From the IMG/VR virus record IMGVR_UViG_3300028840_003635, positions 1 through 58,885 of that record: a stretch of DNA of 58,885 nucleotides. One strand, given 5' to 3'. Below the pieces are notes generated by a model. That model was not told where the DNA came from. It saw nothing but the letters and a program-made list of their open reading frames with translations, and searched no databases. Positions within the stretch are counted from its first letter, which is position 1. Every line of letters begins with the position of its first letter. The DNA comes from a virus. This document shows, one piece after another, positions 1 through 58,885 of this stretch. The translations under genes and the position numbers were made by a program.

Positions 1-144
1 ATGAATGTGATGAGTGCGGTTCTTTCACAAACACAGATCCAAACCTTTTTCGGAAACTAACGGGAAATGTGAAAAATGCTGTTGACTCAAATGTGTCACT
101 AAAAGATGATAAAATTTACTGTGTTCCATGTTTTTTGAAGATGA
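1..144. repeat. Terminal direct repeat, left copy
   Basis: Bases 1-144 are identical to 58742-58885. The simplest reading is an assembly overlap from a circular or circularly permuted molecule: the repeat lies inside a coding sequence and shows no packaging-end features. Confidence 0.95.
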
Positions 145-236
145 AATGTGGAATTATTATCGAAACTCACCGAGAATCTGGAAAAATCACCTGGAAAACG
201 AGATTTCCGGAAAAACCATTTCATAAATCTACGTGA
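1..236 (+). CDS. Zinc-ribbon-like small protein, 3' part (gene crosses the contig ends)
   Basis: This is the 3' part of an 86-residue protein whose start codon lies at 58717; the reading frame runs through the terminal repeat and stops at TGA 234-236. Two CxxC knuckles (CDEC near the N-terminus and CVPC about 40 residues later, the latter followed by another Cys) suggest a bound zinc. The start has a strong AAAGGAGG site, and the preceding gene is the DNA methyltransferase ending at 58688. Function unknown. The gene becomes visible only when the contig is closed into a circle. An ATG at 148 in another frame opens a longer shadow frame that I do not believe. Confidence 0.75.
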   Translation, partial: ECDECGSFTNTDPNLFRKLTGNVKNAVDSNVSLKDDKIYCVPCFLKMKCGIIIETHRESGKITWKTRFPEKPFHKST

Positions 237-328
237 AGTCAATGTTGATAAGGAGTTATTTTATGAAAACTATCAAAAATACAGGTTATTGTGGTATTTT
301 GGTGTTTGTTTTCTAGGAAAAAATAGGG

Positions 329-433
329 GTGATTTATGAAAAAATCCTTTCATACGTTTCGTCTTACAGCGACAAGGGTTTACACGATTTTGAAAAAATC
401 TATGAAATGGCATTTCTTAAATTAAGTTGTTGA
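329..433 (+). CDS. Possible 34-residue protein
   Basis: GTG-started frame preceded by a weak AGGAAA site at 315-320. The residues look protein-like (charged and aromatic mix ending in LKLSC). An alternative ATG frame at 336 gives a 29-residue basic peptide. The stretch from 237 to 531 otherwise holds nothing convincing, so this is only a tentative call. Confidence 0.3.
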   Translation: MIYEKILSYVSSYSDKGLHDFEKIYEMAFLKLSC

Positions 434-525
434 ATTTAAAGGACTATTTTAAAAAAAGTGCTGATTTAGGAAACAATGCAGTCTTTATAAATAAATATTA
501 CCTGTAAGTAATAAAAAATAGGTAC

Positions 526-553
526 TTGACAATGAAAGTAAAAAAGTATATAG
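526..553 (+). promoter_or_regulatory. Sigma-70-type promoter, TTGACA-N16-TATAGT
   Basis: A consensus -35 (526-531) and a good -10 (548-553) are separated by 16 bp, with an AAGGAGAGG ribosome-site-like stretch just downstream (about 561-569). It overlaps the first possible start codon of the small secreted protein, so that gene either starts further in or the promoter drives the methyltransferase at 824. Confidence 0.5.
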
Positions 554-831
554 TATTTAATAAGGAGAGGTCTGTTAATAAATTAACCAATTGTATTTCT
601 ACCCTTTGGGTGAAGTTGGCGACAGCCGGATCACTATTAACTTTTCTTGTCCTATTCCCCGCCGGATGCGAAAATGAGCAAGTTTTGCAAAAACCCAGAG
701 TCTTTCCTGACATTGACCATGCACATGGCATAATCCTTGCGATAGATAAATCATTAGATGAACGGATTAAAAGGAACGAGTTTATGATTAACCAGTATTT
801 GTATAACCTTGAAAGGAGAAAAAGTGAATAA
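532..831 (+). CDS. Small putative lipoprotein or membrane-anchored protein
   Basis: The protein is at most 99 residues. A basic N-terminal stretch precedes a hydrophobic segment (LATAGSLLTFLVLF) ending in PAGC, a lipobox-like site, followed by a charged C-terminal half. The start is uncertain: ATG 532 lies inside a promoter-like sequence and has no ribosome site, while the AAGGAGAGG at 561 is not followed by a usual start; GTG 610 is possible. It overlaps the next gene by 8 bp. It could be a spanin-like or host-surface lipoprotein, but no family is recognised. Confidence 0.4.
   Translation: MKVKKYIVFNKERSVNKLTNCISTLWVKLATAGSLLTFLVLFPAGCENEQVLQKPRVFPDIDHAHGIILAIDKSLDERIKRNEFMINQYLYNLERRKSE
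726..740 (+). promoter_or_regulatory. Sigma-54-like -24/-12 match inside a gene
   Basis: TGGCAT-N5-TTGC with GG and GC exactly 10 bp apart, ending about 84 bp before the methyltransferase start at 824. The base after GC is G rather than A/T. It lies inside a reading frame and may be chance. Confidence 0.3.
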
Positions 832-1339
832 GGACTATAAAATACGGAACCACGCATGGGTATTGCCAAGACCAAACAAAAGTAAATATATAGGTAGTTT
901 TCCCTTGCATTTTGAAAAGAAGTTACACAAAGTACTCGAGATAAGTCCAGATGAGCACAAAATACTTCATCCTTTTGGTGGCAAGGCTGAATTTGGAGAC
1001 AGGGTGGATATCAATCCAGAGGTTGACCCAGATTTCGTTGGAGATGCTCACGATATGCACTTTATTAAAGATGAAACTTACGACTTAGTTATAGCAGATC
1101 CGCCATATAGTGAAGAGTATGCAAAAGGATTATACGGAACCAAAAAGCCCAGATGGAAAACTTGGACACAGGAGTGTACTCGAGTTTTAAAAGAAAACGG
1201 TCTGTTCGTTATATATCATTATTTAGCCTGTCCGTCTATACCTAAAACCGTACTTGAGCAAAGAATCTTTTTAGAAACAAGGGTGTGGCACAAACTAAGA
1301 TGTATTCATATACACAGGAAAAGAAGTGATTTATGGTAG
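824..1339 (+). CDS. Small DNA methyltransferase-like protein (DPPY)
   Basis: 171 residues from a GTG start chosen because AAAGGAG ends 5 bp upstream. It has a class I SAM-methyltransferase core: an HPFGG motif near residue 50, an acidic VDINP strand, then ADPPYSEEY at about residue 92, the catalytic motif IV of amino-methyltransferases. It resembles a family of short phage DNA methyltransferases that lack a separate target-recognition domain. No partner nuclease is adjacent, so protection of phage DNA from host restriction is the likely role. Confidence 0.75.
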   Translation: MNKDYKIRNHAWVLPRPNKSKYIGSFPLHFEKKLHKVLEISPDEHKILHPFGGKAEFGDRVDINPEVDPDFVGDAHDMHFIKDETYDLVIADPPYSEEYAKGLYGTKKPRWKTWTQECTRVLKENGLFVIYHYLACPSIPKTVLEQRIFLETRVWHKLRCIHIHRKRSDLW

Positions 1340-1362
1340 TATTCATACAATTTAAGGAGGAG

Positions 1363-1416
1363 ATGATGAAATTTATTTCCGTAAAACTGTTCCGGAAGTG
1401 TAACCTGTACCTATAG
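1363..1416 (+). CDS. Possible 17-residue leader peptide
   Basis: A strong AAGGAGG site is followed by tandem ATGs and a 17-codon frame. The frame overlaps the AAGTGTAACC motif proposed as a regulatory site, so the ribosome site may be the only coding signal here. Confidence 0.25.
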   Translation: MMKFISVKLFRKCNLYL

Positions 1417-1435
1417 GGGGCAGAAAAAGTGTTAC
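1396..1435 (+). promoter_or_regulatory. Candidate upstream activator sites (AAGTGTWAC motif, two copies)
   Basis: AAGTGTAACCTGTACC at 1396-1411 and AAGTGTTAC at 1427-1435 lie 71-110 bp upstream of the sigma-54 promoter at 1506. The same motif occurs at 18263 and 18279, again about 70-100 bp behind a sigma-54 promoter, and as a dyad at 55813-55844. This spacing suits a sigma-54 enhancer-binding protein; the assignment is inference. Confidence 0.4.
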
Positions 1436-1440
1436 TTTTG

Positions 1441-1499
1441 CTTGACAATAATACGCGAAACTACATACTTTCTTATGTATTATACGTTTTACTGTCAAG
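1441..1499. repeat. Interrupted dyad upstream of the early sigma-54 promoter
   Basis: CTTGACA/TGTCAAG (1441-1447, 1493-1499) encloses ATAATAC/GTATTAT (1448-1454, 1477-1483) and TACATA/TATGTA. It could form a hairpin or bind a regulator between the AAGTGTWAC sites and the promoter. It also contains a TTGACA that may be a sigma-70 -35. Confidence 0.4.
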
Positions 1500-1505
1500 T
1501 AATTT

Positions 1506-1522
1506 TGGCATGTAACTTGCAA
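1506..1522 (+). promoter_or_regulatory. Sigma-54 promoter of the early operon
   Basis: TGGCATGTAACTTGCAA: GG at 1507-1508 and GC at 1519-1520 with exactly 10 bp between, matching the -24/-12 consensus. It lies 53 bp before the start of the first gene of the operon that runs from 1573 to 10102. Confidence 0.8.
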
Positions 1523-1572
1523 TATCTATAAGTAGTAAGCAGTAATTATCATCAACAGAGCAGGAGAGGATC

Positions 1573-1860
1573 ATGGGATTTCATTATGATATGACAATAG
1601 AGGACGTTAATGCAGACAAGAACACCGGAGATCCTGATTGTATGAAATATGGGTTTGACGGGGAATGTTCTGACAAGTGCATAGAGGATCATGAAATATG
1701 TTGTTCTTTATGCGAGAGAGTTTTTAAGGATGCTAACGGCAATCCTTTATGTTCCGAGATATGCGATGATGAAGATAAGAGGAACGCAGGGGTTGTGATA
1801 GACAGAGAAGAGAAGATTTGCATTTGGTGTGCAATGAGAATAGGGAGGGTGGAGATATGA
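1573..1860 (+). CDS. Cysteine-rich small protein
   Basis: 95 residues with ATG behind CAGGAGAGG. At least ten cysteines, including CCSLC and a C-terminal CIWC pair, point to zinc binding. First gene behind the sigma-54 promoter at 1506; it overlaps the next start (ATGA). No family recognised. Confidence 0.7.
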   Translation: MGFHYDMTIEDVNADKNTGDPDCMKYGFDGECSDKCIEDHEICCSLCERVFKDANGNPLCSEICDDEDKRNAGVVIDREEKICIWCAMRIGRVEI

Positions 1861-2060
1861 GCAGTTACTTTAAGGATTATGATGAAGTGTTTGAATCTTT
1901 AGACACTTTAAAAAAGTTGTGTCCAGATGTTGAAGCAGAGGCGAGACATGATCATGCGATGTTTATAAGGATAGAACATGGATGGGGCTTGTTGTTTGGA
2001 CCATACGATGTTTACAGATTTGTTGAGGGGTATAACATTGGAAAGAGGATGTATAAATGA
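1857..2060 (+). CDS. Hypothetical protein, 67 aa
   Basis: ATG 1857 is chosen because it overlaps the previous stop and follows GGAGGGTGGAG. Acidic N-terminal half, aromatic C-terminal half with a GPYDVYRF stretch. It overlaps the SWIM-domain gene by 4 bp, so the three small genes are translationally coupled. Function unknown. Confidence 0.65.
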   Translation: MSSYFKDYDEVFESLDTLKKLCPDVEAEARHDHAMFIRIEHGWGLLFGPYDVYRFVEGYNIGKRMYK

Positions 2061-2284
2061 ACGCATGGACAAACGATGACGGTTCTTTTTCTGTTAGTAG
2101 TTCGCAGGGCAGGGGTACCTACCATGTTTCTATAACCAGGAGTGCAAAATCATGCTCTTGTCCTGCGTATCTTTATGGCAGAGGTAAGGACTGCAAGCAT
2201 ATAAGGTTGGTATTGGATAAAATAAACAGGGGTGTGTTTGCTTATCAGGATGAGGTTGATTCTGATGGTGGCATACCTTTTTGA
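2057..2284 (+). CDS. SWIM zinc-finger protein
   Basis: 75 residues carrying CSCPAYLYGRGKDCKHI, the CxC...CxH pattern of SWIM domains, which bind DNA or proteins through zinc. In phages such small SWIM proteins often sit beside recombination genes, as here: the next two larger genes look like an annealing protein and a RecB-like nuclease. Confidence 0.75.
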   Translation: MNAWTNDDGSFSVSSSQGRGTYHVSITRSAKSCSCPAYLYGRGKDCKHIRLVLDKINRGVFAYQDEVDSDGGIPF

Positions 2285-2297
2285 AAGGAGCAACAAA

Positions 2298-3020
2298 ATG
2301 GCTAAATTACCAGAAAAACCAGCACAGAAGGAAATAACGGAAGATGCTTCAGAAAAAGAGGAGGTTTCAGCAGATGTTGAAACAGAAGAAAATAATGAAA
2401 CTGTTGTAGAAAATGGGGAGACCTCTCTTACGGTTAAGGATGTGATGGAAATTGAGGAGTTTTCTTCAGAAAGGGCATTAAAAAACCTTGAAGCGAGAAT
2501 GGACTACATGGAACAGTCTAGAAGGCTTGTTTTAAAGAAGCTAAAAAAGGCTAAGTCTTGGATAAAGTATGAGAACAAAAAAGCAGGAACGGTATCTTAT
2601 AGGTTGCGAAAAGGTGCTGTTAGTAAAATGCTGACTCCGTTTGGGATAAATTCGAGAATTATATCTGTAACTCAAACAGAGAAGCCTGATGGGTCTGTAG
2701 ATTATCAGGCGATAGCAGAGATGTCGTTTAGTGCTTTTCCAGATTATTTTTTACAGAGGTCAGGAACGGTGAATTCAACGGAGGTGTTTTACGAATCGCA
2801 GGTAAAAGCAGACCAGAAGTATGGGTCTAAAAAGTTTGGAGAGGGTTCATCTGTTCCGAGAAACTTATCCCAAAATTGCAAACAGCAGGCTGTAACAAGG
2901 GCGATGACAAACACTTTTTCTGCGATAGTTGGTATTGAGGATATTGACAACGAAGAAATGCAAGAGGCAGGGATAGATTATACTAAGATTCTATCACCTT
3001 ATGGCAAATCAGAAAGATAA
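2298..3020 (+). CDS. Putative single-strand annealing (recombination) protein
   Basis: 240 residues from ATG 2298, 6 bp after AAAGGAG. The first 55 residues are acidic and probably disordered. The rest is a compact domain with a basic stretch (KKLKKAKSWIKYENKK) and a conserved-looking NLSQNCKQQAVTRAMTNTFS helix. I place it with phage annealing proteins by context (SWIM protein before, PD-(D/E)XK nuclease and SSB after) and by the RNLSQ..A.TRA helix reminiscent of such families; it is not a recognisable RecT or Erf. It may represent a divergent group. Confidence 0.45.
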   Translation: MAKLPEKPAQKEITEDASEKEEVSADVETEENNETVVENGETSLTVKDVMEIEEFSSERALKNLEARMDYMEQSRRLVLKKLKKAKSWIKYENKKAGTVSYRLRKGAVSKMLTPFGINSRIISVTQTEKPDGSVDYQAIAEMSFSAFPDYFLQRSGTVNSTEVFYESQVKADQKYGSKKFGEGSSVPRNLSQNCKQQAVTRAMTNTFSAIVGIEDIDNEEMQEAGIDYTKILSPYGKSER

Positions 3021-3049
3021 CCGAGATTAAGTTTTAAGGAGAAATAACG

Positions 3050-3277
3050 ATGGCAAATAAAACATGTCCATTATTTAAGGCTGCCCTGTTAGGCAATTCT
3101 AACTTAAAAAGAGAATACATAGATTCAGACGATTTTTATTTTGCTTGCGAGTGTACCAAAGAAGAATGTGCTATGTGGACACCTAGAGAATGTGGGTATA
3201 TAGGATGGTCAAACTCAGACCTAACAGGGGCAGTTCATTTAGTCGCAGAGACATTAGAAAAAATGAGGAGCAAATAA
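3050..3277 (+). CDS. Cysteine-rich small protein
   Basis: 75 residues, ATG behind AAGGAG. Cysteines form a CPLF...CECTKEEC...C pattern like a small iron-sulfur or zinc site. Lies between the annealing-protein and nuclease genes. Function unknown. Confidence 0.65.
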   Translation: MANKTCPLFKAALLGNSNLKREYIDSDDFYFACECTKEECAMWTPRECGYIGWSNSDLTGAVHLVAETLEKMRSK

Positions 3278-3288
3278 AGGAGAGAAAA

Positions 3289-3357
3289 ATGAACATCATA
3301 GAAAATGTATGTTTTAACGAGTATTCACCAACCATTTCAGAACTGGAGGACATATAA
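3289..3357 (+). CDS. Very small protein, 22 aa
   Basis: ATG 8 bp after AAGGAG, acidic peptide ending ELEDI; its last codons hold the GGAGG ribosome site of the nuclease gene, so translation of the two is probably coupled. Function unknown. Confidence 0.45.
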   Translation: MNIIENVCFNEYSPTISELEDI

Positions 3358-3358
3358 A

Positions 3359-4300
3359 ATGACAACGATAAGAGAAGAAATTCATCAAGAACTTTTAGAG
3401 GAGCAATTCTCCCCATCCAAGTCTAATCGGGCTTCTGGCATGGGGAGAAATTGTATCAGGAGATTGTATTTTGAAAGGGTGTGCCCTGAACATAAAACAC
3501 CTTTCAGTGCCGAAGCATTAAAGAGAATGAAAGAAGGAACTATACAGGAGAAAAATGTTAGAGGGTGGCTAACAAACAAAGAGGGCTATGATATATCAAG
3601 ATCTCAAGAGCCATTTGAGTTTAAGGACTTACAATTAACAGGACACTGGGAAGGTTTTTTAAAAAGACCGCAGGACAAAGAACCTGTGTTGTTTGAGATA
3701 AAGACCTGTTCAGAGTTTAAATTCAGGATGTTGAACGACATTAAAGACTTTTATGATGGTAAATGGTGGGAAGGCTATTTGAATCAGGCAACTGTTTACA
3801 TGAAGGCTTCTGGACAGGACAAGATATTGTTTCTTGTAAAGGACAGGTCTTCATGGGACATTAAAGAGTTTGAGTATGAGTTTGATGAGTTTCGATGGGA
3901 GTCAATTCAGGATAAATGTAACGTAGTTAATACCTTCATCGACAAGCTAAATGAAACACCTCAAAATCTTCCCGAATACTGTAATCAGTACAAAGAGTGT
4001 GATGATTGTCTTTTCTTAAACCATTGCAATCCAGACAGGGTAATATCTCTTGAAGGATACAAGAGGGTAAACGATCAAGAGGTTATTGATATAGTAACCA
4101 GACATCAGGAATTAAAGGCACAGATTAAACCTTTAGAGAAAGAATACAAAGACCTTGACAAACACATTAAATCAAGATTTAAAGGCGTAGAAGGTGCTTT
4201 TATAGGCGAACAATATGAAGTTATAGGTAAACTTATACCAAGAAAAGGTTATACAGTTGAGCCTTCTGAATATTGGTCAATGAAAATAAAGGAGTTATGA
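3359..4300 (+). CDS. RecB/Cas4-like PD-(D/E)XK nuclease
   Basis: 313 residues from ATG 3359 behind GGAGG. The core holds LFEIKTCSEFKF near residue 110, the E-x-K active-site strand of the PD-(D/E)XK superfamily, and a later cysteine cluster (YCNQYKECDDC...C) of the kind that binds Fe-S in Cas4/AddB-type nucleases. Likely the 5'-3' exonuclease partner of the annealing protein at 2298. The C-terminal 70 residues look helical. Confidence 0.7.
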   Translation: MTTIREEIHQELLEEQFSPSKSNRASGMGRNCIRRLYFERVCPEHKTPFSAEALKRMKEGTIQEKNVRGWLTNKEGYDISRSQEPFEFKDLQLTGHWEGFLKRPQDKEPVLFEIKTCSEFKFRMLNDIKDFYDGKWWEGYLNQATVYMKASGQDKILFLVKDRSSWDIKEFEYEFDEFRWESIQDKCNVVNTFIDKLNETPQNLPEYCNQYKECDDCLFLNHCNPDRVISLEGYKRVNDQEVIDIVTRHQELKAQIKPLEKEYKDLDKHIKSRFKGVEGAFIGEQYEVIGKLIPRKGYTVEPSEYWSMKIKEL

Positions 4301-4301
4301 G

Positions 4302-4610
4302 ATGGGATGGGATATAACTGTATTAGACGAATGGGGTATAAATGAAGGTTTGGGGTGCAATATTCCTTTCATGAATGGATGTTTTGCAACAAGTCCGACC
4401 TGGGACAGAATATTTCATGCGTATAATCCAAAAGAAGTTAATGACGGAAATAAAATTCCAATGAAGGATATTGAGGAAAATCGTGAGAAGATATTGTCTG
4501 AAGTGAAAGGTTGTCGAGTAGAGAGTTGGTTTTTGAGAATGTTTGAAATAATTGACAAGTATAAGTCTTATCATGATGACATGGATTCTCTGTATTTTTT
4601 AACACACTAA
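4302..4610 (+). CDS. Hypothetical protein, 102 aa
   Basis: ATG 4302 follows AAGGAG, one base after the nuclease stop. Tryptophan-rich N-terminus and an acidic C-terminal half. No family recognised. Confidence 0.65.
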   Translation: MGWDITVLDEWGINEGLGCNIPFMNGCFATSPTWDRIFHAYNPKEVNDGNKIPMKDIEENREKILSEVKGCRVESWFLRMFEIIDKYKSYHDDMDSLYFLTH

Positions 4611-4622
4611 AGGAGGTGTGAG

Positions 4623-4820
4623 ATGCAAATAGAAGGTAACGAAGATTACAAAAAACTATTACAGGGGTTGTTTAAGGATATAGATCCAAAGGCAGATCCA
4701 CCGGAGGATACTTTGGCTTTATGGAACTATATAGGCAACCCGTTCTATGTGTTGAGCTATCAGTTGTTTTTGCTAACAGAAGAAATGAAAACATTAAGCA
4801 ATAGATCTTTTCGGGAGTAA
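4623..4820 (+). CDS. Hypothetical protein, 65 aa
   Basis: Strong AAAGGAGGTG site upstream. Acidic, with a hydrophobic middle (YIGNPFYVLSYQLFLL) too polar at the edges to be a clear membrane helix. Function unknown. Confidence 0.6.
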   Translation: MQIEGNEDYKKLLQGLFKDIDPKADPPEDTLALWNYIGNPFYVLSYQLFLLTEEMKTLSNRSFRE

Positions 4821-4823
4821 ATT

Positions 4824-5111
4824 ATGAACATACCAATCAAATTAAGATATGAAAAAAAGTTTTCCTGGGGAAAGTTAATCTTTGCAGCAGAGACTAACCT
4901 TGCAGACATAGGGTTCTTAAAAAGAAAAGCCTGCGTTGATATGAGAGAGGCTGTAAGGGTTATTGATCGGGAAACGAAGCCTAGACCTATAGGAGATGCT
5001 GCAAATGAAGAGTGGCAGAAGGACGTGGCTGCTATTCGGAGAGCGATAAGAAGGCATCCGAGGTTAAAGAACATGGATTTTAGTCTAAGATCAAGAATGA
5101 AGGAGAAATAA
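4824..5111 (+). CDS. Hypothetical basic protein, 95 aa
   Basis: ATG 4824 after a GGGAG site. Basic, Arg-rich C-terminus (RRAIRRHPRLK) suggests nucleic acid binding. Sits between small genes and ssb. No family recognised. Confidence 0.6.
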   Translation: MNIPIKLRYEKKFSWGKLIFAAETNLADIGFLKRKACVDMREAVRVIDRETKPRPIGDAANEEWQKDVAAIRRAIRRHPRLKNMDFSLRSRMKEK

Positions 5112-5112
5112 A

Positions 5113-5289
5113 ATGGATGATGGGTTTAGAAGATTTTTAAAAGAACAAATTATGGTTTACGATAGGCTGCTTTCTAACGCAAAAGAAGGCGGGTTGTTAC
5201 AGCTTGAATATAGGGCAATTAGGGACACATACGAAAGAGTATTAAAGGTATTTGATGAAGAATCATCAAAAGGAGAATCAAATGGTTAG
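5113..5289 (+). CDS. Hypothetical protein, 58 aa
   Basis: ATG 5113 lies behind AAGGAG. A helical, charged protein whose 3' end contains the AAAGGAG site of ssb and overlaps its first codons, implying coupled translation. Confidence 0.6.
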   Translation: MDDGFRRFLKEQIMVYDRLLSNAKEGGLLQLEYRAIRDTYERVLKVFDEESSKGESNG

Positions 5290-5647
5290 TATAAACAAGG
5301 TAATAGTAGCGGGAAACTTAACAAAAGATCCAGAGCTAAAGGACGTGGGAAGCACAAAGTTATGCAATCTCAGCATAGCAATTAACGAGAATTATAAAAA
5401 GGGTGATGAATGGATTGAAAGCGTGTTGTATTTGAATGATGTACCCGTATGGGGCAAAAGTGCGGAGTATGTTGCTGGCAATATGAAAAAGGGAGATCCT
5501 GTTCTTATCGAGGGGAAGTTAAAACTAAACCAGTGGGAGGATAATTCGGGAGAAAAAAGGTCTAAATTGACAGTTCAGTCGATAAAGGCACACAATTTGC
5601 AAGTAAAATATAATAAGGATGAAGATGATGGCGGAACATTCTATTAA
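5282..5647 (+). CDS. ssb: Single-stranded DNA-binding protein
   Basis: 121 residues from ATG 5282, 6 bp after AAAGGAG. The OB-fold start INKVIVAGNLTKDPELK and the later VLYLNDVPVWGKSAEYV strand and KGDPVLIEGKL motif are hallmarks of bacterial/phage SSB. The C-terminus ends DEDDGGTFY, acidic but lacking the usual DDxPF tip for partner binding. It coats single strands during replication and recombination. Confidence 0.9.
   Translation: MVSINKVIVAGNLTKDPELKDVGSTKLCNLSIAINENYKKGDEWIESVLYLNDVPVWGKSAEYVAGNMKKGDPVLIEGKLKLNQWEDNSGEKRSKLTVQSIKAHNLQVKYNKDEDDGGTFY
5586..5602 (+). promoter_or_regulatory. Sigma-54-like match inside ssb, before rusA
   Basis: AGGCACACAATTTGCAA has GG and GC exactly 10 bp apart and lies 27 bp before the rusA start. 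It may be an internal promoter, but it overlaps codons for KAHNLQV and could be chance. Confidence 0.35.
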
Positions 5648-6095
5648 ATTTACAGTATATGGGAACGCAGTAGCAAAGAAAGCTCCTAAGATGTTTTTAA
5701 ATCCTAAAACCAAAAGACCTATGGCTTTTAAGGATAAAAGCACAAGGGACTGGGAAAACGCTATCAGGACTGTAGCACAGGATCATGTTCCGAAAAATCT
5801 ACTTGATGGTCCTTTGTATGCAAAGGTAACTTTTCATATTTTAAGACCAAAGTCTAAACCAAAGAAGGTGTTGTATCCAGATACAAAGCCAGATCTTGAC
5901 AACCTTGAGAAGAGTTTGTTTGATGCTCTTGAGGGGTTGATATTTGTTAATGATTCTCGGATAGTAGAAAAGCATATAGAGAAGGTATATGGAGATCCTC
6001 CCAGGGTAGACATAGAGGTGGGAGAGAAGGCAAAGCCTTTGGAGAAGATCGAGAAGATACAGAAAAGGCTAGATGAACTAATCAGGGAAGGATAA
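5628..6095 (+). CDS. rusA: RusA-like Holliday junction resolvase
   Basis: 155 residues from ATG 5628, 8 bp after AAGGA (ATG 5619 and 5625 are also in frame). PDLDNLEKSLFDALEGLIFVNDSRIV-type signature around residues 85-110 (KPDLDN, DAL.G, NDSRI) contains the metal-binding aspartates of RusA. It would cleave four-way junctions produced by phage recombination or replication before packaging. Confidence 0.85.
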   Translation: MAEHSIKFTVYGNAVAKKAPKMFLNPKTKRPMAFKDKSTRDWENAIRTVAQDHVPKNLLDGPLYAKVTFHILRPKSKPKKVLYPDTKPDLDNLEKSLFDALEGLIFVNDSRIVEKHIEKVYGDPPRVDIEVGEKAKPLEKIEKIQKRLDELIREG

Positions 6096-6107
6096 AGGAG
6101 GATTGAC

Positions 6108-6206
6108 ATGACAGAGTTTATATTATTAGGGTTTTTATTTTTAGTGGTGATGTCATTGTCGCTGTATGCTCTTTGGGGAGCTGGTGGTGATATAGAGGAT
6201 TTATAA
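6108..6206 (+). CDS. Small membrane protein, 32 aa
   Basis: ATG behind AAGGAGGATTGAC. One membrane helix (FILLGFLFLVVMSLSLYAL) followed by an acidic tail. Followed at once, with TAATG overlap, by a second tiny membrane protein. Confidence 0.6.
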   Translation: MTEFILLGFLFLVVMSLSLYALWGAGGDIEDL

Positions 6207-6280
6207 TGACAAGACTATTCCTTGAGCTTCTATTTATTTTAGCGTTGCTGTTTGTGTTTGGTTTAATGGCAATACCGTAG
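6206..6280 (+). CDS. Small membrane protein, 24 aa
   Basis: Starts within the stop of the preceding gene (TAATG). Nearly all hydrophobic (LELLFILALLFVFGLMAI). The pair may be a coupled set of membrane peptides. Function unknown. Confidence 0.5.
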   Translation: MTRLFLELLFILALLFVFGLMAIP

Positions 6281-6288
6281 GAGGAGAA

Positions 6289-6549
6289 ATGAAAGTAACT
6301 ATATTGGATGAAGGCTACACGTTTTTTTGTGAGTCAATAGAAATAGAAACGACTAATATGTATAGCAGAATACTACTTGAGCAATTACCAGAAGAAATCA
6401 ACTTGCGTGCGGAAGATTATGGCAAAATGTTGCACAGAATAAACAATCCTGTCCACATAGTGCTGAGAGAAGAAGATATAGATAGGAGTAGAGCGAAGGA
6501 AATTATAAGTAGGTTTGAAAATCAAATCTTAAAGGAGATGAACGAATGA
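6289..6549 (+). CDS. Hypothetical protein, 86 aa
   Basis: Strong GGAGG site. Acidic/basic mixed protein with no recognised domain; overlaps the next start by 4 bp (ATGA). Confidence 0.65.
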   Translation: MKVTILDEGYTFFCESIEIETTNMYSRILLEQLPEEINLRAEDYGKMLHRINNPVHIVLREEDIDRSRAKEIISRFENQILKEMNE

Positions 6550-6794
6550 GAACAAAGGAAGAGATAAAAAAATCTTATAAAGAATATATGTCTAAAAAGG
6601 GGTATGTGGATGAGTTGAATGATAACCTTGCCGACTTCGTTCTTTCAGAGAATTCTAAAGTTATAAATAATGCTGCAAACAAACTCCAGAACCTAATTAA
6701 AGAAATAGAACCAGAAGAAAAGGACGGTATCTGGAGTGCTCAAAAATCTGCAATTTTAATGAGTATAAATGCTATTAAGGAGGACAGCAAATGA
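6546..6794 (+). CDS. Hypothetical helical protein, 82 aa
   Basis: Coupled to genes on both sides by ATGA overlaps. Lys/Glu-rich and probably all helical. Function unknown. Confidence 0.65.
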   Translation: MRTKEEIKKSYKEYMSKKGYVDELNDNLADFVLSENSKVINNAANKLQNLIKEIEPEEKDGIWSAQKSAILMSINAIKEDSK

Positions 6795-6982
6795 CAGCGA
6801 GGGAGAAATGTAAAAAGTGCGGAAGGGTTTTACCCATAACATCAATGGTTGTAAGAATTCCGAGTTGCGAGGACAAAGAAGTATATTTATTATGCCCTTA
6901 TTGTGCTGAGGACACAACCCCAGAAGGTTGTAAAAGCGGATTACAACCAGAAAGAGAGGAGAACGATGAAGAAGAAGTATAG
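6791..6982 (+). CDS. Zinc-ribbon protein, 63 aa
   Basis: CKKCGRVLP near the N-terminus and CPYCAED about 30 residues later form a classical zinc ribbon; the C-terminus is a run of acidic residues. Likely a protein- or DNA-binding accessory factor. Confidence 0.7.
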   Translation: MTAREKCKKCGRVLPITSMVVRIPSCEDKEVYLLCPYCAEDTTPEGCKSGLQPEREENDEEEV

Positions 6983-12773: not shown

Positions 12774-13271
12774 TTATTCTCCTTTATACACTTTCATTAA
12801 TTTTTTCTTGTCAGCACCTTCGATATACCTTGCAAAATAATAACACCACCCGGCATCCTTGCTGGTAATAACGATCTCCTGTAGCCTCTTGATGTCTGCA
12901 CCAGCGACATCTATTGCAAAACAATAACACCACCCGGCATCTTTGCTGGCAAGTACCACTTCCTGTAATCTCTCAATGTCTGCACCTTCGATATGCTTTG
13001 CAAAATAGCAACACTGCTCAGCATCCTTGCTGGTAAGTACTATCTCTTGTAACTCTTTAACTTCAGGATGGCTTATATCTAAGTCGTACTCTCCTATCGC
13101 CCATAGAACGTCTTCTATACCACAGATCTCATAAATTTGCATTAGCGAAATAGGGGTGGTCATTCCATATTTTTCGATCCCTCCAAGACCTTTTATGAGA
13201 TGTTTATATCTGCCCTTACACACTCCATGCTCTTTTAATGTCTCAAGACTAATTATTTCTGGATGTTCCAT
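12774..13271 (-). CDS. Repeat protein with LQEIV..SKDA..C..FA..GAD units
   Basis: 165 residues. From about residue 65 there are three full units of some 33 residues (SKDAEQCCYFAKHIEGAD, SKDAGWCYCFAIDVAGAD, SKDAGWCYYFARYIEGAD), each preceded by a LQEIV-type helix and followed by a partial fourth. Similar helical repeats occur in uncharacterised phage and plasmid proteins. Likely a helical scaffold for protein binding. ATG behind AAAGGAGAGTAAATC. Confidence 0.65.
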   Translation of the reverse strand: MEHPEIISLETLKEHGVCKGRYKHLIKGLGGIEKYGMTTPISLMQIYEICGIEDVLWAIGEYDLDISHPEVKELQEIVLTSKDAEQCCYFAKHIEGADIERLQEVVLASKDAGWCYCFAIDVAGADIKRLQEIVITSKDAGWCYYFARYIEGADKKKLMKVYKGE

Positions 13272-13274
13272 GAT

Positions 13275-13535
13275 TTACTCTCCTTTTATGATATCCAAAA
13301 ATCGTTCCAACTCTTCAACAATTTCTGGCATATCCTTATGTTCTCTAATTGCCTGAAGCAATTTTGGATTATTCTCCTTTAAGATCAAGAGTCTTTTGTT
13401 TAACTGAATATGGTAGTCTTGTTCTGTAAAAATCCTTCTCATCTCCTCTATAATGCCAATGCGATACATGGTAGTGCTAGCCAAATCTTTGTATATATCT
13501 TCGCACACATTTTTGGGAATTTTTAAAGTTGCCAT
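13275..13535 (-). CDS. Hypothetical protein, 86 aa
   Basis: ATG behind AAAGGAGTAAATC, the same spacing as in its neighbours. Charged and helical. No family recognised. Confidence 0.6.
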   Translation of the reverse strand: MATLKIPKNVCEDIYKDLASTTMYRIGIIEEMRRIFTEQDYHIQLNKRLLILKENNPKLLQAIREHKDMPEIVEELERFLDIIKGE

Positions 13536-13538
13536 GAT

Positions 13539-13997
13539 TTACTCCTTTCCTGATTCATGGTTGAAGTTGTCCTGTTTGTCAAGCGATCTTAAAATGTTTG
13601 GTTCCTTTGCAACCAAGATGCTGTTTACTTGAATATCTATCTTCTTTATTTTATTTTTCCAGAATTTATATTTTGTCAAAAGTTGTTTGTCATGTTTCAA
13701 TAAATCCATTGCTTTTGAATAGTGGTCCTTTAAATAAAGACTTTCAGGGTTCTCCTGAAAAAATATGCTTTTAAGAATGTCAATCAATACTGGTATAAAT
13801 ATTCGTTCGATCTTTCCACCACGAGAATTACTTGTTTTTTCAACGATGGTTATACTTTCATTGACAGACAAAAAATAAAGAAGTTCGTCTGGAACACTCC
13901 ACAAAAGTCTGCGATAATTCATTTGTTCTACATCCGTTGACCTGAAATATAACATCCTATTCCCAACGCACTGCCCTAAGTTATAATATGTTATCAC
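13539..13997 (-). CDS. Hypothetical protein, 152 aa
   Basis: GTG start behind AAAAGGAGAAGG. Mixed alpha/beta composition with a hydrophobic VPDELLYFLSVNESITIVEK stretch. No family recognised. Confidence 0.6.
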   Translation of the reverse strand: MITYYNLGQCVGNRMLYFRSTDVEQMNYRRLLWSVPDELLYFLSVNESITIVEKTSNSRGGKIERIFIPVLIDILKSIFFQENPESLYLKDHYSKAMDLLKHDKQLLTKYKFWKNKIKKIDIQVNSILVAKEPNILRSLDKQDNFNHESGKE

Positions 13998-14019
13998 TAT
14001 TCCTTCTCCTTTTTAATTT

Positions 14020-14052
14020 GCTCTCCCGACAACGGGGAGTTATCAGGAGAGC
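14020..14052. promoter_or_regulatory. Alternative hairpins upstream of the 152-aa gene
   Basis: GCTCTCC (14020-14026) can pair with GGAGAGC (14046-14052), or CTCCC can pair with GGGAG inside it. The two are mutually exclusive, as in an attenuator. The 166 bp between the clamp gene and this gene otherwise hold only a 12-codon frame (MKQCVFCKSTDR) behind AAAGGAG that stops early. Confidence 0.35.
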
Positions 14053-14163
14053 TAAACAACTTAAAGGGTTAAAAGGGCGTTAATCTTCAAAGACAAATCC
14101 TGCCGGAATATAATCACCTATCTGTTGACTTGCAAAACACACATTGTTTCATTTCAATCTCCT

Positions 14164-15342
14164 TTATTGTAATCTCATTGGCATAATACCAAAGTTTAAA
14201 CCTGATTTTTCATCCTTTATTGTTAGCATTGACTCGTGATCAATTCCATTTAAAAGGATAGTCTTATCTTTGCATTTCTGAAGCACCTGAAGCAAATATC
14301 CGAGATTGATACCGAAGTATAATTCATTCCCATTGGATTCAATCTCCATTTTAACAGTGCTTTCACCTTCATTTGGATTATTACTCATAAAAGACAGAGT
14401 ATTATCCTCAATTTGAAGTTTTGAACATTGGACTTTGTTTTCTGCTAACTTTTTAGCTTGTTTAGTCAATCGTACAAGGTCCTTTTTGTCAATCTCAATA
14501 TCTTTGTTGGACCTGTCAAACTCCCTGTATATAACATCTAAATTAGGGTATAATCCATATTCGAAACCTTCAAAACCGATATTTTCAATCTGGAACCAAT
14601 AACCTTTAGTTTTGCCATCTAATTTTTCATCTTCTCTTAGTATCCGGTCATAAATCTCAATTTCAAGGTCCTTTGTTTTATGTCCTGATATTCTTTTTAC
14701 CGAGTCTTTATCTATACAGATGTTAATATCATCATCCTGATAGATAAACTCAATACAATCGTTTTTAACAAAGGTAGCACGGTGACCATCACAGGATAAA
14801 AGATTATCCCTTGTAATATTCACCGTTTCCAGTGATTTTCTCGGTTCATTCTTTGCAGTAGTGTTTAACAGTGCAGAAGCCAATTTGCTAAACTTTACGC
14901 CGTCTATAATACCGATAATGTTTCCTATAACCGGATCCGGGACAAAATCCCATCGAAACCTTAATAAATCCCATGTTTGATTGATATTTAGGACGTGTCT
15001 ATTATCTCCGGGAATAGTTTCCAATTTCTGAATAGTCCTTCCGGTTATGTCATGTTGACTTCTTTCCCCTGTATCTGTAACAACAAATTTAGTTTCAGGT
15101 TTAAACTCTGCTGTCAAGGTTATATCCTCTTTTTCAGAGTTACAGTAATTGATAATATCCCTGATTGCTTGTTTGTCAACCGCACCTTCAAAGTCTCCTT
15201 CGATACAATCCGGTATTGTTTCAACCTGTCCGATTGCCAATTTGTTCCCTTTTGTCTTTATCGGTATGAGATTGTCATAATCTTTATACACCGATGTTAT
15301 AGCTTTTTTTAGTTCTGTTGCACTTTCAAACATTGCTAACAT
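14164..15342 (-). CDS. dnaN: DNA polymerase sliding clamp (DnaN-like)
   Basis: 392 residues, close to the usual beta-clamp length. The C-terminus, FGIMPMRLQ, matches the MPMRL ending of bacterial DnaN. An early domain block (AIRDIINYCNSEKEDITLTAEF) and a DGHRATFVKND strand fit the repeated clamp fold, though identity is low overall. ATG 15342 behind GGGAGAAAATC. It would tether a polymerase, probably the host's since no phage polymerase is seen, to phage DNA. Largest gene of the leftward operon. Confidence 0.8.
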   Translation of the reverse strand: MLAMFESATELKKAITSVYKDYDNLIPIKTKGNKLAIGQVETIPDCIEGDFEGAVDKQAIRDIINYCNSEKEDITLTAEFKPETKFVVTDTGERSQHDITGRTIQKLETIPGDNRHVLNINQTWDLLRFRWDFVPDPVIGNIIGIIDGVKFSKLASALLNTTAKNEPRKSLETVNITRDNLLSCDGHRATFVKNDCIEFIYQDDDINICIDKDSVKRISGHKTKDLEIEIYDRILREDEKLDGKTKGYWFQIENIGFEGFEYGLYPNLDVIYREFDRSNKDIEIDKKDLVRLTKQAKKLAENKVQCSKLQIEDNTLSFMSNNPNEGESTVKMEIESNGNELYFGINLGYLLQVLQKCKDKTILLNGIDHESMLTIKDEKSGLNFGIMPMRLQ

Positions 15343-15527
15343 GATTTTCTCCCATATTCAATAAAAGGTTTCATGTTAGAAAAAAGGATATACCATTTAA
15401 AAACATATATTGACAACATAACAATATATCGTCCTTTTTTCGTTTTTCTCTTTGAATAAAACCAAACCTTATTGCAGCTAAAATTCATAATACACCCCTT
15501 TAAGCTATAGGTTTAAGTGCCAATTTG

Positions 15528-15716
15528 TTAATGTAAATTTCTTTTATAAAAATCAAGTGCTAAATTTAAAAAGTCCTCTTCTTTTTTGGTTAGTTCTTTG
15601 TATTCAGTTGTTTTTACAATACCCATTTCAAAAAAATCATTCCATATATCGCAAAATATAGCACCGCCTGAAATTGCTTTTTTAATATGAGATTGTAATT
15701 TCTTCGGAATATTCAT
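15528..15716 (-). CDS. Hypothetical protein, 62 aa
   Basis: Starts within the stop of the preceding membrane peptide (ATGA). Helical, charged C-terminus. The 185 bp to the clamp gene are AT-rich, with a possible leftward promoter TTGTCA-N18-TATATC for the clamp. Confidence 0.6.
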   Translation of the reverse strand: MNIPKKLQSHIKKAISGGAIFCDIWNDFFEMGIVKTTEYKELTKKEEDFLNLALDFYKRNLH

Positions 15717-15799
15717 TTATTAACTCCTCTCGATACCCATAAAGGGAATATTACAAACATTAAAAGTAAAATGATAAATGTTCCGATTGTATCTATCAT
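15713..15799 (-). CDS. Small membrane protein, 28 aa
   Basis: ATG 15799 behind GAAAGGG, 4-bp overlap with the next gene. A single membrane helix (IGTFIILLLMFVIFPLWV) with a basic tail. Function unknown. Confidence 0.6.
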   Translation of the reverse strand: MIDTIGTFIILLLMFVIFPLWVSRGVNK

Positions 15800-15823
15800 A
15801 AATAAACCCTTTCGTTGTTATTG

Positions 15824-16066
15824 CTAATATTTGTTTCTGTCATTGTCAATTTCTGGTGTTATATTGATAAAAATCTCTTCACCCTTGCTATTATAATCAA
15901 TATCAAAGGAAAAAGATTGTCTTCCACGTATTCCACCGCAACAACAAGTGCTGATTCCGCATAACCGCTTTTTTGCTCTTTTTATTTGATTTTGATTGAT
16001 CGTGTTGTTCTTTGCATATACTGTTGTCTCGGTTTTATGAAAGTCATTTATTAGTGTTAGCTTCAC
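15824..16066 (-). CDS. Hypothetical protein, 80 aa
   Basis: Contains a CGISTCCCGG cluster of four closely spaced cysteines, preceded by a KRAKKRL basic patch, then beta-strands. The cysteines may bind a metal. Ribosome site AAAGGGGAT. Confidence 0.6.
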   Translation of the reverse strand: MKLTLINDFHKTETTVYAKNNTINQNQIKRAKKRLCGISTCCCGGIRGRQSFSFDIDYNSKGEEIFINITPEIDNDRNKY

Positions 16067-16094
16067 AATAATCCCCTTTTAAGTTGTTATTGAA

Positions 16095-16307
16095 TTATAA
16101 AAAAGATTCATCGGTTCCAAAATGATAACCATATAGCTTATTGACATGTTCAATAGTTATCATAACATAAGATTCCTTCCCTTTTATTGCAACAAGACAA
16201 AACTTCCCTTCTTTGTGAAAGTTTACAATTTCAGATATAAATATATTCCTTGTCGGATCATCCTTAACTAAAACTTCTTTTATATGTTCTACTGTTCTTA
16301 AATACAT
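16095..16307 (-). CDS. Hypothetical protein, 70 aa
   Basis: ATG after AAAGGGGATATATT. Alternating beta and helix, no family recognised. Confidence 0.6.
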   Translation of the reverse strand: MYLRTVEHIKEVLVKDDPTRNIFISEIVNFHKEGKFCLVAIKGKESYVMITIEHVNKLYGYHFGTDESFL

Positions 16308-16344
16308 AATATATCCCCTTTAAGTCGGTATTGACTCCAATTTG

Positions 16345-16611
16345 TTAAACTCCAATTAAGTTGAAAAAGTTTATCCTTCTAACATCGTTAAAGGATATAA
16401 AATAAATCCTATACGATTCATTGCAATTTTGACAGGTATGGCAAGTTTTTCTGGAGGATAAAAATATATTCCCACAAACTTGACATTTAACGATAGATTT
16501 TACTCTGTTTTTCTTTGTTCCGAGTTTTCTCAAAATAGAATAAACTTTGTCTATATCCTCTTTTTCAAAAGGATTATTGCTATATCCTCTTATTTTTACA
16601 TCCTCGTTCAT
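16345..16611 (-). CDS. Zinc-ribbon protein, 88 aa
   Basis: CQVCGNIF and CHTCQNC, 17 residues apart, form a zinc ribbon. Overlaps the stop of the upstream gene (ATGA). It may be a transcription or replication accessory factor. Confidence 0.65.
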   Translation of the reverse strand: MNEDVKIRGYSNNPFEKEDIDKVYSILRKLGTKKNRVKSIVKCQVCGNIFLSSRKTCHTCQNCNESYRIYFISFNDVRRINFFNLIGV

Positions 16612-16633
16612 TTCTTATTTCTCCTTTTATCCC
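16607..16633. repeat. 27-bp direct repeat, copy 1
   Basis: Identical to 16849-16875. Each copy spans the end of one gene (coding DKRRNKK), the AAAAGGAG ribosome site and the start of the next, so a gene junction has been duplicated. Confidence 0.8.
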
Positions 16634-16853
16634 TTAATTGATCCCAAAAAAGAATCAATCTTAGTTTATATCTTTCACACATACCGTTCAATTTTTTGGG
16701 CGCCGAAAATCTAAAAAACCTGTTTGTTAGCCACCATATAGACATAAGTTTGTATCTCAAAGAAGGTTTATAATCGTCAAAAGGTCTGTTTATATTCCAG
16801 TTAGGATCTCTATAAGGATTAATTTTTGAAGAGTAATACCAGTTCACCTTCAT
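16608..16853 (-). CDS. Basic, Trp/Tyr-rich protein, 81 aa
   Basis: High Arg/Lys content and several Trp and Tyr; ends RDKRRNKK, the same ending as the 24-residue peptide just upstream. Could bind nucleic acid. Coupled by ATGA overlaps on both sides. Confidence 0.6.
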   Translation of the reverse strand: MKVNWYYSSKINPYRDPNWNINRPFDDYKPSLRYKLMSIWWLTNRFFRFSAPKKLNGMCERYKLRLILFWDQLRDKRRNKK

Positions 16854-16875
16854 TTCTTATTTCTCCTTTTATCCC
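16849..16875. repeat. 27-bp direct repeat, copy 2
   Basis: See copy at 16607-16633. Confidence 0.8.
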
Positions 16876-16924
16876 GTTTTTTTCTCAATTTGTGTTTTGA
16901 TTTTTTATTGTGTTTTAGTTTCAT
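16850..16924 (-). CDS. Very basic 24-residue peptide
   Basis: ATG 16924 lies 7 bp after GGAGGAT at the end of the upstream gene. Half of the residues are Lys or Arg. Its end is the duplicated DKRRNKK segment. It may be a small nucleic-acid-binding peptide or a remnant of the duplication. Confidence 0.5.
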   Translation of the reverse strand: MKLKHNKKSKHKLRKKRDKRRNKK

Positions 16925-16927
16925 GGT

Positions 16928-17122
16928 TTAATCCTCCATCAGTTTATTAAAATCAATATCTCTGAATAAATAATCAAAGTGTTCTTTTAAGATTTGAACC
17001 TGTTTTTCTTTTGAGATATGTCTCCACATAATCTTAATTTCTGAACCTGTTTTTTTAAGATAAGATTCAACACTTCTTTTTATTTTTCTTTGTTCCATCT
17101 CCATCTTTGAAGCAATTATCAT
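16928..17122 (-). CDS. Hypothetical helical protein, 64 aa
   Basis: ATG after AAAGGAGTTTATC. Basic N-terminal and acidic C-terminal helices. Function unknown. Confidence 0.6.
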   Translation of the reverse strand: MIIASKMEMEQRKIKRSVESYLKKTGSEIKIMWRHISKEKQVQILKEHFDYLFRDIDFNKLMED

Positions 17123-17146
17123 GATAAACTCCTTTAAATTGTTATC

Positions 17147-17455
17147 CTATTGAATATCAATAGATAGTTTGGTTTCTTCGCAAAATACGTTTTTCAGATC
17201 TTCACAAAATACATCTTTGAAATTAGATATTTCTGTTAATTCGAATTTTCTTATATTCCAATTTGAAAACCTGATATTGTAAAGGTCTTTATCATTTAAT
17301 GAAATTTCAACACAATTTATTTTGGTATGTCTATATCGTGGGAGTTTAAAAACTAATCCGTCATCAGTATAAAAAAGATCTTTGGCGCCCGTACAAACTA
17401 AAAACCTATTCCCGCCAATTTGTTCTAATATTGTTTTAGCAACCTGTAAAGACAT
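17147..17455 (-). CDS. Hypothetical protein, 102 aa
   Basis: ATG after AAAGGAGTTAAAAG. Beta-rich, with LNDKDLYNIRF and a repeated FCEDLKN/FCEETK ending. No family recognised. Confidence 0.6.
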   Translation of the reverse strand: MSLQVAKTILEQIGGNRFLVCTGAKDLFYTDDGLVFKLPRYRHTKINCVEISLNDKDLYNIRFSNWNIRKFELTEISNFKDVFCEDLKNVFCEETKLSIDIQ

Positions 17456-17525
17456 TTCTTTTAACTCCTTTAATCGGCTTAATTGCCAATTTGTGATTAT
17501 TATACAAAGGTTTCCATGAATTGAA

Positions 17526-17807
17526 TTATTCGTGTATTCTTTTTTGAACGTTATTAAAATTAAAACCCATAACCCATAATGGTTTTCTGTCCATATAATT
17601 TCTCGATATGTTCAAAAATTCATAACTTGTAAGGTTTTCTTTTTTACCTATCATAACAGAAAAAGAAATAGATTTTCTTTTACCATGATTCAAAACACAT
17701 CCTATCTGAAAACCCATTTTAGAAATGAATCTCGGTAAAAATCCAAACCATTTAGTTACTTGTTTTTTGTTTTCTGGTAAGTCTACAACCATTTTGTGAT
17801 AATACAT
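17526..17807 (-). CDS. Hypothetical protein, about 93 aa
   Basis: ATG 17807 is preferred over earlier in-frame starts because it follows AAAGGGAAAGT. This gives a protein beginning MYYHKMVVDLPENKK with a WFGFLPRF motif and ending in ...RIHE. Upstream in-frame codons overlap the neighbouring gene. Function unknown. Confidence 0.55.
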   Translation of the reverse strand: MYYHKMVVDLPENKKQVTKWFGFLPRFISKMGFQIGCVLNHGKRKSISFSVMIGKKENLTSYEFLNISRNYMDRKPLWVMGFNFNNVQKRIHE

Positions 17808-17841
17808 TATACTTTCCCTTTTAAGTTGTTTGAATGAATAT

Positions 17842-18129
17842 TTATTTGCTATAATCAAGACAGCAAAATATTTTTCTAAACTCCTCTTCAATGTCATAAA
17901 ATACTGTTTGACCAGTAGATTGCATATAATCTGCACTTTCTTTTAATTGTTTTAGAAATGAGACTAAAGTGTATTCTGATAACGTCCATTCTTTAGATTC
18001 AATTTTATTGATAGCATTATCAATAATCTTAAACCAATATTCACCCGTTCCCTTTGTAATCGCTTTACCTTGATCACAAAATGCTTTTGTCTCTTTTACT
18101 TTTGGAATCGGTAATCTTAAAGTGTTCAT
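17842..18129 (-). CDS. Hypothetical protein, 95 aa; first gene of the leftward operon
   Basis: ATG 18129 follows AAAGGGATATATT and lies 48 bp after the sigma-54 -12 element at 18177. Helical protein, no recognised domain. A longer frame to 18192 would overlap the promoter and is rejected. Confidence 0.65.
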   Translation of the reverse strand: MNTLRLPIPKVKETKAFCDQGKAITKGTGEYWFKIIDNAINKIESKEWTLSEYTLVSFLKQLKESADYMQSTGQTVFYDIEEEFRKIFCCLDYSK

Positions 18130-18174
18130 AATATATCCCTTTAGTTGTTTATCATACATAGTTATCTTTATATA

Positions 18175-18191
18175 ATGCAATTCCCGTGCCA
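18175..18191 (-). promoter_or_regulatory. Sigma-54 promoter of the leftward operon
   Basis: On the minus strand TGGCACGGGAATTGCAT: GG at 18190-18189 and GC at 18178-18177, exactly 10 bp between. 48 bp upstream of the first gene of the operon that ends at 12341. Confidence 0.85.
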
Positions 18192-18262
18192 TTATACCAT
18201 TTCATAGATTTGCATAAAACCTTGATAATAAAGGCTCTATCTCTTGAAACAATACTATTATA

Positions 18263-18290
18263 AAAGTGTAACCTTAAAAACTGTAACCTA
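18263..18290 (-). promoter_or_regulatory. Candidate activator sites for the leftward sigma-54 promoter
   Basis: AAGTGTAACCTT (18263-18274) and ACTGTAACCTAT (18279-18290) lie 72-100 bp upstream of the promoter at 18191, mirroring the arrangement at 1396-1506. Confidence 0.4.
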
Positions 18291-18552
18291 TAAGGACACA
18301 ATAAAACCTACATAAAAAAACCCTTTAATATCAATAACTTATAGAACTAAGATTCTGTGTCAGATAGATACACAATTACAATAGGATACACAATTACAAA
18401 AAAAACAATAAAATACCAGGATAAAAAAATATTTAACCTAGAATAAAATCTAATATCAGGATAGATCTATAATGTTCAAAAAAAGTACAAAAATCACAAA
18501 ACTATATCTTGTGTGCAAAAATATTCATATACAATTCGTTAAAAAACGACAT

Positions 18553-18644
18553 AAAACCCTATAAACAAAGAGTTAATCATACTACGCAATAAGTTGCATA
18601 CTATGCAAATAATTGCATATTAGTACAAAACCCTATAAACAAAG
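18553..18644. repeat. 18-bp direct repeats
   Basis: AAAACCCTATAAACAAAG occurs at 18553-18570 and 18627-18644, interleaved with the GCAA/TTGC palindromes. Confidence 0.8.
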
Positions 18645-18690
18645 GATTTATGGCAACATAACAGCAAATAACTATGCAAATAATTGCATA
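18583..18690. promoter_or_regulatory. Three GCAA-N4-TTGC palindromes (operator or iteron-like)
   Basis: TACGCAATAAGTTGCATA (18583-18600), CTATGCAAATAATTGCATA (18601-18619) and an identical copy at 18672-18690. Two sites abut head to tail. They could bind a repressor or an initiator; no cognate protein is identified. Confidence 0.6.
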
Positions 18691-18791
18691 CTAGCTATAA
18701 AGTAATATAGAACAAGGTATTATCCCGCTATTTGGTATTGTATATCCTAAATAGATTATAATAGAATAATAAGAACTGATTACACTATAAC

Positions 18792-18820
18792 TTGAAAGTA
18801 GAGTAGAATATAGGTATATT
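18792..18820 (+). promoter_or_regulatory. Promoter TTGAAA-N17-TATATT
   Basis: The -10 ends at 18820, so transcription would begin near 18827, at the second ATG of the terminase small subunit gene. No ribosome site is present, suggesting a leaderless message. Confidence 0.5.
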
Positions 18821-18826
18821 ATGAAT

Positions 18827-19300
18827 ATGGATAGAAATTCTTATACATTTTCGGAAGCGCAGAACAAAGCCATTGAACTATTTATGCAGGGAAAGAATAA
18901 AACTGATGTAGCTACCGCTTGTGAAGTTTCCAGAGCTACCGTTTATAATTGGCTAGAAATACCACAGTTTCGACATGCTATCGAAAAGGAGAGAGGAGAT
19001 TTATTTAAGAGAGCACAGGCGCAGCTTAAACATCTGTTTCATACCGGTATAAAGACAGCAGAGAGAGTACTGAATGATCCTGATAATAAGTCCTTTGCTC
19101 GTGTCTTTGAAATTATATGTAAAGCTGTCGGAGTCCTTGACGAAAAACCAAATGTTAATATCATAGTACTCAATGCTGTCGATCCTTTTGAATCCATCCA
19201 AGAGTTACAAAAGCATATCATGGACAGGGTGCCACTATTAACTGAAGAACAAAAGCAGAAATTGATCATTGATGACAGTGATACAGGGGAGGTCTCGTAG
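18827..19300 (+). CDS. terS: Terminase small subunit
   Basis: 157 residues from ATG 18827 (ATG 18821 is two codons earlier). Residues about 10-45 form a helix-turn-helix (NKTDVATACEVSRATVYNWLE), followed by a helical region (HLFHTGIKTAERVLNDPDNK) typical of small terminase subunits of the phBC6A51 kind. It recognises the packaging site and loads the large subunit. The large subunit is separated by 1.6 kb of small genes. Confidence 0.75.
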   Translation: MDRNSYTFSEAQNKAIELFMQGKNKTDVATACEVSRATVYNWLEIPQFRHAIEKERGDLFKRAQAQLKHLFHTGIKTAERVLNDPDNKSFARVFEIICKAVGVLDEKPNVNIIVLNAVDPFESIQELQKHIMDRVPLLTEEQKQKLIIDDSDTGEVS

Positions 19301-19360
19301 TGTGCGAAGGTATATCCCCCCCCTTGAAAAAATAGTCCAGGATGAAGAAAATATATAAGG

Positions 19361-19570
19361 ATGCAGGTGCAGACAATATTTTTTTTACATTTTCCCGTGA
19401 GGGTGCGACGTATTGGAGTAATTGTGGTTTCGTTTAGAATGTCTGATATGTCAACAGGATCCTTTACTTATGGTTTGGGACTAGCCGAGGCTTTTCTATC
19501 TTTGAGCCAGTTAGAATCAAAGGTAGTTTTTTACATTTTCTGTGGAATTGGCATGGAAGTTGCATTGTAA
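19361..19570 (+). CDS. Doubtful hydrophobic protein, 69 aa
   Basis: Frame with ATG 19361 after a weak AAGG. The C-terminal part contains hydrophobic stretches, but the last codons coincide with the -24/-12 element. Probably not a gene. Confidence 0.2.
   Translation: MQVQTIFFLHFPVRVRRIGVIVVSFRMSDMSTGSFTYGLGLAEAFLSLSQLESKVVFYIFCGIGMEVAL
19549..19565 (+). promoter_or_regulatory. Sigma-54 promoter of the late operon
   Basis: TGGCATGGAAGTTGCAT: GG 19550-19551, GC 19562-19563, 10 bp between. 77 bp before the start of the first gene of the packaging/head/tail operon. Confidence 0.75.
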
Positions 19571-19639
19571 TTTATTATGGTAATTTTATTAAATTATGAT
19601 TTTCAACCCATGTTATTTGGTATAGAAAGGAGTATGGGC

Positions 19640-19852
19640 ATGAGGCAACCGAGTAAGGAGGAGTTTTTGAGTGCGATGTTTGGTTTTGCAGCTAAGTTAA
19701 TGTTTGCTTATACCGATGGTCGTATATCGAAGGATGAGTTTGAGGGTTTGATTGGTGAGTTTTTGAACGCAGGATTGAGGCTTTATGGGGTAAAGTGGAA
19801 GGTAGTGAAGGAGGTTCCTGATATAGTAGCGAGCATGGATTTGCATGATTAG
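19640..19852 (+). CDS. Hypothetical protein, 70 aa
   Basis: ATG 19640 is 7 bp after AAAGGAG. A helical protein with a YTDGRISKDEFEGL segment like an EF-hand loop (D-x-R-x-S-x-x-E), possibly by chance. First gene behind the late sigma-54 promoter. Confidence 0.6.
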   Translation: MRQPSKEEFLSAMFGFAAKLMFAYTDGRISKDEFEGLIGEFLNAGLRLYGVKWKVVKEVPDIVASMDLHD

Positions 19853-20012
19853 GGAGATAAAAGATTCGGTAGCTGAGTTAGTGATTTGGCAGAAGCATTT
19901 AACCACACCTCATCAGGAGATGTCTGATGAAGAGTATGAGGTTGTGGTTGCTGGTGGCTGTCGTTGTGATTATTGCAAGGCTTGGATAAAGGAGAAAGGT
20001 TATGAAGATTGA
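19845..20012 (+). CDS. Small CxCxxC protein, 55 aa
   Basis: Overlaps the genes on both sides (8 and 11 bp). Ends GGCRCDYCKAWIKEKGYED, a three-cysteine cluster that may bind metal. Function unknown. Confidence 0.55.
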   Translation: MIREIKDSVAELVIWQKHLTTPHQEMSDEEYEVVVAGGCRCDYCKAWIKEKGYED

Positions 20013-20265
20013 GTTTGAGCATCATATGGGGAAGGGGAAAAGGTATACGGGTTTTGATATTTGTTGTAAGAGGATGGCTCACATTATATTTTGCAACGAA
20101 TGTACCGCTCGTCTTAGCGAAGAGGGAGAATTTGGAGATCATCTTGTTATTACGGAGAAGCGGGGAGACAGGGAGCTTCATCACGCAATGACGCATTGTA
20201 TTTATTGTGGTGAGGAGATAGAGATTATTTCCAAAACCATAGAGGAGAAGAATGATGTTACCTGA
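20002..20265 (+). CDS. Zinc-binding protein, 87 aa
   Basis: CC, CNEC and a C-terminal HCIYCGEEIE pattern form one or two zinc ribbons. Ribosome site GGAGAAAGG lies in the previous gene. Function unknown. Confidence 0.65.
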   Translation: MKIEFEHHMGKGKRYTGFDICCKRMAHIIFCNECTARLSEEGEFGDHLVITEKRGDRELHHAMTHCIYCGEEIEIISKTIEEKNDVT

Positions 20266-20509
20266 TTTTTTACAGAGGCATTGGGGTTTGGTTTTAGTTC
20301 TTTTATTTGCGACTACATTGTTGGTATTTTGTGGTTGTGATACGGATGAAGAGGGCGATGATTGTGATGTACCTTCTGGTTATTATGAGGTATCGAGGTA
20401 TGTAAACAATGATTATGAGGAGATTATTTACGAGCGTGGCAATCACTGGGTGATTTGCACGACATTGGACGGTGGTGATAGTTGGAGCAAGGCAGAGCAT
20501 TGGAATTAA
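20255..20509 (+). CDS. Small membrane or lipoprotein, 84 aa
   Basis: ATG 20255 (20252 also possible) behind AGAGGAGAAG. The N-terminal helix WGLVLVLLFATTLLVFCGC ends in a possible lipobox cysteine, followed by an acidic Asp/Glu-rich domain. Position near terminase is odd for a structural role; it may act at the envelope. Confidence 0.6.
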   Translation: MLPDFLQRHWGLVLVLLFATTLLVFCGCDTDEEGDDCDVPSGYYEVSRYVNNDYEEIIYERGNHWVICTTLDGGDSWSKAEHWN

Positions 20510-20526
20510 GCTATGAAGGAGTTATG

Positions 20527-20694
20527 ATGGAATCAATATCAGGGGTTGTAAACGAGTTATTAGAGGCTGACAATCCTGTAGCTAAGGAGTGGATGTTATT
20601 TTGGTGTGCTTGTGGTTATATGACTGGTGCTAGGAGGGCTGAATTTTTAGAGAAGATAAATTTATGTTTAATTCATTCTAACAAGTATAATTAG
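20527..20694 (+). CDS. Hypothetical protein, 55 aa
   Basis: ATG 20527 after AAGGAG. Hydrophobic centre (KEWMLFWCACGYMTGARRAEFL). Function unknown. Confidence 0.55.
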   Translation: MESISGVVNELLEADNPVAKEWMLFWCACGYMTGARRAEFLEKINLCLIHSNKYN

Positions 20695-20703
20695 GAGGTT
20701 GAA

Positions 20704-20958
20704 TTGAGTTTTAGGGCTGGTGGAAAGCGAAGGGATTTAACAGAGCCTTCCGGTTGCGAGGATTGTGATTTTTTGGACATAAAAAAGTATTTAGGCGATT
20801 TTCCTGATATGTATATTTGTGGAATAAGGGTATGGGATTGTGAAACCGGAACGTATTACCTTGCAAACACACACAATTCACTTGATTTTGTTGAGAATAT
20901 CTCCAACAATGACAACCTAACCCATATCGAACCTCCAGACTGGTGTCCAGGAGGATAA
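20704..20958 (+). CDS. Cysteine-containing protein, 84 aa
   Basis: TTG start after AGGAGG. CEDCDF, C, C and a C-terminal DWCPGG fit a zinc fold. Immediately precedes the large terminase. Confidence 0.6.
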   Translation: MSFRAGGKRRDLTEPSGCEDCDFLDIKKYLGDFPDMYICGIRVWDCETGTYYLANTHNSLDFVENISNNDNLTHIEPPDWCPGG

Positions 20959-20959
20959 T

Positions 20960-22462
20960 TTGGACAACAAACTTTTTGGGTTGAGAATAGTATCTAAAGC
21001 GGTAGTTGGATCTAATCTCTTGCAGGAGAAAAAGACCAATTACAAGAAGGCAATCCCTTCTTTTATGTATGATTCTGAGACTGGTGGGTTGATAAAGTTA
21101 TGCTGGATGCATGAAGAGTGGCATGATTTGTTAGATACCAGTAATTTTTCTTTTATTGCAGCGCCGAGGGATCATGGCAAGTCTGTTCAGGTGGTAACTG
21201 GTCGGGTAGCCTGCGAGATTGGCAACAATCCTAACATCAGGATTAAAATAATATCTGGAACGGAAGATCTGGCTAAAAAGAGGGTAAAGGCTATCAAGGA
21301 TATTATCGAGAACAGTCCTGAGTATCACGAATTGTATGGCAAGTTGAAACCTGCAAAGGCTTCTAACTGGGGAGATTTGAGCTTTACGGTAAAGAGAAAT
21401 ATTCCTGGTATCAAGGAGTCTACGTTAGAGGCTTTTGGTATTATGGGCACTGCTACTGGTGACAGAGCCGACTTAGTGGTCTGCGATGATATTGTTACTT
21501 TTGAGAACTCTATCGGTAAACCTAGCCAGAGAATTATGATAAAGAAGAAATTCTGGGGTGATATTGTCAGGTGGGTGGTCCCAAAGGTGGGGAGGTTATG
21601 GTATATCTGCACAATCTGGCATCAGGACGATTTATCTTCTGAAATTATGGGGAATATACATAAAAATCGTTTTAATATGAAATTTTATGCTATTAACGAG
21701 AATTGTGATCCTATTTGGGAGGAAAGGTATGACAAAAAGTATTTATTGACGTTGAGGGCTGAAAATCCTGCTGAATTTGACAGGGCTTACAGGAATATGC
21801 CTATTTCCGATGAAGATACCATTTTTAAGAGGGGATGGGTGCAAAATTCCATAAGAATTGACGATACTGAGGTGCTTTTTAACGAAAATACGAAGATTTA
21901 TGTAGGAGTTGACCTTGCTATATCTAAGAAAACTACTGCTGATTATACGGTAATAATGGTATTAGGTATTGATAGCGAGACAGACAAGATGTTTCCTATA
22001 GAGATGGTCCGTAAACAGGGGATGAGTTCGCCGGAAACGGCAAGAGCAGTGTTAAATATAGTGAAAAAGTGGAGACCTTCTCTTGTTTATGTTGAAAACA
22101 ATGCTTATCAGTCTAGTTTATTGGAATGGATGGAGGATTTACAGGATACAGAAGAATGGAAGTCTAACAAGTGGATAATTCCTAATGTTATGGGGTTCAG
22201 GACTGGATCTCAAAAGCATGATATGTTTGAGGGGCTTCCTTCTATGGCTAACGAGTTTCATAACGGATTATGGACTATTTGCAACCATAAAAACCCGTTA
22301 ATAGAGGGTGAGTCTCCATGTGATAACGATAATTGCATGTGCAAGTTAATAGATGAGCTTATTCATTATCCTTTTGGGACAAAGGATGATTGTGTGATGA
22401 GTTTATGGCTTGCGAGGATGGCAGCAAAGAAGGATTTAAGTTTCTTTTTTACTTATGCATAG
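20960..22462 (+). CDS. terL: Terminase large subunit
   Basis: 500 residues, TTG start after AGGAGGATAAT. Walker A-like AAPRDHGKS at 67-75, Walker B ADLVVCDDI near 170, and a C-terminal RNase H-like nuclease with YVGVDLAISKKTTADY, VYVENNAYQ and GTKDDCVMSLWLA, supplying the metal-binding acids. ATP-driven motor and nuclease that packages the genome into the prohead. Domain order and length match gp17-type terminases. Confidence 0.92.
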   Translation: MDNKLFGLRIVSKAVVGSNLLQEKKTNYKKAIPSFMYDSETGGLIKLCWMHEEWHDLLDTSNFSFIAAPRDHGKSVQVVTGRVACEIGNNPNIRIKIISGTEDLAKKRVKAIKDIIENSPEYHELYGKLKPAKASNWGDLSFTVKRNIPGIKESTLEAFGIMGTATGDRADLVVCDDIVTFENSIGKPSQRIMIKKKFWGDIVRWVVPKVGRLWYICTIWHQDDLSSEIMGNIHKNRFNMKFYAINENCDPIWEERYDKKYLLTLRAENPAEFDRAYRNMPISDEDTIFKRGWVQNSIRIDDTEVLFNENTKIYVGVDLAISKKTTADYTVIMVLGIDSETDKMFPIEMVRKQGMSSPETARAVLNIVKKWRPSLVYVENNAYQSSLLEWMEDLQDTEEWKSNKWIIPNVMGFRTGSQKHDMFEGLPSMANEFHNGLWTICNHKNPLIEGESPCDNDNCMCKLIDELIHYPFGTKDDCVMSLWLARMAAKKDLSFFFTYA

Positions 22463-22471
22463 GAGGATATT

Positions 22472-22690
22472 ATGGACATTATAGAAAAGGTCAATAAGGC
22501 AATTGACGGTAGCAAAAATTATCCCAAAGAGATGTATATGAACATTAACACATATCTTTCGTTTATTATGGGGGCAAAAGATTCCTTAGAGAGGGTAGAA
22601 TATCATGGGGGATGCAAGTTTCCATCATATATTGGCATTATTTTGCTTATTGACAACAGAATGAAAGACATGGACGTTGCTTTCAATTAA
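22472..22690 (+). CDS. Hypothetical protein, 72 aa
   Basis: ATG after AGGAGGATATT. Short helical protein. No family recognised. Confidence 0.55.
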   Translation: MDIIEKVNKAIDGSKNYPKEMYMNINTYLSFIMGAKDSLERVEYHGGCKFPSYIGIILLIDNRMKDMDVAFN

Positions 22691-22707
22691 ATAAGGAGAA
22701 AAATGTT

Positions 22708-22935
22708 GTGCCAAAAATAAAAATAATATCAATAGCTCAAACCTTTCGGTGTCCATACAGGGCAGAGAGAAGGTTTCGGCTTCCCGAATCGCATGGGAAA
22801 GAGGTCGATTTTATAGATTTTTTATGTATTCATCCCGCAACAACGATAAACCATTCTTTGTTGCAGGTTTGTGGTGATAAATTTCCCTTAAATTGTCCTT
22901 TAAAAGACGGAAATGATGAAACAAATTACCAGTAA
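22708..22935 (+). CDS. Hypothetical protein, 75 aa
   Basis: GTG start after AAGGAGAAAAATGTT. Contains C..., DFLCIHPATT and CGDKFPLNCPL. Its last codons form the left arm of a 12-bp hairpin. Function unknown. Confidence 0.5.
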   Translation: MPKIKIISIAQTFRCPYRAERRFRLPESHGKEVDFIDFLCIHPATTINHSLLQVCGDKFPLNCPLKDGNDETNYQ

Positions 22936-22956
22936 ACGTCAACATTTACTGGTAAT
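22925..22956 (+). terminator. 12-bp hairpin at gene end
   Basis: ATTACCAGTAAA (22925-22936) pairs perfectly with TTTACTGGTAAT (22945-22956), loop of 8. T-rich DNA follows (TTTAATTTTT about 10 bp on). Terminator or RNA-processing site. Confidence 0.55.
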
Positions 22957-22974
22957 TTCCAACATTTAATTTTT

Positions 22975-23163
22975 ATGAGTAAATACCCAGATCCTAAGTG
23001 TAATTTTAATAAATGCACCAAAAAACCCAAACCGTATCGCTATGGGAACGATATTTGGTGGTTTTGTGATGAGCATTTTGAGAATTTCAAGAAAATACTG
23101 ACAGAAGAAGATAAAGAGCACTTCGTCCCACCACAACATCGCAAAAATTTTTACAAAACTTGA
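22975..23163 (+). CDS. Hypothetical Cys/His-containing protein, 62 aa
   Basis: ATG with no ribosome site, placed just after the hairpin. C-x4-C, WWFCDEHFENF and basic residues suggest a zinc-bound fold. Function unknown. Confidence 0.5.
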   Translation: MSKYPDPKCNFNKCTKKPKPYRYGNDIWWFCDEHFENFKKILTEEDKEHFVPPQHRKNFYKT

Positions 23164-23176
23164 AAAGTTAAATAAG

Positions 23177-23216
23177 TAGATATATCTATATATTCAGAGA
23201 TGTTCAAATTTTGAAC
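23177..23216. repeat. Two short palindromes before the zinc-ribbon gene
   Basis: TAGATATATCTA (23177-23188) and GTTCAAA-T-TTTGAAC (23202-23216) occupy the 67-bp gap. They may be operator-like; no clear promoter is seen. Confidence 0.4.
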
Positions 23217-23230
23217 AAAAAGAGGAATAT

Positions 23231-23578
23231 ATGCCGATATATCCATTTTTTTGTGATTGCGGTTTTAAAATTGACCTGAACGGTAGTGTTGATAGTATTC
23301 CTTTACCTCCAAAATGTCCCAAATGCGGACAAAAAACTTTCCGAAATTATGCAGAGCAGGGTTGTGGTATAGTTTTGAACGGTCTCGGATGGGCAAGAGA
23401 TGGATATTCGGGAGATATAGACGACGCGGAAGATAAATGGTTAAAGGATGGGAAGAAAGTTGGACACTGGGCGGGAACAGACAGGGGATATCCGAAAGAC
23501 CCGACAACGGGAAGGATTGACAAGACAAAAATCCCTGGCAAGAAGAGGAAGAAAAAGCCTAAACTTTATGTTCCCTGA
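23231..23578 (+). CDS. FmdB-like zinc-ribbon protein
   Basis: 115 residues. MPIYPFFCDCGFK and CPKCGQK are the typical N-terminal zinc ribbon of the FmdB/CxxC-CxxC regulatory family. A glycine/aspartate-rich middle and a very basic end (KKRKKKPK) follow. In phages such proteins commonly sit just before the portal gene. Confidence 0.7.
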   Translation: MPIYPFFCDCGFKIDLNGSVDSIPLPPKCPKCGQKTFRNYAEQGCGIVLNGLGWARDGYSGDIDDAEDKWLKDGKKVGHWAGTDRGYPKDPTTGRIDKTKIPGKKRKKKPKLYVP

Positions 23579-23631
23579 AAGACCGGAGTTATGGTATGGG
23601 GGAGCACCTTCTATAATAGACAAGGTTTTGC

Positions 23632-25350
23632 ATGGGCATATTAGACGTATTTAAAAGAAAAGGTGGCAAAGAAGGACATCCTCCTGTAGAGCTAACTGCT
23701 TTTGAGAAAGCGAAAAGCGGAGCTGTTGTCTCTGGAATAGAGCCTGGACCTGCTCAGTGGTTTACCTACTTTACTGGTAAATCTGGAACACAGAGAGCCG
23801 GCAAGATGCTTACCTGGGATGAAATGCGAACTTTTTATTTAATGGTTCCAGCCTTATCTTCCAGCATAAACAGCATAGCGAGAGAAATATCAAATATGCA
23901 GTGGTCGATAGTGCCAAGAGAGCAGGGGATGAAGGTTCCTTTAAAGGTTATCAGGGATGCAACGCTATTTTTCCAGAATCCTAATTCTATGAAGCGTCCT
24001 TTTTCTCAGTTTATATACGTATTAACAAAAGGTTTGGGGTTATACTCCAGAAGTGCTATAGAGAACGCATTTGATCGGAATGACAATCTTGTGGAGATTT
24101 ATGCAAGGGATGCCAGCACAATAGTGCCATTGGTTGACGAGCATGGGATAATTCATGGATACAAGCAGATAATATATGGTGGTGGAGGGCATACAAGGCA
24201 TACGGTTAATTTTACAACAGATCAGCTTGTTTTTATAGAATACAACCCTGATGATTATGCTTTTGGTGGAGCACCTATAATTGACGGGTTGATAAATGTT
24301 TGCAAGGCTATAATAAATTCTATTTCTTATATTGCCAAGAATTTAGATTATAACGAAATACCTCCTGGTTTAGCGTGGGCTAAGGGATGGACGCAGAAGC
24401 AGGCTGATATGTTTGCAAAGAGCATGAAGGCAAAACGTGATGGAGCCAGAGTAGATTTCGAGTTTCCTATAATTGGTGGAGTTGACGAGTTTCACTGGGA
24501 GCAGTTCAAAAAGGATTCTAAGGAGACGAGGGAGCTTGAAAGTTTAAACAAGATGGAGAAGATAGTCCATCAGGCTTATGGGATTACTTCTGTGGAATCC
24601 GGAGAAGTTCAGGATGTCAACAGGGCTACGGCTTTAACTCAGATTACTATAGGTCAGTCAAAACTTATAAGACCTATGGTAGATTTACTTACTGACGAAA
24701 TAAATCAGGGAATTATCTGGAGTCATATTGATGACAGGATAAAGATAAAAGCAGAGCCTAATGTTCACAGGACAAGAGAGAAGATAATTCAGGAGAATGA
24801 AACTTTAATACCTCTGGGTTTAAGAACAGTAAATGAAGGCAGAGAGTTGTTAGGGGAGTCTAAGCTAGACGGAGGAGATAACGCAGTATTTATAATAGGT
24901 GGAACATTGATAAAAGTTTCTGATTTAGATAAGGAGTCTGTAGAAGTAAATCCAATGAACGTAAATACAAACCAGCCGTCCAAAAATCAGGCGGATAGTT
25001 CGAAGGTTGATGCTGATGTAAAGAAAATCTTTCAGGACAGAAAATATACTTTTTTAAAGAGCTATATAGGTGAATATTCAAGAGAAAAGGGCAACGTAAA
25101 AAACTCAGTCAATGAGACTGCAAACCATCTAAGGCAAAAGCTGTTTGATTATGATAAATCTAAGATGAATGTTAAGGAATTTTATAATATTATGTCAAAT
25201 GCCCTAAAAACACATCAGCATTTGTCTAAAAAAGGGTATTTAACAGAAAAGGAAGCGGAAGAAGATAGAAATGCGATAAGCGCAAGAATATCAAGGGCTT
25301 ACGATGAGTTTGCTTTTGATTTTATAAAAAACAAAGGAGAGAATAAATGA
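23632..25350 (+). CDS. Portal protein
   Basis: 572 residues. The WDEMRTFYLMVPALSSSINSI and REISNMQW start, and a long central region ending in helical stem segments, match HK97/SPP1-type portals; residues beyond 450 are a charged C-terminal extension. ATG 23632 lacks a clear ribosome site and follows the zinc-ribbon gene by 53 bp. It forms the dodecameric entry for DNA. Confidence 0.85.
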   Translation: MGILDVFKRKGGKEGHPPVELTAFEKAKSGAVVSGIEPGPAQWFTYFTGKSGTQRAGKMLTWDEMRTFYLMVPALSSSINSIAREISNMQWSIVPREQGMKVPLKVIRDATLFFQNPNSMKRPFSQFIYVLTKGLGLYSRSAIENAFDRNDNLVEIYARDASTIVPLVDEHGIIHGYKQIIYGGGGHTRHTVNFTTDQLVFIEYNPDDYAFGGAPIIDGLINVCKAIINSISYIAKNLDYNEIPPGLAWAKGWTQKQADMFAKSMKAKRDGARVDFEFPIIGGVDEFHWEQFKKDSKETRELESLNKMEKIVHQAYGITSVESGEVQDVNRATALTQITIGQSKLIRPMVDLLTDEINQGIIWSHIDDRIKIKAEPNVHRTREKIIQENETLIPLGLRTVNEGRELLGESKLDGGDNAVFIIGGTLIKVSDLDKESVEVNPMNVNTNQPSKNQADSSKVDADVKKIFQDRKYTFLKSYIGEYSREKGNVKNSVNETANHLRQKLFDYDKSKMNVKEFYNIMSNALKTHQHLSKKGYLTEKEAEEDRNAISARISRAYDEFAFDFIKNKGENK

Positions 25351-25520
25351 ATTTTGAAGATTACATGAAGCAATATTATAAAGAGAAATATGGAACAGAG
25401 GATTATCCTAAAGAGATAAGCAGGTATATGGGGGCAGATTTTTCAAACTGGATGAATTTCAAGCTCATCGAGACCATGCTTGAGCTGATAAAGGTGATAA
25501 AAGATGAACGAAAAAATTAA
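25347..25520 (+). CDS. Hypothetical protein, 57 aa
   Basis: Overlaps portal by 4 bp and the protease by 17 bp. ATG after AAAGGAGAG. Tyr-rich N-terminus, hydrophobic helix near the end. Function unknown. Confidence 0.6.
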   Translation: MNFEDYMKQYYKEKYGTEDYPKEISRYMGADFSNWMNFKLIETMLELIKVIKDERKN

Positions 25521-26196
25521 AAACATGATTTTCGGTTTTTTAAAGAACGGAACCGAAATGGTCAGAGATGCTAAGAACTCTGATAAGGTGATCTGGGGAG
25601 ACGGTAGTAAATCCAGAATAAAAGAAGTAGATTTTCAGAAAGACCTCTCTGACAATGTTTTTTCTGATGATATTATAGATGATGAGCCTACAACCAAAAA
25701 CATTTATTTCCATGATTCTGTAGACACGTATTCTGTTCAAAGGTTGATCATGGATTTACGGTATATTTCTGAAAAGCAGATGGAGAAAACGAAGGATATA
25801 TGGTTGTATATTAACAGTTCCGGTGGGGACTTGCTTGCAGGCTTTAGTGCTATGGATGAAATTCATAATATTGCTCAAAAAATACCTGTATATACGGTTA
25901 TTGACAACAGGGCTGCTTCTGCAGCAACACTTATGAGCATTGCAGGGACAAAAAGATACATTAAAAGCAACGGATTTATATTGATACATGAATTATCGAG
26001 CATTATGGTAGGTAAATACTCTCAGATGAAGGACGAGATTAGCAATATGGATATGTTTATGGGGAAAGTTAAGGATGCTTACAAGAAGTTTACCAAAGTT
26101 CCAGAAGATTCCCTTGATGAAATATTAAAGCACGATATCTGGTGGGACGCAGAAAAAGCGTTGGAATATGGGCTTGTGGACGTGGTAATTTCATAG
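25504..26196 (+). CDS. ClpP-type head maturation protease
   Basis: 230 residues. LYINSSGGDLLAG, then DNRAASAATLMSIAG with the catalytic Ser, then FILIHE with the catalytic His: the S14 (ClpP) arrangement used by many phages as prohead protease. The N-terminal 60 residues are an extra acidic segment. Would trim capsid and scaffold proteins. Confidence 0.85.
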   Translation: MNEKIKNMIFGFLKNGTEMVRDAKNSDKVIWGDGSKSRIKEVDFQKDLSDNVFSDDIIDDEPTTKNIYFHDSVDTYSVQRLIMDLRYISEKQMEKTKDIWLYINSSGGDLLAGFSAMDEIHNIAQKIPVYTVIDNRAASAATLMSIAGTKRYIKSNGFILIHELSSIMVGKYSQMKDEISNMDMFMGKVKDAYKKFTKVPEDSLDEILKHDIWWDAEKALEYGLVDVVIS

Positions 26197-26209
26197 GTGG
26201 TGATGAAGG

Positions 26210-26680
26210 ATGTTTATTGACGACAAGGATAAATTAGTAGAAGTTGTAAAAAAGAAAGATGTTGAGATTAACAAGGTTAATATGGAGAAAAGCCTTGTTG
26301 GCGGGGTGCTTATACGGTCTGATGAACCTGACCTTGAAGGGTGGATAACTCCTTATGAAGTTACAGAGGACACTGCTCATGATTATATGGAGAACTGTCA
26401 GGTATTAGGATACATGCATGGGGATATAAGAAATCTAAACGATGATGGAATTGGTTTTGAAGTTCCAGGTGCAACAAAGTATGCTTCGGTAGTTGACAGC
26501 ATGTTTTTTAGCCAGGAAGTTATAGATATGGTTAAGAACGGAGATATAAAGGCAGGGGACTGGTTTTTAGTTGCCAGAGTTCACGATGAAAAGGTAAAAG
26601 AGCAGATTGAAAATGGAGAGATAAAATCCTTTTCTATAGCAGGAAAAGCGTTGATACCGGAGGAGGATGATGATGCCTAA
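26210..26680 (+). CDS. XkdF-like head protein / protease
   Basis: 156 residues. WITPYEVTEDTAHDYM, a conserved YMHGD, then GDWFLVARVHDEKV and a FSIAGKAL end match the XkdF family, annotated as putative phage serine proteases. Having it beside a ClpP-type protease is unusual. Confidence 0.7.
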   Translation: MFIDDKDKLVEVVKKKDVEINKVNMEKSLVGGVLIRSDEPDLEGWITPYEVTEDTAHDYMENCQVLGYMHGDIRNLNDDGIGFEVPGATKYASVVDSMFFSQEVIDMVKNGDIKAGDWFLVARVHDEKVKEQIENGEIKSFSIAGKALIPEEDDDA

Positions 26681-27344
26681 GAACAAAAAGAAAACTTATG
26701 ACAAGACAGTTAACGTAAAAGGATATTTCTTGGACGAAGCATCTTTTGTAGACGAGGGTGCTAATGGTCAGGTGTTTAATTTTTTTAAGAGACTGGATAA
26801 AGGTGGTGCAGAAGATATGGATGAAGACGTAAAAAAGGTAGAGAAAGACATAGTTCCTCCGAACGCTAAAACACATGAGGAAGCATCGGTTCCTACTCAG
26901 AAAGCAGTAGATGAATGGAAAGCCAAGAATGAGGCTTTGCAAAAGGAATTGGATAACACAGAAGAAGAAACTCCTCCTGTAGCGGATAGTGGCGGTAGCG
27001 ACTTTGCGATGGCTCAGGCAGGTACGTTACTAGAGACAGAGGAAGTTGTTCCTGTAATGGAAGAGGTTTCGACAGTTGCTCAGGAGATAGCAACATTAAA
27101 GAAAGAGAATTTGAGGTTAGAGCTTGAAGCCTTGAAGGCTGAGAACGAGATGTTGAAACAGAGACTTCCGCAGGTCAGAGGGTTTAATCAAAATTCTACT
27201 CCGAGACCGCAGGGACCAGAAGTGAAAGCAGAGGACAAACCGAAACCTCCTGTAAAGCCAGGCGAACTTAGTGCAAATGGACTGTTTAGCATAACAGATG
27301 AACTTTCCAATGATTTTGCCAAAGCTGGCATTATATCAGGATAA
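26673..27344 (+). CDS. Probable head scaffolding protein
   Basis: 223 residues from ATG 26673, 5 bp after AGGAGGA. Residues about 10-30 (FLDEASFVDEGANGQVF) resemble the VSLVDxPAN segment next to XkdF domains. A Glu-rich linker, a long coiled coil (TLKKENLRLELEALKAENEM) and a Pro-rich tail follow. Size, composition and position directly before the capsid gene fit a scaffold. Confidence 0.6.
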   Translation: MPKNKKKTYDKTVNVKGYFLDEASFVDEGANGQVFNFFKRLDKGGAEDMDEDVKKVEKDIVPPNAKTHEEASVPTQKAVDEWKAKNEALQKELDNTEEETPPVADSGGSDFAMAQAGTLLETEEVVPVMEEVSTVAQEIATLKKENLRLELEALKAENEMLKQRLPQVRGFNQNSTPRPQGPEVKAEDKPKPPVKPGELSANGLFSITDELSNDFAKAGIISG

Positions 27345-27374
27345 CTTAACTTTAAAGATAACGAGGTGAAATAA

Positions 27375-28349
27375 ATGGCTTTTCCAAGTTACGATGAGTT
27401 GTATCGACAGGATTTAGTCGATGTGTCAAAAGCTCTGACGACTTCTAATACGGCTGCCATTCCTGTATTTTTACCCGAAAAGATAACAGCGCTTGCAAAT
27501 TACAAAAACCCTTTCAGGGCTGAACTTCAAAGAAAGAATCAGCCAATGGGTAGTGTTTACAAGGTAGTAAGGGCTGCTTCGGGTACTGCGGACTGGTTGG
27601 CGGACGGAACAGATCCGACAGACAGAACTGGTGATCCGGCAGATACCGACTTTGCTTTTAAGCGAGTTGCTGCAAGGATCAAAATCACACAATTTAGACG
27701 GGCAATGTCTGGTACAGGACGACCTGGTATTGACCTGTTTGTTGATGAAATCAGACGTAAGGTAATGGACATCCGAGATGTTGAGGACTTAGCGTATTGC
27801 GTTGGTGCGTCTGCTACAGGACAGAACAATCCTCAGGGATTGAAGTATCTTATAGGGGATGCGCAGAGAGTATTGATGGGTTCTTGTACGGCAGGAACCA
27901 CGTTGACCCTTAAAAAGATTGATGAAACGATGGACAAGTGTGCTCCTATGAGTCCTGATTTTGCGGTAACATCACTTGCAATCAGGCGAGAATTGCACGC
28001 ATTGCTTCAGGATCAACAGCGTTATGTTAATGTTACCACTACAGCACGTGGTGGGTTTGCCCTGATGACCTATGCTGATGCTTATGTTTTCCCATCAACT
28101 AATATGAGTATTACGCAGAATTTTAACGGAACTTCTGAGGGCGATGAAACTGGTGGAACAACTGGCTCTATATATTTCGGTAATTTCGATACGTTTTATG
28201 TCGGGATACTGGCAAACGCGGACATGAAGGTTACACCGACAATGCTCGGAACAACTATTTGGGATTCGGTAGATATCGAGAGTTGGGAAACGACTGTACT
28301 TGAACATACAGGTGAGGTTTCCAAGCTAATCGGTATCGGTTACAGTTAA
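27375..28349 (+). CDS. Major capsid protein, HK97 fold
   Basis: 324 residues behind an AACGAGGTG site. Order of segments (helical N-arm, VYKVVRAASG E-loop region, RKVMDIRDVEDLAYCVGAS spine helix, SIYFGNFDTFYVGI and a C-terminal beta region) fits HK97-type capsid proteins. Followed by a hairpin terminator, as expected for the most expressed gene. Confidence 0.8.
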   Translation: MAFPSYDELYRQDLVDVSKALTTSNTAAIPVFLPEKITALANYKNPFRAELQRKNQPMGSVYKVVRAASGTADWLADGTDPTDRTGDPADTDFAFKRVAARIKITQFRRAMSGTGRPGIDLFVDEIRRKVMDIRDVEDLAYCVGASATGQNNPQGLKYLIGDAQRVLMGSCTAGTTLTLKKIDETMDKCAPMSPDFAVTSLAIRRELHALLQDQQRYVNVTTTARGGFALMTYADAYVFPSTNMSITQNFNGTSEGDETGGTTGSIYFGNFDTFYVGILANADMKVTPTMLGTTIWDSVDIESWETTVLEHTGEVSKLIGIGYS

Positions 28350-28368
28350 TAACAGATAAGGGGATAGT

Positions 28369-28437
28369 TTATGGGAGTCAGGTTTATAAACCGTCCAAGT
28401 CTTTCTCCTACTTGCGAAGGCTCCCATAAGTTTTTTT
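28369..28437 (+). terminator. Terminator-like hairpin after the capsid gene
   Basis: TTATGGGAG (28369-28377) pairs with CTCCCATAA (28421-28429), followed by G and T7. The loop contains the palindrome GGTTTATAAACC. Leaky termination would give capsid more transcript than the downstream genes. Confidence 0.65.
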
Positions 28438-28439
28438 AA
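28371..28439 (+). CDS. Possible 22-residue peptide within the terminator
   Basis: ATG 28371 after AAGGGGAT opens a 22-codon frame that occupies the hairpin exactly and ends in its T-run. It is either coincidence or a translated leader that affects the hairpin. Confidence 0.25.
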   Translation: MGVRFINRPSLSPTCEGSHKFF

Positions 28440-28449
28440 AGGAGACGTT

Positions 28450-28821
28450 ATGAGATTTTTAAAGTTTAACAATACAAGATGGAATGTTCGGATAACAACT
28501 CATGCAACTGGAATGAGTATTCCCGTAGTTGATGGCTATGTAAGCATAGATAATTTGATGAGTATCGAGGCTGTTCAAAGGGAAGGACTTGAAAAGATAC
28601 TGATAGCTTTGAAAAAGAAATATCATCTGTCAGAGGTTGATGAATCTACGGTTCCTGATGAAGTTAAGGAGAAGATGGGTATATATACAAAGCCTCAAGT
28701 TAAAAAAGAAAAGGTTGTTTTAAAGAACGTCAAAGAGTGCAAGGGATGCGGAAGAATATTTTCATACAGTCATCATTTTGAAAAGTATTGTGATGAGTGC
28801 AAGGAAAAGAGAAAGAAATAA
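28450..28821 (+). CDS. Hypothetical protein with C-terminal zinc ribbon, 123 aa
   Basis: ATG after AAAGGAGACGTT. The N-terminal half has a small beta domain (RWNVRITTHATGMSIPVVDG); the C-terminus has CKGCGRIF and CDECKEK. Head-tail region location suggests a virion or assembly role. Confidence 0.6.
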   Translation: MRFLKFNNTRWNVRITTHATGMSIPVVDGYVSIDNLMSIEAVQREGLEKILIALKKKYHLSEVDESTVPDEVKEKMGIYTKPQVKKEKVVLKNVKECKGCGRIFSYSHHFEKYCDECKEKRKK

Positions 28822-29423
28822 TGGCTACCAAGACGTTAGTAGAGTTGAAGGATGTTATAAATTATCTAAGGATAGATCCTCCTGAAGATAAATACCATGA
28901 TGAATTAGATTTGATATTGAAGAACTGTAGCGGGACTATACTGGAAAAAATATCAAGAGACATCTTTATTCAGACTTATACTAACGAATATCACGATATT
29001 GACAGGGACACCTATACTATATTCACGAATCAGTATCCAGTTGATAGCATAACCACAATAACGGAGAACGGGACGGCTTTAACAGAGGACACAACTTACA
29101 AGTTAAATAAGAGCTTAGGGGAAATTCACAGAGTAAGCAGTAGCAACTCATCTTCAGATACGACCTTTTATCAGGGAGGTAAGATGGTCTGCATAACTTA
29201 CAAAGCAGGTTATAATAACCATGAGATACCGTATGCTTTAAAGCAGGCTTGTTTGGAGTTGTGTCATTTTAAGTTTTACCAGAGAGATGGAGGTGCTTTG
29301 GAGAGGATATCGTTTGGTGCAACAAGGGGAGATACGGGAGTAACGGTGAGGAAGATGAAAGAAGGCTTGCCGGAGAATGTATATTATCTAATATTACCTC
29401 ACATGGATACAAGGGTGAAATAA
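28821..29423 (+). CDS. Head-tail connector protein (gp6-like)
   Basis: 200 residues; ATG 28821 overlaps the previous stop. LVELKDVINYLRID at the start, LDLILKNCSGTILEKISRD, then IPYALKQACLELCHFKFY is the helical pattern of the HK97 gp6/SPP1 gp15 connector family. Confidence 0.7.
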   Translation: MATKTLVELKDVINYLRIDPPEDKYHDELDLILKNCSGTILEKISRDIFIQTYTNEYHDIDRDTYTIFTNQYPVDSITTITENGTALTEDTTYKLNKSLGEIHRVSSSNSSSDTTFYQGGKMVCITYKAGYNNHEIPYALKQACLELCHFKFYQRDGGALERISFGATRGDTGVTVRKMKEGLPENVYYLILPHMDTRVK

Positions 29424-29989
29424 TGCCTAGCATTTTAGATGCGGGATTTAATCAAAGGTTCCATCTAAACAGATATACGGATGTTATCTACAAGGGTGCA
29501 GTAGGGAATATATCTGTTCAGGTAGATCCGTTTGAAGAGGCAAGATTGCAGGTAACTTTAGATTCTGCTCAGACGGGAAGTTTAAGGCTGGTGGGATCTT
29601 CTACGGAGACGTTGACTTATGCAAATATTGAAGGTCAGATATCTAGCAACTACTTTACCACTATATCTAGTGTTGATAGTGTTTCAGGGTTGTCTGGTAA
29701 CATGACGATAAAGGCAATGATAGGTCAGGGAAGTCCTGTTAAAAATTTATTGTTTCAAACTTCTTTCAGGGGCTTTATGTTTCCTATAGATGAAAGTTAT
29801 AAATTAGAGAATCAGGGGTATGATAAGAGCTGGCAGGCAATACTTTATTGTTCTTCTGATGTGGATATACAGAGGATGGACAGAATAACAGATGAGGGTA
29901 ATCCAGATTCACCTGAGTATGAGGTGGTTGAGAAAATAACAAGTTCGTTAAGAGGATCTTCGGATCATTATAAAATTATTTTAAGGTAA
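29423..29989 (+). CDS. Probable head closure/neck protein
   Basis: 188 residues, 1-bp overlap with the connector gene. Beta-rich, with a Ser/Thr/Gly-rich middle. Assigned only from position between connector and tail genes. Confidence 0.5.
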   Translation: MPSILDAGFNQRFHLNRYTDVIYKGAVGNISVQVDPFEEARLQVTLDSAQTGSLRLVGSSTETLTYANIEGQISSNYFTTISSVDSVSGLSGNMTIKAMIGQGSPVKNLLFQTSFRGFMFPIDESYKLENQGYDKSWQAILYCSSDVDIQRMDRITDEGNPDSPEYEVVEKITSSLRGSSDHYKIILR

Positions 29990-30001
29990 AAGGAGAAGAT
30001 A

Positions 30002-32509
30002 ATGAGTAAAAAGAAGAAGAACAGGGAGATGCCGATAATATCGTATGTAATGGTAACCTGTCAGGGTGGTTTGCCTGATACTATCAGGGCGATAAACTCT
30101 TTAAAGAAGAGCAATACGGTTCCCTATGAGCTTATAGTGGTCGATAACGGAACTTCTGATGCTACTACTGCATGGTTGAAGGGTAGCAAAATACAGTATG
30201 TTAAGATAAATAATCTTGTTTCTTACGGAGAGGCTTTAAATAAAGGTTTAAGGCAATGCAGGGGACAATTCATAGGTATATTGAATAATGATATTGTTGT
30301 TACTCCTAATTGGGAGTCTGCAATGCTGTTTGTTTTCAAACAGGCAGAGAAGGGCAGGCTTGTAGGAGTGGATAGGGTCGGAATAGTAGGTCCTATGTCT
30401 AACGCTGTAGGATATGATCAGTGTATTGATCAGAACTTCCTTGCAAAGGTTAATTATCAAAACAATGATGATGCGATCCACGAGTTTGGAGTTCGCTGGT
30501 TTAACCGGATGTGGAGCAGTCAGGAACCGGAGTTAAAGGATAAGTGCAAAAGGACTGGTTTTTTATCGGGCTTTTGTTGGATTATGAGCAGGGATTGTTA
30601 TAAAGGTGTAGGAGATTTTGCAGAGGATTTAACGCCAGGTGGCTTTGAGGATAACGACTATGTTCACAGGGCTGAACTTGCGGGATTTGCTTCTTATATA
30701 AGCCTTCCTTCTTTTGTTCATCACGAAGGTGGGTTGACCTTTAAAGCGTTGAACATGCCTGAAGCAAGACGTGGTATGGCTAACAGGATACCTTTTTATA
30801 ATAAATGGATGGAGAATGATAAATTAGAACAACAGCAAACAGAATGGGAAGATGGTGGCAAATCAGCAACGGTTTGGCAAAAACCTAAAAAACTTGTTGC
30901 AGGTTTAAGGGTAAAAAATGAAGAGAGGTTTTTGTATGAGTGCCTATCTAAGCTATCGGAAGTTGTCGATGAAATTGTTATATTTAACGATAATAGTACG
31001 GATAAAACGGTATCTATCGCAGAGTCCTTCAAGAAGGTTGTCAAGATACATCATTCAAACGAGACGACTTTTAATGAAGCGAGAGACAGAGAAAAGCTCT
31101 GGCAGTTGTGCAGGGAACAAAGTCCAGACTGGATATTGATAATAGACGGCGATGAAGTATTGGAGCCGAGAGTAACAAGAAAAGATTTTGACGAAATGAT
31201 GAACCCTAGAAATCCACAGGTATATTCATGGGTATTCAGGTATATAACTTTATGGGATTTGCCGGACAAGCAGAGAGTGGATGGGACTTTTAGCATGAGG
31301 TTTGGACCTAGACTTGCGAGAAATCTACCTAACTATCACATTACAAGCGATCATCCTATAGGATTGCACTGCGGAAGCGTTCCTGAATACCCTAAATATA
31401 ACGTGTTCTTTTCAAAGTTCAGGATATTACACTACGGCTATATGGACAAAGCTGACAGGGTAAAGAAGTACGAATGGTATGAAGCTAACGACACTGTGAA
31501 AGATCAAAGAGATGTAGGGGACGTTGACTATTCTTACTTGATGGATGATTTTGCTCAGATAATACCTTTCAACCCAGACTTAACTCTTGGTATGGTAACC
31601 TGCGTAAAAGATGAGATGAAGTTGCCTGAGGCTCATTTGGAAAGGTTTTTGAGCTTATATCACTATATTTTTGATGAGATTATCATTGTTGATACCGGAT
31701 CTACGGATAACAGTGTAGAGATAGCGGAGTATTACGGTGCTAAGGTTATTCATCACAAATGGGAAGACGATTTTGCAAAAGCCAGAAATGCAGGTCTGGA
31801 CCATTGCACAACTACTTATGTTATGCACGTAGATCCAGATGAAGGTTTTGGAGGGGACGCTATCAGGTTTCGCAGATGGATAGAGATGCCATGCCTTGCA
31901 TACAGGGTTCCGATAAGGCATCCAAAAGAAGGCTCCGAACCTATGCTAACGTGGAAATGCAGGATATTTAAAAACCTGAAAGAAATAAGATATCAGGATG
32001 CTGTACATGAGCAGATAGAAAGTTGTTTGAAAGATATTAAAGGGCATGGACCCATAATCCCTGTTGTTTATGATGAAAATCAGAGGTTTCAGGGAATCAT
32101 GCATTATGGTTTTCAGAAAGAAGATGGGTTTTTAACCAAAAAGATGGAGCATTACAGGGAAATTAACCAGAAGATGCTGGAGAAAGACCCCGAACATTAT
32201 TATGCTAACTATTCTCTTGCTTTACACTATGCAACGCATGGAGAAGAAGAGAAAGCGATGGAGTATCTTGATGTAGCTATGAAATCGAGACCTGGTTTTG
32301 CGAAAGCAAGGTATCAGGCTTGTTTTTCTCATGTAAGGCGTGGGATAAAAATTTTAGAAGAGGGTTTGCCATTTATGGTAGATAACCCTGAAGAGTATCA
32401 GAGGGCACAGCAGATAATAGCTGAATTAAGACAGTATGGTCCTAAATTGCCAATGATAGGCTATGCAAAAAACGATCCTAGAAGGAAAGAACTTGGATTA
32501 TCAGATTGA
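30002..32509 (+). CDS. Triple-domain glycosyltransferase with TPR end
   Basis: 835 residues. Three GT-A units can be seen: residues about 10-260 (VVDNG..D, GILNNDIVV, GFEDNDYVHRA); about 300-500 (VDEIVIFNDNSTDKT, LIIDGDEV); and about 515-700 (DEIIIVDTGSTDNSVEIA, MHVDPDEGF). TPR-like helices cover about 715-800. The DxD-type acids for nucleotide-sugar and metal are present in each. Placed inside the head-tail module, it probably glycosylates a virion protein. A fusion of this size is uncommon in phages. Confidence 0.85.
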   Translation: MSKKKKNREMPIISYVMVTCQGGLPDTIRAINSLKKSNTVPYELIVVDNGTSDATTAWLKGSKIQYVKINNLVSYGEALNKGLRQCRGQFIGILNNDIVVTPNWESAMLFVFKQAEKGRLVGVDRVGIVGPMSNAVGYDQCIDQNFLAKVNYQNNDDAIHEFGVRWFNRMWSSQEPELKDKCKRTGFLSGFCWIMSRDCYKGVGDFAEDLTPGGFEDNDYVHRAELAGFASYISLPSFVHHEGGLTFKALNMPEARRGMANRIPFYNKWMENDKLEQQQTEWEDGGKSATVWQKPKKLVAGLRVKNEERFLYECLSKLSEVVDEIVIFNDNSTDKTVSIAESFKKVVKIHHSNETTFNEARDREKLWQLCREQSPDWILIIDGDEVLEPRVTRKDFDEMMNPRNPQVYSWVFRYITLWDLPDKQRVDGTFSMRFGPRLARNLPNYHITSDHPIGLHCGSVPEYPKYNVFFSKFRILHYGYMDKADRVKKYEWYEANDTVKDQRDVGDVDYSYLMDDFAQIIPFNPDLTLGMVTCVKDEMKLPEAHLERFLSLYHYIFDEIIIVDTGSTDNSVEIAEYYGAKVIHHKWEDDFAKARNAGLDHCTTTYVMHVDPDEGFGGDAIRFRRWIEMPCLAYRVPIRHPKEGSEPMLTWKCRIFKNLKEIRYQDAVHEQIESCLKDIKGHGPIIPVVYDENQRFQGIMHYGFQKEDGFLTKKMEHYREINQKMLEKDPEHYYANYSLALHYATHGEEEKAMEYLDVAMKSRPGFAKARYQACFSHVRRGIKILEEGLPFMVDNPEEYQRAQQIIAELRQYGPKLPMIGYAKNDPRRKELGLSD

Positions 32510-32927
32510 AGAGTTAATTAGAGACACACTGTATAATGATGCAACTATGCAGGGGTATGTTGATGACAGGATATATACAGATCATATATCTGATATAAAA
32601 CCTGATGATCTGGAATTTCCATGTATAACCATGCATTTTATAGGAGGAAGATGGATAGGAGAGGGCAATGAAACCTTTTCGTTTGACAGGATGGAACTTG
32701 AGATATCGACCGATAAGATGGTTGCTCCTAAAAAGCAGATTGATGAAATTTACGAAAGGATATTAACGCTTTTGGTGAAAGCGAGTACAATAGCGAACGA
32801 TAATTATATCATTCAACTATTTCCAGATGGGAAGCCTATGACACTATCATTTTATGATGAGAAGAAAAACAGGACGATTTACAAGAAAACAGTATTTTTT
32901 AACTTAGTGGATGAAGATATTCAATAG
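32493..32927 (+). CDS. Tail completion/terminator-like protein
   Basis: 144 residues from TTG 32493 after GAAGGAAAG; overlaps the glycosyltransferase end. N-terminal helix LDYQIEELIRDTLYND, then beta-strands (CITMHFIGGRWIG) fit the minor tail protein usually placed before the tube protein. Confidence 0.55.
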   Translation: MDYQIEELIRDTLYNDATMQGYVDDRIYTDHISDIKPDDLEFPCITMHFIGGRWIGEGNETFSFDRMELEISTDKMVAPKKQIDEIYERILTLLVKASTIANDNYIIQLFPDGKPMTLSFYDEKKNRTIYKKTVFFNLVDEDIQ

Positions 32928-32944
32928 AGAGGTGGTGAAAACAA

Positions 32945-33523
32945 ATGGCTTATAACAGACAGACGTTAGAGGGCAGAAAAGTAAGTATTGGTATGGGGAA
33001 AATCTATGCAGCAGAGTGGGAAACTCCTACGGCAGACGGTGTAACTCCTAGTGATGAATTGGCTTTTGCTAATTCTGTAACTTTTAACCTAACAGCATCG
33101 CAGGTTGAGTTGTATAACGGAACTCCTGCACTACTTGAAGAGGTATTTGTTGGGAAAGAGGAAGGAAGCATAACCATTAACGTAGACGAGCATGATTACA
33201 GAGCATGGTGCAGGCAATATGCTACCGGTTTGTGTGATTCTTCAGACGAATCTTTTAGTGGTGGTGGTTTAATCCAGACCAACAAGAGTATGATCAAGTT
33301 TAGAAGTGAGTATAACGATGGGTCTTACAGGGATTGGTTTTTCTGGAGATGTGTTGGAGACGGAGTGCTTTCAGTACCTTATGAAAAGGGTGACGGAACG
33401 ACTCACAATACCGTTGACATGACCTTCAAACTTATGCATCAAACGGGAGAGACTACATGGGCAAGCGGAGTAGCACTTGCAGATGGAGAGCTTCTCTTTA
33501 AAACAGAATATACAGCAGCGTAA
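32945..33523 (+). CDS. Major tail tube protein
   Basis: 192 residues after AGAGGTGGTG. Beta-rich with SVTFNLTASQVELYNG and EEGSITINVDEHDY, ending in a strand series; position just before the frameshifted chaperones matches a tube protein. Confidence 0.7.
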   Translation: MAYNRQTLEGRKVSIGMGKIYAAEWETPTADGVTPSDELAFANSVTFNLTASQVELYNGTPALLEEVFVGKEEGSITINVDEHDYRAWCRQYATGLCDSSDESFSGGGLIQTNKSMIKFRSEYNDGSYRDWFFWRCVGDGVLSVPYEKGDGTTHNTVDMTFKLMHQTGETTWASGVALADGELLFKTEYTAA

Positions 33524-33576
33524 TGTGATAGGGGTGGGGAAACTTGCCCCTATATAACAGGTAAAAGGAGAATATT

Positions 33577-34149
33577 TTGAATTTACAGGAAAGTGTTGAA
33601 AAGTCTAAGGTTTTTGTCTCTCCTGAAGAGAGGGAAATAACTCTTATGAGCGGAGAGAAGTTTAGATATTCTACAGATATGCCTATTGGCAGGTCGATGA
33701 AATCCTCAGCTTATGCAGTGGAGTGGTTAAAGTCCCATGACTTGACCTATGAAGATGTATTTGTGCAGGACGAGGAAGGTGGAGACGGCAAAGGGCTTGA
33801 TCTATTGAGAAAATTGCTGACAGAAGAGTGCGATAAAGAGGGAACCATAGAACCTTTGATCAAGTTAATGGGGAGCATTATCGGCAAGGATTCTACGTGG
33901 GTGTCGGAGAACATCAGAGAGGAGGATGCACTAGGTATAGTAGTCCCTTTTTTCTTATTGAAGCTGGGGTATACGATAAAGAAAATAACGACATGGAACA
34001 AGGCGATGGAAGAGATAATAAAGATGATTCCGGTTTCAGAAGGATCGGATACCGAGAAATCCTTGCCTGGTGTGTCAGATACGGAGGATGTTCCATCAGA
34101 GACGTTGACGAATACATCCTCAAGCACGTCTCAAAGCGAAAAATCTTAG
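33577..34149 (+). CDS. Tail assembly chaperone (gpG-like)
   Basis: 190 residues, TTG start after AGGAG. Acidic, helical protein of typical chaperone length with a Ser/Thr-rich end. Contains a TTTTTTC slippery site at 33948-33954 in the correct phase for a -1 shift. Placed between tube and tape-measure genes as in lambda. Confidence 0.75.
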   Translation: MNLQESVEKSKVFVSPEEREITLMSGEKFRYSTDMPIGRSMKSSAYAVEWLKSHDLTYEDVFVQDEEGGDGKGLDLLRKLLTEECDKEGTIEPLIKLMGSIIGKDSTWVSENIREEDALGIVVPFFLLKLGYTIKKITTWNKAMEEIIKMIPVSEGSDTEKSLPGVSDTEDVPSETLTNTSSSTSQSEKS

Positions 34150-34313
34150 GGATAATGAAAGGAGTTGGAGTATTAAATTCGATAGAAGCGGAGATGATGG
34201 ACAGGGGTGAAAACAAAACTTCGGCTAAAAGACCTCCTCCGGAGTGGAGAAGGAAGTTAAGCAAGGAAGATGATGCTCATATAATGAGAGAAATTCAGGG
34301 ATTGAGAAGATAG
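33577..34313 (+). CDS. Frameshift product of the tail chaperone (gpGT-like)
   Basis: A -1 slip at T TTT TTC (33948-33954) joins the first 126 codons to the overlapping frame that continues from CTT 33954 to 34313, making about 245 residues. The second frame lacks a ribosome site of its own and reads LIEAGVYDKEN... onwards, with an IGYREILAWCVRYGG segment. This is the conserved strategy for tail length control in siphoviruses. Confidence 0.75.
33948..33954 (+). other. Programmed -1 frameshift site TTTTTTC
   Basis: X XXY YYZ heptamer in zero-frame codons CCT TTT TTC. A slip leaves both tRNAs paired with TTT. Confidence 0.7.
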
Positions 34314-34793
34314 ATGCAGGGAGCAATACATTTTAAGATGTGGGTTGATAGGATCGAAAAATCTCTTTTAACTCAAGGGAAGGTAGTTATTTCTAAATAC
34401 ACTAATGAGTTACACAGAGGGGTTGTAAAAAACATTTCTATGAGTCCGCACTCCAAACTTGAGCTTATGCATCTAGATCATCCCTTTGCTAGAAGGCATG
34501 GAACAATACAGCCTCATGGGCACACTCCTTTATGGTCGGTTCATTTAAAAAAAGGCAGGGTTTTAAAAGGGTTGACGAAAAAGGGATATTTAGGGAAGAG
34601 GCATGTTAGGGGAATGGTAGGATGGTTATCTCCTAACAAAATAGTGAGATGGGTTATTAAAAAAGAGGGAACCCAAAAGATGATAGGACGTCCTGTATTG
34701 AGACTAACAGCAGAACAACTAAATATATACGAAAAAATGAGAACAGACTTAGAAAAAATGAAGCCTGTAAAGATGAAAGGAGGTGTAGCGTAA
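34314..34793 (+). CDS. Minor tail protein, 159 aa
   Basis: Starts immediately after the frameshifted frame. Basic, with HLDHPFARRHGTIQPHGHTPLW, several His and Arg, and a helical C-terminus. Position suggests a tail assembly role; no family recognised. Confidence 0.5.
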   Translation: MQGAIHFKMWVDRIEKSLLTQGKVVISKYTNELHRGVVKNISMSPHSKLELMHLDHPFARRHGTIQPHGHTPLWSVHLKKGRVLKGLTKKGYLGKRHVRGMVGWLSPNKIVRWVIKKEGTQKMIGRPVLRLTAEQLNIYEKMRTDLEKMKPVKMKGGVA

Positions 34794-37193
34794 ATGGCGG
34801 AAGGTGTACATTTTAGTGAATCGGGAGTTACTTATGACATAGGTCTAAGGTTTGTTAAAGCAGCAAATCTTGACAAGGGAATGAAGTGGGTTAAGGCTTT
34901 TGAGAGAGAAATTGAAAAACTTGGGAAAAAGGCTTCTTATGCTAAAGAAGAAATCGAAAAGTTGGACTACTATGCTTCTAATGAATACAAAAAGCTAAAA
35001 GACAAGGTTATAAAAATCGAAAAGGCAAAACACGCAGCTCTTTTAGCCGAAGTAAGAAAGTTTAATGCCGAGAACGATGCACTCCTTAGTGCTGCAAATG
35101 CAAAAATAGAATCAAGAATGGTAAAAAACGCAATAATTAGGAAAGCAAGGTATAAAAAACAAATTGCAGATACTATAGATCTTAGATCTAAAGAAGATGC
35201 GGAAATATTAAAATCCGAAGAGAAAAAGAAAAAAGCTGAAGAAAAATATCACGAGAATATAAATAGAATACGGGACGCAAACAGGATAAGGGAGTGGAGA
35301 AAAAAGAAAGCAGACTGGGCAAGGACGGAGGGTGGAACCAAAAAACATATATCAGCTAGGAAAAGGGAGTTACAGAATTTTGGGAGGTATGTACAACACT
35401 GGGCAGCAAGGGTGGCTCTTTTTGTAGGTGTTGGATTTGTAGCAAGGGGAATAAAGAATTTTACTTTCGGAATTATAGAACAGGCAAGGGAGATGGATCG
35501 GCTTGCCAAAATAACAGGTATAAATATAGAGGCTTTATCTGGGTTTAAGTATGCTGCGGAGGTAAACCTTATTACAGTGGATCAGTTTAAGGTAGCGGTT
35601 GACTTTTTAAATAAAGCGATGTATGAAGCAACAACACGTGGAGGGGATGCAAAGGAAGCATTTGAAAACTTAGGAATATCCGTAAAGGAGGTTAAAAACC
35701 TAAATACCGAACAAGCGTTCTATAGGGTTGCTGATGGAATGAAACAAACAACAAACGCAACCATAAAAGCTAATGCAGCACTTGCAATATTTGGACGTGG
35801 CGGTAGAAATATGCTTGCTATCACAGACAAGGGTTCTGAAGGGCTAAGAGAGTACCTTGCTGTTGCAGGCGAAATGGGAAATATCTTTACTCAAGAATTG
35901 GCTGACAACGCAAGAGAGCTAGGCAAGTCCATGAAGGCTGTAAGTGCTGGAGTAACTGGACTCGGAATGTCTTTTATGAAGGATTTTGCTCCGGCAATGA
36001 AAGACTATATAGATTTTTTGAGATATGACGTGATACCTATTCTAAAAACAGCAATGGAGTATCATATAAAAACTCAAAACGAACAAGTTTTGGACAACAT
36101 ATTAAAGAAAAGGAAAGAGCTTGAAAAGTTTGGAGCAAAAGCTGGAAGTACATTCCAAAATTTTTTAGGACTTGGTGAAATATGGGGGATGGCTGAAAAA
36201 CAGGCATACGAAGAACTGTTATTGCTGCTTGAGCAAGAGGGAATAATAACTAAAGAAAACTCAAAGTGGTATAAGGATAGAATGAAGGCGGCACAAGAAG
36301 CCAAAGAAAAAGAGAAAAAGAGGCTCGAAGAAAAGTTACGAAAAGAAAAAGAGTTTGCGAAATGGAAAGAAGAAACAGATGCAAAAATAGATAGCCAAGC
36401 AAAGTCTTTTTCAGACAAAGCTGTTGAAAGATATAGGATGCAAAAGGAGAGTTTGGATGGTTTAAACGAATCTCTAGAAAAAAATCTTGATCTAGAGCTA
36501 GAAAAAGATCCTGACAAGTTGCCTAGCTGGACTCCTCCAACGCCTGACCCTTCTACAATGGAAACGAGTAGAGAATACAGAGAAACAACGAACAACTACA
36601 AAGACCTAGCAAGCATGCTAGTAAGCATAGTAAGAGATGCTTTAAGCGATATGGAGGCTGCTTTCTCAGAATTTTTCTATGTTCAGATGGAGGCAGGGGT
36701 AAACTTTAAAGATGCATGGAAAGAACTCTGGGAGGATATGAAAAGGGCTGCATTAAAAGCTCTATCAGATATTATGGCAAAAGCAATTACTGTATCTCTT
36801 GTTTTACAAGCTTCTGGAGGAATGGCATCGTTCGATAAAGGAGGGTTTGTTCCTAAAGGACCAGGGTCTCTACCTAAAATACCCAAAGCTGAGAAGGGAA
36901 TGATAACAAGAGGAACGGGTCCTATTCCTGCAATATTGCATCCAAACGAAGTTGTGTTGCCTGCAAACTGGATAGGAGATTTTTTCAAGACAACGGCAGA
37001 GAGGATGTTTAAGGGAGTTCCTATGCCTAGTGGTGGTGGAGGAACCTCTATAAGTAATAGTAGCAGGTCTTATTCTCCGGTTATAAATGTTACGGTAAAT
37101 TCACCGGACTTGAATGATGATATACAGTTATTAAATATTGCCAGAAAGATAGGGGATAAATTAGAACAGGATCAAAGAAGGCGAGTGAATTAG
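34794..37193 (+). CDS. Tape-measure protein
   Basis: 799 residues. Long Lys/Glu-rich helical N-terminal region, a hydrophobic patch (WAARVALFVGVGFVARGI) near residue 210, repeated helices, a Lys/Glu coiled coil around 495-560, and a Gly-rich GGFVPKGPGSLPKIPKAEKG end of the kind found in lambda-type tape measures. Sets tail length: roughly 1.5 A per residue predicts a tail of about 120 nm. Confidence 0.85.
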   Translation: MAEGVHFSESGVTYDIGLRFVKAANLDKGMKWVKAFEREIEKLGKKASYAKEEIEKLDYYASNEYKKLKDKVIKIEKAKHAALLAEVRKFNAENDALLSAANAKIESRMVKNAIIRKARYKKQIADTIDLRSKEDAEILKSEEKKKKAEEKYHENINRIRDANRIREWRKKKADWARTEGGTKKHISARKRELQNFGRYVQHWAARVALFVGVGFVARGIKNFTFGIIEQAREMDRLAKITGINIEALSGFKYAAEVNLITVDQFKVAVDFLNKAMYEATTRGGDAKEAFENLGISVKEVKNLNTEQAFYRVADGMKQTTNATIKANAALAIFGRGGRNMLAITDKGSEGLREYLAVAGEMGNIFTQELADNARELGKSMKAVSAGVTGLGMSFMKDFAPAMKDYIDFLRYDVIPILKTAMEYHIKTQNEQVLDNILKKRKELEKFGAKAGSTFQNFLGLGEIWGMAEKQAYEELLLLLEQEGIITKENSKWYKDRMKAAQEAKEKEKKRLEEKLRKEKEFAKWKEETDAKIDSQAKSFSDKAVERYRMQKESLDGLNESLEKNLDLELEKDPDKLPSWTPPTPDPSTMETSREYRETTNNYKDLASMLVSIVRDALSDMEAAFSEFFYVQMEAGVNFKDAWKELWEDMKRAALKALSDIMAKAITVSLVLQASGGMASFDKGGFVPKGPGSLPKIPKAEKGMITRGTGPIPAILHPNEVVLPANWIGDFFKTTAERMFKGVPMPSGGGGTSISNSSRSYSPVINVTVNSPDLNDDIQLLNIARKIGDKLEQDQRRRVN

Positions 37194-37194
37194 A

Positions 37195-37626
37195 ATGTTA
37201 AAAGCCAATAATGTAAAACTAACATGGTCTGACGGGGCATGTGAAATTCAGTTTAGTTATCAGCCTCATATAGATCAGTGGATGGAACATTTGCAGATAA
37301 ACCATTCTTTGACTCTTGGTGGTGATGCAGATTATCATCTCGGATATAAATATCATTGTATATTATCATGGAAGAGAGATAATTTCTTCAGGGGATCTCA
37401 GCTTGACGATCTAAGGGAGTTATTTAACACGCATGATGGTTTATGTATATACCCTGCACCTGATACACATCCTAATCAGCATTTTCTTGTTAAATGGGTA
37501 AACGATTTTGATTTTCATTTAAAGCAGGGTGCTATAGAAATGGGGTATAATGGAACTATCGAATTAAGGGGAGCGGAGGTGTTGTCAGAGATAGATGAAT
37601 ATTATCCTCTTGCCAATACTTTTTAA
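37195..37626 (+). CDS. Distal tail protein, probable
   Basis: 143 residues directly after the tape measure (1-bp gap). Beta-rich with several aromatic residues. In this position siphoviruses encode a distal tail/minor tail protein. Confidence 0.55.
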   Translation: MLKANNVKLTWSDGACEIQFSYQPHIDQWMEHLQINHSLTLGGDADYHLGYKYHCILSWKRDNFFRGSQLDDLRELFNTHDGLCIYPAPDTHPNQHFLVKWVNDFDFHLKQGAIEMGYNGTIELRGAEVLSEIDEYYPLANTF

Positions 37627-37628
37627 TC

Positions 37629-40600
37629 ATGTCCACGACAAAAACTTATAATTCCATAACAGACTGGAATGACACAGACGTTCATCTAACTGATATCAAT
37701 ATTGGTCCTCAAGGGGATGTTCCTCATGGTCAGGCTTCTATAAAGGGAGATCGATGGAGGCATAAAAGAATAGGTTATGCTGAAGCTCCTTACGGAAGAA
37801 TATTATCTGATGTAGAATCTGCTGCAATTCAGGCTCCGTATAAAGACAATACCGAGGCTTCCGGAGCAACGTATATTCATATATTAAGGACAAAAGGCTT
37901 TAATGATAACGAAACTATATATATTGAGGATCTTGATGGTAACGAAACAGCAACGATAGTAGCGGTTATAAGCAACCAGTCTTTGCAAATATCAGGGTCT
38001 TTGGATAACAGCTACAGCAGAGACAGGAATTATTTTGTTTCAACGATACAAGAAATACATATAGAGAAAACAGACGGATTTTATGCAGGCGATTATGTCG
38101 AGATAACACAACCTAAAGGTGGAAACAGGAGTGTTGTAAAGATATATGCCGTAGATCCTGATGGAGAGGATGATAACGAGACGGTATTACAGGTTTTACG
38201 GTTGCCTAAAGAATACAGGGAAGATGATATTGTTAGCGTAATTAACACAAGCAGTCAATGGTCGAGGGATGAAAAGAATCCTATTGTTATATTGCAGAGA
38301 AAGAACTGGTGGGATTATGCAGGGCAAAACATCAAAGCTCCAGAGATTCATTTAAGTGTAGATATTCAGGAAGATTCTGAAGAGAACATAATATCTGAAA
38401 AGCATGGGATGTGGATAGGGGCTGACAGAGAGGAAGATTCTTCTCAGATAGCAATGCTTTTATCCAAAGACAAGGATAATATATATAACTGGACTGATTT
38501 TTTAGGAGCGGGCAATCCTCAGAGACCTAATCCTATAGTAAGACATTCTCATTTTAAGGACAGGTTTGACCTTCAGAATTATGCAAATGCAACTGCAATG
38601 CGTAAGGTATGGAACACAGAGGATGTTACAATCAGCGTGGGGTTGTGTCAAGACGATCCTACTCCTGATACTGCATGGATGTATGCTGACTATACAGGGA
38701 GCGGTGAAGTATGGGGATTGATGCCAACACCGATAAATGCAGACATAACAACAAACTATAACAATGAGATAAGTTTTGCATACAAAGGTGATGCCAGTAA
38801 TACAGAGGGGACACTTGCAGTCAAGTTGCTTGCAGCAGATGGAACTTCAGAAGTTTATGATTTTGCTGATATAAATTTAAAAGAGTCTGGATGGACAACC
38901 CTGACAGCAGATATATCAGATTTTGCAGGGAGAAAATATTTAAGGGCGTTTGTTTTTCAAATTACAAGTGCAGGCAGTGGCACTGTTAATTTTGATGATA
39001 TCGTTCCTTTTATGCCTCCTAGGTGTGATGAAATTATCGAAGATCCTTCTGTTGTGCTAGGGACAGACGAGGGTTCTTTTGCAGCTTATTATACCGGAAG
39101 AGAAAGACCGAGACAAATATTAACAGCAAACGCAAGCCTTGATGGAAATAGTTCCGGAACTGTAACCGTAGGGAGCACTTCTGATTTTGATGTTGGTGAT
39201 ATTGTTGTTATGTATGACAGATCAGCTTATGAAATGGGAAGGGTAAGAACGGTAACAGACGCTACTCATTTAGTAGTAGAGCATATAGGATATACAGAAG
39301 ATACTACAGCAGAGTTTGAGAATGATTATGAGACCGCAGATCAGGCAATGATAGCAAATAATAGCTATCGGGTAAACAAGATTTACGGTTCTTTTGTGCT
39401 ATCTAAGTTTGAAGATAAAAGTCAGTGGGTTAAATATTCTACAAACGAAACACCGACAGCTATATTAGAACCTGAGACTGAAGGGACATGTTGGGATTCG
39501 TTATCTGTAAAACAGCCGAATGTTAAACTGTTTGGAAATCAGGTATACATGGCTTATGTTGGAGAGTGTAGCGATAATACCCCATCTATAGGCTTTGCCA
39601 GAAGCAGCGATTTTGTGAATTTTACTAAGCTAAGGGAAAACCCATATATAGAGCCGACAGCATCGAAGTTTGATTCTAATGGTTGTTTTCATCCTGACCT
39701 TAACGTAAGATCTCCGTTCACATTCTTAAATTATAGCGGTTATGACGGCACAAGATATAACATAGGAAGTGCAGTTCAAAATTACAGTTTTCATAACGGT
39801 AAATTGGATTTTCATGTAGCACTTCTGGTCTTTCCTTTATCTTGCGAGGGGTATCCTCCTGATAACGGATCTGTTCTTTTTGACATGGGCAACTTCAGGA
39901 TAGAGGTTGATAGCAGGAATTTAGTATCTGCACATGCTTATGTTGATGGAAGATGGATACGCACTAAAGATGAGGTTGATGCAGACATAAAGATGGAAAA
40001 TGCTTTCGGGACATTTCTCGAATGGGACAGATGGAACTTGGTTATAGGACAATTCGCAGGGAATAAACTTGGAATTGTGAACGTAAAAGCAGTACCAGAA
40101 GTATCCATACATGAATATTTTACTTACAGTCCATGGGTGTTAGATTCTGATGCTTCTGCAAATTCATCATCTGTTACCCTTTTGAGAAGGGATGCTACCA
40201 TTGATGATGTTGTAGCAGATCAGGATATTATGTTCTGGGGTTATGGGGTCGGAGATTACAGCAATCTTGTGGTTCATCAAATAGGAAGGATTGCGTCTGT
40301 AGTTGATAATGGGGATGACACTTATACCTGCAATTTGGAAAGACCTATAGGACCCTGGGGATTTGAATCTGATCCTTTGTTTGACGTTCCTCATAATCAA
40401 GGTGTATTGCTTGCTCAGGGAATATCTGGAACTTGCGATGATTTTTTTTCATGGGCACGTAATAACAGGGTTGAATATTTAACACCGTCTACTGATACAA
40501 ATAAGATATTTAATATAACCAGAGTGCTTGGCAAGGGTGGTATTGACAAATACGGGAACGAAGCTCTTGAAAAAACAGTTGGTGGCGAGGGAGAGACAAT

Positions 40601-43346
40601 ACTAGATCCTGATCATGCGTTACCTCCTATGGTCGGGAACGGATATAGATTAAATCCAGAAGAGGACAAAACTCAGGCATGGACAGGAGGATATTTTGGT
40701 CATGTAGATATAGGCTATGATATATTAGATCCTCAGGCAACATCTACTAGTGGAGATTATCATGATCTTTATGAAGAAATGATAAACGGAGGCGGACTGT
40801 CAAAAGCTCAATCCCATAAGTTAGATTTAACAGGATTAGGACAGGTTCCGGCAGTGGGAAATATGGCAGGAAGGTGGCTATTAAGCGATACTACTGATAA
40901 CGTCAAGTTTCCCGATAGCAGTCCTCATAATAATCATTTATATCTTACCGGAACTGCTACAACCTGTGATGATTGCTGGTTAGGAAAAGGCATTAAGATG
41001 GAGTCTCCCGTAACAGATAATGCATCTGCTTATCTATTAGGAGACGACCTTACAAAGTCAAACTCTGGTGATGCTCAGTTTGAAGAGAACAAAGAATTTA
41101 ATCTGTCAGACAGGTGGGATAATCATGGAGTTAGCGGATCGCACCTCTTTAAGTTTAACAACAAATACAGGCTTGCTTATACAGGAGAGGGGAAAGAGCC
41201 TTATGCAGAGACCGGAGAGATAGTAGGAGATTTATTTGAGACGTCTCTTATATCCCTTGTGAATAAAGATGTAACCTTCTCTGGAACTTTTTATATACCT
41301 ACAGGATGTCAGGTAAAACTTTATATGAGTTGGACTAAAAAGTCTAACTGGGTTGAACTGTATGCATCTTCTGTGGGAGCAGGAGCGGTTTCTTGGAGTG
41401 ATTCTTTTAACCTTCAGGACGGCATAACCGAATACGGATCTGACATTTCAGATTATAAATATTTTGTCAGGTGGAAACTTGAATTATTGAGTAACGATGA
41501 TCGGGATAAAAGTCCTATTATAAAATCATGGCAGGTAACTTATGATGAACCGGAATCAACTCCAACGGCAAAGTTTTTAGCAGAGCAGGATAAGAATACG
41601 GGGCACAGGGTTCCTGTTTACAGGGTTGTGTTATGGGATTCCATAAACAAATCTGATATTGATATTACAAGCAGGGTAAAACAGAACGGTATTTCTAATT
41701 TAACGCAAAGTATTCCTGTAACACCAGGGGAACTAGGGGAAATAATTGCAAGCGATGTTTCTATAAGGGTAGAGAATACAGATTATTATTTTTCAGAAAA
41801 CAATGATGGAACAAATTCAGGATATCCAGTATATAGTGTTGCAAGTGTGTTTTGGGATTCTACTACTGGTGCAACAAGAAATTATATTGAGGATGAAATA
41901 AGGGTTTATTCTGGTTTTGTTACAGCAGATTCTTTATGTGATAGCGTTGACGGAGAGTTTGAGGTAACGGGAAGGTTTTTAATAAACAAGGTTAAGGTTA
42001 TATCAGATGCAGAGGCGATAATTGAGTGCAGGTCTTTATTAAGAAAGCCTTTAGATACGATAGTTGGAGAGGAAGTTGATGGAGAATCAGACCCCTTGAT
42101 AAAGGATGGCAGGGTCAAGGATATTATGGAGGAATTGCTAACTGATTATAAGGACGGTAATGATAAAACTATCGGAGCTGGATTAAATCCAGAGGATGTT
42201 TTTATCGAGGATTTTGACAGAGAGTTTGGGAATATAGAAATATCTCAAATGTCAGTTGGAGAAGTCCTGCAGAAGCTGGCTCAGGCTTGTGATGGCGTTG
42301 TATATACTAATAATCAGGGAGATGTATATTTTAAAACATGGGCAAATCTATGCGAAGGAAGTTATGATATTGAAGGTGGAACTAATCTCAAAAGGGCACA
42401 ATATACAGGGCAGGACTATGATAGGCTGGTAAGGTCTGTATCTATAGGTGGAGAGGATAATATCCAGTCAACAGAAGAACAACCTTTTCTTGATATGGGA
42501 AGGGATATAAGTTTCGATAACGAATATTTACAGAGACAGAGTTGGGCTGATACTATCGCAGAGGATATCATAGACAGGTATGGTCTGAATGAAAGTTCTT
42601 TTGATTTAAAAACTGTATATCTTCCTTCTGTTAAAATATTAGATACTGTTCAGATAACTGAACCTGTTTCTGGAGTAACTTCCGAAAAGTATCTGGTTCA
42701 TAATTTTGTAAAAAATATAACTCTTTTTAAAGATGATTATAATTTGGTTAGCAACTTAGCAATAGATCCGAGCAAGGAGGTAGCAATGGCTACAGCAATT
42801 AAAACAACAGACCCCAGTGTTCTAACAAGGTTTGGTATCTTTGACAATATGTTCAAAGTTCCGGTGGGGAACGATTTGCCTCATTACATGACACATAGCG
42901 GGGAGCATTATGTTGCCAGTGAAGTGGTTAATGTGTCAACAACAACGAAAAAATGGATAGTAACAACTCCTAACACAACGAAATGGGGACATGCCTATTT
43001 TGATATACGGTGCACTGGAGAGCTTTCTGTTACTATAACAGAGGCGTCAGACAGGGACGGAGTTACTGCTGTTGATGCAACAAACAGGCAAAGGAACTCT
43101 GTTAATACGGCAGGGCTTACGGTATATAGCGGAACTTCAGGAGGATTGACAGATGGAGCGACAACCATCTTTCGGCAAAGAGACGGGGCAACGGGAATAC
43201 CAGGAAGGGTGCTTATTGCTTCAGGAGAAAGGGGTAACAACGAATTTGTATTGTTACAGAATACCAAGTATGTAGTAGCGGTAGAGACATTTGCGAACGT
43301 GTACGTGTCTTTTGCTCTGGATTGGTACGAGCATACAAGCGGATAA
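37629..43346 (+). CDS. Giant tail tip/receptor-binding protein
   Basis: 1905 residues. Long beta-rich protein with sialidase/arabinanase-like and lectin-like blocks: a VNFDDI carbohydrate-binding segment near 455, a [19 protein letters not shown]...NNHLY LamG-like domain near 1080, and toward the C-terminus a baseplate-hub-like region ([21 protein letters not shown]) followed by a small fibre domain. It combines hub and receptor-binding functions in one chain. Glycan binding is expected. Confidence 0.7.
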
Positions 43347-43359
43347 AAGGAGAATATTT

Positions 43360-45348
43360 ATGAAGCAACGCAAGCAGGAAAACGATGTATTTTGGTATGT
43401 AGTGATGATTTTATTGATTATTGCTATATTCTTGATGCTTTTGACTGCATGTAGTGCTGATGATTATTGGGTTTATATTGCTACCGAGACTAAACTTTCG
43501 GGTGCGGAAGGAACGCAGGCAATGGAGGGGGATATTGTTACCATCCTTCCTGCGAACAAGCAGTATAATCCAACAGAAGGCAGTGAGCAGACAAAACATT
43601 TTGCGATTGTCAAGATGTCGGGATTGACTAAAGAAGATGTTAAAAAGTATAAAGAAGCATGGAAAGACGATAAAGATAAAGTTATTCTCTACCGTAAATA
43701 TAAACTTACCGGATTAAAAACCATTGGACTTGACAAGAATGGGTTAAAAGAATCTATTATCAATTATTCATCTCCTTTGATTAAATCAAAATTCAAACAG
43801 AAAACCGATCTTGATAGAATGGCATGGCAAGTTCAAAAAGATAATTATGATAACAAAATGAAAGAGCATAGAGATTTTTTTCGTATGCTTGATTGTGTAA
43901 AACCTGCTTACGCACTTACTATAAACATTTCAGTTATTAACTCTGAAGTTGTAGGTGATGATTATGAAGATTTAAGTTCATGGGAATCGGCTACAGATAA
44001 TAACTTAGTGGGAACAACTACCATAGAACAAGCAGATTGCTATGATGATGATGGTGCGTTAGAGGACACTTGCTATATTGCAGGTGCAACGGTAAACAGT
44101 TCATACTATAGAATTATAACTGTACCTTCTGGCGACAGACACGATGGAACAGATCAGGGAGGTGGAGCTGCAGGAACGGGTTTTGAGTTTAATCTTGGAG
44201 GGCATTTCAGCTATTGCATCAGGACGTCAGAGGATTATGTAAAAATCGAGTGGGTAAAGTTTGACCTTGAGGCTTTTTGTACAAGTAATGCTATCTTAAA
44301 TTATAACGACCATGTTCATATTAAAAACTGTATCTTCTTCTCCGGAACCTGCGGATCTAATGCTGGAGTAAAACACAATGCTTATTATCAAGAATTAACA
44401 GTTGAAAACTGTCTCTTTCAGGACATAAACGGGACGGGTATTTCTGATGTTGATTCCCAGGCAAGCACCAGAACTTACACAAACAATACAGCCGTTGATT
44501 GTGCTACTGGATATGGAATAACTACAGGAGGGGCTTCTGTTACCCTGACAAATTGCTTAGGCTATGGGAATACTACAGCAGACTTTACCTGCGGAGCTAA
44601 TACCGTTTTAAATTACTGTGCATCTGATGACAGCACTGCTGACAATTATGGTGGCGGCGATAACAAGGTTGATATTAGCGATCCTTTTGAAAATTATGCA
44701 GGCAACGATTTCCATCTTGCATCCGATGACACTGAATGTAAGGATGCAGGGACAAGCATGAGCGGTGATTTCGTAGACGATTATGAAGGTGATACCCGAT
44801 CCGGTTCGTGGGATATAGGTTGTGATGAAGTCGTGGGAGTTGTGCCAACACCAACAATGACCATAACGGCAACCAATACTGAAACTCCGACAGAAACTGT
44901 AACAGCGACACCGACTAATACTCAAACTCCAACACTTACAACGACTAATACCGAAACTCCGACCGTAACGGCAACCAATACCGAGACACCAACTGAGACT
45001 CCGACACAGACACCGACCGCAACGGCAACAGCAACTGCAACACCAACATTTACTGTTACGGCAACTCCGACTAAAACAACTACTGCTACGCCAACTCAAA
45101 CTCAGACAGTAACAAGCACTGCGACAGTAACAAGCACGGCAACAGTAACAAGCACGGCAACACAGACTGCTACTTCAACGGTAACAGCAACCCCAAATAT
45201 ACCTGCAATATTTGAAGAAATAAATGTATACAGGTTTTACCCTTATGAAGAAAACGAATCTTTCAGGTTTTATCCTTACGAGGAGAAAGATCTGGATAGA
45301 GATTATCCTTATGAAGAAATAAATGTTTATAGTAACCACAGGAGGTAG
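43360..45348 (+). CDS. Lipoprotein with beta-helix and mucin-like Thr/Pro-rich tail
   Basis: 662 residues from ATG 43360 after AAAGGAG. The helix [15 protein letters not shown] ends in LTAC, a lipobox. Residues about 200-495 are a right-handed beta-helix ending in [18 protein letters not shown], a signature of secreted bacterial pectate-lyase-like proteins. About 497-612 are Thr/Pro/Ala repeats, followed by three (F/D)YPYEE motifs. A lipoprotein signal is odd for a virion gene. The protein may be host-derived and exposed on the cell, or a heavily glycosylated virion fibre. Confidence 0.7.
44857..45195 (+). repeat. Low-complexity Thr/Pro-coding repeats
   Basis: ACN/CCN-rich runs such as ACAACACCG and a triplicated ACAGTAACAAGCAC-type unit near 45106-45160. 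Prone to length variation. Confidence 0.75.
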
Positions 45349-45350
45349 CA

Positions 45351-45989
45351 ATGAATTTTGTAAGAAAGTATAAGTATCAGATAATGATTGGTGTAGTAAC
45401 TTTTATAGTAGCACACTTCTTAGCCTTGCTGGTGATAAGTAGTTTTGGATCAGGGTCTCAGGAGAGAGATGAATATGAATCTGTTTACAAACAAAAAACA
45501 AAATCTTATGGATTTCCTTTATTAAACAAGGACACTCACAGAGCATTAACCATAGACACCTCTAATGATGTTGTTAAGTTCAGGGTAAAGAAGAATGTAG
45601 AAGATGGATCTTACCAGATAGACAAGACCTGCACCTATGTAAAGAAGTTCACTTATTATGGTTTGAACGGGACTTTTAGTTCTTCCGCATCTGTAACAGG
45701 GGCAACATCCTCAGCGACAGGAACGCTAGAATATATTGACACTAAGGGCAATACCATGTATCTGTCAGGCATAACTGGAACCTTTCAGGACGGCGAAACT
45801 GTTTATGAGACTGCGAACACGATCTATGTAACACTGTCAGATGACGGGGTATGGATGGGAGTAACAACACTGTCCGCTACGGATACAAATTTAGATGCAG
45901 GAGATTATTTTGCTTACGTAGAATTAAGCAACGCATCTCTCAGCTATGATGAAGTTCTTTTAAAAAGCAAATGGAAGGTCGTTCAGTAA
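45351..45989 (+). CDS. Membrane-anchored beta-rich protein, 212 aa
   Basis: ATG after CAGGAGGTAGC. N-terminal anchor (IMIGVVTFIVAHFLALLVI), then a beta-rich domain with Gly/Thr repeats (SSSASVTGATSSATG, GNTMYLSGITG). Like the preceding lipoprotein it carries its own export signal. Last gene of the late operon before the glycan cassette. Confidence 0.6.
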   Translation: MNFVRKYKYQIMIGVVTFIVAHFLALLVISSFGSGSQERDEYESVYKQKTKSYGFPLLNKDTHRALTIDTSNDVVKFRVKKNVEDGSYQIDKTCTYVKKFTYYGLNGTFSSSASVTGATSSATGTLEYIDTKGNTMYLSGITGTFQDGETVYETANTIYVTLSDDGVWMGVTTLSATDTNLDAGDYFAYVELSNASLSYDEVLLKSKWKVVQ

Positions 45990-46008
45990 ACGCCTGTAAA
46001 CATTGACA

Positions 46009-46025
46009 TGGCACAATATTTGCAT
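46009..46025 (+). promoter_or_regulatory. Sigma-54 promoter of the glycan cassette
   Basis: TGGCACAATATTTGCAT: GG 46010-46011, GC 46022-46023, 10 bp between. 53 bp before the first cassette gene. Confidence 0.85.
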
Positions 46026-46075
46026 ATAGAAAGTAGTATTATGGTAGTTATCGAACCAAGCTAAAAGGAGAAAAA

Positions 46076-47008
46076 ATGTTCTGGTTGAAAAGGGTAGGCG
46101 GAGAGAGCAAGTCAAACAAGGTAAGAATCACTGATGTCGGAACATTTGAGCTAGAAAACAACTATATTTGCGTTGAGCATGTTCAGGATGCTGATTTTTT
46201 AATATCTGAACATGGACGTAATTTAACAGGGATGGTATTTGAAAAAGTCGAAGATCCCAAACTTCCCGAAAAGCCAATTAAGAAAGAACAAATATTTGTA
46301 AATACTTATAAAAAGGAGAAAATGATTGTGAACCCAAATAGGAACGTATTGATTGTTACCGCCTTTACAAAAGGGTATGATCTTGTTTCTGAATATTTGC
46401 ATCCTGTTTCTAATTATCACTATTTATGCTATACAAATGATTATAAATTTACTTCTGATTTTTTTGTAGTTTCACGATTGCCGGAAGGGAAAACACCAGA
46501 AGAAAATGTTAGGCTCGCAAGGGGGATAAAGTTAAACCTTTCCGACCATTTAACTGTATCTGATTATGATTATATCATCTGGCTAGATGCTAATTGTTCT
46601 TTTATAAGAGAAGTGGATTCTTTAATTGATGACTTAGGAGATGATGATGTTGCAATATTTGGACACAGAGAAAGAAATTGCCTTTATTCAGAGGCAAAAG
46701 CGTGTATTAGGTATAAGAAGGATTCTCAGAGCGTTATAAACAAGCAGGTAAAAAAATACAAGAAAGAGGGGTTTCCTAGCAATTATGGTATGTGGGCAAC
46801 CCATTGCATTGTATATAGACCTACTAGGGAAGCTCTAAGTTTTTTTAAGATTTGGTATGCGGAAGTTACAAACCACTCATATAGAGATCAAATAAGCCTG
46901 CCGTATGCTTTAAAAAAAAGCAAAGTAAAATTTCATACACTGTTAAATGCAGAAATTTTTAGTGTAGAATGGTTTAAGTATGTATCTATAAGAGGGCATT
47001 GTGTTTAA
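46076..47008 (+). CDS. DUF616/TOD1-like glycosyltransferase
   Basis: 310 residues after AAAAGGAG. Residues about 90-300: YDYIIWLDANCSF supplies the DxD-like metal site, then FGHRERNCLYSEAKAC, the HRxRxCxYxEA signature of the TOD1/DUF616 family. The first 80 residues are an extra N-terminal part. First gene of the cassette. Confidence 0.75.
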   Translation: MFWLKRVGGESKSNKVRITDVGTFELENNYICVEHVQDADFLISEHGRNLTGMVFEKVEDPKLPEKPIKKEQIFVNTYKKEKMIVNPNRNVLIVTAFTKGYDLVSEYLHPVSNYHYLCYTNDYKFTSDFFVVSRLPEGKTPEENVRLARGIKLNLSDHLTVSDYDYIIWLDANCSFIREVDSLIDDLGDDDVAIFGHRERNCLYSEAKACIRYKKDSQSVINKQVKKYKKEGFPSNYGMWATHCIVYRPTREALSFFKIWYAEVTNHSYRDQISLPYALKKSKVKFHTLLNAEIFSVEWFKYVSIRGHCV

Positions 47009-47525
47009 GATAAAAAAGAGCGTGGAAATAAAAAAGAACGGACACCTGTGCTTCGACTTTGGGTGTGGAAAGAGTAAAAAGAAGGGGTATGTGGGAGTAG
47101 ACTGTCAAGATTTTGAATGTGTTGATATCGTGTCTGATGTAAATGGATTTAAAAATATACCAGGGAGTTCAGCTTGCAGAATTCATTCGTGCCATTTTAT
47201 AGAGCACCTAGGGCACGATGATGTATTTTTTGTTTTAAAGCAATGGATGAGAATACTTGAGAGTAGGGGGATTTTAACAATTTATTTCCCAGACATTAGC
47301 TTGGTTATACCAGAAACAAACATAAAAATTGCCATAAATCATGTGTGGGGTTCCAGAAAGGATCAATATGATTACCACAAGACATTCTGGACTGCCAGAT
47401 CGATGATGTTTATGTTGCAATATGTCGGGTATGCTAACGTAAGAACAATACCTTACTTTGGGAAGCTACATCCATACAAAGGAGACATGGCTTGGACTTC
47501 AGGAGTGGAAGGAATTAAAAAATGA
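47001..47525 (+). CDS. SAM-dependent methyltransferase (class I)
   Basis: 174 residues, GTG start, 8-bp overlap with the previous gene. FDFGCGKSKKKGYVGVD is motif I with its acidic partner; HSCHFIEHL is the motif typical of sugar/lipid methyltransferases (SxxxxEH). Likely O-methylates a glycan. Confidence 0.75.
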   Translation: MFKIKKSVEIKKNGHLCFDFGCGKSKKKGYVGVDCQDFECVDIVSDVNGFKNIPGSSACRIHSCHFIEHLGHDDVFFVLKQWMRILESRGILTIYFPDISLVIPETNIKIAINHVWGSRKDQYDYHKTFWTARSMMFMLQYVGYANVRTIPYFGKLHPYKGDMAWTSGVEGIKK

Positions 47526-48202
47526 TAAATAAACGACCTTTAAAATTTTACGTTGATAAAATAAAAAATAATGAAGTCTTTAGCTTTTCGAGATATGGAG
47601 ACGGTGAATGGATATATATGACCTGCCCTTCTGGCAGAACCAGAATAAATAAAGAAATGGACTACTTCCCAGAAGCAGCCGAATCTTTAAGAAAAACAAT
47701 TTTGTTTCCGAAAGCAAGTTCTTCTTATTTTTATGGGCTTCAAAGATTAGCTCTAAAGATGTTTGCTGACAAAATACCATCCACTATTGACTGGCATGGA
47801 AGTGATTTATTTCATCATGCTTCGATAAGTGGAGCATTGTCGCCCTTAATAGCTTCTATTGTTGAGAAAGATGTTGTTTTTGTTGGACCTAGGTATTTAA
47901 AAAATATAAATAGCATCATTCCTTACGTGGATTTTATAGAGATAGACGGTAAAAATTGTTATACGCAAATACATGATATATTAAAAAGAATAAAAGATAC
48001 AAAGAGAGAATCTGGCAATATGATATATAGTTTTTCTGCCGGTGCATTTACAAACATTATGATTTATAAGCTGTATGATGAGATGAAAAATAACTGGCTT
48101 ATAGATTTTGGATCGGTATGGGACCCTTATGTTAATCAAAACACAAGGGGTTATCATAAAAAAATGACCAGGGACTTAATAAGTATAAATACAGGAGGCT
48201 AG
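47522..48202 (+). CDS. GT-D fold glycosyltransferase
   Basis: 226 residues, 4-bp overlap. FSFSRYGDGEW near residue 20 is the RxGDGE signature of GT-D (GT-101-like) enzymes of streptococcal SRR-adhesin glycosylation. A Ser/Thr-glycan extending role fits the mucin-like protein upstream. Confidence 0.75.
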   Translation: MINKRPLKFYVDKIKNNEVFSFSRYGDGEWIYMTCPSGRTRINKEMDYFPEAAESLRKTILFPKASSSYFYGLQRLALKMFADKIPSTIDWHGSDLFHHASISGALSPLIASIVEKDVVFVGPRYLKNINSIIPYVDFIEIDGKNCYTQIHDILKRIKDTKRESGNMIYSFSAGAFTNIMIYKLYDEMKNNWLIDFGSVWDPYVNQNTRGYHKKMTRDLISINTGG

Positions 48203-48205
48203 TTT

Positions 48206-48898
48206 GTGGTAATATCTATAATTATTGCTCACTATGGAAACAGCAAATACCTAGAAGATTGTTTACTTTCGATAGAGCAAAACACATATATACCTCATGA
48301 GGTTATAACGGTCAACACCGAAAAACCCAGAATATCTGTGGCTGAGGCGTGGAACGAAGGGATAGAGTCGGCTACAGGGGAAATTGTTGTTATTTTAAAT
48401 GACGATACCCTAGTATCAGAATTTTGGTTGTCTAGGTTGTATTGGTATTTGCAGGCAATAGATAATGCTATGGTTTCGACCCCGTCTACATCTAAATGTG
48501 CAAGCATTATATATACGGAACTCTATGACAAAATGAAACCTGATGTAAAATCAACAGCAGATGTAAATAGATTTAACAAAATAGTGTCTAAATATTACGG
48601 TCTCTCATACAAAAAACTAGCAAGCCATGAAGTTACAGGGTTTTGTGCAATGTTTAGAAAGAAGGATTGGGAGTTAGCTGGTAAGTTTTACAAGGGGTTC
48701 AAATATGCTTATGGAGAAGAAAACGATTTTTTTGACAAGTTATCAAAAAAAAAGAAAGGTGTGTTTGTTTTAGCGAGCGGGGTGTATGTTCATCACTTCA
48801 AAGGGAAAACTACAGAGAGGGTAAAGGATTTAGACCTTATTGCATGTAAGGCATTATATGAAAGGAGAAGGCATGAGCGAAGAAAAAAAACAACATAA
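48206..48898 (+). CDS. Family 2 glycosyltransferase
   Basis: 230 residues, GTG start. GT-A fold: IIAHYGNSKYLEDCLLSI start, ATGEIVVILNDDTLVSEFW with the DDT metal site, GFCAMFRKKDWE and a C-terminal FDKL region. Overlaps the next gene by 26 bp. Confidence 0.8.
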   Translation: MVISIIIAHYGNSKYLEDCLLSIEQNTYIPHEVITVNTEKPRISVAEAWNEGIESATGEIVVILNDDTLVSEFWLSRLYWYLQAIDNAMVSTPSTSKCASIIYTELYDKMKPDVKSTADVNRFNKIVSKYYGLSYKKLASHEVTGFCAMFRKKDWELAGKFYKGFKYAYGEENDFFDKLSKKKKGVFVLASGVYVHHFKGKTTERVKDLDLIACKALYERRRHERRKKTT

Positions 48899-49442
48899 AA
48901 TAATAGTAGGTGGTATAGGAAGAACGGGTTCAACTGCTTTAATGTGTATTCTTTCTTATCTAGAGTTAGGGACTGGATTTGGGAAATATTCTTATCGAAA
49001 CGAATATATTAACAAACTATTTTTTCTTGAGGGCAGAGAAGAAGCCTATATATATAAAGAGAACGAAAACGCTGGACTTATTCCTGAAAGGTTTGATAAA
49101 TATATTGTAGATTATTTTATATTTTTACAGAGAGATATAAACAAGGCAGCAGCCAGCAGGGTTAGGAAACATCAAGAGGGTTACTGGATGGGGGGATTAA
49201 CAGCCGATACTGAATGGAAGCCTGAAAGACAAAATGCTATTTTATTAGGGAAATATAAATCTCTCAAGAGGTATTTAGAGAAGAGAGACGTCCCTGTGGT
49301 TGAAATAATTTACCCAGACTTTATAAAGGATGTTGATTATTTATATGAAAAATTGCTTTTGCCGTTTCCTTGCCTTGAAAAAGACAGGTTAAAAAAGGCT
49401 TTTGATTTAATAATCTATAAAGATACGGAGGGATATAAATGA
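48873..49442 (+). CDS. Sulfotransferase-like protein
   Basis: 189 residues; ATG 48873 follows AAAGGAGAAG. GGIGRTGSTAL at residues 12-22 is the PAPS-binding loop of sulfotransferases; later R and S residues would contact the 3'-phosphate. Could sulfate a glycan of the cassette. Confidence 0.65.
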   Translation: MSEEKKQHKIIVGGIGRTGSTALMCILSYLELGTGFGKYSYRNEYINKLFFLEGREEAYIYKENENAGLIPERFDKYIVDYFIFLQRDINKAAASRVRKHQEGYWMGGLTADTEWKPERQNAILLGKYKSLKRYLEKRDVPVVEIIYPDFIKDVDYLYEKLLLPFPCLEKDRLKKAFDLIIYKDTEGYK

Positions 49443-50062
49443 GAATAGCGGTATTAACTTGCGATAAGTATAATTTTTTGATTCCCTATTTCTGGCATTT
49501 TTTTAAAAAGAATTTTCCAGACAATCCGTATCCTGTAGACTTTGTAACTGAGACAGAGAGAATATATTTTGGGGACAATGTTTTCTATGGCGGGAAAAAT
49601 CTATGGTCAACTCTTTTGCAAAATTATCTAAAAACAGTAACAGATGACAAGATACTGATTTTATTTGATGATTACATGATTTATGGTGTAGATCTCAAAA
49701 AAACAAAGGAAGCGGAAAGTCTGTGCTGTGGGGAGGTAGGCTGTATAAATTTAATCAAAATGAATTGTGAAAAGGCTCTCGTTTATCCTGACGGGATGGA
49801 TGGATATCTTACCAAAGATTTTAACTCAGAGATAACTACCGGATGTCAGGCTACAATTTGGCAAAAAGATTATCTCAAGGAAGTTTATCCTGAAGGTAGA
49901 GATAGTTGGAAAGCAGAGACATACGGATACAGAAAAATGAAAACTCTGAACAAAAAGGTTTTATATTCAACCACTCCCATATTTTCTTATGTGCATGGTG
50001 GTTGCATGATAAAAGGCAATAAGGTCGATGCAGTATTTAAACAAATGGCGGAGAAATGGTAA
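49439..50062 (+). CDS. Glycosyltransferase-like protein, 207 aa
   Basis: 4-bp overlap with the previous gene. MRIAVLTCDKYNFL start and LILFDDYMIYG (DD metal site) resemble GT-A enzymes; ends with an EVYPEGRDSW..ET segment. Family not certain. Confidence 0.6.
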   Translation: MRIAVLTCDKYNFLIPYFWHFFKKNFPDNPYPVDFVTETERIYFGDNVFYGGKNLWSTLLQNYLKTVTDDKILILFDDYMIYGVDLKKTKEAESLCCGEVGCINLIKMNCEKALVYPDGMDGYLTKDFNSEITTGCQATIWQKDYLKEVYPEGRDSWKAETYGYRKMKTLNKKVLYSTTPIFSYVHGGCMIKGNKVDAVFKQMAEKW

Positions 50063-51147
50063 TGGAATGGACAGATGCATATAATCCTTTTAATAGTTTT
50101 AAAGTTTTAGTATGGTCTAAGCAGTTACAGAACCTTGCAAATGGGAAGATTCCTTTGCCCGTAACTGTAGATACAGATCCAACAACAAGATGCAATTATA
50201 ACTGCATATGGTGTAATGCTCAGAAATATAGAGCAAAAGGACAACATACCCTGTCCGAAGAGCAGTTAGATAACCTAGTAAATATATACTCTAAGATGGG
50301 AGTTAAATCTACTTGTATTGCAGGAGGTGGCGAACCCACTTTAAACCCGCACCTTGCAAACTTTATAACAAGTCTACATGTGAACAACATAGAGACAGGG
50401 ATAATAACAAACGGATCTTCGATGACGAAAGAACAATTAGTGTCTATTGCAGAAGGGTCAAGGTGGTGCGGATTCTCTGTAGACGCTGGTAATGCGGGGA
50501 CTTATGTTAAGGTTAAGGGAATAAAAGACAGAAAATATTTCAGGATAGTCATTAAAAACATAGAATCTCTGTGTAATTTGATTCAAAAGTTTAACCTGAA
50601 ACCTAAGTGTGAAGTTGCTTTTAAGTTTTTAGTATCCCCTGACAACATCAACAGCATATACGAAGCAACGAGAGTTGCCAGGGAATGTGGAGTAGACCAT
50701 TTCCATTTAAGACCTGCCTGTGTTGATAACTTAGAGTCTTTTATTGCTCACAAGAGGTATATGTTTCATAGCTATTTAGAGACGTTTTCTGTAGAGACTG
50801 AAAAGGCAAGGAGGCTGGAAACTAAGGACTTTAAAGTGTATGTTGTAAAGCATAAGTTTAACAATTTTTTAGGCAGAAAGGTGGGTTTTAAAAAATGCAG
50901 GGCAACTCCCCTGCTTGCAACATTCGGAGCTGATGGGTATTGCCATCTATGTTTTGACCTTCGGGGTAAAGAAGATTTTATTATGTGTAAACATGAAGAT
51001 ATCATGGATTTTTGGGGGAGTGATAGGCATATCGAGATGATTGACTCAATAGATCCTGAAAAGTGTCCGAGGTGCACCTTTGGAGCTTATAACGAAATTA
51101 TAGAGAAGGTTTTTATTGAGGACAAGATGTGCAAGAATTTTCCATAA
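50062..51147 (+). CDS. Radical SAM enzyme with SPASM-like end
   Basis: 361 residues from ATG 50062, 8 bp after GGAG, overlapping the previous stop. TRCNYNCIWCNAQ is the CxxxCxxC cluster site; GGGEPTLNP binds SAM. The C-terminal half has CRATPLL..., CHLC, C and CPRC cysteines for an auxiliary cluster. Typical substrates are peptides or sugars; in this setting it may modify a sugar or a virion protein. Confidence 0.8.
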   Translation: MEWTDAYNPFNSFKVLVWSKQLQNLANGKIPLPVTVDTDPTTRCNYNCIWCNAQKYRAKGQHTLSEEQLDNLVNIYSKMGVKSTCIAGGGEPTLNPHLANFITSLHVNNIETGIITNGSSMTKEQLVSIAEGSRWCGFSVDAGNAGTYVKVKGIKDRKYFRIVIKNIESLCNLIQKFNLKPKCEVAFKFLVSPDNINSIYEATRVARECGVDHFHLRPACVDNLESFIAHKRYMFHSYLETFSVETEKARRLETKDFKVYVVKHKFNNFLGRKVGFKKCRATPLLATFGADGYCHLCFDLRGKEDFIMCKHEDIMDFWGSDRHIEMIDSIDPEKCPRCTFGAYNEIIEKVFIEDKMCKNFP

Positions 51148-51159
51148 GGAGAACAAATA

Positions 51160-51909
51160 ATGAATAAAGTAGCAATAATGCTTCCTGTTTATAATGCAGA
51201 AAATACATTGCAAAGATGCATAGATAGCTTAAAAAATCAAACATATCAAGATTATGTTGTGATGGCACGAGATGATGGGTCTACAGATAGCAGCCTTAAG
51301 ATATTAAAGTCTAATGAGTCTGATAAGATAAAAGTGTTTAGCAATATCAAAAATTTAGGATGTGTCCTCAATAGAAACAAGATCTTAGAGGATTCTCTTG
51401 CAATAAAAGATGTAGCATATATAGCCATACAGGATGCTGATGATTGGAGTGAACCAAACAGAATAGAAAAACAGGTCGAGTTCTTAGAAAAAAACAAAGA
51501 ATATGGAGTTTGCGGGACATGGTATTACTGGCATGATGTTAAAGATAGAGGGCAGTCTATAAAAGCAATAAAGACATTAACAGAGGACGTTGAGATAAGG
51601 AGAATGCAGTATTTTGGTAGCCAGGCATGTCATGGAAGTTATGTTATCAGGAGAGAAGTATATAATGACGTTGGATTTTATGACCCCTATTTTGTTTGGA
51701 GCCATGACAACGACTGGCTAACCAGGTTGCTTTACGGAAAAAAATGGAAGGTATGTACAATCCCGGAGAACCTATATCATGTGTGGGTAACTGAATATAC
51801 TCACTCTAAAACAAACGAAAGAAATATTTATAAACAGAAGCAAAGGTATAAAAGGTATTGTGAATCTGTCGGAGTAAAATATGAAGAAAAATATTGGAGA
51901 AGGATATGA
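51160..51909 (+). CDS. Family 2 glycosyltransferase
   Basis: 249 residues after AAGGAGAACAAAT. MLPVYNAENTLQRCIDSLKNQ start, ARDDGSTDSSL and IQDADDWSEPNR (DAD metal site), then a late HDNDWLTRL: a complete GT2 enzyme. Confidence 0.85.
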   Translation: MNKVAIMLPVYNAENTLQRCIDSLKNQTYQDYVVMARDDGSTDSSLKILKSNESDKIKVFSNIKNLGCVLNRNKILEDSLAIKDVAYIAIQDADDWSEPNRIEKQVEFLEKNKEYGVCGTWYYWHDVKDRGQSIKAIKTLTEDVEIRRMQYFGSQACHGSYVIRREVYNDVGFYDPYFVWSHDNDWLTRLLYGKKWKVCTIPENLYHVWVTEYTHSKTNERNIYKQKQRYKRYCESVGVKYEEKYWRRI

Positions 51910-52442
51910 TGGATACTTATGAAAATAAAATAAAGGGAATGATGGGAGCAAAGGATTTGATGTGGCTTTACAATATTGCTCAAAAAATGAACAGCATAGT
52001 GGAGATTGGCTGTTGGTCTGGCAAAAGTACTCATGCCTTATTGTCTGGGTGCAAGGGAACTGTATACGCTGTTGATCACTGGATTGGTAGTAGTTACAGC
52101 AACCTTACAAAAGGAGAAAAAGAAATTCACGATCTTGCTATAAGCGGAAAGGTGTTTGACAAGTTTAAGAGGAATGTTGGTCATTTTAAAAACTTAAAAA
52201 TTCATAAAATGGAAAGCATGAAGGCTGTAAAAAAATTCAAAAACAAGTCAGTTGATATGGTTTTTATAGATGGGTGTCATAGGTACAAAGATGTTTGCGA
52301 CGACATTAAAGGATGGTTACCTAAAACGAGAAAACTAATTTGCGGGCATGATATTGCTCATGGACCGGTAAAAAAAGCTGTTGATGAACTAATAGGAGAA
52401 CACGAACTAACAGAGCAAAATATATGGTTTAAGTGGTTGTGA
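51909..52442 (+). CDS. SAM-dependent methyltransferase (family 24 type)
   Basis: 177 residues; ATG 51909 (51906 also possible) after GGAGAAGG. IVEIGCWSGKSTHALL is motif I, VYAVDHW the acidic strand, VDMVFIDGCHRY the characteristic DGxH motif. Probably methylates a sugar hydroxyl. Confidence 0.75.
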   Translation: MDTYENKIKGMMGAKDLMWLYNIAQKMNSIVEIGCWSGKSTHALLSGCKGTVYAVDHWIGSSYSNLTKGEKEIHDLAISGKVFDKFKRNVGHFKNLKIHKMESMKAVKKFKNKSVDMVFIDGCHRYKDVCDDIKGWLPKTRKLICGHDIAHGPVKKAVDELIGEHELTEQNIWFKWL

Positions 52443-53182
52443 TGATGAAGCATTATTTATTAACAAGATATAATTGCGGATTATATTCTGGAGTGGGATT
52501 TGTTGATAAGAATGGGAATAGTATAAATTGCTATGCAGACAAATGGATGGAGCATAGGTTTAATTTATTCTCAAAAGTGTGTTTACCTTCTATAAAAAAT
52601 CAAACCAATCAGTCGTTCGACTGGATTGTTGTTTTGGACAAAAAAACTCCCAAGCATTTCAAGGAACAGCTTGAGGCTTGCAAAACAATACGAAAGTTTA
52701 AGATATTATACGACAAAGAGGAGGCAAGAACAGTCCCATTATCTTATATAAAAAACGATATTAAAGATGAGAATTGTATAACATCGAGAGTCGATAATGA
52801 TGATGCTCTTCACAAAAGGTTTATGGAGATTGTTGCTCAAGAAGCAGAAGATAATATGGGCAACGCCATTCTTTTTGCAAATGGGTGTTATTATGATGTA
52901 TCACAAAAAACCATGAGCCTTCACAGCTACCCGTTAAACCCTTTTATGTCTTTACCTAACAATCCAAGCAGAGACAAGTCTATTGTTTGGAGTGTAGATC
53001 ATGGTAGCATAGGAGACATATCTAAGGGTGTATTTACAATACACTGTCAACCTATGTGGCTATCTACTGTTCATTTATATAACAGGAAAAATACTTTAAG
53101 AGGTAAGATGGTGGAGATGCAATCTGAAATAGAAAACTACTTAAAAAACTTTTCTATAAACATGGAGCTTGAAATAATATGA
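52442..53182 (+). CDS. Putative rhamnosyltransferase-like glycosyltransferase
   Basis: 246 residues. HYLLTRYNCGLYSG start, LFSKVCLPSIKNQTNQSFDWIVVLD and SRVDNDDALH (DND metal site) match the family of putative rhamnosyltransferases. Start overlaps the previous stop, with only a weak ribosome site. Last gene of the cassette. Confidence 0.7.
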   Translation: MMKHYLLTRYNCGLYSGVGFVDKNGNSINCYADKWMEHRFNLFSKVCLPSIKNQTNQSFDWIVVLDKKTPKHFKEQLEACKTIRKFKILYDKEEARTVPLSYIKNDIKDENCITSRVDNDDALHKRFMEIVAQEAEDNMGNAILFANGCYYDVSQKTMSLHSYPLNPFMSLPNNPSRDKSIVWSVDHGSIGDISKGVFTIHCQPMWLSTVHLYNRKNTLRGKMVEMQSEIENYLKNFSINMELEII

Positions 53183-53664
53183 AAAAAAGAAAAAAGAATC
53201 CAACAGGGATAATGATTCATTGTTCTGATTCTTCTCATGGAGACAAAGACCTTATAAAGAAATGGCATACATCAGGGAATGGATGGGAAGATATTGGCTA
53301 CAACTGGATAATTACTAACGGATGTCGGTTAGCTCACAAGTATAAGAAGGAGAACGATGGAATAATAGAAAAGGGAAGGGACGTTAAATATGCAGGAGCA
53401 CATGCACGAGGGTATAATGAAAGCCATCTCGGTATATGCTTAGTTGGATCTCATCATTTTACACCAAAGCAGTTTGAATCCCTGTTTGAATTGTTAAGAA
53501 AATTGCAAACTTCTAATCTTGTAGATTATTTTATACCTGGATGTAAAATAAGGAATAAGAATATTTTAGGGCATTATGAAGTAAATAAAAACAAGACCTG
53601 TCCTAATATAGATATGGAATGGTTAAGACAACAAATAGATTTAAACCTGAACGAAAGGAAGTGA
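53179..53664 (+). CDS. N-acetylmuramoyl-L-alanine amidase (endolysin)
   Basis: 161 residues. IMIHCSDSSHG supplies the first zinc ligand, GAHARGYNESHLGICLVG the middle motif, and GHYEVNKNKTCPN the last His and Cys: the amidase_2/PGRP fold of T7 lysozyme. No separate wall-binding domain and no signal peptide, so a holin is needed. 4-bp overlap with the glycan cassette. Confidence 0.9.
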   Translation: MKKRKKNPTGIMIHCSDSSHGDKDLIKKWHTSGNGWEDIGYNWIITNGCRLAHKYKKENDGIIEKGRDVKYAGAHARGYNESHLGICLVGSHHFTPKQFESLFELLRKLQTSNLVDYFIPGCKIRNKNILGHYEVNKNKTCPNIDMEWLRQQIDLNLNERK

Positions 53665-53665
53665 A

Positions 53666-53992
53666 ATGCCTGATCCTATAGTAGCAACAGATCCGACAGC
53701 TTTTACTATGGCAAGTGGTACTCTTGGATACATAGTTTTGAGAACACTTTATGATATCAAGAAGTGGATGAATATGAGAAACGGGAATAATCCTCATCCT
53801 ACAAAAGAGTATGTTGACAGCATAATATCTAATCAGAGGACAGATTGTTCCGGCAAGATAGAATCTATTTTCAGGAAGGTTGATGCTATGAGGGACTCTC
53901 ACGAAAAGTTTGAGAAAACAATGATAGCAGACGTCTCTGTTTTAAAAAGCAATGTTGAAAGAATAGATAAAAAATTAGATAGAATGAGTTAG
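53666..53992 (+). CDS. Possible holin- or spanin-associated protein, 108 aa
   Basis: ATG after GAAAGGAAG. N-terminal moderately hydrophobic helix (FTMASGTLGYIVLRTLYDI), then a C-terminal coiled coil (IESIFRKVDAMRDSHEKFEK). Directly after the endolysin, so a lysis role is likely, but the membrane helix is weak. Confidence 0.5.
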   Translation: MPDPIVATDPTAFTMASGTLGYIVLRTLYDIKKWMNMRNGNNPHPTKEYVDSIISNQRTDCSGKIESIFRKVDAMRDSHEKFEKTMIADVSVLKSNVERIDKKLDRMS

Positions 53993-54007
53993 GCACGTAT
54001 CTTGCAT
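53991..54007 (+). promoter_or_regulatory. Sigma-54 promoter before the phosphoesterase gene
   Basis: AGGCACGTATCTTGCAT: GG 53992-53993, GC 54004-54005, 10 bp between. 49 bp before the GTG start at 54054. First base A instead of T. Confidence 0.75.
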
Positions 54008-54053
54008 TGGATAATGTCTGTATGTATGTAAAATTATAAAAGGAGAAAAGCCA

Positions 54054-55082
54054 GTGTCAGAGAATAATGCTCCTGTTGAAGTATACAACATAGTTGATAT
54101 TATTCCGGCAAAACTTTTAGCATCAAAACTTGGTGTAACTGAAAGGGTTGTTAATTTTTGGAAACACAGGGAACGGGGAATATCAGAACAAAATCAAAGG
54201 AAAATATTAAAACTTAAAGACCTTGCAAAAAGAGTAGAGAATGGAAGTTATGAGAGTTACTCTACTAAAGGACTGGGTATTCAGTTAAATGTTATCAAGT
54301 TTGACCTGCCTTTAAAAACAAGATATCAAGACATTGCCTTTATAGGGGATGTCCATGATGGATATCCTACACATAACAGGGAACTGTATTTAAAGTCATT
54401 AAGATATTGTTCACAGTTTAAGATACCTATTATTTTTATGGGTGATATTAACGAATATGGTATGCCTAATTCGCCAGGCACTTCTAAGTTTACACAAGAT
54501 CCTGTTAATGACCAGATAAAGCAGACCAAAGAGGATTTAAAGCCTCTGGTTGACGCTGGTCTTGTTAAGGGATGGATAAACGGAAACCATGAAAGCAGGA
54601 TAATGAATATCACTGGCGTTGATATATCGGAGCTTATCTGTGATTCTTTAAAGATTCCTTATTTAAGGGATGCCTGCTGGAACGCAGTAAGGGTAGGAGG
54701 TCAATGGTATTCAGTTTATACAATTCATGGTTCGTCAGGGGCTATATATACAGAAACTAAATTAGGATATTATATGAAGATGTCCAACAATTTTGATTGT
54801 GATTTGTTGGTTGGTGCTCATGTCCATGAACTTGCTAATACAGAAAAGAGAATACAGAGCATTGATTTTGGGAGATTAAAGGTGGTTGAGAAGGTTAAAT
54901 CTATTGCAATAACGGGGTCGTATATAGAGTATTCTGGGAGTTATGGCATGAAAAAGGGATGGGCTATACCTCAGCTTGGTAGTTGCAAGGCAAGATTTTA
55001 TACTGATGAGCACAAGATAACAATACACAATCTGTTTGCAGGTAAAGAATCGAAGCCTACAGAATGGAAGGAGGAAAAATGA
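54054..55082 (+). CDS. Metallophosphoesterase with N-terminal HTH
   Basis: 342 residues, GTG after AAAGGAGAAAAG. Residues about 15-60 look like a helix-turn-helix (AKLLASKLGVTERVVNFWKH). Then the calcineurin-like motif set: GDVHDG, MGDINE, NGNHE, IHG and GAHVH. The order matches Mre11/SbcD-type nucleases. Probably a DNA exo/endonuclease bound to a site through its HTH. Confidence 0.8.
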   Translation: MSENNAPVEVYNIVDIIPAKLLASKLGVTERVVNFWKHRERGISEQNQRKILKLKDLAKRVENGSYESYSTKGLGIQLNVIKFDLPLKTRYQDIAFIGDVHDGYPTHNRELYLKSLRYCSQFKIPIIFMGDINEYGMPNSPGTSKFTQDPVNDQIKQTKEDLKPLVDAGLVKGWINGNHESRIMNITGVDISELICDSLKIPYLRDACWNAVRVGGQWYSVYTIHGSSGAIYTETKLGYYMKMSNNFDCDLLVGAHVHELANTEKRIQSIDFGRLKVVEKVKSIAITGSYIEYSGSYGMKKGWAIPQLGSCKARFYTDEHKITIHNLFAGKESKPTEWKEEK

Positions 55083-55423
55083 GAGTCTATGTAGCAGGAG
55101 CATACAGTGCTGATAATGTAATAGATGTTTTAAACAACATAAGGGAGGGCATAAAAGCATCAGCAAAATTATTAAAGTTAGGACATGAACCTTTCTGTCC
55201 TTTTCTCGATTATCAATTTCAGTTCTTTGAGCCTGAATTAGAGGTTGAAGATTATTACAGGTATTCGATAGCATGGCTAGAGGTATCACAAGCCATGATA
55301 GTTCTTCCTGATTATGAAGAAAGTAAAGGCACTTTAAACGAAATATGGACAGCGAAAGAGCTAGAGATTCCAACATTTTACAGTATGCAGGATTTTTTGG
55401 AGTGGTGTGGACACAATGACTAA
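55079..55423 (+). CDS. DUF4406/nucleoside deoxyribosyltransferase-like protein
   Basis: 114 residues; ATG 55079 after GGAAGGAGG. MRVYVAGAYSADN start, LGHEPFCPFLDY and WLEVSQAMIVLPDYEESKGTLNE are the Rossmann-like features of this family, which resembles nucleoside 2-deoxyribosyltransferases. May act in nucleotide salvage. Confidence 0.7.
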   Translation: MRVYVAGAYSADNVIDVLNNIREGIKASAKLLKLGHEPFCPFLDYQFQFFEPELEVEDYYRYSIAWLEVSQAMIVLPDYEESKGTLNEIWTAKELEIPTFYSMQDFLEWCGHND

Positions 55424-55547
55424 AAGAGAAAAAGAAGATGTGCCTGTTATAATAACCTTTAGCAATAATGAAGTTACAATGACGGTTGAGTGGTATGACA
55501 GCATCGAGGATTACTTTAAGGCGATGGAGGAAGAACTAAATGAGTAA
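55416..55547 (+). CDS. Hypothetical protein, 43 aa
   Basis: 8-bp overlaps with the genes on both sides. Acidic, beta-hairpin-like (VPVIITFSNNEVTMTVEWYD). Function unknown. Confidence 0.5.
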   Translation: MTKREKEDVPVIITFSNNEVTMTVEWYDSIEDYFKAMEEELNE

Positions 55548-55791
55548 TGATAGAAAAGAAGATCCTTACTGGCATATCAAAAGAAGCAAAAGGTTTTGCA
55601 GGGATAAGCAGATAGAGAAGTATCAAAAGGAACTGGATCTATTATTATCAACTACAAAGTATCCAGGTAAAAATGTTCAGCAAGAAATTGACGACAGGAT
55701 AGATTTCCTGAAGTCTGAAATTATCAATATAAACAAGAAATATGAAAAGATATTAAAGGATATTGAGGAAGTGCATACAGAGCATACATAG
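55540..55791 (+). CDS. Coiled-coil protein, 83 aa
   Basis: Lys/Glu-rich helices with heptad spacing through most of its length. Last gene before the structured element at 55802. Function unknown. Confidence 0.6.
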   Translation: MSNDRKEDPYWHIKRSKRFCRDKQIEKYQKELDLLLSTTKYPGKNVQQEIDDRIDFLKSEIININKKYEKILKDIEEVHTEHT

Positions 55792-55801
55792 TACCTCCCT
55801 T

Positions 55802-55876
55802 GACCCGTCCTGAAAGTGTTCCTGTTTGATACAGGTTACACTTTAGGGTAGACTGATAACCTATCTGGGACGGGTC
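55802..55876 (+). ncRNA. Three-way-junction structure / 32-bp dyad
   Basis: Outer stem GACCCGTCC (55802-55810) pairs with GGACGGGTC (55868-55876). Inside lie a long hairpin AAAGTGT-N-CCTGT/ACAGG-NN-ACACTTT (55813-55844) and a short TAGG/CCTA hairpin. T-rich DNA follows by about 10 bp. It could be a cis-acting RNA for the gene at 55912, a terminator, or a DNA dyad bound by the activator proposed for the sigma-54 promoters, since its arms match AAGTGTAACCTGTA. The three are not exclusive. Confidence 0.5.
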
Positions 55877-55911
55877 TCCCTCCTTGTATTTTTTCAAGAA
55901 AAGGAGAAAAA

Positions 55912-56226
55912 ATGCCGTTAGATTATTTTCCGCGCTTAAAATTGGAGATTGAAGGGTTAAAGCACAGTGTTGTCCATGCGTTTTCTGATCGTTCAGAAGA
56001 AATAAAGAAATATGCCTGTAATGTCATCGATGCGTCTTTAAATCATTTAAAGGAAAAAGGGTTAGAACAGGTAATAATTAAATGTGTTGATGATTGTTTA
56101 AGGGATGCTATAGATTGCGGTATAAGGGATATTGTGAAAGACGAAGTTTCGGAATATTTTAGATCAGGGAAAGGTTCAGAATTGCTGGTTAATTCCATAA
56201 GAGAACATTTGAATAATTTTTCATAA
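55912..56226 (+). CDS. Hypothetical helical protein, 104 aa
   Basis: ATG after AAAAGGAGAAAAA. All helical, with an LKHSVVHAFSDRSEEIKKYA N-terminal helix. The structured element stands in its leader. Function unknown. Confidence 0.6.
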   Translation: MPLDYFPRLKLEIEGLKHSVVHAFSDRSEEIKKYACNVIDASLNHLKEKGLEQVIIKCVDDCLRDAIDCGIRDIVKDEVSEYFRSGKGSELLVNSIREHLNNFS

Positions 56227-56233
56227 AGTAAAC

Positions 56234-56250
56234 TGGCACGGTTATTGCAT
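56234..56250 (+). promoter_or_regulatory. Sigma-54 promoter before the DUF3987 gene
   Basis: TGGCACGGTTATTGCAT: GG 56235-56236, GC 56247-56248, 10 bp between. 49 bp before ATG 56297. Confidence 0.85.
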
Positions 56251-56296
56251 TAAGAAGAATTTATGAAACAGAATATTTTTATCATTCGGAGGAGAC

Positions 56297-57952
56297 ATGG
56301 GAGAAATATACAACAGATGTAAGTGCGCAGGACTGATAAAACAACGATACCCAAATCCTGATGAACTTAAACAGTTTGAAGAATGGTTGTTAGATGCAAA
56401 CGAAAAAGACAAAGAACTTATTCCTACCTGTGAAAACACTCTGAAGCAATTCAACTCTTTAGGATTAAGGTTATCATCAGATAAAGACCCCTGCGAGTCC
56501 TGTCCTATTGTAGAAGTAAAGCCAAAGGATTTCAGACCTTTAGAACTGAATGGAAAATTTGCAGAGAAATTGCCTTCTGTTCCAAAATTTCCTATCGAGA
56601 TCATACCGGAACCTTTTAAGTCTTATATACAAGATGTTGCGAACAGTGTTGACTGTATGATTGAATATGTTGCAATGGCAATGCTTGTATATTGGAGTGC
56701 AGTAGTAGGATTAAAACAGGAAATTGTTATAAAGGATGACTGGATAGAACCCTGTATGATTTGGGGAGCAATAATTGGACTTCCATCTTCAGGAAAAACG
56801 CCTGGCATAGATAAATGCAGGACTTTTATCAGGGAACTGGAGTATAAGTCAAGGAAAAATTATGAGAATAAGATGGAAGAGTATGAAAGACAAATGGCAG
56901 AGTTTGAGCTGGAAAGCAAGGGTAATATAAAAATAGATAAGCCTGAGCTTCCTGAACTGCATCGCTATGAAATACAGGATGCAACAAGAGAGGCTTCCAG
57001 TAAGATGATGTATAAAAACCCTAACGGAATTATAATGTCTCAGGATGAACTCTCTGCTTTTTTTACAGGATTGGATCAATACAAAAAAGGCAACGCAGGG
57101 GCAGACAGGCAATTCTGGCTAACAGCGTGGAGTTCAAAACAAATAACAGTTGATAGGGTATCATCAGAGGATTATTTCATAGAAAAACCTTTTTGTTCTA
57201 TTATAGGGGCTTTGCTACCGGACTACTTAAAGATGTTTAGAGATCCAAAAGCAGGGTATGTTGAGGACGGCATGACTGCAAGATTTTTGTTTTTATATCC
57301 CAAAGAACATATACCTTTTTTTAAAAGAGAATCCAGGATAAAACAAGAAAACCATGACGCTGTTCAGGAGTGCTTTAAATGGATGGATGAAACTGTGTTT
57401 ATAAAGGACAGATATAATATAAATACAGATGGCTATGTTAAATTATCTACTCAAAACAATACAGCAAAACTCTATACTGAATGGGTGAACGGTGTTCACA
57501 GGAGACAGATGGAAAAGGAGATACCAGAGGACCTAAAAATTCACTGGGGTAAGTTGGGAGCCTATGTTCCAAGATTGGCTCTGTTGTTTCATACAATGCG
57601 AGAAGCAAGGGCAAAAAAGATTATACCCTATATGATGGATGAAAGCATGGAGAGAGCGATCAACATTATCGAGAAGTGCTTTAAGCCTCATATTAAAAAA
57701 GTCTATTATGTCAAGAGTTTAACAAGGGACGAAAAAATAGCGTATAAGTTATACGATTGGATGGTTAGCAAAGGAGAGTCCTTATATTATCTAACAGATT
57801 TAAACCAGAGATTTAAGCCTAATGGCAAGGGTTTGGGTATAGGGACCATAACAATTATGTGTGAGATTCTTGACGTTCATGGCAGGGGTAAGATTTTCAC
57901 AAAGAAGAAGATGAAGTATATTTATGTGTTCAAGGAGAATCGTAATGCTTGA
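56297..57952 (+). CDS. DUF3987-family protein (helicase/primase-associated)
   Basis: 551 residues after GGAGGAG. Residues 1-85 carry scattered cysteines (CKCAG, C, CESC), possibly a zinc site. From about 145: MIWGAIIGLPSSGKTP (Walker A), IIMSQDELSAFF, FCSIIGALLPDYL and GMTARFLFLYP, the signature series of DUF3987, often fused to phage/plasmid primases. Probable replication ATPase. Confidence 0.75.
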   Translation: MGEIYNRCKCAGLIKQRYPNPDELKQFEEWLLDANEKDKELIPTCENTLKQFNSLGLRLSSDKDPCESCPIVEVKPKDFRPLELNGKFAEKLPSVPKFPIEIIPEPFKSYIQDVANSVDCMIEYVAMAMLVYWSAVVGLKQEIVIKDDWIEPCMIWGAIIGLPSSGKTPGIDKCRTFIRELEYKSRKNYENKMEEYERQMAEFELESKGNIKIDKPELPELHRYEIQDATREASSKMMYKNPNGIIMSQDELSAFFTGLDQYKKGNAGADRQFWLTAWSSKQITVDRVSSEDYFIEKPFCSIIGALLPDYLKMFRDPKAGYVEDGMTARFLFLYPKEHIPFFKRESRIKQENHDAVQECFKWMDETVFIKDRYNINTDGYVKLSTQNNTAKLYTEWVNGVHRRQMEKEIPEDLKIHWGKLGAYVPRLALLFHTMREARAKKIIPYMMDESMERAINIIEKCFKPHIKKVYYVKSLTRDEKIAYKLYDWMVSKGESLYYLTDLNQRFKPNGKGLGIGTITIMCEILDVHGRGKIFTKKKMKYIYVFKENRNA

Positions 57953-58688
57953 AATAAACAAAGTCTATCATGGTGATTGTTTGAAGGTAATGCAGGGCAT
58001 ACCGGATAAGTCGATTGACATGATCAACTGCGACCTTCCTTACGGAACAACCGCTTGCAAGTGGGATACGATAATACCTTTTGAGCCTTTATGGGAACAA
58101 TACAAAAGGATTATTAAGGATAACGGAGCGATTGTATTATCAGCTTCACAGCCTTTTACCAGTAAACTTGTTATGAGCAATTTAAAGATGTTTAAGTATG
58201 AGTGGATATGGGCTAAATCCAAAGCGACTGGACATCTTGACTCTAATCGAAAGCCATTGAGATCACACGAAAACATTTTAGTGTTTTATAAAAACCTTCC
58301 CACTTACAATCCTCAAATGACAAAAGGGGAAAAACATCACAGGAGTCAAAAAAAACAGTCAAAACAAACAGAAGTTTATGGGAGATTCAAATTTGATCTT
58401 TATTATAGTGATGAATATTATCCTAAAACGATTCAATTTAAGAATGTCCAAGAAAATGCGATTCACCCAACCCAAAAACCAGTAGCTTTATACGAGTACC
58501 TAATCAGGACTTATACTAATGAAGGCGATACGGTATTAGATAATTGCGCTGGTTCAGGCACTACTGCCATTGCCTGTATCAACCTTAACCGCAATTATAT
58601 TCTAATCGAAAAAGAGAAGAAATACGTTGACATTTGTAACCAGAGGATTAGGGAAGCACAGCAACAAACAAGGATTGATTTTAAATGA
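57945..58688 (+). CDS. DNA adenine methyltransferase (beta class)
   Basis: 247 residues; ATG 57945 follows AAGGAGAATCGTA. INCDLPYG near residue 34 is motif IV with Leu in place of the first Pro, HPTQKPVALYEYL and DNCAGSGTT (motif I) follow. Such orphan enzymes with DLPYG protect phage DNA. Overlaps the DUF3987 gene by 8 bp. Confidence 0.85.
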   Translation: MLEINKVYHGDCLKVMQGIPDKSIDMINCDLPYGTTACKWDTIIPFEPLWEQYKRIIKDNGAIVLSASQPFTSKLVMSNLKMFKYEWIWAKSKATGHLDSNRKPLRSHENILVFYKNLPTYNPQMTKGEKHHRSQKKQSKQTEVYGRFKFDLYYSDEYYPKTIQFKNVQENAIHPTQKPVALYEYLIRTYTNEGDTVLDNCAGSGTTAIACINLNRNYILIEKEKKYVDICNQRIREAQQQTRIDFK

Positions 58689-58716
58689 TTTATGTCTTTA
58701 AGGAAAGGAGGGAATG

Positions 58717-58885
58717 ATGACAACTAAAAAAACTGATCTATATGAATGTGATGAGTGCGGTTCTTTCACAAACACAGATCCAAACCTTTTTCGGAAACTA
58801 ACGGGAAATGTGAAAAATGCTGTTGACTCAAATGTGTCACTAAAAGATGATAAAATTTACTGTGTTCCATGTTTTTTGAAGATGA
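58717..58885 (+). CDS. Zinc-ribbon-like small protein, 5' part (continues at position 1)
   Basis: ATG 58717 (58714 also possible) follows AAAGGAGGGA. The frame reaches the contig end and continues at base 145 of the left end. See the entry at 1-236 for the whole protein. Confidence 0.75.
   Translation, partial: MTTKKTDLYECDECGSFTNTDPNLFRKLTGNVKNAVDSNVSLKDDKIYCVPCFLKM
58742..58885. repeat. Terminal direct repeat, right copy
   Basis: Identical to bases 1-144; marks circular closure. Confidence 0.95.

Follow-up and report, generated by a model that had tools for sequence, protein, structure and literature searches.

A complete phage genome with putative host sigma-54 promoters at the heads of its main transcription units, and similar site series in related and unrelated phages

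Most of the phage genome recorded as IMGVR_UViG_3300028840_003635 is very likely transcribed by the sigma-54 RNA polymerase of its host, switched by a host activator of the NtrC/AtoC type. The window, by which is meant the whole stretch of DNA that was analysed, is the entire viral record, with 58,885 bases and 37% G+C. Its ends are identical, since an exact direct repeat of 144 bp, which has no strand, occupies positions 1 to 144 and 58742 to 58885; the genome is thus complete, terminally redundant or circular, with about 58.7 kb. The phage proteins encoded in the window include terminase, portal, head protease and tape measure, with the terminase small subunit (terS) at 18821–19300, the terminase large subunit at 20960–22462 and the portal protein at 23632–25350, all on the plus strand. 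For many of the window genes the function is not known. The intergenic share of the genome amounts to only 11%.

Six sites with the exact GG-N10-GC spacing of the -24/-12 promoter class, whose consensus is TGGCAY-N5-TTGCW, had been listed in a first-pass annotation, and all six are present where it had placed them. The early/replication unit is headed by TGGCATGTAACTTGCA (1506–1521, plus strand), which starts 67 bp upstream of the ATG at 1573 and is followed by an RBS, and the leftward unit by TGGCACGGGAATTGCA (18176–18191, minus strand), an exact consensus 61 bp upstream of the ATG at 18130. The packaging/virion unit is preceded by TGGCATGGAAGTTGCA (19549–19564, plus strand), starting 91 bp upstream of the ATG at 19640, and the glycan cassette by TGGCACAATATTTGCA (46009–46024, plus strand), which is again an exact consensus and lies 67 bp upstream of the ATG at 46076. 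Further to the right, AGGCACGTATCTTGCA (53991–54006, plus strand) heads the phosphoesterase unit, 63 bp upstream of the GTG at 54054, and TGGCACGGTTATTGCA (56234–56249, plus strand), also an exact consensus, is found 63 bp upstream of the ATG at 56297, where the first gene of the DUF3987 unit encodes a helicase/primase-like protein (56297–57952, plus strand). The exact pattern TGGCAY-N5-TTGCA is carried by five of the six, the sixth being the site at 53991, whose -24 element begins with A instead of T (AGGCAC). Their identity as sigma-54 promoters is strongly supported by the sequence evidence set out below.

Comparison with shuffled sequence, by weight matrix among other means, had been proposed together with the list of sites, and it came out clearly in their favour. 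The exact pattern was observed 5 times against 0.05 expected (maximum 1 in 200 dinucleotide shuffles), and the weight-matrix scan returned 6 matches scoring at least 16 against 0.32 expected (maximum 3). The matrix was written from the textbook sigma-54 consensus and is untrained, and the exact-pattern test is independent of it. As a background of real DNA, viral and bacterial sequence that had been fetched for unrelated reasons, about 1.43 Mb in all, was scanned with a background setting that differed slightly and gives 5 for the window; 696 kb contained 4 matches of at least 16 and the other 731 kb contained none, or about 0.16 per 59 kb.

The placement of the sites is equally regular. All six lie in sense at the heads of units, as had been claimed, and the gene or operon that follows has an RBS. 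Five of them start 61–67 bp 5' of the start codon, with P of about 6e-9 when it is considered that a random position has a called in-sense start 55–75 bp downstream with probability 0.016. The -12 GC had been described as lying 48–53 bp before the start codon in five of the six, which is right within 1 bp, the distances from its last base being 47, 49, 49, 53, 53 and 77 bp. Five of the sites are intergenic as stated, while the one at 53991 overlaps the stop codon of the preceding gene by 2 bp. When the best match within 130 bp upstream of every called gene was taken, 8 scored at least 12, against 0.21 expected from shuffles, and the next best scored 8.3. These eight comprise the six main sites and two others, at 726 and 5586, that were missing from the first list and probably belong to the same promoter set. 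The former, TGGCATAATCCTTGCG (726–741, plus strand), is a probable weaker promoter 98 bp before a methyltransferase gene (824–1339); the latter, AGGCACACAATTTGCA (5586–5601, plus strand), is a possible promoter 39 bp before rusA, within the end of the SSB gene, and is marginal because it overlaps coding sequence.

It had also been claimed that no activator gene is present, and in the complete genome neither PF00158 (Sigma54_activat) nor a GAFTGA-type motif was found; the same holds for an RpoN domain. P-loops in plausible frames are limited to the terminase and the DUF3987 protein. The dependence on a host activator that had been deduced earlier appears well founded on the sequence side, all the more since a similar layout is seen in a relative, G559, and in unrelated phages.

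These other phages were obtained by scanning IMG/VR for the sigma-54 consensus followed by an RBS, after which whole records were read, and in many of the scanned loci the site that had led to retrieval proved to be one of a far larger number. G559, G548, G550 and G553 were each retrieved through one or two sites, so that the remaining ones are independent of retrieval; relatives lacking such sites would be missed by a motif-based search. G559 (37 kb, 35% G+C) has 5 sites scoring at least 16 against 0.13 expected and is a distant relative of the window, as indicated by its terminase (36% identical, E 3e-79), head protein (32%), clamp-like protein, terS and others. In a second record of this phage, G558, four of the five sites recur at a constant offset. 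G553 (65 kb, 32% G+C), which has only weak protein matches to the window, carries 10 sites against 0.1 expected, on one strand and genome-wide. G548 (70 kb, 46% G+C), with terminase and portal genes, has 9 sites of at least 16 against 0.40 expected, all intergenic and most of them 57–99 bp before starts, and G550 (55 kb, 64% G+C), with terminase, DNA polymerase and helicase, has 10 against 0.18; no detectable proteins are common to the window and these two. A reversed control pattern gave zero matches in these phage records.

No activator gene was found in G559, G553, G548 or G550, and among 32 motif-bearing records PF00158 was absent from 31, with a weak match in the remaining one; RpoN was found in none of the 13 such records checked. 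The element AAAAAGAG is common to 8 of the 9 upstream regions of G548, against at most 3 in shuffles, and a common upstream element of this kind is expected of enhancer-dependent promoters. The site series in the distant relative G559 and in the unrelated G553, G548 and G550 are new, the case known before being phage YuA.

A candidate activator enhancer is suggested for the window itself by a cluster of dyads that resembles the AtoC site. It consists of the tandem pair TATGCAATTATTTGCATA-G-TATGCAACTTATTGCGTA (18583–18619, minus strand), with a period of 19 bp, and a third dyad, TATGCAATTATTTGCATA (18673–18690, minus strand), all three having the form TATGCA-N6-TGCATA (at 18583, 18602 and 18673). 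The cluster and other repeats are found in the 628 bp of AT-rich DNA that separate the leftward promoter from terS, which is divergent from the leftward unit. G559 likewise has three dyads (21517, 21538 and 21608) that adjoin its terS homologue, upstream of the sigma-54-like site TGGTACAGGGATTGCA (21754), and in 4 Mb of loci such a cluster was found in the window, in G559 and in the second record of G559 only. The verified AtoC binding site of E. coli is made up of two inverted sites of 20 bp each (PMC3118216), and an enhancer of this type is expected to carry two inverted copies of TATGCA-N6-TGCA(C/T)A with a 19-bp period, upstream of a sigma-54 promoter. The sequence upstream of E. coli atoD reads TATGCAGAAATTTGCACA-G-TGCGCAATTTTCTGCATA and, like the window pair, has a period of 19 bp. 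No other place in the window genome matches this site as well as the dyads do, with 28 of 38 positions identical; 60 shuffles gave at most 26. The two dyads of the G559 pair are spaced 21 bp apart, and the ungapped 38-mer AtoC score of G559 is not raised; its single dyads match an AtoC half at 14–15 of 18 positions. An alignment of the whole dyad region between the window and G559 did not pair the promoters, and the dyads were then compared directly.

No motif is common to the regions upstream of the eight window sites, and GTGTAACCTG, considered as an enhancer, occurs in few places only and was set aside as unconvincing. Candidate dyads are found upstream of 18191 only, and the other promoters, perhaps save that at 19549, have no common upstream element. 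The preferred reading thus offers no route by which an activator would reach most of the window promoters, which counts against it. The chances are about even that the cluster at 18583–18690 is instead a site for the terminase small subunit, a replication origin or a repressor site, unrelated to sigma-54, as its position beside terS in both phages, in a repeat-bearing AT-rich region, would fit; on the other side, the cluster precedes a sigma-54 promoter in the sense direction in both phages, and this, like the sequence and period of the window dyads, speaks for an enhancer.

For the promoter sites themselves, a chance or compositional artefact deserves hardly any credence. It could appeal to the loose pattern with two mismatches, which shows no excess in the window (24 against 20 expected) and thereby confines the signal to strong sites, but these strong sites occur at about 100 times expectation and are fixed in position, and the shuffles and the relatives refute it. 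It is also highly improbable that a regulator encoded by the phage uses these sites as its operator or promoter and that their likeness to sigma-54 promoters is coincidental, a reading for which the number of phage genes lacking a known function would leave room: each base that defines the textbook consensus is present in the motif, phages with no detectable homology have it too, and its spacing to the start codon is typical of a promoter. A weightier alternative, although still an unlikely one, is that the sigma-54 sites are real yet auxiliary, with a basic programme that is run by sigma-70 and amplified by sigma-54 in certain states of the host. Such a programme could begin at TTGACA-17-TATAGT (526–554, plus strand), an 11/12 match to a sigma-70 promoter and the main sign of a unit outside sigma-54 control, or at the other best sigma-70-like sites, 10233 (TG-TATAAT) and 11607, and read-through of long gene-dense units is conceivable. 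The number of sigma-70-like sites in the window, however, is not above that in shuffled sequence, and of the gaps between 43 and 58.7 kb only four exceed 60 bp, three of which contain a sigma-54 site. With good sigma-70-like matches at 526, 10233 and 11607, sigma-54 would not account for everything, and an early phase under sigma-70 is possible.

With regard to relatives and host, no near relative was found by DNA in the phage collection, and queries with the terminase, portal, head protein and protease recovered no close relatives in phages, IMG/VR or bacterial genomes, the protease query alone giving matches of about 44%, in otherwise unrelated phages. Distant terminase homologues in genomes of Zixibacteria and Planctomycetota were rejected as relatives, as they show neither synteny nor a sigma-54 series. 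Genes of subsurface MAGs (Planctomycetota, Zixibacteria and WOR-3) share about 60% identity with the methyltransferase at 10270; a host assignment on this basis was discarded, a DNA methyltransferase being poor host evidence. In eight genomes of these subsurface bacteria that were checked, RpoN was present in seven and activators in all eight.

In the reading preferred here, the early/replication, leftward, packaging/virion, glycan-cassette, phosphoesterase and DUF3987 units, that is, most units of the phage, would be read by host sigma-54 RNA polymerase. A small sigma-70 phase, from 526 and perhaps 10233, may come first. The sigma-54 polymerase would form closed complexes at its sites and await a host AAA+ activator of the NtrC/AtoC kind, for which the dyad cluster at 18583–18690 is one candidate enhancer; we infer the nature of both activator and host. 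Phage development would then be gated by whatever signal switches this activator. The housekeeping polymerase is the target taken over by most phages, and main units that wait at sigma-54 promoters need a switched-on host AAA+ activator, which would tie infection to a physiological signal of the host, such as nitrogen, carbon or envelope stress. Growth of these phages is in this manner probably gated by a host signal. It may be speculated, tentatively, that several unrelated phage lineages independently gave most of their transcription to host sigma-54 and carry only the enhancer DNA that a host NtrC/AtoC-type activator would bind. Lytic growth would then be licensed by a nutritional or stress signal of the host, and not by a phage regulator, with one conserved dyad cluster serving the promoters of the window lineage genome-wide. 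Given the similar layout in several unrelated phages, YuA would turn from the single known case into a member of a class recognisable at the sequence level.

The use of sigma-54 by phages had been called hardly described, which is nearly right, as it is rare but not unprecedented (PMC5053324): development of the Pseudomonas phage YuA is strictly dependent on host sigma-54 (PMC5053324). In the late region of the YuA record, three '-24/-12' promoters are annotated, with high activity. YuA and M6 (Yuavirus, Mesyanzhinovviridae) resemble the window as phages using host sigma-54, a use predicted for the window, which shares with YuA the arrangement of several units headed by -24/-12 promoters without an RpoN gene. 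The window proteins had no match at E 1e-3 in 50 kb each of YuA and M6 (of 58.7 and 59.4 kb), and within the sequence compared there are hence no homologous proteins that would place it in Yuavirus. In YuA the sigma-54 promoters are confined to the late region, where sigma-70 promoters are annotated as well, and are weak matches to the consensus, whereas the near-perfect sites of the window head early, leftward, late and accessory units. E. coli atoDAEB, as an example of NtrC/AtoC-family regulons, combines like the window a -24/-12 promoter with tandem TATGCA-N6-TGCA dyads of 19-bp period; the window differs in being phage-borne and without an activator gene, and in having one dyad cluster for many promoters, at a distance of about 390 bp or more. 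With phage-encoded switching, be it an own RNA polymerase, a T4 gp55-type sigma factor or lambda Q, the window has in common one promoter class across many units, but no such factor was recognised among its scanned proteins, and the class it appears to use is the host's own sigma-54.

The AT-rich divergent region of the window (628 bp, 18193-18820) carries several repeat families in addition to the TATGCA-N6-TGCATA dyads, including AAAACCCTATAAACAAAG and GATACACAATTACAA, each present twice, while TTTATAGGGTTTT of the same region is common to the window and its distant relative G559. It is possible that this region serves as a replication origin. The two phages also share a pentapeptide-repeat protein (window 7433-8047), whose G559 counterpart is 70% identical across 83 residues, in contrast to the 25-47% identity of most other proteins common to both.

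Another intergenic element of the window, at 55792-55911, is a nested inverted repeat with the arrangement GACCCGTCC..GTGT-CCTG..CAGG-ACAC..GGACGGGTC, possibly an RNA element or a terminator; a search of Rfam returned no match for it. Within the leftward unit, three in-gene repeats with a period of 84 bp were noted at 12789-13051. On the minus strand at 11727-11899, two tRNA genes were identified by Rfam, whereas ARAGORN recognized only one, Gly-CCC. Glycan-related genes occur both amid the virion genes, where the product of 30002-32509 is 835 aa long and contains several glycosyltransferase domains, and in a cassette of about 11 genes (46076-53992), including a radical SAM protein, preceded by its own sigma-54 promoter.

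In some other IMG/VR records, 5-15 sigma-54 consensus sites are packed into a few hundred bases, either in tandem or on both strands. At locus L277 (record G551, 5435-5933) the sites lie about 25 bp apart, and further dense arrays were found at L242, L266 (G547), L261, L260, L210 and L201. Such spacing is too close for ordinary promoters, and the arrays may act in titration, as decoys or in another function.

A sigma-54 promoter also precedes a CobS/CobT-like pair in the unrelated phage G548 (L300, 936-4357). The AAA+ protein of this pair belongs to the CbbQ/NorQ type rather than to the sigma-54 activators.

Follow-up and report, generated by a model that had tools for sequence, protein, structure and literature searches.

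A predicted sugar-modification gene cassette of variable content between the tail and endolysin genes of an uncultured tailed phage

Analysis of an IMG/VR virus record of 58,885 bases (the whole stretch analysed, called here the window), in which terminase, portal, major head, tape measure and endolysin genes are present, revealed a ten-gene cassette for glycan modification at positions 46076-53182, placed after tail genes and before an amidase gene. Comparison with a related phage record, IMGVR_UViG_3300017971_000343 (G001), indicates that the cassette site is kept and its content turns over, the radical SAM and sulfotransferase-like genes being retained and the rest reshuffled; judged from its genes, the cassette is a real and variable phage trait. 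The gene calls are mechanical, and both phage records may be fragments. The cassette genes (c1 to c10) and their surroundings are as follows.

30002..32509, plus strand: 835-aa multidomain GT2 glycosyltransferase in the head-tail block, outside the cassette (PF00535 in three stretches, 3.3e-45)
43360..45348, plus strand: exported-type protein with a hydrophobic, lipobox-like N-terminus and a mucin-like Thr/Pro-rich stretch, candidate glycan acceptor
45351..45989, plus strand: small protein with an N-terminal membrane segment (KD 2.79), between the mucin-like gene and the cassette
46009..46024, plus strand: sigma-54-type promoter TGGCACAATATTTGCA, 51 nt upstream of the c1 start
46076..47008, plus strand: c1, TOD1/MUCI70-like glycosyltransferase (PF04765, 2.6e-13; PHROG 26101 glycosyltransferase, 1.5e-19)
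47001..47525, plus strand: c2, SAM methyltransferase-like, weak (PHROG 6636, 0.0022; PHROG 5399, 0.0036)
47522..48202, plus strand: c3, GT-D-like glycosyltransferase by RYGDGE motif only (TIGR03728, 0.047, sub-threshold)
48206..48898, plus strand: c4, GT2 glycosyltransferase (PF00535, 1.1e-12)
48873..49442, plus strand: c5, sulfotransferase-like P-loop protein (motifs GGxGRTGST and R86-x7-S94; PF13469 sub-threshold)
49439..50062, plus strand: c6, glycosyltransferase-like acidic motif (FDDY) only, no family match
50056..51147, plus strand: c7, radical SAM enzyme with C-terminal auxiliary-cluster cysteines (PF04055, Radical_SAM, 3.2e-16)
51160..51909, plus strand: c8, GT2 glycosyltransferase (PF00535, 2.9e-29; 33% relative in the G001 cassette)
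51894..52442, plus strand: c9, Methyltransf_24 methyltransferase (PF13578, 1.6e-17)
52433..53182, plus strand: c10, rhamnosyltransferase-like glycosyltransferase (PF11316, Rhamno_transf, 4.3e-27)
53179..53664, plus strand: amidase endolysin (PHROG 822, 1.5e-27; 4-nt overlap with c10; 49% in G001)

The tight overlap described in an earlier note on this DNA is borne out, as the ten co-directional reading frames are joined by junctions of -26 to +12 nt (from c1 to the amidase: -8, -4, +3, -26, -4, -7, +12, -16, -10 and -4 nt), and ribosome-binding sites are present at most cassette starts. Family support is firm for c1, c4, c7, c8, c9 and c10, weak for c2, and at the level of motifs for c3, c5 and c6. 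Four glycosyltransferases are recognized by family match and a further two by their motifs; the others are two methyltransferases (c2 weakly), one radical SAM enzyme and one probable sulfotransferase. The five or six glycosyltransferases that the note had counted are accordingly secure for four; c3 joins its motif to a sub-threshold match, a PDB sialyltransferase hit at 0.028 being non-significant, and family database searches gave no support for c6 as a glycosyltransferase. The claim of two methyltransferases stands for c9 and is tentative for c2 (PHROG match of about 2e-3), whose blastp relatives lie near radical SAM genes in loci L004 and L013. For c3 and c6, no relatives were found in phages, plasmids or viral contigs. 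A family scan detected no NAD-epimerase or nucleotidyltransferase genes for sugar synthesis among c1 to c10, and a DNA-level search of the cassette against GenBank phages returned no match.

c5 is probably a sulfotransferase. In PAPS-dependent sulfotransferases the 5'-PSB motif follows [KR]xG[ST][ST] and the 3'-PSB motif R-x7-S, and both are present in c5. A relative 48% identical to c5 is encoded in G001 and in G002, a non-independent record with almost the gene content of G001. Aligning c5 with this relative shows GGxGRTGST to be invariant, and likewise R86 and S94, which stand eight residues apart, as the two residues of the 3' PAPS-binding motif do in sulfotransferases. The sulfotransferase-like protein of the earlier note is made probable by conserved motifs, while the family scores stay below threshold (PF13469, Sulfotransfer_3: 0.37 for c5 and 0.027 for the relative). 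No match was obtained against PDB chains, and a viral scan with the c5 alignment found no relatives beyond the two already known.

The radical SAM enzyme was correctly recognized in c7. Alignment of ten c7 relatives revealed that C46, C50 and C53 (CxxxCxxC) and C281, C299, C337 and C340 are invariant, the C-terminal pattern being C281-x12-G-x4-C299 and C337-x2-C340. Enzymes with auxiliary clusters combine CxxxCxxC with Cx9-15Gx4C and further C-terminal cysteines, and by its aligned residues the C-terminal part of c7 has this arrangement. A small NAD-epimerase gene adjoins or stands close to the radical SAM gene in loci L003, L012 and L007, and the relative in L014 follows the major head gene in the company of GHMP kinase, TPP-enzyme, cupin and B12 radical SAM genes, a gene context that favours sugar chemistry for c7. 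The relative in G001 is 60% identical, and the window copy pairs with it in the tree (99/96). Other relatives of c7 are located in head or tail gene blocks of phages. Phage and cellular copies interleave in this tree, so the c7 gene appears to move between phages and cells. Among cellular copies, one in Lokiarchaeota sits among EPS-type genes with an ABC-2 exporter, and relatives occur in 11 of 149 genomes of the phylum of an Eremiobacterota MAG, apparently with no sugar genes nearby within the short stretches read.

The synteny in related phages that the note had proposed to look for was found. Portal, head, tape measure and tail genes are common to G001 and the window at about 32-40% (amidase 49%), and the interval from tail to amidase in G001 holds a different, 12-gene cassette, which comprises GT2 proteins, a 1276-aa protein, the c5 relative (48%), three methyltransferases, the c7 relative (60%), a second radical SAM protein and two Glyco_trans_1_2 proteins. 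The 1276-aa protein joins GT2 domains to a B12-binding radical SAM domain (locus L010, 1829-5659). The 835-aa GT2 protein of the head-tail block has a full-length relative (39.5%) at the same place in G001. These close relatives were reached only via the radical SAM profile, terminase and major capsid scans of viral contigs having returned none. Homologues of the cassette genes are not confined to host exopolysaccharide operons, the outcome that would have spoken against a phage trait: phage-linked copies occur in L003/L004, L005, L010/L011, L012, L013 and L014. Cassettes stand between the portal gene and a head decoration-like gene in L004, between major capsid and tail-side genes in L014, between the major capsid and stabilization protein genes in MW202801 (L005), and next to a terminase-like gene in L002. 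The last includes a relative of c1, which is also found in Cellulophaga phages; in phi18:1 the c1 relative and a PF13578 methyltransferase are flanked by genes for head morphogenesis and for a protease. Epimerases are present in the relatives L003 and L012, unlike in c1 to c10.

A sigma-54-type promoter had also been noticed before the cassette. The site is real and above chance; the description as the cassette's own promoter is only partly apt, because the site is one of a genome-wide set (1506+, 18176-, 19549+, 46009+, 53991+ and 56234+). These six window sites have at most one mismatch to TGGCACGNNNNTTGCW, against 0.12 expected, and none of 100 shuffles reached as many. The window has five perfect TGGCAY-N5-TTGCW sites, where about 0.1 would be expected, and G001 has six; among the records of six other relatives, five have no perfect site and one has a single site, and the reversed pattern gave no sites in any record. 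By eye, all six window sites precede a start codon with a plausible ribosome-binding site. In a stricter automatic test, which about 10% of positions pass by chance, 4 of the 5 perfect window sites and 3 of the 6 in G001 lie 15-110 nt from a start with a ribosome-binding site. We infer that several operons of the two related phages are preceded by sigma-54-type promoters. No such site stands before the G001 cassette, which therefore probably reads on from the tail operon. Neither sigma-54 nor its activator is encoded in the two, possibly fragmentary, records. In the open-access literature searched, no phage gene sets under sigma-54 were found, which does not prove that there are none.

Large sugar clusters are already known from phages; what is new is that these genes occur together, are coupled to the endolysin gene, turn over at a fixed site and come with a set of sigma-54-type promoters. 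The earlier suggestion that few phages carry this many such genes may hold for mid-sized phages, as the cyanophage P-SSM2 has a sugar/LPS cluster of 15 genes and S-SSM6a one of 10, within a survey range of 8-15 genes (PMC7824862). Those clusters, likewise from tailed phages, are large polymorphic sets of genes for glycosyltransferases, methyltransferases and sugar enzymes, but they belong to jumbo phages with sugar-nucleotide synthesis genes, whereas the present record is of about 59 kb, with no NDP-sugar synthesis in the cassette and with endolysin coupling and radical SAM and sulfotransferase-like genes. Mycobacteriophages encode glycosyltransferases that attach sugars to their capsid and tail tube (Che8 gp110 and Corndog gp38; PMC12363180); far fewer enzymes are named there, and the acceptor, only a candidate here, is shown in that system. 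The chlorovirus PBCV-1, which glycosylates its capsid autonomously, also has glycosyltransferases without an ER signal peptide, a multidomain glycosyltransferase and a methylated terminal sugar, the capsid glycan of chloroviruses, with its methylated end sugar, being made by a three-domain GT/GT/methyltransferase protein (PMC7019647); PBCV-1 infects eukaryotic algae and is likened by description, not by homology. The podovirus ctQWt234 (MW202801) carries radical SAM, two glycosyltransferase, methyltransferase and NodB-like genes between capsid and tail-side genes, but its radical SAM protein is only about 25% identical, PhyH and NodB genes are present, and no sulfotransferase-like gene is annotated.

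No membrane segment was detected in c1 to c10 (best 19-mer KD 1.42) or in the twelve G001 cassette proteins, and no flippase, polymerase, polyprenyl transferase or membrane-bound glycosyltransferase was seen in the cassette. This argues for direct modification in the cytoplasm rather than O-antigen conversion. The parts of a gtrABC-type conversion system (GtrA flippase, membrane-bound GtrB/GtrC) are missing from the cassette, a weak GtrB PHROG similarity of c8 being its sole gtr-like signal; gtr-type conversion was ranked lower, there being no transmembrane segment in the ten proteins and no flippase.

Our preferred reading, to which we give an even chance, is that soluble cassette enzymes glycosylate a virion protein at a late stage of infection. 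At that stage c1 to c10 would be transcribed together with the endolysin gene by the host's RNA polymerase, with sigma-54 and an activator that also come from the host. Drawing on host NDP-sugars in the cytoplasm, the glycosyltransferases would assemble an oligosaccharide straight onto a protein of the phage. Its sugars may be methylated or capped by the two methyltransferases, c7 may remodel one through radical chemistry, and c5 may sulfate one using PAPS. The acceptor would most likely be a tail, fibre or head protein of the virion, the decoration would alter how progeny particles are seen or bound, and gene turnover between relatives would diversify it. This reading is favoured because the cassette lies between tail and endolysin genes in the window and in G001 alike, c10 running into the endolysin gene, because the 835-aa glycosyltransferase is conserved in the structural block of both, because cassettes of this sort also lie within the head or tail gene blocks of other phages, and because mycobacteriophage capsid and tail glycosylation and the chlorovirus capsid glycan provide precedents. 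Soluble glycosyltransferases are encoded here with late or structural genes, as expected of virus-encoded virion glycosylation. Against it, lipid-linked precursors of the host can also be substrates of soluble glycosyltransferases, the export-type N-termini of the Thr/Pro-rich neighbours mean that surface proteins, not those of the virion, may be what the cassette modifies, and c3, c5 and c6 are assigned by motif. The phage glycan-modification cassette of the earlier note is supported by the phage-linked copies, and methylation and sulfation of the glycan are predictions from gene content. If true, a mid-sized phage decorates its own proteins through a multi-enzyme pathway that is varied quickly between relatives, giving a diversifying surface. 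Independently of this, the sigma-54 set would make expression of phage genes depend on a regulatory state of the host for which a dedicated ATP-driven activator is required.

The cassette could instead remodel host LPS, capsule or EPS, in seroconversion or superinfection exclusion, as proposed for the cyanophage sugar clusters, whose polymorphic sets of 8-15 genes are read as modifying outer polysaccharide (PMC7824862). The Lokiarchaeota c7 copy among EPS-type genes with an exporter and the export-type N-termini of the two proteins adjoining the cassette agree with this, but the missing flippase, polymerase, polyprenyl transferase and membrane-bound glycosyltransferase do not, and endolysin coupling suggests late expression, with little time for a new surface to act; we regard it as rather unlikely. 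In another alternative, the glycosyltransferases would modify exported proteins of the phage, the Thr/Pro-rich one and the one encoded next to it, which would coat the infected cell or its debris and not the virion. Each phage has only one mucin-like ORF, which flanks the cassette (in G001 at 34084-35973, reverse-complement orientation), has a signal- or lipobox-like N-terminus and is a candidate glycan acceptor. A Thr-rich linker can however be no more than a stalk, no homology is detectable between the folded parts of the two mucin-like proteins, and no mucin-like ORF occurs in the stretches examined of L004, L012, L013 and L005, so that this explanation seems to us unlikely. Both mucin-like proteins have hydrophobic N-termini and aromatic/acidic repeats at the end, in a similar architecture. 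The fullest version of the proposal, in which a tailed-phage lineage sets several operons, including a rapidly reshuffling glycan cassette, under host sigma-54 and, through a cytoplasmic pathway with radical SAM and sulfotransferase steps, covers a mucin-like protein of its own with a glycan that is methylated and sulfated, is unlikely as a whole.

Hypermodification of phage DNA with sugars is very improbable. Glycosylation of phage DNA is known (cited in PMC12619734), and three N6/N4 DNA methylase-like genes are present in the window, but no base hydroxymethylase or thymidylate-synthase-like gene was seen among the ORFs scanned, the cassette lies in the late structural and lysis region, and its glycosyltransferases resemble polysaccharide enzymes. 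The methylase-like ORFs are located at 10270-11496, 57924-58688 and 809-1339 (the last sub-threshold), and a DNA polymerase III beta-clamp C-terminal domain is encoded at 14164-15342 on the minus strand, in a leftward operon.
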